DNA of 64,000 bases from Thuidium tamariscinum (Eukaryota; Streptophyta; Bryopsida; Hypnales; Thuidiaceae): NCBI GenBank assembly GCA_947034885.2, contig OX344751.2, positions 21,514,001-21,578,000 of the forward strand, in the 5' to 3' direction. The position numbers and the translations under genes are program-made. The notes beneath the pieces were generated by a model that made no database searches, was not told the origin of the DNA, and was given only the letters and a program-made list of their open reading frames with translations. Of this stretch, positions 1-64,000 are shown one piece after another; the stretch's first letter is position 1; each line of letters begins with the position of its first letter.

Positions 1-19
1 ATAGCATTGCGCTGAACAG

Positions 20-190
20 ATATCTCGTTAAAATGGCGGTATTCATACGCTATTTTCCATTCATTTTCTAGGACGGTTATAGATTTCAGACCTCATGGCC
101 TTGAAATCTTGGAGCAGTATACATTATAGACCACATGGTCTAATCCTGAAATGCCAAGTTTGTGGCAATACCGCCATTTTAACGAAATAT
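20..190. mobile_element. MITE-like element with TIRs TCGTTAAAATGGCGGTATT
   Basis: A terminal inverted repeat of about 24 bp is seen at 20-43 and, with one or two mismatches, reversed at 167-190. The core is TCGTTAAAATGGCGGTATT. The interior has no ORF. The size and structure fit a non-autonomous DNA transposon. A related TIR (TTCGTTAAATTGGCGGTAAT) occurs at about 54297-54318, inside an insertion in the chalcone synthase cluster. The superfamily is unknown and no clear target-site duplication is seen. Confidence 0.55.
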
Positions 191-1426
191 ACGTTACTGG
201 TGCATCGGTTGTGATCAAAACATACGAGCTGGGTGCTACTACAGGTCCTCGATAATTACTAGTCTAATCTAGAATGAGATTATGTATACATGGCAAATAT
301 TGTATAAATGGTGGTGTTCCACATGCCATATTTCACACTCTGTGGTTTGAACTGAAAACTGACATCTAGGGCAGATATAGATTTCACATTGCATGGTCTG
401 AACTATAAAAAGTGTCAAAGGAATGGAATTTTTCCATTTTGATAAAATTCTCCATATACATAAATTCATATTTGAATGCACAATAATGTAATTTTTTGTT
501 CAATTCACTAGCAATGACATTTACATCAATATTATTTCATAAATTTTCAAGCTTCAAAATGACCTGGTAATGACATCTATCTATACTAAATTAGACAGCC
601 CCCCGTCCCAGCTCCCTTCCCAAAATCTGTCACGCTTTCAGTTCACCCCAGAGAAACATCACCCAATTATTTCATCCGACGTTTACAATGAAAACCTAAA
701 CTAGGTTGGAACAACTATTTCTGTGTGTGCACACGCAGATGTCTGCAATTCATGTGGTCTAGTCCCTTGTTAAGCACGCATGTTCTTGTTGTAATTTGTG
801 TATGTCATGTTATGAGTGAGTGGTGCCAACAAGTGAACTGAAGCTGAGATTTGTTGAGCAGTTTTCTCAATTGCTTGAGGAACAACTTGAAAGAAAAGAA
901 AGTTATTAATCCCAGAACGCCTGCCTGGTCACTGTGGGAATCATCCTTTTGGGTACTGTGTGGATCATTTGCTTAAAAAACATCCAAGTGCAGGGGGCAA
1001 ACTAGTGTGCGAGACCTCCCCACCTCACATGGAATTCCAAAGATGAACATCTGCACTTTTGTCTTACGTAGAACATTCTTTGTCATCCATCTGGGTCCAG
1101 CACTTATTAGGACGTTGTAGGGTTAAAAGTATGGACCAGTTTGGGCTAAAATTTGTCGTAATGACGAAAAGAAGAATTCCAACCGGCTGTCTAGTTTTTG
1201 TATACTAGGGCCAGTCTGGTACAAAAAGAACAATACCAGTAAAGTTCAAAGACAGAAAGGAAAATTGATCGTAGAAGCTTAAACGTGGTGAAAGAACAAG
1301 AAGCTGCCAGACACGTACGAGTTGGCTGAAAATTTAACGGTGTAGTTGCAGCATTCCATCGGATATAAATTGTTTGCGAAGGCTTGTTAGCTAACCTCTG
1401 GATTGTTTCCAAGGATTTCCTCTCAC
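191..1426. other. Non-coding or intronic DNA left of the GH3 exons
   Basis: No supported coding exon was found. Because the last visible GH3 exon ends at a good donor site (1427|1426), this stretch is probably part of an intron that runs off the left edge. Short motifs such as CATGGTCTGA recur at about 130-150 and 390-400, suggesting decayed repeats. Confidence 0.4.
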
Positions 1427-4400
1427 CTGCATTGAGAGCGTCTGCCACTGCATCCTCTGGAGTTGGCGCATATTTGATGTCTCTGTACATTCTCAACAGA
1501 GCTCCACAATCTGACACAATGTACCTGTTCATTGATAGTGGACTTATCAGCTACGGATTTGAAAATCTTGTGGGTAGAGGTTACAGAATCCGTAAACTAA
1601 CAAATTATCATAAAAGTCTCTCCCCTATCGTATAAGTGTTAAGTATTTCATCTTTGATATGTTTTAAACTTGAGACAGTTTATGGAACTTGGCAGGTCCA
1701 TTTATTTGTGATTTACAATTTGTGAATCCTTTATTACTAACAAGCCCCATGCTTACACAACTTCCAAGCTTCAAAAAGTTTTACTTCATAATGATATTAC
1801 ACTCAATGATATGATCTTTCCAATGAATCGAAAAGTACATTGTGATCAACGTTCTTGATTCAAATAGTACGATATATATTTAGCATTATATCCTATAATC
1901 TTCTTCTAGAGTCCCATGCCTCTTAAAGGTCAACTAGTCCATCCCAAAGTTACTTATTAACGTGTGTTTTTCAACGTATTTCAACTAGCAATTTGCACAC
2001 TACAATGAGTCTTTTGCGAAGGATCTTGTGAGGGTTTTATCAATGTTGGGTTAGAGTAAATACTACCCGTCCAAGTTCCACCGCTCTCGGACAGTGGTGG
2101 TGAGAAGCTCGTAACTTGCACACGAAGGTTTGCCGTTAACGCGGTTATATGAACACATGAGGCTGCTTGCTCTGCCCTCCTCAATACAGCTTTGAAATGG
2201 GGGATTATAGCTGTCCTCGAGGTCCTGAAGCGTGACCTGCGTGATAATTGACAAATTTAATAGGGCTGTCTCCAGCTAGGGTTTGATGTTATTGACGATT
2301 TACCCATTAGCGAAGTGAACCCTTAAAATTTGGAAGTCCTCACTCTGTAGTTTGCAGATTTGCAATCATGTTGGGCACAATCACCTTCCAAAACTCGGCA
2401 AACTACAGTAATGGGCACGGAGTATTTAAGCCCAAAGTTGTGGAACACAATTCTGAAATTGCCTACTTCTGTTATGATCAAACCATCCACTCCTCCATAC
2501 GACAAAATTAGGGACTCAATTCTGAATTGCCTACTTCTGTTACGATCAAACCATCCACTCCTCCATCCGACAAAGTTAATCCATCGTTTGATTCCTGCGT
2601 AGTTCCAAGTTATACTGAATGGAGGAGATGCATCACTCTGCATCAAGTTCTGCATCAAATTCTGCATCAAAATCAATCTGCACAGAATTCGTAATGAAGG
2701 GAGGGACCATTTATAATTCCTACCTTTGCATCGTGGTGGTGCCTGTCTATGCCCTCCCAATTCTCCATGTCGTATGCAATGTAGTGCTTACAACATGCGC
2801 TCACCTTCAGCCGGTGAGGCCCTCGTCCCGGAGAATTCAGACTGGCCGGCTCATCACCGGGCTCTCCAGCAGCACCTCCGCCTTCTTGCATACCTCTGAC
2901 GAAAAAGACCGCATACACACTCGCAAGGAAAGGATCTTCGCCGGAGGTTTCCATAGCTCGTCCCCACCGTGGATCACGAACAATGTTGATGTTGGGAGTC
3001 CAGTAGGTCAGATTTGCCCTCCCTTCGTTGTACATTGCCCTTGCTTCCGTTGACACCGCCTGCAAATTCAGCCAAGTCACTCTCTTTTAACTTCGTAAGG
3101 AGGATCAACACCGTTCTTAAGGGGGTGGGTGGGGGTCATCTGAGAAGAGTGAAGGCACTTGGTAAGTTATGTATGATAACGAGAGAGAATAATATTCTAG
3201 GAAACTCAAATTTAGAACTTAGAGTGGAAATAGTATGCACGATTTATTACAGTGGAATCTCTCTAATTCAATAGGTCTTGGATTGGTTTAACACATTGAC
3301 TTACAAAGGTTTGTTGGCTTAACGTATGTTTACACTTCAAGTTAACCCTGAAGCACTCCGACGTCCATATTTTGGATGATGACCAGAGGGCTTCAAGGCA
3401 TTGTTTCATCCAATTAAGTTCTCATTTATCAAATGTAATACTTGAATCTAGGAAAGACAACCTTCCTTAATGACCAAATTCATTAAATTTTAGTAAATGA
3501 TATATCTGTACAAAGTTATAAGCGAAAATGGGCAAAAATTCAAAAAAGGATTGAGACGCTTAAGGATTAAAGAGTGTTCAATTACTAAGGATCTTAAGAT
3601 TGAATTTAGACCTATTTTTTAACTGAATTCACATTGCAAATATCACCCCCAATACCAAGTGCAAACATATCTTTAAAGAGTGTCACATGTAGTTGTAACT
3701 TTTGTAATGTAGCCTAGTTTAGGATTGGTTTGAGTATTGATTTTGAGAAGGTTGAGTTAAAAAGGTTCTAGTATACGCTACAAAATTAGCAAGAGTTGTA
3801 CATTTTCTACAATCATTCAATCTCTAAACACTTAGCATAATCTTAGAGAAACTCACTAGAAGAACTCTTGAAAGTTTAGGCTATAACTTGTCATTAGAGA
3901 AATCGCCAATTGGGTGTGGGGAATATGATAATTTTTATTAAGAAACTAGAGCTTTGATAAACTTTGATAATGATTGCATTTGAGATTGAAGTTGGATACA
4001 TCCTGTAGTTACTTCTTTAGTTTTTAATATGACTTCCTAGGTTTCAAACTAATAACCATGGCATAGTTTGAACGTTTGACAAGTATTCTACTGTTCATGA
4101 TAGTGTGACATATTTCAAAATGCATGAAAGAGGTGGTTAAACCAAAGAAGTATGAGAGAATAACCTACTATACAAAGAGTGTCAAACTTGTAAAGATATC
4201 CAAGGTCATTCATTATTTTTTGGTACATCCATCAAGCATGTCTTGAATAAAGCGACCAAGCACATCCGACTAACTAATCTAAAGTAACCACACCTAATTG
4301 TGACCCCAACCTTTCTACAATTGCACCCTAAATATTCTTGCCTAAAATGTACAGTCAACCTCAATTCATGAGAGTCTAAAGTCACTTTTAAGGACATCTA

Positions 4401-5096
4401 CATCATTCAATAGTTTGAGAATTTATAGTTTATTCATCCAAATCAGTTTCCAAGAAATACAAAAGAAGAGAATCTCAAATCTATTGACTTCTACAAGTCA
4501 GATCCAATCAAATAAAATCAGGCAATTCAATAATAGGAACAATGCATAATTGAGATGTAGTTACTGGGCTTGAATGCCCAACTGTGAGACGAAATGGCCA
4601 GCGAAATTCATGCCACGGATGGGTTGCAAAAATCAGTATTGGAGTCGTGGAATACTTGACCAATTCGGTTCCACAGTGCGGTGTTGAATGCGGCCGATGT
4701 CAGAATGGGCGCAGGAAAGCTGGTGGCGTGACGGATGCTGCTGCCATTGAAATCCACGCCCGGGCTCGTTGCTACTCCGTGCAAAGCTTCGTTCCACCAT
4801 TGGTAAGCAGGGATACCGAACCTGGAAATGTTGGCGGCCTTGTTCACCAGCTGGAGCAGCTTCTCTTCCAGCGTCAACCGGGCCACGAGATCTTCCACAC
4901 GCTCGCGGTCCGACAGACTAGTGTCGCAAAATGGGAACGAGCTCAACTCGGGGTTCTTCTTGAAATTGCACGCGTAATCCTCCGTCTCGATGGCGGCAAT
5001 CGCAACACCCGAATCTTCTATCATGATTCTGAAGACCAGAACGAAGAGAATTCGAAGTCGACGATGGGGTCGAATTCGGGTACTCATCATCATCAT
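1427..5096 (-). CDS. GH3 beta-xylosidase / alpha-arabinofuranosidase-like gene, N-terminal half
   Basis: Plant GH3 enzymes of this type trim xylose or arabinose from cell-wall xylan and arabinan, usually in the apoplast. Four exons on the minus strand join in frame: 5096-4656, 3059-2724, 2236-2067 and 1524-1427 (441, 336, 170 and 98 nt), all with GT-AG borders. Together they encode about 348 residues. Family motifs in order are [82 protein letters not shown] and YIVSDCGA, whose first Asp is the expected nucleophile. The N-terminus starts MMMMSTR and has only a weak hydrophobic stretch (LRILFVLVF), so the signal peptide is doubtful. The last exon ends after [13 protein letters not shown] at a good donor (GCAG|gtgaga). 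The C-terminal GH3 and fibronectin-like domains are not in the window; they lie past the left edge or are lost. Confidence 0.85.
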
Positions 5097-5728
5097 ATCA
5101 ATTGATCTAATTAAGTTGATGATCTTTCAATCCCTCGATCGAGTGATCACTAGCTGCTGATCATGAATCTCCCTCCCTCCCCCACTTTTGATTGTCACAG
5201 TAATCAGCAGGTTGTTCAATACGATCAAGCACCTCAAGGAGTCACTCAAGTCATTGAGAAACAGCAACTCTGGCATGTTTTTGTACGCTTGGTTGGACTT
5301 ATTAGTAGCAAGTGGAGTACAAGCATGTCTTGGCAAATGGGGTTCGTAGCTGTCACTTGGAGTGTCATGTTGAAATTATCAAATGATAAAAAAAACCAAA
5401 AACATTAATGATTATGAAAATCCGTACCTTAAGTTAGGCTATTTTGGTGGGGTTTTTTTGGATACATTGAGATCTCCCAGCCCATTTGTCTCTTGGTCGT
5501 ATTCTTTGTACCGTTGGTAGCTTTGAGTGAAGAGGGGTTCATAGGCTTTGTTTCGTGGTGCTAGGACCTAGGGTGTGGATGTTATTGAATTTCAAAGTTT
5601 TTGTGAATTATTATTAATTAATTAATTAAAAATTATTATTATTATTTTAAATATTGTGCCAATAAGGCTAACTAGTTGTGCTTGAAAAGTGTTGACTCTC
5701 ATATCAAAGATTGTTCCTTAAGTCTATG
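5097..5728 (-). promoter_or_regulatory. Upstream region of the GH3 gene
   Basis: This is the 5' flank of the minus-strand GH3 gene. No convincing TATA box or operator was recognised. The part at about 5455-5605 resembles two stretches at 10055-10350 (shared words such as ACATTGAGATCT, GTACCGTTG and GGCTTTGTTTCGTGG), so a dispersed repeat overlaps the distal flank. Confidence 0.3.
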
Positions 5729-5929
5729 CACTAAGGAAAAAGGGTTTTTAAAGTATAGTCCTATAAGTAATGACTTCTTAGGACACTTTTAGTAAAATTT
5801 TACTAGAAACACATGTGTTTTCAATAAAAATTTACTAAAAATCTCCTAAAAAATCATTTCAATTGTTGAAATATTCCACTAGGACTACATTTTAAAACCA
5901 ACACCTTTCTTTTGTAGTGATATTTTCTT
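5729..5929. mobile_element. CACTA-type MITE, copy 1
   Basis: A 201-bp element starts CACTAAGGAAAAAGGG and ends CCTTTCTTTTGTAGTG, an imperfect inverted repeat of the plant CACTA/Spm terminus CACTACAAGAAA. Subterminal words (AAGTATAGTCCTA and its reverse) are shared with the copies at 21738 and 36117. The middle has a second palindrome around TTAGTAAAATTTTACTA. The flanking triplets ATG and ATA nearly match, as for a decayed 3-bp target duplication. There is no ORF. Confidence 0.65.
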
Positions 5930-5930
5930 G

Positions 5931-6330
5931 TTTTCAAATAATACCCAATTACATGTAGAATCTCCAAATTCACAATCAAGAAGGGTACCTTGAGTTGTTG
6001 GGCAACCATGCAAGCAAGTAAGCTTATTTTTTTGTTTTCAAATTATATCCAAAGACATGTAGAATATCCAAATTCACAATCAGGGAGGGCGCCTTGAGTG
6101 GTAGGGCAACCATGCAAGCAAGTAAGCTTATTTTCTTGTTTTCAAATTATACCCAACTAAGACATGTAGAATATCCAAATTCACAATCAGGGAGGGTGCC
6201 TTGAGTGGTAGGGCAACCATGCAAGCAAGTAAGCTTATTTTCTTGTTTTCAAATTATACCCAAAGACATGTAGAATATCCAAATTCACAATCACGGAGGG
6301 CACCTTGAGTGGTAGGGCAACATGACAAGT
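5931..6330. repeat. Tandem repeat, four units of about 94-107 bp
   Basis: Four head-to-tail units begin near 5931, 6025, 6129 and 6236. Each carries TTTTCTTGTTTTCAAAT, ACATGTAGAATATCCAAATT and GGGCAACCATGCAAGCAAGT. Units 2-4 are most alike; unit 1 is shorter and more diverged. The array begins one base after the CACTA MITE. There is no coding potential, and the units are too long and spacer-free for a CRISPR. Confidence 0.85.
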
Positions 6331-7264
6331 GCATTGGTACTGTAATATTATGATGCTTGCAACCTAATTGAAAGATTGGTCAAGATCACAACTGAAGTGG
6401 TCCAGGCATGTCATTATACGTGCATTCTACATCCATGCCTGAGAAATTTGTAACCCATTCCATTTTGATTGCCTCTGCTTTAGAAACACTGCTATCAGGG
6501 TAGTTGGTTGGAATGCTCGCATGACCATTTCAGGCTTCGGAGATAACTTGCACCATTTCTAAGAATGACTCCATTCTGATTTATTCTGTCATGTAGATCC
6601 TGTCGTGGGAAGATACCAAGATTTCATTCAACCCCTTTCTTTACAATCTTAAGTTGGGTACCTTATTGCAATGTATGAAATCTTAGTAAATGTAAGCTGC
6701 AAAGCTTTTCTCAATCTCGTCAACTCCCTTAACAGGTTCAGCAAGAGATCAAATCCTGAATGCCATTAAAACTGAATTACAGTAGACAATTTATCAGCTG
6801 TAAGCATGATTTAAGTATTCTGAGTCAAGAATCACCACTGTTTATCAACAGGACACAAGCTAGAAAGTCACGTGTCATGAAATTCCACTAAATAAACCCT
6901 TATTGGAACTATCGACAAAAGAACATGGCACAGAATTCATGTACTTACTTTGAGACGCAAGCTTTCTGGTCTCCGTCAAAGTTACTAGGTTTACACGTTA
7001 CAACTCTGTTTGAAGTGATCGTGTCAGTGAATGAACAGCCTATCCGCAAGATAACAAAATATTTGTAAGCTTCCAGCTAAAAGTCTTCACATTTTCGTGC
7101 AGGTTAGGCAGCCATAATGGTGTGGCTTCACGTACAGAGAATAAACGACTCAGTCCACGATTTTATGCTTCTCACCCAAGGTCACTACATTCAAGAGGAA
7201 AAGAGCCACCAACCACACACATCAAGCACAATCTCAACAGGGAAAGGACACCAAAAATGCATCT
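6331..7264. other. Spacer with no recognised feature
   Basis: About 0.9 kb of moderately AT-rich DNA without a supported ORF or repeat. It lies beyond the 3' end of the minus-strand eL18 locus and may include its former 3' UTR. Confidence 0.4.
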
Positions 7265-8667
7265 TTATAACACCCGACACCAAGGTAAGGAACTCTCTAC
7301 GCCTTGAACCCTCTGCGCCTTGAACCCTCTGCTGTTACGACGACCACGAGCCTTCTCAAACTTGCGACCCTTCGCACGGACGTAAGGCTTCGTGCTGCTT
7401 TGCGGAACTCCAGGGGCCCTCCCGAAGTGCTTCACTGCCTCGCGAGCGTTCTTAGGGCCACGAAGAAGAACCTTCATCCAAAAAAACATCAATGTCAGCA
7501 TCCACCTACAACAACTCACACAGCCAATCCAATTCATACAGACCATTCAATCACAATACAGCTTCTATCCAATCTGCGGAAAAAGGACACACAAAAGTAA
7601 ACAATCCTTCCAAAGTCCATGTCCAGTCCCGCTAAACTAATGAAGTTCGGTAACCAGAACCTCTCTCCATGACTGCACATGGAGTTCACACCACACCAGA
7701 TAATACCAAAACCAGTGTCGTGTAATACTACAGAGAAGATCCACGACAGTGACAAACCCTTCCAACAAAACTCACAGTGTTGGCTCCAGTTGCTGCACGC
7801 AAGGCCAGCTGATCGAAGGTCAGGCATTCCCCTCCAGCCTTCACTATACGGGCTCGAGCTGTCTTCCTGAACCGCAAGGCAACCACCTTCAAAGCTGGAA
7901 CCTCGTACTGTCTGATATCATCAGTGATGGTACCAACCAAAACGGCGATCTTGTCGTCCTACAACAAAAACACACACCGCGATCAACATTACCCAAGCGT
8001 CTAAAATATTACTCAATGGAGAGAAGAATCCCACAATCAAGTCCATTACGAGGAGAATGCCGACTCCTCAATCGCGAAAAAATCGACATGGCTCACTACA
8101 AATCCAAATGAAAGTCCAAAATTAGGGTTTGAAATATGTTACCTTCCCGGCCATGTACTTCACAAGTAATGGACAACGGAGCCCGGTTCATTCGGCTCAT
8201 AAACAGACGTTTCAAAATCACGTCATTGAAAGGAGCGTCGGTCCTCCTCACCAAAAACCTGTACAGCTATATCTTCATTTGGTAAAACCCTAAATCTATT
8301 ACTCGAATTCCCCACGATGCACTCTAATTCGTCCAAGGCTACCAACTTTGGCCTTCGTATACCAATCTCAACCCTAATTTCCGACGGACAGCAGAATACT
8401 TGCCCTCAAGTGGACATGCGTTATCCCGCCCAGTGCATATGCCTGTCTCCCGACTGTGATTGATTGCTCATACAGCTACTCGAAACCCTAATTTTCGGTT
8501 CGAGCGAAAAAAACCTATCTTGATCTAGAAGAGGTGATCGTGCAACATGTAAGTTATGCAAGGCCGGAGAGTTGTACCTTCACAAGAAGCTTAAGGTAAA
8601 CATTCCCGCTCTTGGGAGCTGTACGTTTGACCTTCTTGTTGCGACCACCGGCCTTCAAATCGATACC
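7265..8667 (-). pseudogene. 60S ribosomal protein eL18 pseudogene (spliced copy)
   Basis: eL18 is a structural protein of the large cytosolic ribosomal subunit. Four exon-like blocks on the minus strand match it in order: 8667-8578 ([20 protein letters not shown]...), 8266-8143 ([20 protein letters not shown]...), 7958-7776 ([18 protein letters not shown]...) and 7471 downwards ([17 protein letters not shown]...). Splice borders are good, so this is a genomic duplicate, not a retrocopy. Three defects are visible. (1) Exon 8266-8143 has 124 nt where phase and family need 129; the frame breaks after APLS and resumes as LLVKYMAGK. (2) GCCTTGAACCCTCTGC is duplicated in tandem at 7301-7316 and 7317-7332; it removes the expected stop after RGFKA and adds about 15 foreign residues, ending at 7265. 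(3) Plant eL18 genes typically have ATG at the end of exon 1, but no ATG|GT junction is found within about 0.9 kb upstream. Sequencing error is the alternative. Confidence 0.85.
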
Positions 8668-9574
8668 CTGCTCGACGAAAACAGAGGATCATGACAATTG
8701 CCAAAGAAGCAGAGAATTAAAAAAGATGATGGACAATATTTTATTACCAAAGATCTCGACTTTCCCCTCCTAAAACCGATGATGAATGATTGCAATTCTG
8801 TCCTACATGCAAGATTTTCTTGTCATCCGTTGGCCCAGAGTGGTCCGCCACGGTGTTACAGGGTTAAATTACAATGAATGAGAAGATGTGGAACTTATCT
8901 TATAATTCCAACCAAATTTATTAGACACACGAAACAATGGTTTTCGATGGAGACGAGCATACGGATAAAGGTTGTCAGGGCTTCATAAGAGAATCAATTC
9001 TTGCCGTTGGATCCTAGATCAACGGCTATGTTAATTCTGTATTGGATAGAAGATTTGCTTTGGCAATGTTTGTATTTTAGGTACACTCATTTGTCGTAGT
9101 AAATTAGTACGTGGGATGATATTATTGTCATTTTGTTTGTTTTTCAATATTCTATTACTAGTGACACTAATTTTATTGATGATACTAATTCCCTCCATTA
9201 AAAGTAGAATATAATCGGAAATTCAAAAAAGTAGAATACAATTGGAAATTCAAAAGAGTTAATCACAAAGTTTGTCTTGTATTTGTGAATTGTTGTCAAA
9301 TGAAGGTTTACCTAAAAAAAAGTAGAGATAAAACACAAAACTAAATTCCATTTGACCTCAATTGAGGTATTCCGAGAAGGTTCATCTTGTATTTTTTCCA
9401 AACTCTTCATTGCACTATATTCCACACAATTAATTGTAATGAATTGTAATGTGATGAAATGTAGCTTGTTTGGGGTTTACTAGTGGCATCCTAGAGTGAT
9501 CCTAAAAGTCCTAAAAGCCACCTTTTTTTTACTGTTTAACTACTATATTATATATTTAGGCTAAACTTATTAAC
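8668..9574. other. Spacer upstream of the eL18 pseudogene
   Basis: Scanned on the minus strand for the missing first exon of eL18 (an ATG directly followed by a GT donor); none was seen. No other gene or repeat was recognised. Confidence 0.4.
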
Positions 9575-9967
9575 CCTTTAAGGACTGTGGTTGATTTTGA
9601 GGGTAGGCAAGACATCTTCAAATCCCAAGCTAAACATGGAAAAAATACCAAACCATCATGTATTCTAAAGATTTGACCATACCAATAGAATTGGCATGAA
9701 TGGTTACAATAGGTTTCTAATGTAAATTTTGTGGCAAATAAAGGTTCCTTACTAGAGATTTTTGCATTTTCAACTCAAATTTCAATAGTTTTTCAACCCC
9801 TAAACCACATGCTAGCACAAATTGTTGTAATTCTTGTCCCAATGCATTTAATTCTTGATTCCCTACACCCGTCTTTTTTTGTCCATATCCAAATTCATTC
9901 TAAAACTCTTGCTAGAAATGAAAAAGTGTCAATTTTGACCCAAAAGTGGTTGACCAGTCCTTAAAGG
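9575..9967. mobile_element. Non-autonomous element with CCTTTAAGG ends, copy 1
   Basis: A roughly 393-bp repeat starts CCTTTAAGGACTGTGGTTGA and ends GTGGTTGACCAGTCCTTAAAGG, so the termini are inverted. Related copies start at 48231 and at 59859. Shared internal words include AATTGGCATGAAT, ACCACATGCTAGCA and TTGTTGTAATTCTTGTCCCA. The flanks TTAA (left, plus one C) and TTTAA (right) suggest a TTAA-like target duplication. It has no transposase; the 77-residue ORF inside is chance. Confidence 0.6.
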
Positions 9968-10054
9968 TTTAAACATCTCCACATTCTTGAAAATTCTTGA
10001 AAATTTAGACTTCTAACATCTATATTTTAAAATACGTTTGTTTTGTTTTGTTTG

Positions 10055-10350
10055 TTTGTCACATTGAGATCTTCTAGATTGTACATCTTGAAATTGCATT
10101 TTTAGTATTGTTGGAAAGCTCTTTGCAAGGAGGGGTGCTCAGGCTTTGTTTTGTGGCATTGAAACCTATGATGGAAAATTAAGTTATAGATTTTCAAATT
10201 ACTTTTGGTTCTAAAAATTTAGAAAATTATTTTTACTTATATTTTAGTTGCAATTTTGGTACCGTTGAAAAGCCCTTGGCAAGGAGTGGGGCATGCACTT
10301 GGTTTCATAGCATTTGGACCTATAAAGTGAAAGTTTTTGAATTCCAAAGT
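10055..10350. repeat. Two degenerate copies of a dispersed repeat of about 150 bp
   Basis: The segments at about 10060-10195 and 10235-10350 share the order: GTACCGTTG or similar, AAAGCTCTTTGCAAGGAG, GGCTTTGTTTTGTGGCATT, ACCTAT, then a TTCAAAGTTTT-like tail. A third, more diverged copy lies at about 5455-5605. Function unknown. Confidence 0.5.
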
Positions 10351-11580
10351 TTTAATGCATTCAAAAATTAGAAAATTACTTTTCCTTTGATTTTGGTTGT
10401 AGAAATGGCATAGAGCACACTAGTCTACTTATTAAACCCTCAATAACCTTTGGACAAATTACACATGTCTTATAATATATTCATTCTATGACTTTTTGAA
10501 GTTTATATAGAAAGAAAGATGTTAAGAGTATTAAAATGAAAATTATTCACATAGTCAAATTTCGTGAAATACTTTGTTGATTGGTCTCAAATAAAATTTG
10601 AACTACTTATCTTTGAAATTTTCAAAATTTATAGTTCTTATTTTTAGTTTTCAACATTATTATGATTGGCAATAAAAATGCATTCCAATATATTCAAAAC
10701 TAAGCTTTATTGAGATGGTTTGTTCACCCTTAAAATTTGGCAAGTGAACCTTTTGAAGTTGTATTGTTGCAAAATCTAAATAGTCATCATTCCTTATCCG
10801 TTTTAGGGCATGTAGAATTCCACATCATTTATCATTCATTTTTAGCCTACATTTATGAGATGTAATACAACATGGTCTTGGACTAGCTCCTTCTCTTCAA
10901 ATTATAATGTCCCATTGATCCCTCTATTCACAGCCCTTGGTAACTAAGGTGTAAAGTGGCTCTAAATTCACAACTTTGTTTCACTCTTAACATTTGCTTT
11001 GAAGATTAATTAAAGAAATAAAATAAATAGAAAATAAATTAGTTTCTTAGTTGTAAATTTTTGTGTTCAACACTAAAAAATTTCATTTCCACTAGGTTTG
11101 TCATTGTTTTGGTACAATAATTATCTAGGCAAAGTATAAATTGAAATGTAAACTTCACAATAGATTCTTCATCTTCAATGTTCTTGTTGCCAATAGTATC
11201 ATTATTCTATTTATTGAAACATCCATTTAAGCTCACTTAGAAAAGAAAATGATTCCACTAAATTGCAAAAATGCTAGCATCTCCTTCTTTAAGGCTTCGA
11301 GAATTTAAAAAACATTGATATTGAAAAGTTGTTCATTTGGTTTCTTTCACAATTGATATGGCTCTAAGATGGGTACCCCCATAACATACTTTTTGATACT
11401 ATACACAATTTCTATTATCAAATTGATCAAATTTTCATTAGTTTTCTTATTGTCAGGTGAAAGAAGGTTTAGATGCACCAAATACCACGACATTTGCATC
11501 CCATGTATAAAGAGTCAAAGTTTTTTTCCTGTAGATGTTCTAAAATCGTTCCTTTAAGTATACATTGATTTCTGGAGATG
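10351..11580. other. AT-rich spacer
   Basis: No supported ORF, RNA gene or clear repeat end. Composition changes sharply at about 11585, where the GC-richer leader of the RCC1 gene begins. Confidence 0.4.
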
Positions 11581-12620
11581 TACACAAAGTGCTGATGGCG
11601 GTTTTAGACAGGGTGCGGTTTGAGGGTCGACCTACCCCTCACCAGTCACCAGCATAGCATTCGAGACGCGTCGAGGCCGCAAGCGCGCGGCAGCGGCGGC
11701 AACGAGACTGCTCCGGGCGAGGAGAACGGCTGTTGGATCCGCTCGCATTTTCGAATCGCAAAATCTCCCGGGCGAAGACTCCTCAACCCGTCTGCGCCAG
11801 ACTCGCACTCCCACGGCATGCGGACACGCTTTGCAAGCAATTCCCGTGCAAGCTCTCCTTCCCAACTCGTTTCCCGAGATTATAGTGATCTCTTCTCAAC
11901 AATCCACACGGTTCGTTCCAACTGAAGAATCTTTCGAATCCACCAATCCACTACTTTAATGTTCTTGCATGATTGACACAGAGCTTGTCAAGCACGTCCT
12001 CTTCAACTCGTCAAATCCGGATCTGAACTGCGTGTATTCAATTTCATTCATTTGATTGCTCCATGTTCGAATTTGGAGGTAGAGACGAGTCGAATTTTTC
12101 TGCTTTGGACTTAGCCGGAAGAAAGGCTGAGTTCGTGTTAAAGGCTCCGCGCTGACTTCACGCGAAAGCTGTGTGATTCTATCGTGCTTGTTTCGTAAGT
12201 TATTTCTTCTTATCAATCCCTGCTGTTGGTTTATTGTGGAGTCTTGGGATTTTGCTGAAGAATTTCTCTAGACCCATTCTGAGTTTTATATTCAGGGCTT
12301 TGAATTTGAGGTCGACGCTTGAGAGTTTCTGGTGTTTTTAGATCAATCTAGGGCGAATTAGGCCCTCCATTGGTGATTCCAAGCCGTTTCTCGTCAATCC
12401 CTCATTTTTGTTTCACGGTGGGCAGTAGGAATTTTGCGACGGCAGTCACTGAAGAATTCCGCTAGATCCGCACCGAGCCTTGGTATCCAGTGTTTGAATT
12501 TGAGCCCGAGCTTGGGTGGATTATAGTAGAGGGTGGAAGTGCTCTTGCTCTTGCAAAGAATTCTTGCAAATTGCTTTGCTGTAGAGAGCAGAGAGGACCT
12601 TGCAGTGATTGTCGGAAAAG
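11581..12620 (+). promoter_or_regulatory. GC-richer promoter and leader of the F-box/RCC1 gene
   Basis: A compositional island starts near 11590, with many CG dinucleotides (for example CGCGCGGCAGCGGCGGCAAC), directly upstream of the gene starting at 12621. It probably holds the promoter and a long 5' UTR; ORFs across it do not resemble proteins. No TATA box could be fixed. Confidence 0.45.
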
Positions 12621-14892
12621 ATGGGAGGCGGCATAGAAACTTTACCTCCAGCCATCTTGCAAGACATCCTCTACAATGGGCGATTAGCGCCCGTGGATCT
12701 GGCCAGTTTGGAAGCATCCTCCTACATGTTTCGTGCGGCGAGTGGAATCGAGCCGTACAGATTCAAGTCCATCACGGAATTAACGGCCCATCACGCATGC
12801 CAAATCCATCCTCTGTTTGAGAATTTCCCGGCGAGAGCGCGGTCGGAGCTTCTAGCGAGGTGTGAGGGGAACTGGAAACTGGTTTTGCACTTCCTGGAGT
12901 CCTTATTGCAGTCGTCACAGCGCTCGAGCGCCGGCAATCATGTAAGAACAGCGCAATTCGAACGCCTAATAAATTCTCAAGCGTGGGCTAAACATTTGAG
13001 GTCTCTGACTTGAAGACTCTCCTTTGGAAATGTCCTAATGTGTCGTCGTCCTTGCAGATTCTCACAGCAGCGGGCAAGTTCCACACACTGGTGGTGAATG
13101 GGGAGGGAGAAGTATATTCATGCGGATTCGGAGGGGCTGTACTTGGCCAGGAGCCTCCAGTCTCGACTCTGCTAAGTCCTACGCGAATTTCGCTACCCAT
13201 GACTGCCAGACGCATTGTTCAGATTTCGGCGACCTTCAACCACGCTGCCTTCGTCACCGAATTTGGACAGGCAAGCGAACGATTCTCCCTCAGTTGCGCA
13301 ATTCGGCTTACAGAACGTGTCCTGAATTAGATGCACTCAGTCCTTTTAATCATCACGACCATCTCCAAAATGACATTCTAGAGTGTCCTGCACACTCGCC
13401 ACTGACATTGGCAGAAGCACACTTGTCAGACGTAGTGAAGAAGTTGGGATCTTAAAGAGGTTTGAGTATTCTTACAATTGGGCATGTGAGCAGGTGTACA
13501 CATTCGGGAGCAATAATTCCGGTTGCTGTGGAGTCGGAGAACAAGGGTCAGTGGTTTCGACGCCGACGCTTGTGACGACGCTTCAGCAGATTCCGTGCCA
13601 CCAAGTTGCAACAGGCCAAGGGTACACGTTAGCCATCACGCGAGCAGGGGATGTATTCTCCTGGGGATGTAACTCCCATGGCCAACTGGGACATGGCGAC
13701 ACACAGGAGCAATTCACACCCCTGCAGATTGAGCATTTCGACGAATCCAACCCCGTATCACAAATCTCTGCTGGCGTCTGTCACACGTTGGCGGTGACGA
13801 AGTCGGGACATTTGTTCTCCTGGGGTTACGGTTCCAATTACTGTCTTGGTCACGACGACTTCCTCAGCGAGCTCCGGCCTAAACGAGTCGAGCATGGCGG
13901 TTTTGACGATCTCTTCATCACTTCGGTGTCGGCTGGCGACGAGCATTCCGCGGCTATCGATTCCTCGGGATATGTACGCCATCATCATCCCCAACCCTGA
14001 AACCGTAGCAGTTTTCATATCCTCAACTACATCGTCCTTAAGTTGCGTTTATGACAGATCCCTGACAAGTTAGTTGCTATCATTGTGCAGGTGTACACGT
14101 GGGGCAAGGGCTACTGTGGAGCTTTAGGGCACGGAGTTGAAACAGACCAACCCACTCCACAACTCGTTGCTGGATTGAAGAGCTTGCGTGCTGTTCAGGT
14201 ACGTTTCTTCATATTCGTGCAACTTTCAGTACGAAACAATCTTGTTCTCCTGTTTCAAATGCAGCGATTTTTTTTACGGTTTTTTAGCCCTTCGAACAGC
14301 TTAAGAACAAAGTCTTTAGTAACAGATTAAAATGAAACGCAATTGAAAGTTTGTGAGAACGGGAATACTCCGTTGGTCCGTATTCAAACATTCCATCGTT
14401 GTCCTCACCACACATCGGTCAATCCGAATGTTCGACTCGTGAATTAACCCTAATTTTTGTCGCGGACTTCCATGTATATTGTCTGACAGCACCAATCATG
14501 CGAAGCTTTGAGAATCCGACGAGAATGATTGACAAATAATGTGGTGACAGGTGATGGCGAGGAGGAGGAAAACGTTCGTCCTGGCCGACAACGGAGTCGT
14601 GCATTCGTTCGGGTGGGTGGCATATTTCAGCCTGGGAGTGCAAGGTCGAGCGGCTTCGGACAAAGTGCTTACGCCGCAATCGCTAGAGTTGGCGCTGCAG
14701 GGGCACAAAGTGTCGGCCATCGCGGCCGGCCAGTACCATACCGTGGTGGTGACGAAGAAGGACGCCATCTTCGGGTTCGGAGACAACGAGCACAGTCAGC
14801 TGGGGATGGTGAACGCTGTGAACTCGTCGCCATTGCCTGTAAAAGCACCTGCCGAGATCTTCACTGCCGTCACGGGCGTTGTACAAGATTAA
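12621..14892 (+). CDS. F-box-like / RCC1-repeat protein
   Basis: Five exons join in frame: 12621-12941, 13058-13270, 13494-13973, 14091-14198 and 14551-14892 (321, 213, 480, 108 and 342 nt), giving 487 residues. The ATG at 12621 starts MGGGIETLPPAIL. Residues 1-107 hold an F-box-like helix region (LPPAILQDILYNGRLAPVDL) and the motif CEGNWKLVLHFLESL, as I recall for Arabidopsis At3g26100-type proteins. The rest is an RCC1 propeller with repeats such as VYTFGSNNSGCCG, VFSWGCNSHGQLGHGD, LFSWGYGSNYCLGHDD, VYTWGKGYCGALGHG and IFGFGDNEHSQLG. Such proteins may act as adaptors; the substrate is unknown, and a guanine-exchange role should not be assumed. Intron 2 starts with GC (ACAG|gcaagc, 13271-13493); the other introns are GT-AG. 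The gene looks intact. Confidence 0.88.
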
Positions 14893-16553
14893 ACCAGTTG
14901 AGCCATGACTCATGATTTGTACCGTATCCCACACAATTTTGTACATTAGCTTGTGTAGAAAGAAGAATCACAGCGTGTCCAATTTGGTAGCACATCTGCA
15001 AATTATCGAACAAGGCTCTCTGGTGGCCCTGTCTGGGGAAGAAGGCGGGTTGTTAGGGTTAGGATGTCTGGTGAAAGGTCCTTGCCATGAACTTCAGGTG
15101 CTCTCTCTCTCTCTGCTGTAGTGAGGCCCAGAGTAGTTCTGAATCAATACTCCATTGAGCAGAGAAAGGAAATCAGTATTACGACCAGGATACCAACACA
15201 GAAATGTTGTGAATGGCAGCGTCATACTATCCAGTTCATTTACTGAAAAGAAAACCCTGAAGAGCTAGAAGCTACCTCATGACTGCTCTATGATTTTGCA
15301 CAGAATACATCAGGAAAAGGTGACTGAAATCAAGGATGTGGAGGTTTTCAATATGAGGCTATGCTTGTCTGGCAACTACGATCGTGTGGCAACTTTTTAT
15401 AAAAAGACCAAGATTCTCAATATTTTCAATCTGTGCGAAGAACGTGCTACCTATGATGACTGGGGTGTATGTTGCCCATGCCGGGCAGTCTTTAATCCAA
15501 TTGCAATCACCGTCTTGTGGACTTTGGAGTGGACGCTGAACAGAGATGTAATGCTGGCCTCAGAAGTAGACTGGATTTCAAATGCTTTCTTTCAAATTCT
15601 GATGGAAATGTGCTCTATGTTTGTCGAAATTTTTTCAAGCTTTGCACTTAGGAAGGAGAACATGGTGTTTGGAATCTGTTTTCTATTTACGCAAATTGAA
15701 AATGGGATGTGAATCTCTTGACTTAGAGAGTTCATAAACTTGTTCTGATGCAATGGAATGGCCATGTCATTTTGGCTATAAATGTACCAAGTATAACGAG
15801 AATGACGAGGTGATACCTGCCGTTCGAAGATTATCACACTTCGTATTTTTTTGTGAAGGTTTTTCAATTGGTTGTTCTTGTTTGGCATCGTTTCTATTCA
15901 GAGGGATTGTTTGTGGAGACCTTGGATTACCTTGGATTACAATAGGCTTGTGTGCTGAGCGTCTCTGCTCCATCAGTGCTCGAGACTGTTCGTGCACATT
16001 ACAAAATATGCAGCAATCAAGCTACGCACTACTCAAAACGCATGCGTTTTCCCTCAAAGATGAAATTGGAGGCAGCCGTTGCTAGAGTCCGATAACGACC
16101 TATTACCGTGTCACGGCATATGCGAATGTGCTCCGACAGAAGCGACTCCTAATCCCGTGGCCTCCTCTTTCGCAGCAACTCCTTTTCTCGTTGCAATTGT
16201 TCTTCCTCAACTCTTGAAATCAAACCTTGTCGGGAGTTTTCTTCAATCGCCCACAGCTTATTCTGATCTTGCTGGTGCTGTGCTGTGCAATCTCAACGTC
16301 AATTGAAGGAAATTCTGGCGGCCTGCTTCCCACCATCACCGTTTCTTTTGAGGTTAGTAATTTGAGAGCTTGAAGTCCTACGAATTTGATTATTGCTAAA
16401 CATCAGCGGAATTGAATCTGTGGGGGACATGATTTGCGAATCGAAATCTCTTGGCTCAGATTGCTACCCCTGCATTGGGTGCCATCGTCTCGCTGATTTC
16501 GTAGCTCGTGAATGTACGTGATCTGCATTTACAGGGCTCTGTGTTTTGTACCC
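14893..16553. other. Spacer between the RCC1 gene and the BTA1-like gene
   Basis: It probably contains the RCC1 3' UTR and the promoter, and possibly a non-coding or N-terminal first exon, of the next gene. A short CT run lies near 15104-15116. The ORF at 15290-15712 has no recognisable protein feature and was not called. Confidence 0.35.
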
Positions 16554-18305
16554 ATGGAGCTGGTTCGAAATCTGTGCAATGACGTACAAGTCTTGAAATC
16601 CATTTGGTTTGGAAAGATTACGGGATCTACACACAAGGAGCGCCTTGAAAGCTTCTATGGACCACAGGCCCATTGCTGTGAGTTTCGGTTCCCCCACCAA
16701 TTTCTCGTCCCAGGTTATTTTGCTTTGCGTCATTAGGTATAGATGTTCAGTGTACCTCTGAAGGACCAAGAGATTCTAATTGGGCCTGGTATATCTCCAG
16801 CATTTCTGAGTAGGTCATGTGGGGACTTTCTTTTGTCCAATTCTATTGAAGGTTCCACTGCTACACATTGGGACATAGATTGGTGTATTACCAGATGATA
16901 TTTACTGTAATATTATAGTGGAAGTTTTAAGCTAATGTACACGAATATCAGCAACGTATATCTTGGATACATTGGATCTAGAACTCTCCTTACATCTTGG
17001 TAATTCACTACTGTAGTTTATAGGCCACCTAAAGCAGAAGTATTGGGCTCCTACCTTCTTGCACAACACGGGAAATGCATGCAACGTATGTTAATATTAA
17101 ATTTATATTAAATTTTCATTCAAAACATGAGTACTTCGTCCTCTTCGGGCTTTACACCCTTCTTACACCGAGAGTGTGAGAAGATTTTGCCTCCAGGGAA
17201 ATGAATTTTTCGGCGTGAGTCGTCGTACTAGTCTATTGATCTGCATTGAATTGACGCTGCACATGCTCGATCTGTAAAATTGCGCAGATGACCACTTCAG
17301 AGCCAGGTTTCTGCACGGTAGAACTGGAATGCTGCGAGCGTGTGCACGGGAGATGCAAGATCTGCTAGATCACGAAGACCTCGTGTGGGTGGACTTGGGA
17401 GGAGGAACAGGGCAAAACGTAGAAACCATGGCTAGTCTCTGCGACTTATCGTTGTTTAAGAAAATCTATGTCGTCGATATCTGTGGCCCCCTCTGTGACA
17501 TTGCAAGAGCGAAGGTGGAAAAAAAGAGGTGGACTAACGTGGAGGTAGTGGAGGCTGATGTTTGCGATTACGTACCCGAAGAAACTCCGGCGACTCTCGT
17601 CACTTTCTCATACTCTCTATCCAGTACACCCCTAAACTCTAAAACCCTAAAACCCTGAAACCCTGAAAAACCCTAAATCCTAAACGAGATTGCAACGAGA
17701 TTATAACGAGATTATATGTATACCTTAAGTTCTTGTCTTTGATGCATGAAGTTCGATATGGTGCCCCCAACTGTGTAAATCTTGGCCTGATTTCCTCTCG
17801 GTGCATGAGCCAGTGATACCCCCTTTTCTAAATGCTGTCGACAAGGCGTCATCCTACCTACACCCTGCAGTTGGTGTCTTGGGTGTGACTGACTTCTTCA
17901 CCTCGTTGAAGCATGACAAGGCTGAACGACAACACGGTTATCTTACCCGGTGGTTCTGGAGATCTATATTTGACCTCGACAATATTGATCTCGGCCCAGA
18001 GCGGAGGCAGTACATGGATTACAAATTTGAAACTGGTAAGAATTCATCAAACAATTCTCACTGCTACAACCTGCTAATTAATGCATGGCTTGTACTGTTA
18101 GTACATCGATCTAGCTGCGACATTATTACGGTGTAAGCAATTACTGATGGATCGAGATGAGCAGCTTTGCAGATTTCTGACGATTTCTGTGGTGATTGGT
18201 GCAGTGTATGAGGAGAATCACACCGGGCACATTCCTTATGTTCCATTCCTACAAGTTCCATATTACATCTGGCTAGGGCGACCGAAGCAGCAGCAGCAAC
18301 GATGA
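16554..18305 (+). CDS. Betaine lipid synthase (BTA1)-like protein, methyltransferase-type domain only
   Basis: BTA1 makes the betaine lipid DGTS from diacylglycerol and S-adenosylmethionine. Four exons join in frame: 16554-16677, 17288-17623, 17814-18035 and 18205-18305 (124, 336, 222 and 101 nt), giving 260 residues. An in-frame ATG at 16512 would add 14 residues; a further upstream exon is possible. Motifs I recall from BTA1 proteins appear in order: HKERLESFYGPQA, the SAM-binding VDLGGGTGQN (residues 76-85), VVEADVCDYVP, VTFSYSLSMIPPFLNAVD, FDLDNIDLGPERRQY and IPYVPFLQVPYYIWLGR. The protein then ends after a short Gln run (PKQQQQR, stop at 18303-18305). Full-length BTA1 is about twice as long, with a second BtaA-like aminocarboxypropyl transferase domain. 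I see no trace of it downstream, so this is a truncated paralogue or a free-standing BtaB-like enzyme. Confidence 0.75.
17629..17685 (+). repeat. Degenerate telomere-like repeat in a BTA1-like intron
   Basis: The first bases of intron 17624-17813 are a run of imperfect CCCTAAA and CCCTGAAA units, like the plant telomere repeat, followed by three ACGAGATT repeats. It is probably an interstitial telomere-like tract or microsatellite. Confidence 0.65.
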
Positions 18306-21192
18306 GTTCAGTTAGATAAAGATCTAGTGCTGGCTGCATGACATTTCTAAGGTAGTCGTGATGTTGCTCATGCCAAGGTTGATGCGCTAAGACAGTCACC
18401 TTTCAAGTATGAGCAAAATTTTCTTCTCATTCGAGACGAATTTATTCTTTCTCCTACTTAGCACATTTTTTGTGCCTCAGGTTAGAAGGCTGTGTTCCTG
18501 GATCTGCACTGCAACATTGATATGATTAAGGACTTCATGTCCAGGTATGGGAACCTCACATAGACAGTTCATCTATTGTATTGAGGGGTGTTTCACACTA
18601 CATCCCAACTCCCAACTCTTAAAGTCCCACGTGAAGGTCAAATCTTAGCTTTCTTAAATTGTAGAAGGTGAATATAAAATAATAAATATGGGAATTGGGA
18701 CTTATAGTGTGAAGGCCAAAGTCTCAACTTGTGTCTTTTATAACAATTAAGTGTCCAAGAAATGAGTCAAAAAGTCAAAACGCATTTTTTGAGCATTTTT
18801 TGCATCATGTTTGGACTAGACCAATTTGGTGAAAATTCAGCCTAGTAGAATGCTTCATTTGGTATTTTATTTCTTTGTTTTATATTCAAGTAAATTGTTG
18901 GGGCTTGGAGGCAAAGTTGGGTTTCTATTTTGGCAAAACCCAATTTGACCTTAAAGTCCTACTTCCTTGGTGCAAAAACTTCTCTAAAGTGTTGCCATGT
19001 AGGTGTTTTGGGGTGATTTAGGACTTGAAACATAGTGTGAAGTTCCAAGTCCCAATTTTAAAATTTCCACCAATCAAATTTTGAGAATTCAATGGGACTT
19101 GGGACTTGGAATGTAATGTGAAGTAGCCCTAAATATACTATGTGACAATCCATTGCCATAGTTTCTTCTCGACACTAAGATGGTTTGTTTTCATCCATAT
19201 TCATTTTCATCCAAATTTTTGGTAGTACTTGTACTTGGAATTTAATTTTAGAAAACAAAAGAAAATACTACATCTTGTACAACAAGGTTTGGTTGCAATT
19301 GTTGTAATACTAGTGATAAATAATGACCTAGGGAACATTTCCTTATAAAAGTATATTGATTAGTTGTCTCTTTAGGAGATGTTTGTAGTTTCTTTGCAAT
19401 AGCCATTTATTTGTGATGCTCAATCAACATTGCATTTTCATGCAATTTCAATCAATGACATTGAGTTACACTTTTCAAAAATACAAACTGAAATTTTGGT
19501 TAATTTTTTCCATTTTCTATGTTGAGATATTTATACAATGTTGGTGATGAATTTTTATACTTTGATTTTGAAAATTGATAGAGATTTCAACATGCACTTA
19601 TTTATTTGAAGAAAAGCATTCAAAAAATTGTAGAATTCTTTAGTGAGGATGTAATTCAATGGTATGATGTTGACTATCTAAATTTTGTAAATGAAGATCT
19701 TTAAATTGTGGTTATATTTTGGGAAAGAAGCTACTCCATTATATAGAAAATCTCAAAATTTTAAGTTCAAAGAGTGTTTTGAATTTATTTGCCACTCAAT
19801 TGGTGCAAAATTGCTTAAGACTCTTATTTATACTTTATAATTGTATGCTTAAGTAGGACTAAAATGCAATTTAGAAAAAAAATAAACTTTTGGCAATGTA
19901 TATAGAACTTTAAAAAGGCATTATATGAAAGTCTTAAAAATCACATAAGTGAAAAGATAGGGTTTTGTTGATTCCAAAATGTATGAATAATGGACCACTT
20001 AGAAAGACTAGGCATTTCAAAATAGCCCTTCTGAAAAACATTTAGAGAAAATCCTTAGAACATCTCATAACTCAACATCCTAGTTTTGTGGTTTTAAAAA
20101 AATATTTGTCAAGTATTTCATACCCCTTCTCCAAATACCCTCAAGACACATGTAGATTTAGAAATCTTTTATAGGTGTAGTCTTAAGATTAAAGATTTAG
20201 AATGTATACATATATTGTCATTCAAAAAGTCATAGTTGGATAAGAATTCAAATACAATCTAGGCTATTTTTTTAAATAAAATGAATAGGTGTATTTTGAG
20301 AATAATTCTTATAAAAATAAAACAATTTAAAAATAATGGTTAACTTCCAAATTTCCAAAATTGATTATAGAATGTAACTTAGAAGAATAATTTGATGATG
20401 ATTCTCAAACAATAGTTGCAAAATATGATTTATAGATTATATCTATTTGAATAGATCAACAAGTACAAAAATAAATTTCAATAAAATTTGAAGCTAAAAT
20501 TTAAAAGATTCCATATAAATATTGAAGAACTACTACAAGAATCTCAAAAACATTGATGGATGAAAAAAATAACTATAGGGATTTGTTTGCATTCATTTGT
20601 TGGTCAAACTTTCAAAGCTTCGTTTTTTAAGGTGTATTAAGGGTTTAAAATGTCCAATGGAAAATAAATTAAACAATCAAAATTCTGAAACTATTTAAAA
20701 TTGTACCAAACAAGAATGTAATAGCTTCTTATGCATTGACTATGCATCTAATTTTAAAATTAATTGCAATATTCAATAGGTATTATAATAGCTTCCTAGC
20801 ATCTTGATTATAAAATAATTTATTAAAAGGGTGCCTAAATTTTTGAAAAATAAATGACCTAGTTTTCCTCCCCTCCAATTTTTTTCCCTTAAAAATTAAA
20901 TAACAAAAGACATATATAGACAAGGAATTGTCTAATTCATTGAAATTAAATTTACATGTGTTGTAATCCAATAAATTAGCATCTAATTTGTATTTTGAAA
21001 ATGGCACAAGTATTAGTAATTATGTCCTAGCATCTTAAATTATCTTGACAAGCACTAGTCCAAAAACTTATGCTTTTCAAAAAGTATTTAGAATTTTCTA
21101 TTTAAGATAAAGATTTAGGTAAATGCAACCACTTGAGATGAAAGTAGCAACAACCATCCAAAAAATATAAAGACAATTTAGATGAATGTATA
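18306..21192. other. Very AT-rich intergenic region
   Basis: No supported gene. Words such as AAGTCCCAAGT and GGGACTTGGGACTTGGAATG recur in both orientations at 18600-19130, suggesting a decayed inverted-repeat element. The remainder is low complexity. Confidence 0.4.
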
Positions 21193-21472
21193 CATTAGAA
21201 GAGATTTTAGGACTCTAAGAGACTATGGGTTCTTGGACTGTAGGAATGCAGAAGCTGTTGTGGAATCACAAAATTGTAGGAATTTGATGTGGTTACAATT
21301 GTGCCACATCATTAATTTAAAAATAAAATTTGGGGACTTCTTTTTCATTTTAGGATCTTAATTCCCTCCCCCCCCTTAATAATGCTAATTTGACAACAAC
21401 CAGCAAGGTCTAGGAACAGTTTTGGGAATAGGCCCAAAACAACCCTTAGGAGGCTTCAAATCTCATCTAATG
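21193..21472 (+). mobile_element. MITE with CATTAGAG ends, copy 1
   Basis: A 280-bp element starts CATTAGAAGAGATTTTAGG and ends CAAATCTCATCTAATG. It shares a body with copies at 22162 (reversed), 36780 and 45568: a GACTATGGGTTCTTGGACTG segment near the left end, an A/T-rich middle, then ACAGTTTTGGGAATAGGCC before the right end. Only TIRs of about 15 bp and unique body sequence are seen; there is no ORF. Confidence 0.65.
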
Positions 21473-21737
21473 ATTCATTTTAATTAATAATCTAAAACTA
21501 ACCAATTTTAATTTAATATTCTCTTTTGGTCCCCCCAATTTGTTTTTGCACTTTAAATCGTTCATTATGCAAAAATGCTAATTTATAAGGTGGTGGAATT
21601 TCTATTGAATTTGGCTAATGAACTTCATAAAAATTTCAATATTTATCAATTAATTGATATCTAATTATTGTTAAGAAGACAAGGATCCATTGCAAATTAA
21701 AGTACAACAATTCATGATGGACATGGTTGTAAATTAA

Positions 21738-21839
21738 CACTACAAGAGAAAGGGGTGTTTTAAGTATAGTCCTAGAGATAACATTTCTAGTAATGACCTT
21801 TTTAGGACTATACTTAAAACACCCCTTTCTCTTGTAGTG
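21738..21839. mobile_element. CACTA-type MITE, copy 2 (nearly perfect hairpin)
   Basis: A 102-bp element has inverted repeats of 36 bp (21738-21773 and 21804-21839) that start CACTACAAGAGAAAGGGG. It is flanked by TAA on both sides (21735-21737 and 21840-21842), the 3-bp target duplication expected for CACTA transposons. It is a deletion derivative of the longer copies at 5729 and 36117, without their inner palindrome. Confidence 0.85.
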
Positions 21840-22161
21840 TAAGCTACATAATATTTTTTTACCACTTTCTTGACAACCTTCATCCTGAATCCAAAAGAAG
21901 AAGAAGATTCATTTCATTGGATAATTAGACAAACTTTAAGTTAGATTTCAATTGTTTGTTGCTTGGTACACTTTCTTTTTGCTTAGGAACCCCTTAGTAT
22001 TTTATATCTAGGTGTTAATTTTTGTCAAATTGTTTCTTATGTAACTCAACTCCTTATATCTAGGTGCCAATTTTGGTGGGTTAGTTCAATATCTGTCTAT
22101 TGGATGTGAGAATGAAGTCTTGACTTTTGGATTTAGAGAGTCCAAATGGAATAGACTGGGT

Positions 22162-22440
22162 CATTAGAACAAATCTGACGGCATTGCAGGGCCGTTTCAA
22201 GTCTATTCCCAAAACGGCTCCCAATGCCGTTGGCCGCTGTCAAGCTAGCTTTAATAAATAAAAAATTTGGCAGGTCCTGAAATATGAAAATAAGTCCAAA
22301 AATTTAATTTAATTTTTTGAAAAAAAACAAAAAATGTGGCAAGGTCGCGATCACATAGGATTCGAGTTCATAGGGCAGAAACTACGTCCCCACAATCCGG
22401 GAACCCGCAATCTCCTAATGCCCTCAAATTTCATCTAATG
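22162..22440 (-). mobile_element. MITE with CATTAGAG ends, copy 2 (reversed)
   Basis: A 279-bp element bounded by CATTAGAACAAATCTG and AAATTTCATCTAATG. Its interior reads as the reverse complement of the other copies (CCCAAAACGGCTCCC near the left, CCGGGAACCCGCAATCTC near the right). The 66-residue ORF crossing it is not a gene. Confidence 0.65.
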
Positions 22441-23440
22441 AATGATGATGAATTTTTGAATTCATCAACAATTCCTGACCCAATAAGTAAGTTGAAAAGG
22501 CTCTTCCCACCTAAAATTTTGCATTATGAAGGGTAACTTCTTTTGGGATTTAATGTTCTCCCATTATCCCCCATTTCGCAAACCAAATCACCATCCCATT
22601 TTGCAAGACAAACAATGATGCTCTTATATCAATTTAGATATCTATTATCAAACCTATTTAAATTATATCCTCAAACAAACTACATAATACACGATTGTAT
22701 TTCTCAATTAAATTCTTTTAATTACTTCTACACGTTTCAAGGAGTATAAAAGGATCCCTCATTTTAAGGATAAAAATATTATATTTTCTTGAATTTAATT
22801 GTTTATAGTCAAGTTGAAAATCAAAATCATGATTTAGTAGGCTCCATTAACGTTGGGTAAGTAAATTACTTTTGAAAATGTTTAAAGAGGTTAATTTTGA
22901 CTTCCAAAAATTTTCATGTGATTTGAAATCTTGATGCAAAAGTTGTGAATAAGATTTATAAAAGTGAAATTTTAATACCTTCCATCCTCCTACTTAAATG
23001 TTTTTCTAATAATAAATTTTAATTCATTTGTCAAGTTATAGATACTAATTTACTGAAAGTTAGGTTCTTCTCAATTCTATAATATTGGTTTCTGTTGTTT
23101 TATTCTTATTTTGAATTTTATAAATTTTCATTTTAATATACCTTATACTTCTTTATTTTACAATGTTTACAAGAATTTGATATCACTAACTAGCTTTGAT
23201 ATTACTGAATAAACCACATTCAAAAAGACATGTTTTAGGATATTTGATATATCCTAAAATTCACATTAATTTCTTATAACATATAATTACTTATCATTTT
23301 ATCTTGTACATTTAATTTCTTAATTATGCATTAAGAAAACAAAATCCTATTTAAATCCTTAAAATAAATTTGAACATTTTATTTGTACTTCATTTCATAC
23401 ACAAATTAATTAATATTCCAAGTGCCTATCGTCTTTCTTG
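22441..23440. other. AT-rich spacer
   Basis: No gene or repeat end recognised; composition is close to that of the other spacers. Confidence 0.35.
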
Positions 23441-24122
23441 GTTTTTGGTGTGACCTCTATAATATCACCTTCTCTAAGCTCAGATCTTTCCAGACCGACG
23501 TGGCGAGTGGCACACGTGGAGCACGCACCACCGTAACCCCACCGAAATACAAGAACAGTTTCATATACGAATACAGTGAACAATACTCGTAAATACGGAT
23601 TATTCCAGGTTCTTCCTCAGAACATTGGCCGAGCAGTGAAGCATGAAGCTTCAGTTATTCCATCTCTGAGCTTGTTGTGAGATCTTTCGCATTCTAGGTT
23701 TTGATCGTAATTCTATCTCCAATTGTCCGAGATCATCACCGCAAGTCTTGCACGTTTGGTTGGAGAATTCTGGTGCGTTCTAGGGTTTCGGTTATCTCGC
23801 GTGTTCTTCGTTTGTCGTCGTCTTTGCGCCGCTGTTGATTGGTTTCGTTTTTGTGGTGCTCTCATAGTTGTTGGTACGATTTCATGGCGGCAAAATTACT
23901 GGTTCATTTGAATCACTGGTGGTTCTGCTGGTGGTGGCTGAACGGTTACCCCAACGTTTATGGCATATCTTGAATCACGTTCATCCGTTAGAAGTTTGGA
24001 AATAGAGTCGAATTGTTTCGGTCTGTTAGGTTTATAAGAGATTTAGGGTTTACAATTGTATGGTGTCGAGAATCAGGTTATGAGTGTCTGACTTAAATTC
24101 TGCTTTCCACAGATCGGGAATC
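23441..24122 (+). promoter_or_regulatory. Promoter and leader of the ISCU gene, with a G-box
   Basis: GC content rises from about 23480. A perfect G-box CACGTG lies at 23513-23518, within GGCACACGTGGAGC, about 600 bp before the ATG. G-boxes bind bZIP or bHLH factors in plants; a role here is inference. The 5' UTR may contain an intron. Confidence 0.45.
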
Positions 24123-25757
24123 ATGTTGGCCCATTTTGCGAGGGGAATTGCAAGGGCCGCGTCGTCTGCTGGCCAAACTTCCCGGGGCGCTCTTGTATCT
24201 GGACAGAGGTTTTACCATGAGAAGGTAAATGTCCTGGAGTTCTGTTTTGTGGGAGATTTGGCGACTACTACGAAATTGATTGGTTTTCTTTTCTCTGCTG
24301 TTAATTTGACCGAGTGTTTAGTCGAGTTTTGGTATTTCGGGGTACTTGTATTTGGGGTTGTTAATCTGGTTGCTTATTGGGATTCACTGCGCATTTGAGG
24401 TTAGTAAGGAATATTGATAAGGTAAGCGTATGTAGAAGTGACACTTAAAGCGCTGAGTCTAGTTGCAAGTATTAGATTGGGTTGATTTGTTGGCTAATGA
24501 CAGAAGATTCTATTACACCAAGCAGAATTTCATGCAAAATATGCAAAAGTTGGAAGTGATCAAAGTTTTATTGATAGATGACCCAAAATGTCGTGAGTTC
24601 TGATGCTGATTATGGGGTGGTGTACCTTGTCAAAATCAATATGTACTGATTGGGGTGTTGCATTTAAGCATTTGTTGTTGCAATTAGGTATCTCAACCTT
24701 AGTGAATGTTGTTAGTGAATGTAAGTGAAGACATTCGCAGCTTTGAGAGCTATTGTCTTTATCTTCTTAATGGCACATGAAGAGTATGTGGACGTTTGTA
24801 ATATCAAATACGAAAACTGCAGGTCGTAGACCACTATAACAACCCCAGGAATGTGGGTTCATTCGACAAGAATGATCCGACTGTTGGCACTGGCTTGGTT
24901 GGCGCCCCAGCATGTGGCGATGTTATGAAGTTGCAAATTAAAGTGGACGAGAAGACTGGGGATATCATTGATGCGTGCTTCAAGACCTTCGGATGTGGCT
25001 CTGCCATAGCCTCATCATCTGTCGGTATGTTTACCAAGCCATATGTCGTTGGCTTAGGACACTTTTCACACAGGGCTAGTTATTAGATTTTGAATATTAG
25101 TAATATGCTTGGAAATACTTGAACATGGTTCTGCTCAGTCGCAGATGTATTTAGCTCAAAAAATTATTCGATCATGGTCAAGGCGTAAAACTTTTGCGTG
25201 TTAATTCAGTGTTCCACACTGGCTTTGAACTTATCTGATGAATCTTTGTGGTTGCAGCTTCTGAGTGGATCAAGGGTAAGCCTATGGAGGACGCAGTGAC
25301 CATCAAGAACAGGTCAGCAAGTACCTGCATATTCTGGCTGAATTGCTTGAGAGTTAGCTTGTAGATTTTCAGATGGTTATTGCCAACTTACTTGCTTAGT
25401 CTCCTTAGTTATGAATAATAACAGTTGTATTTTTCCCTAATGTAGTTTTTTTCTGAGAATGATGCTGATCAGAACTTATTAGGATGGAATGATACAAGTG
25501 GACTGGAGGCGTTAGAAATTGTCTTTTAGATACAGAAGTATCCAGTCTCAGTGGATTTTGTGCTTGATAATTGAATGAGTGGTGTGTAAAATTCCTGCAG
25601 TGAAATCGCCAAGCATCTGTCTTTGCCACCTGTGAAGCTGCACTGTAGCATGCTTGCTGAAGATGCTATTAAAGCGGCCGTGAAGGACTACAAGGCCAAG
25701 AGAGCGAAGGCAGGAACTGACACGTACCAGAGTGAGCCTGTAGCTGCAACTGCTTAG
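24123..25757 (+). CDS. ISU1: Mitochondrial iron-sulfur cluster scaffold protein (ISCU/IscU family)
   Basis: ISCU is the scaffold on which Fe-S clusters are built in the mitochondrial matrix from cysteine-desulfurase sulfur, then passed on by the HSP70/HSP20 chaperones. Four exons join in frame: 24123-24224, 24823-25024, 25258-25312 and 25601-25757 (102, 202, 55 and 157 nt), giving 171 residues, the usual length. All introns are GT-AG. Residues 1-34 are Arg/Ala/Ser-rich, ending GQRFYHEK, and look like a targeting peptide whose end coincides with intron 1. Cluster ligands are present: GAPACGD (Cys65, Asp67), TFGCGSA (Cys92) and LHCSM (His134, Cys135). The chaperone motif LPPVK is at 128-132. 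The C-terminus is SEPVAATA. The gene looks functional. The symbol follows the plant naming of this family; which paralogue it is cannot be told. Confidence 0.94.
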
Positions 25758-27362
25758 TGGTACAATGACATGAACCTGAAGCAAACGGAGCTGTGTGACG
25801 TTCAAGATAACGCTGAAAGATTTTAATGTCATAGCTTTCAGGACATGGGGTTTTAGTTCATATTTCTGCGTTCTTTGGGATCCCTGGAATGCGGCAAGTA
25901 GAGACTGATGAACTGAGATAGAGACTGCTTTCTTCACCAAGACATTTTGTTGTGTACAGCAGTTTACAGAATTAGCTTTGCAAATGTTGCATAACGGATT
26001 TATGTCTTCAGCGTAGCGTACATGAGCCAGAGATAATGTGATTTCAAAACCCTCAAAAACTGAGTCCATCATTGAAACGGTGTACAATGTGTTCATAACC
26101 AAGAAGTTGTGGAAATAGACCAAAAAAAAGAAACCTTGAGCACAGAAGCTAGTTGTGTCTGCGTTGACTTCATCCATTGTTTGAAATTTGAGCAGATGGT
26201 ATTCAAGGGGTTGACTCGAGTACTCCCTTGCTATAGTTTTGGTATAGAGCACTCCTGTGCCACCGAAAACAGTGTCACGTTTAAGAAGAATTCACTTATA
26301 CACCCTTATGCTCTTGAACATTGTCATGTTTCAAAGTAAAGTAAATACATACTCATCCCTCGGACTACTGAACATTGTCACGTCTAAAATCAAGACATAC
26401 GAGTCACTGCTGTTGTTTCTCTGGAGTTAGCTCCAAGGCCTTGCAATTAGTTCGGAATTCTTACCATATATGTTTGTCTGGGACCCTCTTCATCCCGATC
26501 ACAAGTCCACCAAAATGAGGTCCCAGTCCTCCCAGCCTCTGCTGTTCATAGAAAGAACCTCCTGGTGAGTATTTTAATATATTGACAAAAAAAGGAGTCG
26601 AATGAAACCTCCCAAAGTGGGAGGAGACCACCGCTCATGGCATAAAAATGGACTGAGGCACAAAAGCAGTGGAAGTCCACAAAGGAGAGAGAAAGACTCC
26701 GTCGTACGTGAGTCTCCCCATTGACCAGATTTTCATTGCCTCGGCGGGGGGGTTGAAGTGGCACTCTCACTAGGAGACACAGAGGCAAGTAAGTTATTGA
26801 CCGAGGTTCTGGAGCATGAGAAAAACAGAGCATTTCAGTAAACCAATTAGAAAGTAGCATAGCTTCCTTTCAATGTTGAAACTCTCAATTTCAAGGTAAG
26901 TTCAGTGTCCTTGAAACCAGCATCATTGTATTATACATGGGATTACAGTGGCATTATTTGTTGAAGGATACTTATATTGAAGGATTTTATGCATGTATTG
27001 GATATTCATTTTCTCACGGGGAAGATGCAAAGGCTCAGTTAGTACATGTCACAAGCATGCATTTAAATGTATAATTACTTGGAATCAATATATACTATGT
27101 ATGGCATATTCACTACAAACCTCATTTTGAACATGCTTCAAGAATACCATTCTTTTAGAGCCACTTAATCTTCAGTGGTACAATAGAATGTCTCTTAAGT
27201 AATAACCTCTCTAAGGTAATATTCATTGCCTGGACTTTGCCTAGGGTGCACACAAATGTCAAATTTTGGATCTCAATTTGTTGGTATACAAAAAGTTATG
27301 TCAAAGATGAGTTAGAGATATTATGGATGCACACTATTGACAAGCATTGAGAAGTTTTGATA
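25758..27362. other. Region downstream of the ISCU gene
   Basis: Includes the ISCU 3' UTR. Words such as ACTCCCTTGCTAT and the repeated TGAACATTGTCA(T/C)GT (near 26317 and 26370) suggest small duplications. The minus-strand ORF 25548-26252 overlaps the last ISCU exon antisense and is not supported as a gene. Confidence 0.35.
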
Positions 27363-27575
27363 GGCTTTCCATTGGTAATAAACATGTGAAGGAGTTTTAA
27401 TAGAAGACGTACTTATAGAAGTTACTACATGTTAGGCGATTTGAGAAGAACCTTGCTACAAAAGACCGGCTTCCTATTGGTAATAAACATGTGAAGGAGT
27501 TTTAATAGGAGATGTTGTATTTATAGAAGGTACTACATGTTAGGCAATTTGAGAAGAACCTTGCTTCAAAAGCAA
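27363..27575. repeat. Tandem duplication of a unit of about 105 bp
   Basis: Two units, 27363-27467 and 27468-27575, each contain ATTGGTAATAAACATGTGAA, GGAGTTTTAATAG, ACTACATGTTAGGC and TTTGAGAAGAACCTTGCT. They differ at a few positions and by small indels. No coding potential. Confidence 0.85.
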
Positions 27576-28479
27576 GCTACATTGTCCTGAGCCTCTCCTA
27601 GTTGGTTGTTAAATGTTATGTGTCATTTCATGTTTCACATCCCAATAAAGTACTTGAAAGTGCATTTTTTCATTCATCAATATATTTGCAGATTCTTGTG
27701 TTAGTTCATTAACATTTGTGGTATAAATTTTGTTGATTAGATGTATTTCATACAGACCCATTTCTATCAAAATATGGCGGCCATGGATTCATCACATTCT
27801 TTCAGGGGTACGGTATGTGCTACAGAACGTCAGGCGGTATAGTAACTTAAGCTTAGTGCTCCGGACGATTCCTTTCCGCCGGCCTCCTGGGAAGTTCAAC
27901 TCGATTTCAACACCTAGGCGTGGACTCTTCACAATTAGTAAGGTCAATAGGCTACTGAAAGATTCCTTCCAGCTAACTTTCTAACGGAAATTTTCAGTAC
28001 ACTTTCAACCTGATTGCATGTGCAACTACAGGTCCCAGCCCGAAACAATTACCTGGCAAAAGCTGCCATAAAAATATTAAAAAACAAACAAAACTAGGGC
28101 AGAAAATTTCTACTTTTGGGTAGAATTAGAGACACAATTAGTCCCGAGTCATGCTCATTGCGCAGGTAGTCTGGGACTGTCGAGTACTCCTCGATCAAAG
28201 TCGCGACCTTTCTTCTTCCAGGTCAGAAAGCCAAGCACTCAAGTCTTGACGCAAGTCAGAAAAGTGCACGCAATGCAAAATTTCAACTCCAAGCCAAACC
28301 AGACGACTCGTCTACAGTATTGCAGTGAGATATTCTAACATCCACGGTCGCAAAGCGACGGTAAAGCTATGATCAGGTGCCAGATCACGGATTTTATGGA
28401 GTTCATGATTAGTCAAGAGTGCTTGAATGGTTTGAATTGAATTGGTTTGAACCATGAGAAAGGTGCATCGGTGGTTGCT

Positions 28480-28791
28480 TGGTCACTGTATAAAGGGAAG
28501 GGGGAGGAGTCTCAGTTGTATCAGTCTCAAATTCCTAACGCACCTCTCGGAGTTGCGGTAGGAGAAGCGGAGACGACTTCTTGTACTAGAGCACGCATCA
28601 GACTACTTTCACTGAAAGAGCAGGTCTCAAACACGCACCCTGTGCAGCCTGAGCAAGCGTATTCCTTTGGATCGATCGATCACGTACATAGCATTCGTTG
28701 GAGGCTATAAGTATTCATCGACTGAGTTCATTGAAGAGGATTGTGTGGGAGATTGCTTGACTCTGTTGCTCGACTTATCGCAAGAAATTCA
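28480..28791 (+). promoter_or_regulatory. CHS1 promoter (outer type)
   Basis: A TATA-like CTATAAGTA lies at 28705-28713, about 80 bp before the ATG; the CHS4 promoter has CTATAAATA at the equivalent place. An ACGT core (CACGTA) lies at 28681-28686. A second TATA-like word (TATAAAG) is near 28487, also kept in CHS4. CHS1 has about 10 bp more than CHS4 just after the TATA box. ACGT elements are typical of light- and UV-responsive CHS promoters; function here is inferred. Confidence 0.5.
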
Positions 28792-30187
28792 ATGGCGCTT
28801 AGTGGAGAGGTTGAGGCTCCGGCTCCGGCTCCGGCCCCAGTTGTATTCCGGGGTCAGCCTCGCGCCGATGGACCGGCGTGCGTTCTGGGAGTGGGCACTG
28901 CGGTGCCCCCTGCCGAGTTTCTGCAGTCGGAGTACCCGGATTTCTTCTTCAGAGTCACCAACACCAGCGAGAAGGAAGCGCTCAAGGGAAAGTTCAAGCG
29001 CATTTGTAAGTCACACACCGGTCCATCCGTTACATTCCCAATCAAGTAGATTATCAGAGTTTGGAATCCTCGTACGCATTTGAGAATCTGTGGACTGGAT
29101 GGAACCAGAATAGACATGATTGCGATGGATCTGTTTGCCGCGCCATGAATTGTACGTCGGTGATCTGATGAAATGCATGCAATTGTCTTGAGCAGGCGAC
29201 AAGTCGGGAATCCGCAAGCGACACCTCTTTCTCACGGAGGAAGTGCTCAAGGCCAACCCAGGCATATGCACCTACATGGAGCCCTCACTCAACGTACGAC
29301 ACGACATCGTCGTCGTGCAGGTGCCCAAGCTCGCCGCTGAGGCCGCTGTCAAGGCCATCAAGGAGTGGGGAGGACGCAAGTCCGACATCACGCACATCGT
29401 GTTCGCCACCACCAGCGGAGTGAACATGCCCGGCGCAGACCACGCGCTGGCCAAGCTGCTGGGCCTCAAGCCCAGCGTCAAGCGCGTCATGATGTACCAG
29501 ACCGGGTGCTTCGGCGGCGCGTCGGTGCTGCGCGTGGCCAAGGACCTGGCGGAGAACAACAAGGGCGCGCGCGTGCTGGCGGTGTGCAGCGAGGTGACTG
29601 CCGTCACTTACCGCGCGCCGAACGAGAACCACTTGGACGGACTGGTGGGTTCTGCGTTGTTCGGCGATGGCGCGGGTGTGTACGTGGTGGGTTCCGACCC
29701 GAAGCCGGCGGAGAAGTCTCTGTTCGAGGTGCACTGGGCGGGTGAGACGATTTTGCCTGAGAGCGACGGCGCCATCGACGGTCACTTGACGGAGGCGGGT
29801 CTGATTTTCCACTTGATGAAGGACGTTCCCGGTCTGATTTCGAAGAACATCGAGAAGTTTTTGACGGAGGCGCGGAAGTGCGTGGGTTCTCCTGCGTGGA
29901 ACGAGATGTTTTGGGCCGTCCACCCCGGCGGTCCTGCGATTCTGGACCAGGTGGAGGCGAAGCTTCAGCTTTCGAAGGACAAGATGCAGGGCAGCCGCGA
30001 CGTGCTTTCTGAGTACGGCAACATGAGCAGCTCTTCGGTGTTGTTCGTGTTGGACCAGATTCGTCAGCGTTCTTTGAAGCTGGGTTCTTCTACGCTGGGC
30101 GAGGGCAGCGAGTATGGTTTTTTCATCGGCTTCGGTCCGGGCCTCACGCTCGAGGTGCTCGTGCTCAAGGCCGCCGCCAATGTTTAG
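28792..30187 (+). CDS. CHS: Chalcone synthase, copy 1
   Basis: Chalcone synthase is a homodimeric type III polyketide synthase that condenses p-coumaroyl-CoA with three malonyl-CoA to naringenin chalcone, the first step of flavonoid synthesis, in the cytosol. Exons 28792-29005 and 29196-30187 (214 and 992 nt) give 401 residues. The single intron interrupts a Cys codon ([13 protein letters not shown]), the conserved CHS intron position. Catalytic Cys176 is in YQTGCFGG, Phe227 in ALFGDGAG, His in AVHPGGPAI and Asn in YGNMSSSS. The CHS-type residues Thr144, Met149 and Thr209 and the [10 protein letters not shown] signature are present. The N-terminus [16 protein letters not shown] has one more AP pair than the other copies and Leu at residue 3. 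The C-terminus is KAAANV, as in CHS3. It converges on CHS2. The large ORFs on the opposite strand are GC-rich shadows. Confidence 0.96.
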
Positions 30188-32835
30188 AAATTTTAGTTTG
30201 GGTTTAGCTTAGGACTTACATTCATTACAAGTGCGGGATATATATTCCGGATAACCTCTGGTGCTGGGCCAGGGGGTGGCATCTCTTCGTTCTACAATCC
30301 GACGGCATTGTATGATGCCGCTGTCCGGGGTGACAGAAATGAGCGTTACAGAGTTTTCCCGCGAAACTATGGGATCCGGATCTGGATACTCTGTCGACTG
30401 AGGTGATGTGTAGCTAGAGATGTAGATCATATCCCTTCCATACTATTAAACACAGTGTGGCCGGTTGAAATGAACAAATGAAACTGAATTGTAAATTACG
30501 TATCTGACAAGCAGTAAAGTTGAAAATTTTCAAAGCGCCGTTTTGGCATTTCTGTCACATTCAATTTACTTACTGAGAAGTGAGAAGGTTCCTTCAAGAG
30601 AAATGGGAAGGTTGTACTCTCCCCATTATTCTGACTGCGAGATTTTTTAGTTGTCCACAACAGCGAAAGTTTGACAGACGCCAGGTGCAGAGCTCAGCAA
30701 ATTGTGCTTGTTTTGGCACTGTATTCTTGACTATCTGAATGTGCTGTGCGGATCTCATGTGACAGATTCCTTTTCCGAGCGTTGTAAGAGCAGTTTCTCG
30801 AGGAAGCTATATCTAATGCAATACAAGTAGGAAAATCCGCCCAATGCCGAATTCAGTAACAGATGCTTGTATTTTGAGACTGCAATTTTTAGTCTGGCCC
30901 ATGACAGATAATCGGGTGTTTCTGACTGACGTACGCAAGCTCTGAACACCCCAAGAATGGGGCAGTAGTGTCTGCATCACCAGCCAGGACTTTCTGTCCA
31001 GTTGTGTTTGGTGTTCAGGAGAATTGTCGTAGAAGTAATGTAATGTAACTCAATGAGAGAAACGTGGGTCAAAGTGCTAAACCCTTCAGCTGTTTATTAC
31101 TTACACAGGGTTTTGTGCACAACATAATCAAACTTGTCTACCTGACTGCTCTAAGGAATCTCTCCTCTTGTGTTCCAAGTCAGAGCAATCCAAAAGTTGC
31201 GTATTGAGAAGACCATTCATTTGAGAGTATAAGAAAACCATTTGTCTGTTCTGTTGACATTTTAGTGATATTGCTGGGCAAGTGGGCATCATGCGCATTG
31301 CATTCCAGAGTAGGCCATGGAGTTCTCCCAACTTTCAAAAAGTTGGGAAAATCAATTTTTCATAGGGAAGAGAATCAATCGACAATAAATAATTAAGTTG
31401 AGATTTTCACCCGGCTGGCAGCCTGTGGCCTAGTTTGAAGTGGGGATCTCCTCTAAGCGCTCAAAAGTTCGGATTCTGGATGATGATAAACTTAGAGTGA
31501 AGAAATTCTTGAGTTGGATTATCGGAACCATTGCACCACCGTCTTGGTTTGTGACTGGGTACGTGTATCAAGACAACTTTCCTGATGACCAATTCAATAT
31601 ATGTGGTAAGAAAAAAATATTTTCAATGATATAAGCAATATGTGCAGAAACTAGACAATGAATATAGGTGGAACTCTGGAAGAATGCTATGGAACTGAAG
31701 TTTTGAGCCCGATGGATGACTTTAAGGAGGCTTGCTGAACGAAAAAAAGTACTCTTTCATTCAATTTTTTGGGAGTTACTTGAAAACATTTGTACGGTTG
31801 GTGCTGGATATTTCCTGATTGTGATACCATAGACTTTAATTTATATATATTAGAAGATTCATAATCGACAGATCACCCTCAGAATGTATATTCCCCACTA
31901 CTTGCTCTTCACTCTTAATGTGAATTTTAGCAATGAAGGCGATTTTTTAATTTTAACCCAGTCAGTGAAAGAATTACATCAACTCTCTACTGTGCATCCC
32001 CTCCGAAACCCAAAGGGTCGTTACTAAAGTTTGAGGTTTAGCCCTCAGAGGATCGATTGAAGGCCATTCCACCGACGTAGCAGCACTAGTTCGTGGACCA
32101 TTTCCTTGCGACAAGAGTGGAAAACAAACACTGCTGTCGTCCCAGGCACTTCCTGTTTAGGTTCAATAGATACTAGTCCCGACTCGACTAAAATTCGAAA
32201 TCCATGTCACAAGTTTTCTAACAATTCGACAATACAACTCTGTTGTGCTCGATCCCGTTTCATCAGTGACTTTGTTACTGAGTAAGTAGTGTGCAAAGTG
32301 CAAACAGTGTCATACTCAGCGCACAGCCTTCTGGTGGCGGCCATGTCCTCGCTGGAAGGACTTCAGTCGTTCAAAAGAACTCTCAAGATTGATACTTGGA
32401 GCTTGCAGAAAACAATCTGGTAGGACCTGCAATATTGGATGCTCGGTTGCTGGTTCCCAGAGAGAAGAGTGAGTCGCTAGAATAATCACAAACATGAAAA
32501 TACCGTCACCTTTGGATTCAATGACAAGCACCCAAACAACTGCCTGCGAATATGAGCGAACTGCCGCACACAACGTAAGCCTCACTCGATAAATTGCCAA
32601 TTGGTTTATATATATTCCTCCTGCTGCGGATCTCAATTTGAAATCTCTCATGAACAGTCCCCCAACTTACAATTAGGGTGTGTACTTCATAACCAATTCT
32701 AGTCATGAAAAATTTCGACATTAATTAATCTACATTGTCTCCATTTACTGTACACAGATATCTACGATTCGGACGAAGAACTAACGAATGGCTATGGCTA
32801 GATACCAACTCGAATTCTGTCGAGATCAAAAAAAT
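30188..32835. other. Intergenic segment between convergent CHS1 and CHS2
   Basis: No gene. It is homologous, in the same orientation, to 53325-56477 between CHS3 and CHS4. Shared landmarks include GTCCGGGGTGA (30325; 53457), GAATGGGG(C/T)AGTAG (30956; 54483) and the GGAAGGACTTCAGTCGTTC-like words (32352; 55962). It is about 500 bp shorter than the arm B segment and lacks the element inserted at 54258-54478. Confidence 0.75.
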
Positions 32836-34242
32836 CTACGCAGCCGTGGCGGGGGTGACCGCGGCGGCCTTGAGCACCAGCACCTCGAGCGTGAGGCCCG
32901 GACCGAAGCCGATGAAAAAACCATACTCGCTGCCCTCGCCCAGCGTAGAAGAACCCAGCTTCAAAGAACGCTGACGAATCTGGTCCAACACGAACAACAC
33001 CGAAGAGCTGCTCATGTTGCCGTACTCAGAAAGCACGTCGCGGCTGCCCTGCATCTTGTCCTTCGAAAGCTGAAGCTTCGCCTCCACCTGGTCCAGAATC
33101 GCAGGACCGCCGGGGTGGACGGCCCAAAACATCTCGTTCCACGCAGGAGAACCCACGCACTTCCGCGCCTCCGTCAAAAACTTCTCGATGTTCTTCGAAA
33201 TCAGACCGGGAACGTCCTTCATCAAGTGGAAAATCAGACCCGCCTCCGTCAAGTGACCGTCGATGGCGCCGTCGCTCTCAGGCAAAATCGTCTCACCCGC
33301 CCAGTGCACCTCGAACAGAGACTTCTCCGCCGGCTTCGGGTCGGAACCCACCACGTACACACCCGCGCCATCGCCGAACAACGCAGAACCCACCAGTCCG
33401 TCCAAGTGGTTCTCGTTCGGCGCGCGGTAAGTGACGGCAGTCACCTCGCTGCACACCGCCAGCACGCGCGCGCCCTTGTTGTTCTCCGCCAGGTCCTTGG
33501 CCACGCGCAGCACCGACGCGCCGCCGAAGCACCCGGTCTGGTACATCATGACGCGCTTGACGCTGGGCTTGAGGCCCAGCAGCTTGGCCAGCGCGTGGTC
33601 TGCGCCGGGCATGTTCACTCCGCTGGTGGTGGCGAACACGATGTGCGTGATGTCGGACTTGCGTCCACCCCACTCCTTGATGGCCTTGACAGCGGCCTCA
33701 GCGGCGAGCTTGGGCACCTGCACGACGACGATGTCGTGTCGTACGTTGAGTGAGGGCTCCATGTAGGTGCATATGCCTGGGTTGGCCTTGAGCACTTCCT
33801 CCGTGAGAAAGAGGTGTCGCTTGCGGATTCCCGACTTGTCGCCTGCTCAAGACAATTGCATGCATTTCATCAGATCACCGACGTACAATTCATGGCGTGG
33901 CAAACAGATCCATCGCAATCATGTCTATTCTGGTTCCAGCCAGTCCACAGATTCTCAAATGCGTACGAGGATTCCAAACTCTAACCGAATCTACTTGATT
34001 GGGAATGTGAGGGATGGACCGGTGTGTGACTTACAAATGCGCTTGAACTTTCCCTTGAGCGCTTCCTTCTCGCTGGTGTTGGTGACTCTGAAGAAGAAAT
34101 CCGGGTACTCCGACTGCAGAAACTCGGCAGGGGGCACCGCAGTGCCCACTCCCAGGACGCACGCCGGTCCATCGGCGCGAGGCTGACCCCGGAACACAAC
34201 TGGGGCCGGAGCCGGAGCCTCAACCTCTCCGCTGGGCGCCAT
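32836..34242 (-). CDS. CHS: Chalcone synthase, copy 2
   Basis: Same enzyme as CHS1. Exons on the minus strand are 34242-34035 and 33842-32836 (208 and 1007 nt), giving 404 residues. The start is [16 protein letters not shown]; the catalytic Cys is residue 174, and the Phe, His and Asn of the active site are kept. The C-terminus is [11 protein letters not shown], five residues longer than the CHS1 and CHS3 ends and shared with CHS4. The intron matches that of CHS3 (GATTCGGTTAGAGTTTGG) rather than CHS1 or CHS4. The gene is intact and convergent with CHS1. Confidence 0.96.
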
Positions 34243-34827
34243 TTCTAGCGAGGAAATGGCAATTGTGGAACAGAATTAAAGCTGCGCTAGCTTGTACGTG
34301 ATGAATGAATCGGAGAGTATTAATTTACGTCCACTTCGAGCAGGAGTGCAGCCCACTGGCACTCTGAATTGAACGAGCTAGCTATAGCTATTCCGTTCGA
34401 GTCGATTCGCTAGCTAGAGAAGTGGGTTCTAATGATGCTTGATATTGAGCTGCCTGAGTGCGGTCTGCGAAGTGAGGATTGCAGGGTCGGGCGTGCTCTT
34501 TATGCCAAGAGAGCGCCGCACAGTGAAAGAGCTGCTCGTCGCTGGAGCTTTTCGAGGAGCGTGGCGACTGACCAGTTCTGGCCAGGGAACAGGGGCCCTC
34601 GGCGAGGAAAGGGAGTCAACAGGGGACTGGAAGCGTGGAAAGGAGCAGACTTTGAACCTCCCGTATTGGAATACCGCGCGCATTTCAACTCGCGCTTTCA
34701 GTTGCTTTGAAAATCTAATTGTAGCCCCTCGTTACCTGTTGTGGAGAAGGGTTTGAACAGTAGTGCGCTCGACCCTCAAGGGACGCACCGAGTTCCCTTT
34801 CTCACCAGGGTTTGACCATTGAAGGTC
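34243..34827 (-). promoter_or_regulatory. CHS2 promoter (inner type)
   Basis: The 5' flank of CHS2 is the mirror image of the CHS3 flank (51348-51932), with no difference seen by eye over the compared stretches. An ACGT core (CACGTA on the minus strand) is at 34295-34300. No standard TATA box is clear; TTAATA-like AT-rich sequence lies about 80 bp before the ATG. The ORFs of 92-105 residues in this flank are identical in both arms only because of the duplication. Confidence 0.5.
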
Positions 34828-36116
34828 TCTGCCTCGGTGAGATGGTGATTGGTTCTCGGTCTGAAATGATTCAATTTTTGAACCACTACATGGATTATGT
34901 GCTTGAAAAAATAGCCACAACTTTTTTAAATCATTTGTGTAGGCTACCAAAGTGAAACTACTCATGATCAGAAATTTGTGTGAAAAGAGGAGGTTTTGTA
35001 TAGTAGTTTATTTGTGCATGAGTGTTTTGCATTTTTTCTTGCAACCAATGATTCACAAGGTACTAAAAGAAATGATTTCTATAGTCTCCAATTGGTCTTC
35101 TAAAGATTAATGAGACCTCCATAATAATTTTATTCTTGAAAGGGAAAGACCTACAATAAGGGGACATTGTGAAAATGGATCCACTTTATGGAAGATTAAT
35201 TACAGTGGGCTTTAAAATCATCCATTGGCAACTTTTTGGTCTCATTGTCCTTCTAAGATTAACCTTAAATGTCCAAGGCAATTTTTGAGCCTCTAGGAAT
35301 TTGCTGTAAAGTGAACAAAAAGTCAACTTTATGATGTGGTTTATCAAATTTTTTAAAAATGTAACCATACAAATTCAAATTCAACATATTAGAGATTACT
35401 TAGGAAAATAGAACATGACAATAGCACTCATGGATTGGAAGACTATAATGTTTGATCATGAGGGCGTTAAAATTGCAAAAGTAATGTGAAATCTTTCAAT
35501 CTTCTTTTCACAATTCAAATCTTGAAAGTTGGTGACCAAAAAAATATGAGGTGAAAGGGCCTAACATGCATTATAATCCCAATCAATTTATGGCTTCTCA
35601 AAATCTAATCTACGATTCTTTTAAGTGAATTTTTAGTGTGATTTTTTCTCCAAGATCTAGTGTATTTGAGGCTCATTTCCAAGAGCCCTAAACACTCAAG
35701 AAAGTCAAGATTGCAATGGGTACCCTTGCACAAAATCTTGAATAGAAAAGTCATAGGTCATTTTCAAAATCAGATTTTTGATGCTTAAAGTAGACTTTGA
35801 AAAAAATTCTCTAAAAATAAAAACTATTTAAAAATAGCAACTTGATTAGATTTTATTTAACTTCAAAGTTTTGCAAACACCATATTTGGGTGCCTTGGCA
35901 TTCAGAGGTTAAGGTGGCCCTTTTAGGGCATTCACACATATTTAATTATCTAAAAGTAATTGAATTTGAGACAATTGTAGATCAATTATTTTGGTATACC
36001 ACAACGGTAGCCACTATGCAATGGTGTTCAATTTTAAAGTGAGAATTTTTTTGAAGTCACAAGTAAGCTTGCTTAGTCAACTTAAGGCTATATTTGTGAA
36101 TCTATAAAGTGTTGTC
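34828..36116. other. Start of the 16.5-kb spacer between the arms
   Basis: AT-rich DNA that differs at once from the sequence beside arm B. It contains a dispersed repeat at 35240-35465. No gene. Confidence 0.45.
35240..35465 (+). repeat. Dispersed repeat, copy 1
   Basis: It matches 59210-59425 in the same orientation, with shared words GTGAACAAAAAG-like, TGTAACC(A/T)TACAAATTCAAA, AGATTACTTAGG-like and ATAATGTTTGATCA. The left ends (TTAACCTTAAATGTCCAAGGC and relatives) resemble the TTAA-flanked element ends found elsewhere in the window. Confidence 0.55.
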
Positions 36117-36324
36117 TTACTATAAGAAAAAGAGATGTTCTTAGTATAATCCTAGTAGTACTATAGCCCTATAATTAAAGACCATTATAGGAGATTTTTA
36201 GTAAAATTATACTAGAAATAAATATATTTTCAATAAAATTTTACTAAAAATCTCCTAAGAAAGTCATTACTTATAAGACTATACTATTAGAATTATATTT
36301 AAAATACTACTTCTACTTGTTATA
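36117..36324. mobile_element. CACTA-type MITE, copy 3 (decayed)
   Basis: About 205 bp, from TACTATAAGAAAAAGAGATG to CTACTTCTACTTGTTATA. The subterminal words (AGTATAATCCTAGT) and the inner palindrome around GGAGATTTTTAGTAAAATTA are shared with the copy at 5729. The CACTA terminus has mutated and no target duplication is clear. Confidence 0.55.
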
Positions 36325-36779
36325 TTTACAAGTCTATTAAAATATATTATGAAAGAATATTATACTGTAAGGGATATTAATATTTTGCATGGCCATGTCA
36401 TAGATCATCCTAGTCGAAAATGGATTCTAAAAGTACTTCAATCTATAAAATAGTTCAACTCATGAGTTTTTGGCATAGGGGGGGTACTCCTAATTTTTTT
36501 AGAATATACATGCAATCAAATGAAGGAATATTATAATTAACTTTTTCCTAAAATTTATAATTTTTTTTGAATAAAATAGGATCTCTAGAATAGAAAAAAT
36601 AGATTTATAATGAATGAATTTTAGGAAAGAATACGGAATTTTATGTTAATTTTTTCTACAATAGCATTACCAAAAAGAAATTTAAAAATTTCTAATTTTT
36701 GTCCTAGAGAAAGAATTTATAAATTTATCCTAGACATCTCGAAAGGATTTCAACAAAAAAAAAATCTGAAAAGTTTTCA

Positions 36780-37057
36780 CATTAGAGGATTTTTGAGGCC
36801 ATTGGAAGACTGCGGGTTCCCGGACTGCGGGAACATAGTTTCTACCGCATGAACAGAAATCCTACGTGGTCGAGAGAGTGCCATGTCATTAAAAAAATTG
36901 AATTTTTTTAGGGGGATTTTTTTCATATTTTAGGATCCAAAAAAAAGAAAATTGGTAAATGCTGGCCTGACAACGACCAACAGTTATGGAAACAGTTTTG
37001 GGGAATAGCCCCGAAATGGCCCTTTGGAGGTCTCAAGTCCTGAAGTCCCCTCTAATG
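36780..37057 (+). mobile_element. MITE with CATTAGAG ends, copy 3
   Basis: A 278-bp element from CATTAGAGGATTTTTGAGGC to CCCCTCTAATG. It shows the family segment GACTGCGGGTTCCCGGACTG, itself partly repeated, and ACAGTTTTGGGGAATAGCCC. Same orientation as the copies at 21193 and 45568. Confidence 0.65.
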
Positions 37058-37690
37058 ATTTAGCCCTATTGTCTTTGAAGCATCCTAAACAAAATTAATG
37101 AATGACTTTATGGGCAAGTAGGTTTAGGATTTTGTATGGATTTGTGACTAAGTTAGGTGCTCTAGGATCCAACTTGAAGCTATACAATTTTTGACATTTG
37201 AAATACTTTGTGATTGAATTTGCTTTAAATTTCAAAGCATTGTGTTAGTAAGTATTGTGATACAATTTCCCTCTTGTTTTGTAGACCTTTGTTTGTATGG
37301 GCAATTTGATGTCATGAATTTCAATATGACTTTAATATTTGAAAAAATATTTGAAAAACATTTGCGAATGTCATGTATTTACAATGAATATATAGGATAT
37401 ACAAAAATAGTGCAAGTTTGTTTTTCAAATGAAGCATAGGATATATGAAATTACAATAGGTGAATTCTGAAATTGTGGTAAATACAGCCCTATAGAAATT
37501 CCAAAAATTTACTTACATAGCCTCCATTTAATAGGGGTTTGAATACACGATACCAATGAACATTTTTTTTATAGTACATTCCTTAAGGAATTAGGGACCT
37601 ACATACCTCACTATACTTTGTAATCCTTATATATGTGCATCTATTTTTTTATTATAGGGTATATTTAGCTATTATTTCACAATAGATATG

Positions 37691-37795
<105 letters not shown>

Positions 37796-37989
37796 TTTAA
37801 ATTTTTTTTAAATTTTATCATTTTTATCATTTTTCTACACCCTATAGTAGTTAAAATTGAAATTTGAGATGTATAAGTATGTCCCTAGTGTAATTCAAAA
37901 TTTTATATGCATGTTTATGATTGATCAGTAGAACATGAATACTCTAATTAGTATGCTGAGTAATTTTTCTATTTGAAGATGGAAAATGG

Positions 37990-38713
37990 GGGTAATTGCA
38001 AGAAACACCTGTACTACTTCATGTCACACATTATAGGCTAATTCTATTTTTTGGCTATAACTTTTGTGTTGTTGTTCCAAATGATGCAAATTTTATATAC
38101 AACATATTCATGACTATTATGCATTTTGTCTAATTTTTTTGGAAACTTTAAAAAAATGTTTTACCATCCAAAAATAGTCCCCAATTTTATATTAAAATAC
38201 TCAATTTTGGACTTTTTTGAGCAAAGTTGCACCCAAATAAACAAATTTTGAGCTAAAAATTGGGGGCATGGTCTTCTAGAAGACTTGGAGCTATTATCAA
38301 AAGGAATTTCTAAAAATAGTTAGTTTTATGAGGGGTGAAAGTCCACAAAATGAACTTCATTCAATTAGCATTTCAAAACATATAGAATTTTATTTTGGTG
38401 ATTCTTTTGGTGAATTAACATCTCCATAAAGTTATTACAAATGAAAATTTTCATTTTATTTATTTATTTATAATATTTTTACTACTTAAAACATCAAAGT
38501 ATCGATTTTCTTGAGATTTGGCATTTTTTTTGGTTCTCTTGCTTCAAGAATTTTCCTATGCTTTCCCTTGGTGTTTACCTTCATCTTAAAGGATTATACA
38601 TTATATTTAATTTTTTTAATTTAAAAAATAATTTTTTTTAAAGTATTCCCAAAAAAATCATGAGTATTATTAAAAAAAAATAACAAATAGTAAAGGTGTT
38701 TCTTGCAATCACC
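37990..38713. mobile_element. Element with GGTNATTGCAAGAAACACC ends
   Basis: The left end GGTAATTGCAAGAAACACCT (37991) and the right end AAGGTGTTTCTTGCAATCACC (about 38693-38713) are inverted repeats of about 20 bp. The same terminus bounds the foldback element at 49172-50245. The interior is different and has no ORF. The flanking words ATGGAA on both sides may be a remnant of a target duplication. Confidence 0.55.
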
Positions 38714-39839
38714 CATGGAAGCTCCTCATTTATATTCTTCTTCCCTCACTTAGACATTTTCTTGTGTAGATTTACAAATTATATACCATAGATCATTATA
38801 ATGCATTGTATAGTAGTTGTAATATTGTAATATTCAAATAAATGATGCTATAGTAATTTGAATGTTTTTAAATTATTAGCTTCAGTAATTAAAATGTACC
38901 CTATGTAAGTGTTGCGTTGTTTAAAAAAAAATTGCTAGTGAAGCACCTCAAATTTAGTAATGAAAAGTAAGTAAAAGATGGTGGCAAGGTAACTTGGCTC
39001 ACTCACAAGTATGTGTAAACCACCTATCAACTTTCCTACCACCACTACTACTATAAACAAGGTTGATTAGGAAATTCCTTCATGGTGCCTTTAAGAAAGA
39101 GATTAAAAATTTATTTTTCTTAGCAAAGCTGGTAAATTGGTTGGTTAGTTGAGCCTTTACCAAGGTACATATAAGGTGTCAATGAAGCGCTATCAATGAA
39201 TGACCATTTAAACTCTATTTGAGTCTATAAAACATTCTTGCTTTTGTATTTCCTTAGTTACCTTCTAGTTCATGGTGATAAAAAAAGACAATATTCCCCA
39301 ATGTTGCTTAAGAATAATGTGAAGCTCATCAATGGTGTAGATGTGCACTTGACTAGTGAGTAGTGGTCTAGTGGATCACTCAAATCTATAATGAATGATA
39401 AACTTGAATTCTAAACCCCAAAATGATTACAAATTCGAAAGGTAAAAAGCCCTGTTTTTTTGGACAAGGGTGTGAATATGCATTATGTTGAATGAAACAT
39501 CATACACATCTACTGTGCATGTCTAGATAAATCCGTCAAGTTTGACAAGCTAAAAATATAAGAAATTCTGGAAAAACATGCCCTATTTATAGAGCAACAT
39601 TATAGAAAACATGTACAAAGAAGTTGTCAAAAGTGTGCCATTTGGCAGCCACGTAAGCAAATAGTGCCATATGGGATTTTTGGGCACCTCACAAAAATTT
39701 GAGAAAATTTTGAGAAAATTTTAATATTATTTTTAGCAATGTCAACTGAGACGTCTAGAAAAATTTTAGCTTTGTTTTCAGCAACATCAACTAGACACCT
39801 AGAAATTTTCTAAAACATCAATTGGTGCATCCTACAGAG
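38714..39839. other. AT-rich spacer
   Basis: No gene or bounded repeat recognised. Confidence 0.35.
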
Positions 39840-40095
39840 CAAGCAAGATTGGTGCAAATTAATTAAATAATAATAATAATTTTTCATTATCAATCAATTA
39901 ATTAAGATTTAGTTCATTATTAATTAATTAATCATTCAATTCATTCAATTAATTAATAGTTATTTAGTTCATTATTAATTAATTAATCATACATTTTATT
40001 ATTAATTAATATTTATTTAGTTCATTATTAGTTCATTAATTAATTATTTGATTCATTATTAATTAATTAATTATTAACTAATTAGTTTATTATTT
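39840..40095. repeat. Low-complexity ATTAATTAA-rich tract
   Basis: Many degenerate copies of TTAGTTCATTATTAATTAAT occur head to tail over about 250 bp. It is a simple-sequence-derived tandem array. Confidence 0.8.
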
Positions 40096-40337
40096 ACTTG
40101 TAAGAATGAAGATGAAAGAAGTCATATTAATATCTATGGTCTGCCCTTGTAGAGACAAAAGATATGGGATAACTGGAATGAACTCAATGAAGAAACTTCA
40201 CCATTGTAAATGTTAGATGTTGTTATAGACATTGTTTCAAATGTTGTTTTAGATGTTTGTTGCAAACATATGGATGTTGTATTTAACATATGGGTGTTTT
40301 TTCAAACAATCTACTTTGAATACAGTTCTTGTTTAAT

Positions 40338-43300
40338 CCTTTAAAGACCAACTGAAGTTGTGTTGTTTCAGCAACATAGTGATTTTAGGTAGCTCACTAT
40401 AAATAGATTTTTTTTTCTTTGAAATTTTCAAGCTATATGAAAACAAGATTTTTTCTTAATGCCTAGCCCTTTTCAAAAACTTTGGCTACATGGTTAAAAA
40501 ATCCTTATATGATATGTAACTTTTTTTAAATCAAGCAATTTGGGCAAATAAACAAAAATAATTTTTTTCATAAACAAAAATTTGGAATTTTTTTTCAAAT
40601 TTATACACGAGAGGAAATCTTTGAATCATTCTGTTCTGATCAATGAGATAGAAGTTATGAGTTTTAGTTTTGGGTAGTTATAGATTTTCTACTTTCAAAT
40701 AAACTTTGAAGTTCTTTATTTAACTCAAGTTTTCAATTTATCTTGAAAAAAATTTATTTCTTAGAGTTAGATTGTTTATTAAAACAATAAAACCATTGGA
40801 ATTGATTTTTTAAAATTCCATAACTAAATTTTTAACAATGTATTATTTTGAATTGTTCTCTACTTTTTATTTACTATTTTTTTCCTATATGTTGTACAAT
40901 TCCAAATGATCTTAAATTTTCAAGCATGTAGATAGCTTGCCTTTAAAAATGAATCCAAAAAAGCACAAACAACATGGAGAATTTTTCTTACAAATGTGAC
41001 CTCAGAAAGCGTAACTTCCTTGTTTTTTAGAGGGTCAAAAAAGAATTTTTATCAATTCAAATGCTAATATCTTGCAATCTAAATAGTGCAATATTTTGAA
41101 TTTTTTTCCCTACATCTTCTTAAATCAACACACAACAAGATTGTATGGTTTCATATTTCTAAAAATATTTTTTTCCTAAAATTTGGTATTTGTACTAAGA
41201 ATGGCTAATTTTAGAGAGGTTTTGGCAAAAACATAGTCAAGAAATTTCAAGGGTTAATATATCCCATATGAGTTATTGCACAATGGGGTCCCAATGAAAA
41301 TGGCGTTTTGGGATCCGTAGTGAAAATAATTTCAGCTTTGTCAACTTTGATAGCGTTCCAAAGATCCGAGACCTCAAAAATTGATATTTTCCTATGAAAT
41401 TTTTTACAACATTATTTGTAAGTGAATAACATGCATGTCAAATTTCAATGCCAAAAGATTTACAAAAAAAATTCAAAATCTACCAACATGTGTAGTGGTG
41501 AAAAACATTTTACTACTTCCAACTTTGATACCCTCCCAAGGATTGAGTTTCTTTTTTAGCCATGAAATTTTTGGCATAAAATAAAATCTATGTTTTTAAT
41601 ATGTGTAAAAAATTTCAAGGTCAAAAGATTAATTTAAAAAAAGATCTTTGAAATCTCCCAACATGCATAGTTTTGAGAAAATTTTAACAATTGCCAACTT
41701 TGACACCCTCCCAAGGGCTAAAAAATTGGTTTCTTACCATGAATTTTTATTTTGTGAAGTTAGCTCTATGTTGATAATACATATTCTAAGTTTCAAGTTC
41801 AAAAGATTAATTTACATCTACAATCTTAAGAACCTCATGATGAAACATTAAAATCTTTCAATCCATAGGTGGTACTACTGTATTTTCTTCTCCTAAGTCA
41901 TATCTAGCATCTCATTGCTTAGTTTGTATTGATACATAAATAAAAAATTTAATATAAGCTATTATAAAGTGAAGTTGTTGTACACTTAAGAGGCAATACC
42001 TAGAAGCTTAAGAAGGCTTCAGCCAAAAAACTGTTCAAGTGGGTCAAAGTTAGGGAATAATTTTGAAATTTTACCTTCTATACCCATCCATGTTATTTCA
42101 GAAAAAGAAGATGCGTAAGAACTACCCCTCTACAGTGTTTGGAAGATTGGTCAGTGTTTTATCCCCCCTCCCTAGGTGCTTTTCTGAACTTACCTATAGT
42201 AGAGGCAGCCCTGTTGCCAACGTGGTAGTGACCTGTTCTGAAGTGCGTTAAAGAAAATGAAACTATGTTTTAGCACGTGTTGTCTGCAATAGAGATGTTG
42301 CACAAAACAGAAACTCGTTTTTCAAATGACATGCAGTCGTTCAAGAAAACATCGAACTGAATTATTTTTCTGAGCCCAATATCCCATCTTCCACATTATG
42401 TCTTCAGAAACTACCTTGTTTTCTTCAAACATCCAAAAAAACAGGGCTTTCTACTAGTGCTCCTACTGTATAGTATAGGCTCTATATACTATATTTCTAG
42501 CAATGTAGCTTTATGGGTGATAATCACTAGAAAATTGATATAGTTGAGACGTCAACAAGAAGGATGCAGGTGAATTTTGACCAATTTATAGTCATTATTT
42601 TTCTAATTTCAACAAAGCCAAAGTAAACACTAATAAAGATCTAGTCTCCAACCATGAAGTCTTTCTAAGATCACAAGCAATGTTATAAATTGTGAGAATT
42701 TAATATGATCCAAATTCCTTGAATATAAAGGTATTTGCTTAAAAGATGCAAACGCTCAATCTTGAGAAATCCCTTAGCTTGAAAAATCCCCCACCATTGG
42801 ATATTGGAAAAAAAATGAAAGAACACCCTATATTATGGATTTGGTTTGTTTTTCAAAACTTAACATTGTTCAATGAGCATTGTTCAATCTCAAAAGGAAA
42901 TTAGGACCCTCCAAATGTTGTTGGTCTTTAAATAAATTAGAGCTATTGATGTTCATCAACTAGAGGGATGATCAATGTCACATTGTTTGGTAAGGATTCA
43001 CTGAGTGAAATGCTAGGAGTGTTGTTTTTTGAGTAGGAAGGTGGGAGGTGTGCTTGGATGCAACTATCCTTATGATTGTTACATTTGTCACAAATTGAAA
43101 TTCATAGAATATTACAATGATATGAATTTAAAGAGGGTCACATTGTAGTTAGAAAAAGACAAGGAGAATTTAGTGTATTATGATGTGGCTTCCACTTTCT
43201 AAATCACAATTTTTGGATAGTCAATAATTCATTGAAGTGATGGGAATCATTTTATGATATGGCGCATTTTAGGATTATTGTTCATTAATTTTTTGCATTT

Positions 43301-43803
43301 CATATTTGAAGATTCTAGTTTGCATGATTTATTATTGTTGGCAACAAAAAGTGCACACATTTGAAAAGCATACTTCCCTTATAGCATCTTTTTTTTTACA
43401 ATTATAGTCTTGAAAGGTGAATTTTAAAAAAAACATACCTACTCGCAAACTAAAATTGCTCATAACTTTTGACTCCTTAATCCAAATGGAATAAAACAAA
43501 GCTTTCCATGTTTGTAAAAATCTAAAAAATCAATTTGAAATTTCACTTTTGAAAAAAATAAAATTTTAAAGAAGTTTTTTCAGCTGCCCAAGCTGCCCTC
43601 CGAGTAAAGAAAACGACATATCATGTTATAACTTTTTAACCACAAAGTCAAAAGTTGCAAAAATTGTTGGGCCTTAAAGCTACTCCTTGGGCACATCTTG
43701 TGTAAAATTTTCAAAGAAAAAAAATAAAAACTCCATTTGTAGTGAGCTACCCAAAAATTTTATAATGCCAAAAAACGCACCTCAGGGCTTTAGGGGTTAA
43801 AGG
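40338..43803. mobile_element. Element of about 3.5 kb with diverged long inverted ends, no ORF
   Basis: The left end (CCTTTAAAGACC, then GGTAGCTCACTATAAATAG and TTTCTTTGAAATTTTCA) is mirrored at the right end (CTCCATTTGTAGTGAGCTACC then GGGGTTAAAGG). The ends match imperfectly over roughly 100 bp. The part at about 40590-41250 matches the second copy at 48860-51090. No transposase remains; all reading frames are short. The superfamily is unknown. Confidence 0.5.
41280..41830. repeat. Degenerate tandem repeat, three units of about 177 bp
   Basis: Landmark CAACTTTGATACCCTCCCAA or a variant recurs near 41342, 41519 and 41696. Each unit also has TTTCAA(G/T)(G/T)(T/C)CAAAAGATT and CCAACATG(T/C)(G/A)TAGT. 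It lies within the 3.5-kb element. Confidence 0.65.
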
Positions 43804-45499
43804 AAGAAAACTATTAATAGTTTAATATTGAAAATATTGCAAAGAAGTATGCTCCAAAGCAAATAATAACAATTGAAAACCTATTTTGAAAAAAACATTG
43901 AGGGAAAAACACTTCCAAAGCTCAAGGAGTTGGATGTCAATGTTACCAATTCTATAGTCAGCTCTCACATCCCATTGAGCTTTTGAAAAAATTGATGAAC
44001 TCACTGAAAAAGTGTAAATCTAGACTTTGTTGAGTTTGTTCTAACAAAAAAAGTGGAGCTCAATTGAAACTGCCCATATAATGGTGTGCCAAATTTTTGC
44101 ATTTTCATTGTGCATAGTGAGCAAAAGCATCAAAATTTATCTTTGATGGGACAATGGTCAAAATGCTCTAACTGTGGACCACCACATTCTAACTGAAATA
44201 ATTTGTAATGTCAGATTGCACACATTCATTGTAATGTTGGAGTATTGTATCAAAGATAGAAGCAAAGTATGTATGAAAGAATGCCAAGAAGAATGCAATC
44301 TTAGAGTAGATCACAAAAGGAGTTGAGTATGTCAAGTCTAGTATTCCATTCACAAAAAAGAAAAAATTGATTTGATTCACATGAACCTCACTAATAGGGA
44401 GCTACAATATTTTCCAAGTGTAAGATGAAAAAAACAGTGGAAAATACTTCATAGTAATTGCTTGTTGATGATGTTGTTTGGATAATATATCTTCAACTTC
44501 TTTGGTCTCTCTAATTCAATAAAGGTGAATGGAATACAAGAGGGTCTTAATTTTTTCTTAAATGTATATATGATGAATCTAGATCAAGATCCAGATGCCA
44601 TTGACATAGATGATGTTATTCAAAACTTCAAATATTTTTTGTGCATACAAATCAAGATTTTTGTGCTACAAATTTGGATTAATAGTAGCCTTTAATTGAA
44701 TTGAGTGAGGCATGAGAAGGAATAGAACATAATTATGTGGTTGCAAGCAATGCTTAAGAAAATTTCAACATAATTTGAATACTTTTGGCTTTTGTAATAA
44801 AATTTTGAAACAACTATATTTTTTAACACTTGTGTATAATATATTTTGTTTTGATGAAAATTTTGAAATTCATTAAAAAGAAATTGGTATCTTTTTGAAG
44901 ATGTGTTTTCTAACCAAATGTAGAAATGGCATGTGATGGCTCTTAAGATGCAGTTGTATCTTATCCAAAATTGCTTGAGACCACTATAGATGTTGGTTTT
45001 CAAATCACAATATGGCCCATTTAGTTCATTAATTATAGTAAGTGTAATTTGGCCAATAGCTTTGTATTGTAGTTTTAGTATTAAAATATTTATGTACTTT
45101 TTAAATGACTTCCAATAGAAAAATGACTATTGTACTCCTTTCAAAATTTGAGTAAAAGTCTTACAACCAATGAAAAAATGACATGTAAACTTTTTTGTAT
45201 TTCATGTTGAATTTTTTCAATTTTGATAGTTTTTGATAGCTTGTCGATTAATAAGGCCTTTTTTTTTGGCAAAAAATTTCCCAAGATTTGTTAGAATCCA
45301 ACAAACCAAGTCATCCCTCTAAATATTGGCCTCTTGAGCAAAGCTTGTAAGGGGGGCATTGGTCAAAATAAAAATCTCTACTTGTCACAATGTTAAAATG
45401 TGACTTGAAGTCATAGGCATTGCTATACCAATGAATATATTATTAAAAGAAATTGTAGCAAAATCTTTCTACTAAAACAAAGATAGCATGTTTATTTTC
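43804..45499. other. AT-rich spacer
   Basis: No supported gene; the ORF at 44692-45003 (minus) is Tyr/Ile/Asn-rich random translation of AT-rich DNA. Confidence 0.35.
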
Positions 45500-45567
45500 A
45501 CTACAAGAAAAAGAGGCTCTAATCAACACAAGATGAACTAATTTGTGTTGATTGTAAGAGAAATGAA

Positions 45568-45852
45568 TATTAGAGGAGATTTGGCTCTCTAGAAGACTAT
45601 GAGTTCCCGGCAGTTGGGGAACTCACTACAACATTGTAGTGCTATTCTGGTAGTAGTACTAATGTGGTTGGGCAACAACCACATCATTAAAAAACAAAAC
45701 AAAACATCTTTTCATATTTCAAGAAAACAATTTATTATTTATTATTTATTTTTATATAAAATTATGGGTCAAATGTAAGCCTTGTTGCAATGGGAACAAA
45801 ATCAAGAATAGGCCTGAAACAGTCTTTTAGAAAGGCCAACTCTCTTCTAATG
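45568..45852 (+). mobile_element. MITE with CATTAGAG ends, copy 4
   Basis: About 285 bp from TATTAGAGGAGATTTGGC to CTCTTCTAATG, with the family segments GACTATGAGTTCCCGGCAGT and ACAGTC near the right end. Just upstream, 45500-45515 is a solitary CACTA-type end (CACTACAAGAAAAAGAGG) followed by a small hairpin (AATCAACACAA ... TTGTGTTGATT). Confidence 0.6.
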
Positions 45853-48230
45853 ATTTCTTTTGTTGATTCAAGAATCCATTAAACGTATTCAATTAGAATT
45901 TTATACTTCATTTAGACATAGTAGTCTAACTTTAAAAAAAAATTAAACTATGAGTAGGTGAGAAATAAAACCAAATTTCATCTTCAATAATCTATTTGAG
46001 ATTTCAAGCCTCCAATAAAAATTTATGAACAAATTTCAAAGGGAGGTTGCAAGGGACAATTTCTTTGACAATTAAAAAATATCATATGGTTTGTTCTACC
46101 TACTTCTATCCCATTTGTATAAAGAAGTCGTCTTCTCTCCTCTCCTACCACCAAAATATGTGACACACAAAGATAACCTATCAATTTATGCCAAAAAACA
46201 AGATAACCTATCATGTATACACATGAAGTGTTCAAATATTGTAAATTTAGTACAAAACTTTGTAAATTTAATTATTATTATTCTATTCACATGGTTGGTT
46301 TGTTGATGTGACAACCTTGCTTGTATGGAGATTTTGCCTATACATGTAGTAGTCTATAAATTTAGATTTCTGAATAATAAAAATTGGACCAAATCTTGAA
46401 ATAAAATCTACATGGTGGTATTGATTATTTTTCCAAATCAAGATGTCCGGACCAACAAAAATAATAAAGATATTTCAAATCATTATCATGTTGTTTTATA
46501 CATTGTTTTATTTTGAAGTCTCTTCAATCTCTTTTTATACTTCCACTAGCATATATACTCTTACTTCTTTGTAGTCAAATTGTTATGTGATTTATAACAA
46601 CAAATAAATGTACTTAAGAGCATCTTCACAACAAATTGATTAAATTCTTTGGAATCTCTCTGGAACTATGTATGTTAAATAGCCTTCTAATTTCATACAA
46701 TCTTTAGGTTAAGATACTTGGATCCACCCTCATAGTTAATTAAAGCTTGTCACCATGCATACTTTTCTAAAGCCTCTAAGTCCTTAGAAGATTCATTGCG
46801 AATGGAGTGATAAAAAAATGCATTAGTTTCCATCCCCATATTCTACTTTCTTAAATATTCGGTTACTTTAAAGTACCATGTTTGTGCTTGAAACATAAAG
46901 TTATTAGTACAAAATGTCATACTTCTTCATAATACATGAAATCTCCATGCAAGGTCACAAAGTAGGTGACCAAGATGGATGTGTTCTAGATCACTATGCC
47001 TTGACATTAAAAAATTGGACCTAAGAAATGATTGAAATAGATTCTATAAGTATAATCCATGGATTTACAATATTTTTCTTTAAAAATTCAATAATACCAT
47101 AATGAGAAAATTTGCAATACTATTCATTGAAAACGTATCCAATCACTTTTTAAAAATTGGATGAAAAATATTTCTTCCATCCTATAATCTTAAATAAAAT
47201 CATCCAAACAAACATTTAGTTAGTATTAGCAATAGTTTTATACAGTTAATCTTTAAAAGACATTGCAACTATTTTTTATCAATTTTTTTTTGCGTTTCTT
47301 TGTCTCACTTTTTCATATGTTGACACTCATGATGCAAGCTTTTTATTTGTTGAAAATAGACATCTATTTATCCTTGAGTTATTTATGTAGTTGCAGGTAA
47401 CTTAAGTCAAAGATTGATTGGTAATCGTTTTTAATTTAGTTATAATTTTTAAACTATTTTATTTTATTTAGTAGGCTAAAATATATATACTAAAAATAGT
47501 AAAGATATTGTAGAAGGGAGAGAGAGGATGGTTATTATTATGGTGGTTGATGGGAGATATATCAAGAGGGAAGAAAGGAGGTAGTAAGCAAATTGAATTG
47601 AGGGTTTTGACTAGGGTTTTACTTAAGAGCTTGTCATGATGTAGTAGCCAAACTTGAGAGGGACTTGAATGTTGCTATATATTGTCTAAGCGTTGAGGGT
47701 TTAATACTAAGTGTGATGATAGTGTAGTAGACATGGGGATTAACATCTACAAAATATGCTTGATTTTTGGTATTTTTTTGGTCTCTTGCAAACATCTACT
47801 ACAACTAGGAGCTCAATGCTTTTCTTGACCAATCAAAAACTTTGCAACAACATGAGCAACAACCTTGTGACTTTTCCCTATCTAATTTTACTCTTTTCTA
47901 TTGTAACCATTGTCAATATAAATGAATAAGTACAATTTCAAAATTTCAAAATGAAGTGAAATTAGAATGCTTTGCTCAAAGCTTCGAAATAAAGTAAAAT
48001 TGACAAGCTATGCTCTTCTACTAATGGTACACATGCCTTCAAAGACCTCCCCAAAAGCAAATATTTGCCTTTCTCATTTAAAAATTATAGCTTGCAACAG
48101 TTAACCTTCAATAGTGCCCTTAAAAAGATTTAAAACAGTGAAAGGAATTTAATTGTCCACACTAAAACAAGTCTAAAATTTTGGATTGATCATGCATGAT
48201 ATGTTAGAAATTAGCAAGCTCAGGAATTAA
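45853..48230. other. AT-rich spacer
   Basis: About 2.4 kb without a supported gene or bounded repeat. A short direct repeat AGATAACCTATCA lies at about 46162 and 46202. Confidence 0.35.
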
Positions 48231-49171
48231 CGCATTAAGGACCATGGTTGATTTGGGGGAGGGTAAAATGTTTTGTAGCCCTAAGCTAAAGATGGAAAAA
48301 AATAACAAATTAAGATGCATTCCAAAGATCTAATGATAGTAATGAAATTGGCATGAATATTGAGGCCATTGAAGATTTTCTTGTTGGAAGATTTTTGTAC
48401 TTTTAGCCCATTTTTTGTTAGTTTCTTCAACCACTAAACTACATGCTAGCAAAGATTGTTGTAATTCTTGTCCCAATGCATTTGATTTGCCATAATCCAC
48501 ACCTGTCCCCTTTTGTTTGTATTCAAATTCATTCTAAGACTTTGGCTACCGATAAAAAAGTGTCAATATCAACCAAAAAATTGTAGACCAGTCCTTAACT
48601 CCTAAATGCCCAAACAATGTTTTTTTTGGCAGCATAGCAATTTTAGAAAGCTCACTACACATAGATTTTTTTTTTCTTTGAAATTTTCACACAACATGTG
48701 CCCAAGGAGTAGCTTTGAGGCCCAATAATTTTCATAACTTTTAACTACGTACATAGTGAAAAAGTTATTGAGAGATATGCACTTTTCATTGCTCGGTGGG
48801 CATTCCAGGCAACATTAAAAACTTCTTTATAGATTAATTTTTTAAGAAATTAAAAATTAAAATTGGCTTATTAGATTTTTATCTAAGTAGAAAGCTTTGA
48901 ATCATTCCATTTTGATCAATGAGTCAAAAGTTATGAAGAGTTTTAGTTTGGGATAGTTTGCAGCTAGTAATAGAATCCTTGCACTACAAAAAAAACTTTG
49001 AAATCTTGTATTTAATTCAAATTTAAATACTTTTGGAAAAAAATAAAAATTAGTAGATGTAGATTGTTTACTACAATATTTTAGCCATTGGGATTGGCAA
49101 ATTTCAATTCTATAAATAAATTGTTTACAATTTAGTATTTTGGCTCATTTTCTACTTCTTTCTACATAGGG

Positions 49172-50245
49172 TCATTGCAAGAAACACCGACCACTTTTGT
49201 AGCACTTTGCAAAATTTGTTCTTGTCCAATGTTATAACTTTTGATTGATGAATCCTATGCCCAAACCAAAAAAGTTGTTTTTAGAGTTTTTGATTGCAAT
49301 CATATTCTATATTTTTCAGAGTTTCAAAAAAATCATATTATATTTAAAATTTATTTTTGTTAATTTGTCACACTTTCAAGATTAGAGGTTTTTTATACAA
49401 TTTATTAGTTTAAATTAATTATTTTTGGTTGAAATTTCTGTGGTATCTTTTTGTAGTAGGTATACATGTCCCTATTAAAGGGCATCTAAAAAAACATTAT
49501 TTTATGACCTCTACATTAGTGCAAACAAGCCTCCCTTGTGCGCACACTTCAAAACATTAGAAATGATTTTGAACTCATTTTCTTAGTCAAACCTCATCAC
49601 CATAAAGTCTTCTCAAATGGACAACTTTTAGTTTTATTCAAAATTGTTTTTCCTACTTTTTACAAATTAAAATGTCAATGTATGCATTTTCTTTAGTAGA
49701 ACTCACTGTCGAAGATGATGTCCTAGAAAATCCATTCATTGACATTTTAAGTTGTAAAAAATAGGAAAAACAATTTTGAATAAAACTAAAAGTTGTCCAT
49801 TTGAGAAGACTTTATGGTGATGAGGTTTGACTAAGAAAATGAGTTCAAAATAATTTCTAATGTTTTGAAGTATGCACGCAAGGGAGGCTTGTTTGCACTA
49901 ATGTAGAGGTCATAAAATAATGTTTTTTTAGATGCCCTTTAATAGGGACATGTATACCTACTACAAAAACATACCGCAAAAATTTCAACCAAAAATAATT
50001 AATTTAAACTAATAAATTGTATAAAAAACCTCTAATCTTGAAAGTGTGACAAATTAACAAAAATAACTTTTAAATATAAGATGATTTTTTTGAAATTCTA
50101 AAAAATATAGAATATGATTGCAATCAAAAACTCTAGAAACAAATTTTTTGGTTTGGGCATTGGATTCATCAATCAAAAGTTATAGCATTGGACAAGAACA
50201 AATTTTGCAAAGTGCTACAAAAGTAGTCGGTGTTTTTTGCAATGA
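49172..50245. mobile_element. Foldback element with two arms of about 509 bp
   Basis: 49172-49680 is the reverse complement of 49737-50245, with a handful of mismatches and no net length change, around a spacer of 56 bp. The ends are TCATTGCAAGAAACACC. An uninserted counterpart exists at about 40861-40880 in the 3.5-kb element, where the two flanks are contiguous. The transcript would fold into a hairpin of about 500 bp. Long-armed foldback elements are often Mutator-related, but no 9-bp target duplication is clear here. Confidence 0.85.
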
Positions 50246-50550
50246 CACCATACTATTTTTTAATTGTATGTTATATAGTTCCAAATGATTTAGCTTTTGC
50301 AAGAAAGTAACCAACTTTTCTTGAAGAATGAATCGAAAGAGTAACCACCAATTTGAACTTTTTTTCATACAAATGTAACTTTGTGAAGTGCAAGTGCCTA
50401 ATTCCTTGCACTGCCAAAAAAATGATTTTTGTCAATTCAAATGCTCTTATCTTGCAATCTTCATGGTGAAAAATTCTGAATTTTTCTTACATCTTTACAA
50501 ATAAGTATACTACAAGATCCTATGGTTACACCGATACATGTGTCAAAAAG

Positions 50551-51007
50551 CATAACATTCAAGTAGCTTGAAGGGAGGCTACCTTTGCCTCCTTGTAGGC
50601 TTCATCTAAATAATCCATTTGCATAATTAAGTATAAGGTCCAAAATGAGGTTGACTGTTGGCCTCAAGCACTAACTACTTTCAAGAATCCTTGCTTGAGA
50701 GCTTCACTAACAAGGAAGTTAACTTAACTTCTCATATTTCAAGACAAGTTTAATTAGAAAAAACCCTCTCAATTCATTCATTTAGGAACAAAAGCATGTA
50801 AGTTTGTCAATCTTTTATAAAGGTTTTTAAACTCAGTTTTTCGAACCCACTCCTCAGACTCTAACATTTAATGACACGTGGTCTTATAGCTATAGAATGG
50901 TGTAAAATATTCCACACCATTTCATCTTTGCGATGCAATGATGTGAAATATTCCACATCATTCTCTCCAAGCAAAGGTAGATTAAATTCAAGCTATTAAA
51001 TGTTATG
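50551..51007. mobile_element. MITE with CATAACATT ends carrying two palindromes
   Basis: The left end CATAACATTCAAGTAGCTTG (50551) is inverted at the right end (TTCAAGCTATTAAATGTTATG, 50987-51007). The interior contains two short palindromes around AATATTCCACA(C/T)CAT at 50894-50922 and 50936-50963. The block is absent from the paralogous 41.15-kb sequence, which supports insertion. A relic with the same right end and palindromes lies at 54656-54825 in the CHS cluster. Confidence 0.6.
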
Positions 51008-51347
51008 AATGTTTTGTTTTTACTAAATTTTGGTACATGTATTTTGAAATGTTAGTTTGGGAGAGGTTTTGGTGAAAACATAGTCAAAACCATTTAGGAA
51101 TTTAATGCGTTAAGGAAGAGGAAGCACAGTTTCGTCCCGTTTTAGATTTAACTCTTGTGAGCAGGAGGCATTTCCTCACAGTCCCAAAGTCCATTTCTGC
51201 GTTGACAGTGAAGTCCACTGCAGCACTGAACATCAATCAGCTCCAACACTCACGAGCGTGGCCGACCCATTTTGTATTTTCACATTGCAGACATTAAAAT
51301 TTACAGTAAGTTTACATATCAACAGCTGAAGGGTAAAACCCACCAGT

Positions 51348-51932
51348 GACCTTCAATGGTCAAACCCTGGTGAGAAAGGGAACTCGGTGCGTCCCTTGAG
51401 GGTCGAGCGCACTACTGTTCAAACCCTTCTCCACAACAGGTAACGAGGGGCTACAATTAGATTTTCAAAGCAACTGAAAGCGCGAGTTGAAATGCGCGCG
51501 GTATTCCAATACGGGAGGTTCAAAGTCTGCTCCTTTCCACGCTTCCAGTCCCCTGTTGACTCCCTTTCCTCGCCGAGGGCCCCTGTTCCCTGGCCAGAAC
51601 TGGTCAGTCGCCACGCTCCTCGAAAAGCTCCAGCGACGAGCAGCTCTTTCACTGTGCGGCGCTCTCTTGGCATAAAGAGCACGCCCGACCCTGCAATCCT
51701 CACTTCGCAGACCGCACTCAGGCAGCTCAATATCAAGCATCATTAGAACCCACTTCTCTAGCTAGCGAATCGACTCGAACGGAATAGCTATAGCTAGCTC
51801 GTTCAATTCAGAGTGCCAGTGGGCTGCACTCCTGCTCGAAGTGGACGTAAATTAATACTCTCCGATTCATTCATCACGTACAAGCTAGCGCAGCTTTAAT
51901 TCTGTTCCACAATTGCCATTTCCTCGCTAGAA
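51348..51932 (+). promoter_or_regulatory. CHS3 promoter (inner type)
   Basis: Mirror copy of the CHS2 promoter. An ACGT core (CACGTA) is at 51875-51880, and an AT-rich TTAATA-like stretch near 51852 is about 80 bp before the ATG. A diverged relative of the distal part (about 51475-51745) occurs at 63530-63850. Confidence 0.5.
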
Positions 51933-53324
51933 ATGGCGCCCAGCGGAGAGGTTGAGGCTCCGGCTCCGGCCCCAGTTGTGTTCCGGGGTCAGCCTCGCGC
52001 CGATGGACCGGCGTGCGTCCTGGGAGTGGGCACTGCGGTGCCCCCTGCCGAGTTTCTGCAGTCGGAGTACCCGGATTTCTTCTTCAGAGTCACCAACACC
52101 AGCGAGAAGGAAGCGCTCAAGGGAAAGTTCAAGCGCATTTGTAAGTCACACACCGGTCCATCCCTCACATTCCCAATCAAGTAGATTCGGTTAGAGTTTG
52201 GAATCCTCGTACGCATTTGAGAATCTGTGGACTGGCTGGAACCAGAATAGACATGATTGCGATGGATCTGTTTGCCACGCCATGAATTGTACGTCGGTGA
52301 TCTGATGAAATGCATGCAATTGTCTTGAGCAGGCGACAAGTCGGGAATCCGCAAGCGACACCTCTTTCTCACGGAGGAAGTGCTCAAGGCCAACCCAGGC
52401 ATATGCACCTACATGGAGCCCTCACTCAACGTACGACACGACATCGTCGTCGTGCAGGTGCCCAAGCTCGCCGCTGAGGCCGCTGTCAAGGCCATCAAGG
52501 AGTGGGGTGGACGCAAGTCCGACATCACGCACATCGTGTTCGCCACCACCAGCGGAGTGAACATGCCCGGCGCAGACCACGCGCTGGCCAAGCTGCTGGG
52601 CCTCAAGCCCAGCGTCAAGCGCGTCATGATGTACCAGACCGGGTGCTTCGGCGGCGCGTCGGTGCTGCGCGTGGCCAAGGACCTGGCGGAGAACAACAAG
52701 GGCGCGCGCGTGCTGGCGGTGTGCAGCGAGGTGACTGCCGTCACTTACCGCGCGCCGAACGAGAACCACTTGGACGGACTGGTGGGTTCTGCGTTGTTCG
52801 GCGATGGCGCGGGTGTGTACGTGGTGGGTTCCGACCCGAAGCCGGCGGAGAAGTCTCTGTTCGAGGTGCACTGGGCGGGTGAGACGATTTTGCCTGAGAG
52901 CGACGGCGCCATCGACGGTCACTTGACGGAGGCGGGTCTGATTTTCCACTTGATGAAGGACGTTCCCGGTCTGATTTCGAAGAACATCGAGAAGTTTTTG
53001 ACGGAGGCGCGGAAGTGCGTGGGTTCTCCTGCGTGGAACGAGATGTTTTGGGCCGTCCACCCCGGCGGTCCTGCGATTCTGGACCAGGTGGAGGCGAAGC
53101 TTCAGCTTTCGAAGGACAAGATGCAGGGCAGCCGCGACGTGCTTTCTGAGTACGGCAACATGAGCAGCTCTTCGGTATTGTTCGTGTTGGACCAGATTCG
53201 TCAGCGTTCTTTGAAGCTGGGTTCTTCTACTCTGGGCGAGGGCAGCGAGTACGGTTTTTTCATCGGCTTCGGTCCGGGCCTCACGCTCGAGGTGCTCGTG
53301 CTCAAGGCCGCCGCCAATGTCTAA
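51933..53324 (+). CDS. CHS: Chalcone synthase, copy 3
   Basis: Same enzyme as CHS1. Exons 51933-52140 and 52333-53324 (208 and 992 nt) give 399 residues. The first exon and intron match CHS2, while the C-terminus (KAAANV) and the 3' flank match CHS1. Active-site Cys174 and the Phe, His and Asn are present, as are FGDGAG and GFGPG. The predicted protein is identical to CHS1 from the intron to the stop as far as read. The gene is intact and convergent with CHS4. Confidence 0.96.
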
Positions 53325-54257
53325 TTGTTTGTTTGGTTTCACTTAATTTTGGACGTTCATTCGAAGCGCAGCACATGTACTGGACAGCGGAAGATTTCTG
53401 TTTCCTTGAGCTGTATGTCGGGTGCTGTCTCTCCGTTCAAGAATCCATTGCCGTTGTCCGGGGTGATTGAAGTGAGCGTTACAGAGTGTTCCGAAATCGT
53501 GCCAGGATTCGGATTAATACGCTCTTTCAACTGAGGTGTTGAGTTTGCGAGAGATGGATTATAGGCCTTCTATGATTTCAAAAATGGCAGTTCGAGGAGA
53601 TCATAAACAAGGACTTTGTATTGTACATTACCTATTCAGTAATGAAAGATCAATTTTTTCAAGTACACATGAGAACGTCGGTCACTTGATTTTGAAGGGA
53701 GGACTCAATTGAGGATTTGTTGTTTTCGGTTGGTTTTGTTAGCAATCGATATCGGGATTTCAGTGGCTTGGAGTGCATGAAGGAGGATCGGTTGATGCTT
53801 AGGACTCGTTGATCCAACCCGCTTGAACCATGCCAAATTATTCAATTCTCAGAGCACTTGTTTTCTTTTGCATTTAGTATGTGATTAACATTCAGGCATT
53901 ATTCAACTGAAATCATTCGAGGGCAGTGGCGGGGCTGCACTGTCGTCTTTATTCACAATTATTGCGGAATTTTAATTTTGTATGTCTCCAATGGCGAGAG
54001 CTTTACCGACCGGTACCGTGTTCGGCACTGCATCCAAAATATTCTGGAGCTGAAGATGTTGTGGCGATTAGATGTGAGCTAGATTCTTTCCTAGGGTTTA
54101 TAATTAAGAAGCAGCTTCTCGAGTTTGGGGTGTTGCAGGACTCACATTTTAAAAATGGGTCCAAATGCCTAATGCACTAACTGATGGTTTTACGCATCAA
54201 TTTTCAGTCTGACCTTGGAGAGGGGAATATGCGACTGTACGCAAGCCCTGAACACCT

Positions 54258-54478
54258 GAACGTCACTGCCAGTTATAACAATTCCTACATTCTTCATTTC
54301 GTTAAATTGGCGGTAATCCATTAGTTTGTCACGTTCCAGAGTGCTTGGTCGGCCTTAAACCTACTTCAATAAATCCATACCTGTCCCTAGTCTGTGGTTT
54401 AACTTACCCTTTGTAACGGGACACATGTACCAATTTTGGCCGCCAGAATCATACCAATTTAACTAAATTGACGATACC
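54258..54478. mobile_element. Insertion of about 220 bp present in arm B only
   Basis: In arm A, GAACACC is followed within a few bases by AAGAATGGGGCAG (30945-30963). In arm B the same words are separated by about 220 bp. The inserted DNA has a TTCGTTAAATTGGCGGTAAT end like the MITE at 20-190 and a partly inverted counterpart (CCAATTTAACTAAATTGACG) near the other end. ACACCT on the left and ATACCT on the right may be a decayed target duplication. Confidence 0.6.
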
Positions 54479-54655
54479 TCAGGAATGGGGTAGTAGCGTA
54501 ACCTTTGTAACAAGTCGTTTTTAGTGTTCAGAAGACGAATCGCTGTAGAAGTGCAGTATAGTTATATTCCTTGTCACACAGATAAATGGCCTAAACCCTA
54601 AGGGGGGTTTTGCATTACATTCAGTAGCAGACTGTCACACTGCCTCCTAGCGGAT

Positions 54656-54825
54656 GAAATGGTGTGGAATATCCCACACCATTCCATCCAGCACCAATGG
54701 TATTCCACACCATTTAGTAACTAAAGTTGCAACTCCAAGAAATGTCAGATGAAATTATGTGATGGGGACTTCACCAAAGGGAAGGCAGTCCTTCCATAGG
54801 CTACTAAATGTTATGTGAATGATAT
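54656..54825. repeat. Palindromic MITE relic
   Basis: A near-perfect palindrome (AATGGTGTGGAATATCCCAC and its mirror) at 54656-54685 is followed by a half copy ending near 54714. The right end GGCTACTAAATGTTATG (about 54810-54826) resembles the right end of the MITE at 50551-51007. Confidence 0.55.
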
Positions 54826-56477
54826 TACGCTAATTTTATTAAATTGGCACAATTTCATTGAAATGGCACAGTGAATCCTCAAGCAAGGAAGGAAATGCAA
54901 TGATTTAGGGAGACAAGGGGAAGAAGGTGGAATCTGATGTGAGTAGACCACAGGATTTTGGATGAAAAGCAATATGCATAAGTACTAATATGCACATCGT
55001 GCTAATTACATGTAAATGTCAAATGGTGAATGGGTATCGCCAATTTAATGAATTGACTTTATATACTCAACCTTGTGTGATTGCATGCTCTTAGGAATCT
55101 CTCAATTTTTGTGTTCAAAGTCTTGTTGCATTATTTCTAGATTTTTCACATGGTAAGTTGTGCATTTTGGAAACCATTTACGGCATTTCCTCCACGCTAT
55201 TGTGTTCAATTACATGTAAACTTCTGTGGTATCATTCTCTTTGTGTTTACAAGATGCATCCATCGATCTAAGTTTAGGGTTTTGAATCACAATTTAAACT
55301 TGAAGTTCTTGCATTGGAAAGTTCAATAGATTTTTTGAATAGTGGCTTTGAGGTTGTTCATGGTCTTGTTGAAGAAGGCACATGTTCATCATGAAGGTGC
55401 AAGTAATATTTACATATCTCTATACCATTCCCACTTCAAAAATCTAGAAATGATGCAACAAGACTTTAAAATTTTAAAAATAAACTTTAAAAAATATGAA
55501 ATAGAATGAATTAGAAGCAACTTTCATTTGAGTTTTATAACAAAAAAATGTACTGAAAAATTTATGAACTTGTGCATCTCCTCCAAAACCCAAACCAACC
55601 CATATATCCCTATCACCAAGATACTTTTACCAAAAATGATCAGATTGTTGAACTAACAACTGCATTCTCAATTTCTCTAGTACTCTTGAAAGTCACCCAT
55701 TAGCCTTCTTTTTGGTGCCAGTAGTATCCTTACAGAGTTGATAGGGAATCTCGCTTTCAGCAACAGTTCTACCTTCGCAGCATCATAACCGGAACATGCA
55801 GTTTCAAAATCCATAGAAGAAGCCCTTAGTTTGTGCATTTAACATCACCTTCAATGGTACTCAATCCCTATTTGTCAATAAACACTTTACCTTCGAACCG
55901 CTGAAACCAGCAGCATCCGACTCACCGGAATATATCATGCTGACGGCCATGCCCTAGCCACTAGAAGGACTTCAGTTGCTCAAGAGAACCATGAAGATAA
56001 AAGTCAAGTTTAAGCAGCAGAAAAATTTCTCAAAGGATTCTGGAAAAACATTTGGATGCAAGATTGCTTCTTTCTAGAGTACAGACATTCGTTAACAGAG
56101 TAAAATTTCACCACCCTCGGCTTCTTAGATGACTGAAATATGCTCCACGCATGGTACTAAGCTGCACCAGATAAAATTTCCCCCCAAAATTGACACGAAC
56201 TGCCGCACACAACGTAAGCCTCACTCGATAAAACGTCAATTGGTTTGTATGTATTCCACCTGCTGCGGATCTCAATTTGAAATCTCTATGAACAGCTCCC
56301 CAATTGACAATCGGGGTATGTACTTCATAACCGACTCCAGTCATGAAAAATTTCAACATTAACTAATCTACATTGTCTCCATTTACTGTACAAGAATATC
56401 TACGATTCTGACGAAGAACTAACGAATGGCTATGGCTAGATACTATCGGCCACGAATTCTCTCCAGATCAAAAAAAT

Positions 56478-57882
56478 CTACGCAGCCGTGGCGGGGGTGA
56501 CCGCGGCGGCCTTCAGCACCAGCACCTCGAGGGTCAGGCCCGGACCGAAGCCGATGAAAAAACCGTACTCGCTGCCCTCGCCCAGAGTAGAAGAACCCAG
56601 CTTCAAAGAACGCTGACGAATCTGGTCCAACACGAACAACACCGAAGAGCTGCTCATGTTGCCGTACTCAGAAAGCACGTCGCGGCTGCCCTGCATCTTG
56701 TCCTTCGAAAGCTGAAGCTTCGCCTCCACCTGGTCCAGAATCGCAGGACCGCCGGGGTGGACGGCCCAAAACATCTCGTTCCACGCAGGAGAACCCACGC
56801 ACTTCCGCGCCTCCGTCAAAAACTTCTCGATGTTCTTCGAAATCAGACCGGGAACGTCCTTCATCAAGTGGAAAATCAGACCCGCCTCCGTCAAGTGACC
56901 GTCGATGGCGCCGTCGCTCTCAGGCAAAATCGTCTCACCCGCCCAGTGCACCTCGAACAGAGACTTCTCCGCCGGCTTCGGGTCGGAACCCACCACGTAC
57001 ACACCCGCGCCATCGCCGAACAACGCAGAACCCACCAGCCCGTCCAAGTGGTTCTCGTTGGGCGCGCGGTAAGTGACGGCAGTCACCTCGCTGCACACCG
57101 CCAGCACGCGCGCACCCTTGTTGTTCTCCGCCAGGTCCTTGGCCACGCGCAGCACCGACGCGCCGCCGAAGCACCCGGTCTGGTACATCATGACGCGCTT
57201 GACGCTGGGCTTGAGGCCCAGCAGCTTGGCCAGCGCGTGGTCTGCGCCGGGCATGTTCACTCCGCTGGTGGTGGCGAACACGATGTGCGTGATGTCGGAC
57301 TTGCGTCCACCCCACTCCTTGATGGCCTTGACAGCGGCCTCAGCGGCGAGCTTGGGCACCTGCACGACGACGATGTCGTGTCGTACGTTGAGTGAGGGCT
57401 CCATGTAGGTGCATATGCCTGGGTTGGCCTTGAGCACTTCCTCCGTGAGAAAGAGGTGTCGCTTGCGGATTCCCGACTTGTCGCCTGCTCAAGACAATTG
57501 CATGCATTTCATCAGATCACCGACGTACAATTCATGGCGTGGCAAACAGATCCATCGCAATCATGTCTATTCTGGTTCCAGCCAGTCCACAGATTCTCAA
57601 ATGCGTACGAGGATTCCAAACTCTGACAATCTACTTGATTGGGAATGTAAGGGATGGACCGGTATGTGACTTACAAATGCGCTTGAACTTTCCCTTGAGC
57701 GCTTCCTTCTCGCTGGTGTTGGTGACTCTGAAGAAGAAATCCGGGTACTCCGACTGCAGAAACTCGGCAGGGGGCACCGCAGTGCCCACTCCCAGGACGC
57801 ACGCCGGTCCATCGGCGCGAGGCTGACCCCGGAACACAACTGGGGCCGGAGCCGGAGCCTCAACCTCTCCGCTGGGCGCCAT
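56478..57882 (-). CDS. CHS: Chalcone synthase, copy 4
   Basis: Same enzyme as CHS1. Exons on the minus strand are 57882-57675 and 57484-56478 (208 and 1007 nt), giving 404 residues. The start is [16 protein letters not shown]. The promoter matches CHS1 and the C-terminus [11 protein letters not shown] matches CHS2. All catalytic residues are present. The intron is of the CHS1 class near its start (GATTGTCAGAGTTTGG). The gene is intact. Confidence 0.96.
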
Positions 57883-58215
57883 TGAATTTCTTGCGATAAG
57901 TCGAGGAACAGAGTCAAGTAATCTCCCACACAATCCTCTTCAATGAATATTTATAGCTTCCAACGAATGCTCTGTGATCGATCGATCGATCTGCTGCACC
58001 AAAAGGAATATGCCTGCTCAGGCTGCTTAAGGTGCGAGTTTGAGACCTGCTCTCTCTGTGTCTGATGCGTGCTCCAGTACAAGAAGTCGTCTCCGCTTCT
58101 ACTACCGCAACTCCGAGAGGTGCGATTGGAACTTGAGACTGATACAACTGATACTCCTCCCCCGTCCCTTTATACAGCGACCAAGCAACCACCGATGCAC
58201 CTTTCTCATGGTTCA
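57883..58215 (-). promoter_or_regulatory. CHS4 promoter (outer type)
   Basis: A TATA box CTATAAATATT (minus strand) lies at 57947-57957, about 70 bp before the ATG. A GATCGATCGATC run lies near 57977-57990. The sequence is alignable with the CHS1 promoter but has substitutions and small indels, unlike the near-identical CHS2/CHS3 pair. Confidence 0.55.
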
Positions 58216-58623
58216 AACCAATTCAATTCAAACCTTTTTTGAAGCACGTACTCTTGACTACTACTCATGAGCTCCATAAAATCCGTGATCCGGCACCTGA
58301 TCATAGCTTTACCGTCACTTTGCGACCGTGTGATTCAATGATGTGGAGGTTTCGCTTCCCAACCCAAATCTGGAGTCACTGGCCTTGAGTTGAATCTGTT
58401 GCTGGCTTGCACTTTACTGACTTCAAGTCTTCAGTGCTTAGCGGCTTTCCTGCGACCGGAAGAAGAAAGGTCGCGACTTTGGTCGAGGAGTACACGGCAA
58501 TATATGACTACGAGTGCAAAGGACACGACCCGGGAGTAATTATGTCACTAATTCTACCCGAAAGTAGACTTTTTGAGCCCAGTTTTATATGGCTTTTTAT
58601 ATGGCTTTCGCCAGGCAATTGTG

Positions 58624-59209
58624 TAGGGTACTGTCGAAGTTGCAGAGAGCAACCACGTTGACGAGATCTCTGTTGCGGTGGGATTTTCAGTTAGAGAGTC
58701 GGGGTGAGGGAACTGAATCCTTCACCAGTCTATTGACCTTATTACGGCAATTGTGACGGTCGGATGACTCACTGTACAGCCGGGTACATCAATAATTTGA
58801 ACTGCTATTGTATCATTTCAATTTTATTTATTTGGGCACAAGTGAAACGAAATTTCATTGCATAGGAAGAACATTTCAAAAAACTTTGAATGGCTAGATG
58901 CTAAATCCTACCATCAAAGGTGGACCTAGCAAGGTAAATTTTGGGTTTTGTGGGGTAAAAGTGAAAAAAAAAAGTCCCCTATTTTGAGACATATCAAGGG
59001 AATTAGCTGTAGATCTCTTCGAACCAATTTGGGGTCTTCGATTGCAAATATAAATTAAAAATATCCAAAAAAATTTATATGCAAAAAATTAAAAATTCTT
59101 ATGTTTTCCCAGAGGTAAATCCACCTTGTCTTGCCCACCTTTGATGGTAGGATTTAACGTCCTACCTTTTTAGGAAGTAAAATGAATTTGTCATTTTATA
59201 TCTTACATA
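58624..59209. other. Spacer beyond arm B
   Basis: Contains a pair of inverted words, TAAATCCTACCATCAAAGGTGG (near 58902) and CCACCTTTGATGGTAGGATTT (near 59136), bounding about 255 bp. This is probably a small TIR element. No gene. Confidence 0.5.
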
Positions 59210-59425
59210 ATTAACCCTTAATGCCTAAATGCCCAAGGCCTTTATTGAGCTTTTGGGAATTTTCTTTAAATTGAACAAAAAGCCAACACTTTAATAAGCT
59301 TTATCAATTTTTTTGGAAATGTAACCTTACAAATTCAAACTAGACATGTTAGAAATTACTTAGGGAAAAAAATATAACAATATCTCTTATCGATTGAAAG
59401 ATTATAATGTTTGATCAGTTGATTG
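59210..59425 (+). repeat. Dispersed repeat, copy 2
   Basis: Direct-orientation homologue of 35240-35465, with many substitutions but the same order of landmark words (TGAACAAAAAG, TGTAACCTTACAAATTCAAA, ATAATGTTTGATCA). Confidence 0.55.
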
Positions 59426-59426
59426 G

Positions 59427-59810
59427 AAGAAACACTTGGCAATTTGGATGTGTTGTGATTTTGGAGGGCTATAACTTTTGAAGTATGAATCCAATGCCAA
59501 AATCAAATGACCTATTCCTAGTAGGTAGACATATTCCTAACTCAGTTCCTTCCAAAGGGCATCTAAAAATACATTATTTTATATCTTCAACACTTGTACA
59601 AACATCCCTCCCTTGCACGTGCAATTCCAAACATTAGAAATGGTTTTGACTTAATTTTTTGGTCAAATATTATCACCAAAGAGTCTTTCCAAATGGCCAA
59701 TTTTTACTTTTGTTGAAAATTGTTTTTCCTATTTTCTATGAATTAATTTGTTGAAGCATGTATTTCTAAGACATTTTCTTGGACCAGAAAGCCTTAATGG
59801 ACATTTTAAT
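59427..59810 (+). mobile_element. Truncated relative of the foldback element
   Basis: It matches the left arm of the foldback element (landmarks GAAACAC, GGCTATAACTTTTGA, AAAGGGCATCTAAAAA, CCAAACATTAGAAATG, AATTGTTTTTCCTA) and enters its centre, but the right arm is missing. It is more diverged than the two arms at 49-50 kb are from each other. Confidence 0.6.
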
Positions 59811-59858
59811 TGAAAAGCCTTATTCAACTTCTTAGAAGAGTATGAAATTTTCATTAAC

Positions 59859-60743
59859 CCTTTAAGGACCGTGGTTGATTTGGGAGGTGGGTGTAGTTCT
59901 TGAAGAAAGTGAATTTTGTAGCTACTCTAAGGATGTAATCTTAGATCAAACCATATAAAGTGTTTTTGTAAGGGATATTCTTCAACCTAATAAAAAATCA
60001 AACTCATCAAACGGTACAGATTACTATAAATAAAGTAGAAGGTCTACAAATCAACCTTTTATAGGTTAGAATTGAATTTTGGGGAGGTGGAACATCTTTA
60101 AATATTTTTCAGTAGATTTTTCTCAAGAACAAAGTAGAAGAGGCATCTAACATTCTAACCCAAGTCGTTTTATTTTTTTTGAATCTTTTTAAAATTAATT
60201 ACAAATTTTTGAAGTTTACAAAAATGATCATCTATGGTCATCAAAAGCAATACCCTTCTAAAATGTGTAGATTTGGTACATTGAAGAAAGAAAAATGGAC
60301 CTCTAAATCACGTTTGCTTATAGAGCCTTGTTGGAATTTGAGTTGTTTCCTTTAATCTTCAAAAATCAATTACTTGAATGACCCTTTAGAACTTGTGCTA
60401 TATAAATTTCAATGCATAAGTTTACTTTGGGCATTAATGAGATTATAAAGCAACACTTATGCCTTGTCAAGACATCAAGATACAAAAAAATCTCACAAAT
60501 TGATTGATATTTTTTTATATTTTTGTTGAACACTTCCCATTTTAGGGTCTAGGCCATTTGAGTTTGCAACCTCATAGCTAATGCATTAATATTCCAATTA
60601 TCTTGAAATTGGTTTTGTTTGAAGCGCATGAAGACACTCTAATTGCATTACTCTTTGAGATTTTTGTGACTAAATGTATTTTGAACAATATTAGACCAAG
60701 AGTGCAAAAATCAACCAAAAAGTGGTTGACTGGTCCTTAAAGG
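59859..60743. mobile_element. Element with CCTTTAAGGACC ends, longer copy
   Basis: An 885-bp element with the left end CCTTTAAGGACCGTGGTTGA and the right end GTGGTTGACTGGTCCTTAAAGG. It is flanked by ATTAA on both sides, with one extra C on the left. The last part resembles the right end of the copy at 9575. No ORF. Confidence 0.6.
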
Positions 60744-63515
60744 ATTAATAAGATTTTAAAATTCATTAAATTCTTACCACAAAATTTGGAAAATAATTTT
60801 CATTCTACTTACTAAGGAATCTTAAATTTTCTTACTATTTTAGAAGGATTTTTCCTCTAATATAATGGAATTAAACTTTAAAATGTCCACATTTTTTTTT
60901 TGAATTTGGAAAATTGTTTTGTACAAGGGAGTTACTTGTACTTCAATATGTCCAAATTTTGTTGAAAAGAAACCTAATTTCTTAATTAGTTATAGCAATC
61001 TTTGAAGTATATAAAAAAATGAAAATTTATAAGAGCCAATGCAATACATGGAAAGATTTGATTCATTGCATTTAGATTGTGATGTAAAACTTATAAACTA
61101 ATTGGATGTATTTTTTTACTTCAATTTTTACACTCAAGAAAAAATAACTTTTAAGAATTTTTGTTTGTTTCCTAAGATAATCTAACCATAGGGATTAGAT
61201 ATTGGAGCTATTAATAAATAAATTTTTATTCTACTTTGCACCTTCTTCTATATAATTAAGTTTTACAGAGTAAAAAATATATATAAAAAATCCTAGAATT
61301 TGAACTGATTTCCTTTATGTAAAAAAACTTAATCAATATTAGTAGTTCAAAAGATTTAAATTAAAAAGATTCAAAGTCAAATGATCTAGGACAAAAGGGG
61401 CAGAGGAACCAATGCTCTTCACATTAAACTCAAGTATCTTGCAATTCATGTGGTCAAAGTTTCCAAAAATGATTCTATACATTTATGTACAATTGTAAAA
61501 TCCTACAATAAAATATGCAAAAAAGGAAAATTTTGAAAATTCTTACTCTTTGCAATAGAAAAAGACAACTCTTTGGATGGTTTATGATGGAAAAGAGGGC
61601 TTAGGACTTTAGGGGTTATTTCCTACTTGAGCTCAAGGCCTACCACATCATAGATGTTGAGCACTATTAACATTGAAAACTTCTGTAAGATTTACTTTTA
61701 CAATGTGGATGTACATATGATAAAACTTGAGTAAATTATTCATCATTTAATAGAATTCTACAAATTCATGTGAAATGAAAGAATTGTCTTAGACAACCTA
61801 AATTAACTCTTAAATATCCAAAGCACCACATTTAGGTGCTAACTAAACTTTAAAGTCAAAAAAGATATATTCCAAAGTATTATTTTAGTATTTTTGGTAT
61901 TTCATTTAGTCAACATCCTTTGAAGTCTATTTTAAATATGAAAAATTTAATTTTGAAAAAAGTTCTTGAAGATTTTTCTAAAGATTTTCTATTGTAGATT
62001 TTACATACAAGTCTCCATGATTGCAAATCTTGATTTTTTTAAATATAGAATGCTTATGAAGATGAGTCTCGAATAGAGTAGGAAAAATTTCATTGAAAAT
62101 TCATTGAAAAAAATTTTAGAATAGATTTTGAGAAGACACATATCAACCATGGTTTTGTATATTATATCCTTTAGCTTCATATTTGTTTTTCATGATCTCA
62201 ACTATATATTTGATATGAAAAAAGTGAATTGAAAACCACTTTTATAATTTTAACACCCTTATCATCAAACATTGTAAGTCTTTCAATCTATAAGTGATCT
62301 TGTTGTTTTTTCTATCCTATCTAATCTATAACATCTCTAATATGAATTCAAATGGTTACATTTTTTTTTTAAATTGATAAAACTAATCAAAACATGGAAT
62401 TTTTAGTTTAGTTTAGAGCAAACTCCAAAAAGCTCAAAAACATTTAGGTATTGAAATGTGAGTATTTAATATTTGGCACTTGGATTGAACAAAGTTCAAA
62501 AAGGGCTTGGGCATTTAAGGGTATGAAATGTAAATATTTAATGGTGGGCACTTTGATTGGACAAAGTTGAATGTAGGTGATGGAGTGCCCTCAAACAATG
62601 ATACACTAAGAATATGGACACCATTACACATCAAATTTGTCATGCTCAAATTTTCCATCTAATTTTGAAGGGCCCTCAATTTCCTTGTCTTTTATCCTAG
62701 TTTACCAAACATGGCCCATAAATAGTCAAATAATCACTCTTTAAGTAGAATAAAGGATTAAACAACTAAATTGAGATCAAATAGTGATTTCAAGGACGGT
62801 TCACCATTCTTTAACAAGCTAGGATTGAGTGTCAAGAGAATATTGTAAAGGCCATGTAATGCTTTTCATTCACATTTTAAGAATGTGAGATTGAAATCAT
62901 ATACTAGTGGCTATAGTCTAATAATTCATAGTGGAGTCCAATTGGTTTGAAGGAAGTTCTACATTGAATAGGGATATTCAAGGGACCCATGCTAATTAAT
63001 AAAAATTTCACACTACATAAATATCTACCTTTGTTGTACATCCATAGTTATGGAAGTATCTAGGAGTTGTACACCAAGTTTCAAACATCTACACTTTTCA
63101 ATGATAAGAACATCTCCTGCAACCCTCCACGTATCCCCTCTCCTTTAATTTTTGGATGATAAGCAATCAATTCTAGTATATGTCATATTTGACCTTCACT
63201 TTCTCCCCTAAATAAGTTGCCATATTTGAAGGGGTCACTAACCCCTCAACACATTAATATTCTCTTGGGAGTTGGGATTAGCAAGTTGTTGTAATAAATG
63301 ATAGCTTACTTATTGTTTTTACAAGTTATGTGACTTGTGATTGGTTGGAAGTATTTAAGTGAGTTGTACTGGTGGACATAACTGGCCAGATTTCAATTGA
63401 AGGGGTTGGCATAATTAGAGGGCTGCAGGAGATGCTCTGAGGCAAGACCGTCACATTTTGAAGAGAAATGAAGGAATCAAGGAGCAGAATCGTCAATCCG
63501 CAGATACTTGACAAG
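60744..63515. other. AT-rich spacer
   Basis: No supported gene. A right-end-like word of the 3.5-kb element (GGACTTTAGGGGTTATTTCC) lies at about 61600-61620. Near-repeats of GGGCATTTAAGGGTATGAAATG occur around 62450-62540. Confidence 0.35.
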
Positions 63516-63529
63516 TTATGTCAACGATG

Positions 63530-63850
63530 CGGGGAAAAAGCGAGAGTTGAAAAGTTGAAATGAGCACCTTGGTATTCTAACTGAGGTGCAAAGTCTGCGG
63601 ATTTCCACGCTTCCCTGCCGACGCTGACCACTTTTCCAGGTAAGTTTACTCTTGTGGACCGTGCCTTTGTTTCCAAATTCCAATGTCAGAAGCTCTGAAC
63701 TCGTCCCCCCAACTCGTGCGCGCGTCTCGTATATATTCTCAGTGCCCCACCAGATGCTGAGCTCACGGAACATAGAGCCAGCAGGCCCGACCCTGGAATC
63801 TGCACGTGCGTACTCCCTGCACTTAAACTCAAGCATTCTAGGAATCCGTC
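63530..63850 (+). promoter_or_regulatory. Diverged copy of the CHS2/CHS3-type promoter region
   Basis: In the same order as upstream of CHS3 there are GAGTTGAAA, GGTATTC, CAAAGTCTGC, TTTCCACGCTTCC, GCCCGACCCTGGAATC, and an end like CTCAAGCATTCTAG. The composition becomes GC-richer here. It points rightwards, so its gene would lie beyond 64000. Confidence 0.5.
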
Positions 63851-64000
63851 GGGGCCTTTATCCCTGTTGGAACTCTCGGCGAGTATATATTAGACGCATT
63901 AGAAACTAATTAAGCTCCAAGGCTGGACTCGATCAGCGTGGTGGAATTTTAGATTAAGAGCGCATACTTGATTTCATCAATACTCGAGCAGGTCATTCAC

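Follow-up and report, generated by a model that had tools for sequence, protein, structure and literature searches.

How did four related genes come to share their upstream regions in one pairing and their downstream regions in another? This question is raised by the 64-kb window (the whole stretch of DNA analyzed here), which contains four intact chalcone synthase (CHS) genes arranged as two convergent pairs (Table 1). Their products are predicted to be chalcone synthases, plant type III polyketide synthases, from their domains and nearest structures. CHS1, the one of the four proteins for which Pfam scores are given, matched Chal_sti_synt_N at 326.6 bits and Chal_sti_synt_C at 202.7 bits (cut-offs, 27 and 27), and the solved structures closest to its exon 2 part (6dx7 and 9jl6, 650.9 bits each, and 9kah, 650.7 bits) are all named chalcone synthase; 6dx7 is P. 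patens CHS according to an excerpt of a published report (PMC8580882). This kinship of the CHS sequence makes a moss the most likely source of the DNA.

Two pairings of the flanks

An earlier note on this DNA had proposed that the 5' flanks pair CHS1 with CHS4 and CHS2 with CHS3 in inverted orientation, while CHS1 matches CHS3 and CHS2 matches CHS4, in direct orientation, at the C-terminal codons, in the 3' flanks, and across the intergenic segments. Both pairings were borne out by BLAST and alignment. Inverted BLAST matches join 28039-30177 to 58628-56503 and 32861-34831 to 53314-51344; direct matches join 28791-30441 to 51932-53573 and 32557-34243 to 56196-57883. Computed without gap columns, identity between the 5' flanks is 87.6% for CHS1 and CHS4 (92 gap columns) and 99.8% for CHS2 and CHS3 (588 of 589 positions), and between the 3' flanks it is 75.8% for CHS1 and CHS3 (175/231) and 90.3% for CHS2 and CHS4 (251/278). 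Aligned directly, the two intergenic segments scored 1787 versus 1108 ± 22 in 40 shuffles (z = 30.8), whereas the inverted comparison gave no signal (1124 versus 1104 ± 20; z = 1.0), and the inner part alone behaved similarly (z = 12.2 direct, -0.2 inverted). The right segment is thus not collinear with the inverted arms, as the note had also held, and the direct similarity occurs as blocks spread over the whole segment. The three landmark words that it named occur exactly twice each, on the + strand only and at most 2 bases from where it had placed them: GTCCGGGGTGA at 30323 and 53456, GAATGGGG(C/T)AGTAG at 30955 and 54483, and AAGGACTTCAGT at 32356 and 55965. The dispersed repeat of the right segment is not listed for the left one.

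Table 1. Features of the CHS locus, by position in the window
Feature	Coordinates	Strand	Description	Basis
CHS1	28792..30187	+	401 aa encoded in two exons and ending in AAANV; flanks of type a (5') and p (3')	splicing and translation, Pfam
CHS2	32836..34242	-	404 aa; flanks of type b (5') and q (3')	translation, flank comparison
CHS3	51933..53324	+	399 aa; recombinant, with flanks of type b (5') and p (3')	translation, flank comparison
CHS4	56478..57882	-	404 aa; reciprocal recombinant, with flanks of type a (5') and q (3')	flank comparison
5' flank type a of CHS1	28039..28791	+	weaker CHS4 homology extends to ~27923	two matches in genome search
5' flank type a of CHS4	57883..58628	-	weaker homology extends to ~58761	
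5' flank type b of CHS2	34243..34831	-	has relatives upstream of other CHS copies	
5' flank type b of CHS3	51344..51932	+		alignment with CHS2 flank; other CHS copies
Left intergenic segment (p to q)	30188..32835			alignment
Right intergenic segment (proposed flipped segment)	53325..56477		same direction as the left one despite inverted 5' flanks	
Partner-switch interval of CHS3	52192..53297	+	intron end and most of exon 2	last 14/23 site 52192, first 13/24 site 53297
Partner-switch interval of CHS4	56520..57625	-		same alignment sites as in CHS3
Dispersed repeat, ~205 bp, right intergenic segment	54609..54817		1163 first-look genome candidates	38 of 40 scored are the repeat, at 93-97%

Other CHS copies and sites within the genes

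The polarity of the flank types was judged from 10 other CHS copies, with a score above all 40 shuffles as the criterion. The 5' flank of CHS2 passed against seven of the copies and that of CHS3 against six, while those of CHS1 and CHS4 passed against none (0/10 each); outside CHS1-CHS4, start codons were extrapolated and most do not fall on ATG, and figures for outgroup 5' flanks, exon 1, and introns are approximate. The 3' flanks of CHS2 and CHS4 passed in 5/10 and 6/10 comparisons, often exceeding the shuffles narrowly, and those of CHS1 and CHS3 in 0/10 each. Several further CHS copies therefore carry the flank types of CHS2, and CHS1 has flanks of its own. All four combinations of the two 5' and two 3' types are present, with both hybrids as neighbors in one arm. 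A CHS cluster at 10.73-10.76 Mb (C7) shows a comparable change of flank partner. Across the genome, 10 of 11 neighboring CHS pairs lie on opposite strands, and in two cases (W5 and the C1 pair, by BLAST, whose figures were used for all exon 1 comparisons with other copies) exon 2 is homogenized with exon 1 and the flanks diverged.

Within the gene alignment, the columns that join CHS1 with CHS4 and CHS2 with CHS3 (14/23) number four and are all intronic (240, 262, 263, and 266). No informative column lies between 267 and 1304; columns 1305 and 1326 show the 12/34 pattern, and the 13/24 pattern holds from 1371 onward. Exon 1 has no 14/23 site: only CHS1 departs from the other three, and exon 1 of CHS4 is identical to that of CHS2 and CHS3 and not closer to CHS1. 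Exon 2 is 98.7% identical between CHS3 and CHS4 and near-identical across all five local CHS copies, so any crossover can be placed only to ~1.1 kb. Of the synonymous changes in exon 2 among 18 copies, one is exclusive to CHS3 and CHS4 and one to CHS1 and CHS2, pointing to exchange within each arm. The pattern indicates that the exons have since been homogenized by gene conversion, which would be why the crossover itself is not visible. CHS2 and CHS3 are identical over the stretch that begins at the start codon and ends at core column 1250, and the pairing of their 5' flanks reflects recent conversion and tells little of the original duplication.

Histories of the arrangement

The reading that we favor, with a probability of about 0.65, is an inverted duplication followed by a single flip through crossover between CHS3 and CHS4 and then by gene conversion. 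A convergent pair (CHS1, a/p; CHS2, b/q) would have been duplicated in inverted orientation with the b sides inward. Homologous recombination between the convergent genes of the right arm, inside the intron or exon 2, would then have turned the ~3 kb between them, leaving CHS3 with a b front and p tail and CHS4 with an a front and q tail, and later gene conversion among the copies would have kept the coding exons near-identical and hidden the crossover. The turned segment is flanked by inverted, highly similar copies, and these are reciprocal hybrids of the parental combinations. When histories were enumerated, one CHS3/CHS4 flip after this duplication was the shortest route to the observed arrangement; flip histories that began with a direct duplication, or with an inverted one having the a sides inside, were rejected, as flips cannot reach it. 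The earlier note's inverted duplication with a flip inside one arm thus stands as the shortest history, and the arm is assigned as the right one because of the flanks on other CHS copies; less secure are its crossover, which is masked, and the inverted duplication as read from the 5' pairing of CHS2 and CHS3. We infer both the origin of the hybrids in one crossover, rather than two conversions, and its timing. The unequal flank divergences (from 75.8% to 99.8% identity) count against a history of one age, since after a single inverted duplication all flanks should be equally old, barring later conversion or constraint. The identity of CHS4 with CHS2 and CHS3 in exon 1 likewise counts against the favored reading, as does the lack of a visible crossover junction.

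Alternatively, the pair may have been duplicated directly, with two non-reciprocal conversions then giving CHS4 the 5' flank of CHS1 and CHS3 that of CHS2. We consider this unlikely, although gene conversion is plainly active between CHS2 and CHS3, the enumeration reaches the arrangement in two steps, and the younger 5' flanks that such a history predicts are seen in that they are less diverged than the CHS1-CHS3 3' flank. Two events would be needed, each copying 0.6-0.9 kb of flank without homology at its outer end, and the displaced flanks have left no clear mark in the DNA beyond the BLAST borders. Over the first 150 bp, CHS1 and CHS4 are similar (score reached by 0/200 shuffles, global or local), and none of the other five pairings stands out (87-195/200 global, 35-187/200 local); the CHS1-CHS4 homology then fades outward, which also argues against copied flanks. 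Some longer CHS1-CHS3 comparisons do exceed shuffled controls, with the global score reached by 12/200 at 400 bp and 0/60 at 1200 bp. Against locally shuffled controls at 1200 bp, it was reached by 4/100 (permissive) and 93/100 (strict), versus 8/100 and 0/100 for CHS1-CHS4, and the CHS1-CHS3 signal is probably due to composition. Within 3 kb, BLAST found nothing between CHS1 and CHS3; between CHS2 and CHS4 it found one match of 193 bp and six short ones (24-58 bp). The 193-bp match (35266-35458/59226-59417) was rejected as evidence of direct duplication: it is a dispersed high-copy repeat (4962 first-look candidates) whose CHS2 copy matches 39 of the 40 other copies listed at 84-87% (~630 bp) and the CHS4 copy at 80% (193 bp). 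An excess between CHS2 and CHS3 at 2.4-4 kb was also set aside; the strict match at 4 kb is a repeat at 37989-38511, with more copies at 49.2, 49.7-50.2, and 59.5 kb.

That the assembly placed the segment between CHS3 and CHS4 the wrong way round is improbable. Assemblers are prone to misorient DNA at convergent near-identical genes, but 363 Mb in 19 contigs and a window free of N suggest a long-read assembly, and CHS3-CHS4 agreement never runs beyond 510 columns of the core alignment, far below long-read length. Most improbable is an inverted duplication after which conversion on the 3' side, once from CHS1 to CHS3 and once from CHS2 to CHS4, jointly replaced the right intergenic segment. By conversions alone this route also takes two steps, but each conversion would have to copy its share of a single continuous segment, in opposite orientation, and meet the other, against direct similarity in blocks along the whole length of the segment.

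Comparison with known systems and implications

The favored history, an inverted duplication with one CHS3/CHS4 flip, is a fresh example of a known process, non-allelic homologous recombination (NAHR) and gene conversion between inverted paralogues. Such recombination between inverted repeats produces the human int22h/factor VIII inversions and the isomers of chloroplast inverted repeats, where a crossover between inverted copies likewise turns the unique DNA between them and swaps the flanks of the copies. Those inversions are coexisting alternatives, whereas one arrangement is seen at the moss locus. It is a rather doubtful extension that convergent CHS pairs serve as recurrent inversion switches, in which conversion-kept exon 2 would be a standing recombination site, flips would re-pair two promoters with two tails, and both orientations might occur in populations with differing CHS expression.

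Among CHS loci, the closest likeness is the soybean I locus, where excerpts of two reports describe an inverted CHS1-3-4/CHS4-3-1 cluster in which recombination of non-identical copies gave NAHR hybrid genes, the switch being located by site patterns (PMC6710647, PMC3804491). As those excerpts have it, the soybean arms are identical 10.91-kb repeats, whereas the moss arms have diverged outside the genes; NAHR there joined copies in tandem orientation and produced 138-kb deletions, whereas the moss event would be an inversion; and the soybean locus makes siRNAs, whereas the moss locus is known from DNA sequence. A CHS inverted repeat of the siRNA type has near-identical long arms, intergenic DNA included; here the intergenic DNA is diverged and direct. 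For tandemly arrayed genes of Physcomitrella, one report describes concerted evolution and reads high similarity of neighbors as gene conversion (PMC3045890). Similar neighboring copies are the same sign here, in a moss, but in W5 and the C1 pair homogenization does not extend past exon 2, and flank partners are swapped as well. Among the titles and abstract openings found in an open-licence library, none described this locus or a flipped CHS pair from a moss.

Exon 2 can be a misleading basis for a CHS gene tree. One locus here illustrates the way in which inverted gene copies can exchange upstream and downstream regions with no gene lost, and it sits within a wider tendency of the genome, in which CHS neighbors lie mostly on opposite strands and, in two cases, exon 2 is homogenized while exon 1 and flanks diverge, that bears on how such families stay functional.

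Chalcone synthase pairs and the pairing of their flanks

The window, at 21.514 to 21.578 Mb of contig C3 (genome 363 Mb, 19 contigs), contains four intact chalcone synthase (CHS) genes, each with one intron of 190 to 192 bp and 399 to 404 codons. Both CHS domains were detected in the CHS1 protein (Pfam), and the solved structures closest to its exon 2 part are the chalcone synthases 6dx7, 9jl6, and 9kah, with near-equal scores; 6dx7 is described in PMC8580882 as the CHS of the moss Physcomitrella patens, which makes a moss the most probable source. Since W5, a fifth copy beyond CHS4, lies on the + strand, strands alternate through all five copies.

CHS genes of the window cluster and CHS pairs or trios elsewhere in the genome
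Feature	Location	Strand or orientation	Remark
CHS1	28792-30187	+	intact
CHS2	34242-32836	-	intact
CHS3	51933-53324	+	intact
CHS4	57882-56478	-	intact
W5	right of window end; exon 1 ~0.2 kb, exon 2 ~0.8 kb beyond	+	fifth CHS copy
C7 palindrome	L031 (C7:14859001-14869000), 1-3537 and 6271-9807	convergent copies	BLAST
C7 trio, 10.73-10.76 Mb	C7:10730184-10756418 (L021, L022, L023)		
C1 pair	L030 (C1:27885501-27895500), 3344-4345 and 6470-7471	convergent	exon 2 identical, exon 1 diverged

BLAST agreed with the earlier note that CHS1 pairs with CHS4 and CHS2 with CHS3 in the 5' flanks, which are inverted, and CHS1 with CHS3 and CHS2 with CHS4 in the 3' flanks, which are directly oriented. The direct pairing proposed for the intergenic segments also held, with whole-segment alignment scoring 30.8 SD over shuffles, versus 1.0 when inverted; the values were 12.2 versus -0.2 without the 3'-flank blocks and 34.3 versus 1.4 without the right segment's dispersed repeat. 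The landmark words cited for both segments had been placed correctly to within 2 bases. Flank identity was 99.8% (5', CHS2-CHS3), 90.3% (3', CHS2-CHS4), 87.6% (5', CHS1-CHS4), and 75.8% (3', CHS1-CHS3).

Two other features were observed: an inverted duplicate of ~1.6 kb with 86% identity left of the cluster (C3:21504960-21506539, or 960-2539 of fetched stretch L032, and window 7177-8718), and a ~1.08-kb stretch (window 49171-50246), possibly a fold-back transposable element, that aligns with itself in reverse complement at 94.6% identity.

Partner switch and polarity

Four alignment columns, all in the intron (240, 262, 263, and 266), group CHS1 with CHS4 and CHS2 with CHS3; columns 267-1304 hold no informative site among the four genes, and columns from 1371 onward group CHS1 with CHS3 and CHS2 with CHS4, as had been claimed for the C-terminal codons. 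These patterns place the switch within the intron end or exon 2, an interval of ~1.1 kb. In exon 1, CHS1 alone differs, and CHS2 and CHS3 are identical between the start codon and core column 1250.

A genome search identified 18 copies with exon 2 identity of at least 93%, 5 at the cluster and 13 elsewhere. Just two sites pair genes within arms: T occurs only in CHS3 and CHS4 at column 1305 (where a third base is present in one copy outside the cluster) and only in CHS1 and CHS2 at column 1326. For W5 and CHS1, BLAST identity is 99.1% across 992 bp in exon 2 and 87.3% across 166 bp in exon 1, a contrast ascribed to gene conversion.

Flanks were compared with those of W5 and of nine copies elsewhere (the remaining four of the 13 being close relatives of included copies), 10 in all, and a score was counted when above all 40 shuffles. 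The 5' flanks of CHS2 and CHS3 scored with 7/10 and 6/10 copies, respectively, and those of CHS1 and CHS4 with none. The 3' flanks of CHS2 and CHS4 scored with 5/10 and 6/10, and those of CHS1 and CHS3 with none; many of these 3' scores exceeded shuffles by a narrow margin, so that polarity takes its weight mostly from the 5' side. All 18 copies with 12 shuffles each gave a result alike in kind, and a search with 5' flank type a matched only CHS1 and CHS4. Thus, 5' type b and 3' type q are the types common to other copies and occur together on CHS2, CHS1 is a/p, and CHS3 (b/p) and CHS4 (a/q) are reciprocal hybrids. Both hybrids sit in the right arm.

A flip weighed against flank conversions

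Histories combining flips between opposite-strand genes with flank conversions were enumerated, and an inverted duplication with b inside plus one CHS3/CHS4 flip yielded the observed order. We favor this account, at a probability of roughly 0.65: a convergent pair would have been duplicated in inverted orientation, b sides inward, and a single flip between CHS3 and CHS4 would have followed. Direct duplication has no route to this order by flips, because flips leave the outermost flanks unmoved; it would need two 5' flank conversions to reach the order and is the less likely history. Just beyond the 5' borders, CHS1 and CHS4 stay similar for ~110 to 130 bp (27923-28031 and 58631-58761). Their score over the first 150 bp outside was reached by 0/200 shuffles, and continued similarity just outside the borders was not found for the other five pairings. 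CHS1-CHS3 also scored high beyond the border (reached by 12/200 shuffles at 400 bp and 0/60 at 1,200 bp); at 1,200 bp, locally shuffled controls reached the CHS1-CHS3 score in 4/100 permissive and 93/100 strict comparisons, and the CHS1-CHS4 score in 8/100 and 0/100.

A direct-orientation CHS2-CHS4 match farther out proved to be a dispersed repeat, and a strict CHS2-CHS3 match within 4 kb another repeat. The former repeat, with members at window 35266-35900 and 59226-59417, has 4,962 first-look candidates in the genome.

The uneven flank divergence (75.8 to 99.8%) counts against a single flip. Conversion spreading from the genes into the flanks can account for it, though at a cost to the single-flip argument.

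Other CHS pairs and known mechanisms

Opposite strands were found in 10/11 adjacent intact CHS pairs within clusters (four in the window cluster, one on C1, five on C7, and one on C3), spaced by up to 34 kb; the binomial value of 0.006 comes from a test picked post hoc on nonindependent pairs. One convergent pair lies in a C7 palindrome with 99.5% identity, a 2.7-kb spacer, and arms of at least 3,537 bp, a lower bound set by the edge of the fetched stretch. In the C7 trio, ~700 bp of the middle gene's 5' flank is identical to one neighbor, and its 3' flank at 300 to 600 bp better matches the other; this is a second change of flank partner, in which a flip is unprovable from three genes. In the C1 pair, BLAST identity is 100% across 1,002 bp in exon 2 and 88.3% across 171 bp in exon 1; with an E cutoff of 0.001, the rest of the 10-kb stretch, flanks included, yields no match between the copies apart from one of 30 bp outside the genes. 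A broken copy ~75 kb from this pair (C1:27967939-27969038) is matched in three pieces, of which one contains a stop codon.

The mechanism in the window cluster would be of the same known kind as in soybean, where nonallelic homologous recombination between CHS copies is described as yielding hybrid genes and large deletions (PMC6710647), and in Physcomitrella, where PMC3045890 repeats the view that neighboring copies evolve in concert by gene conversion. We speculate that living isomers may carry the right-arm segment in both orientations. What would be new in this cluster is the inversion product and its polarity.
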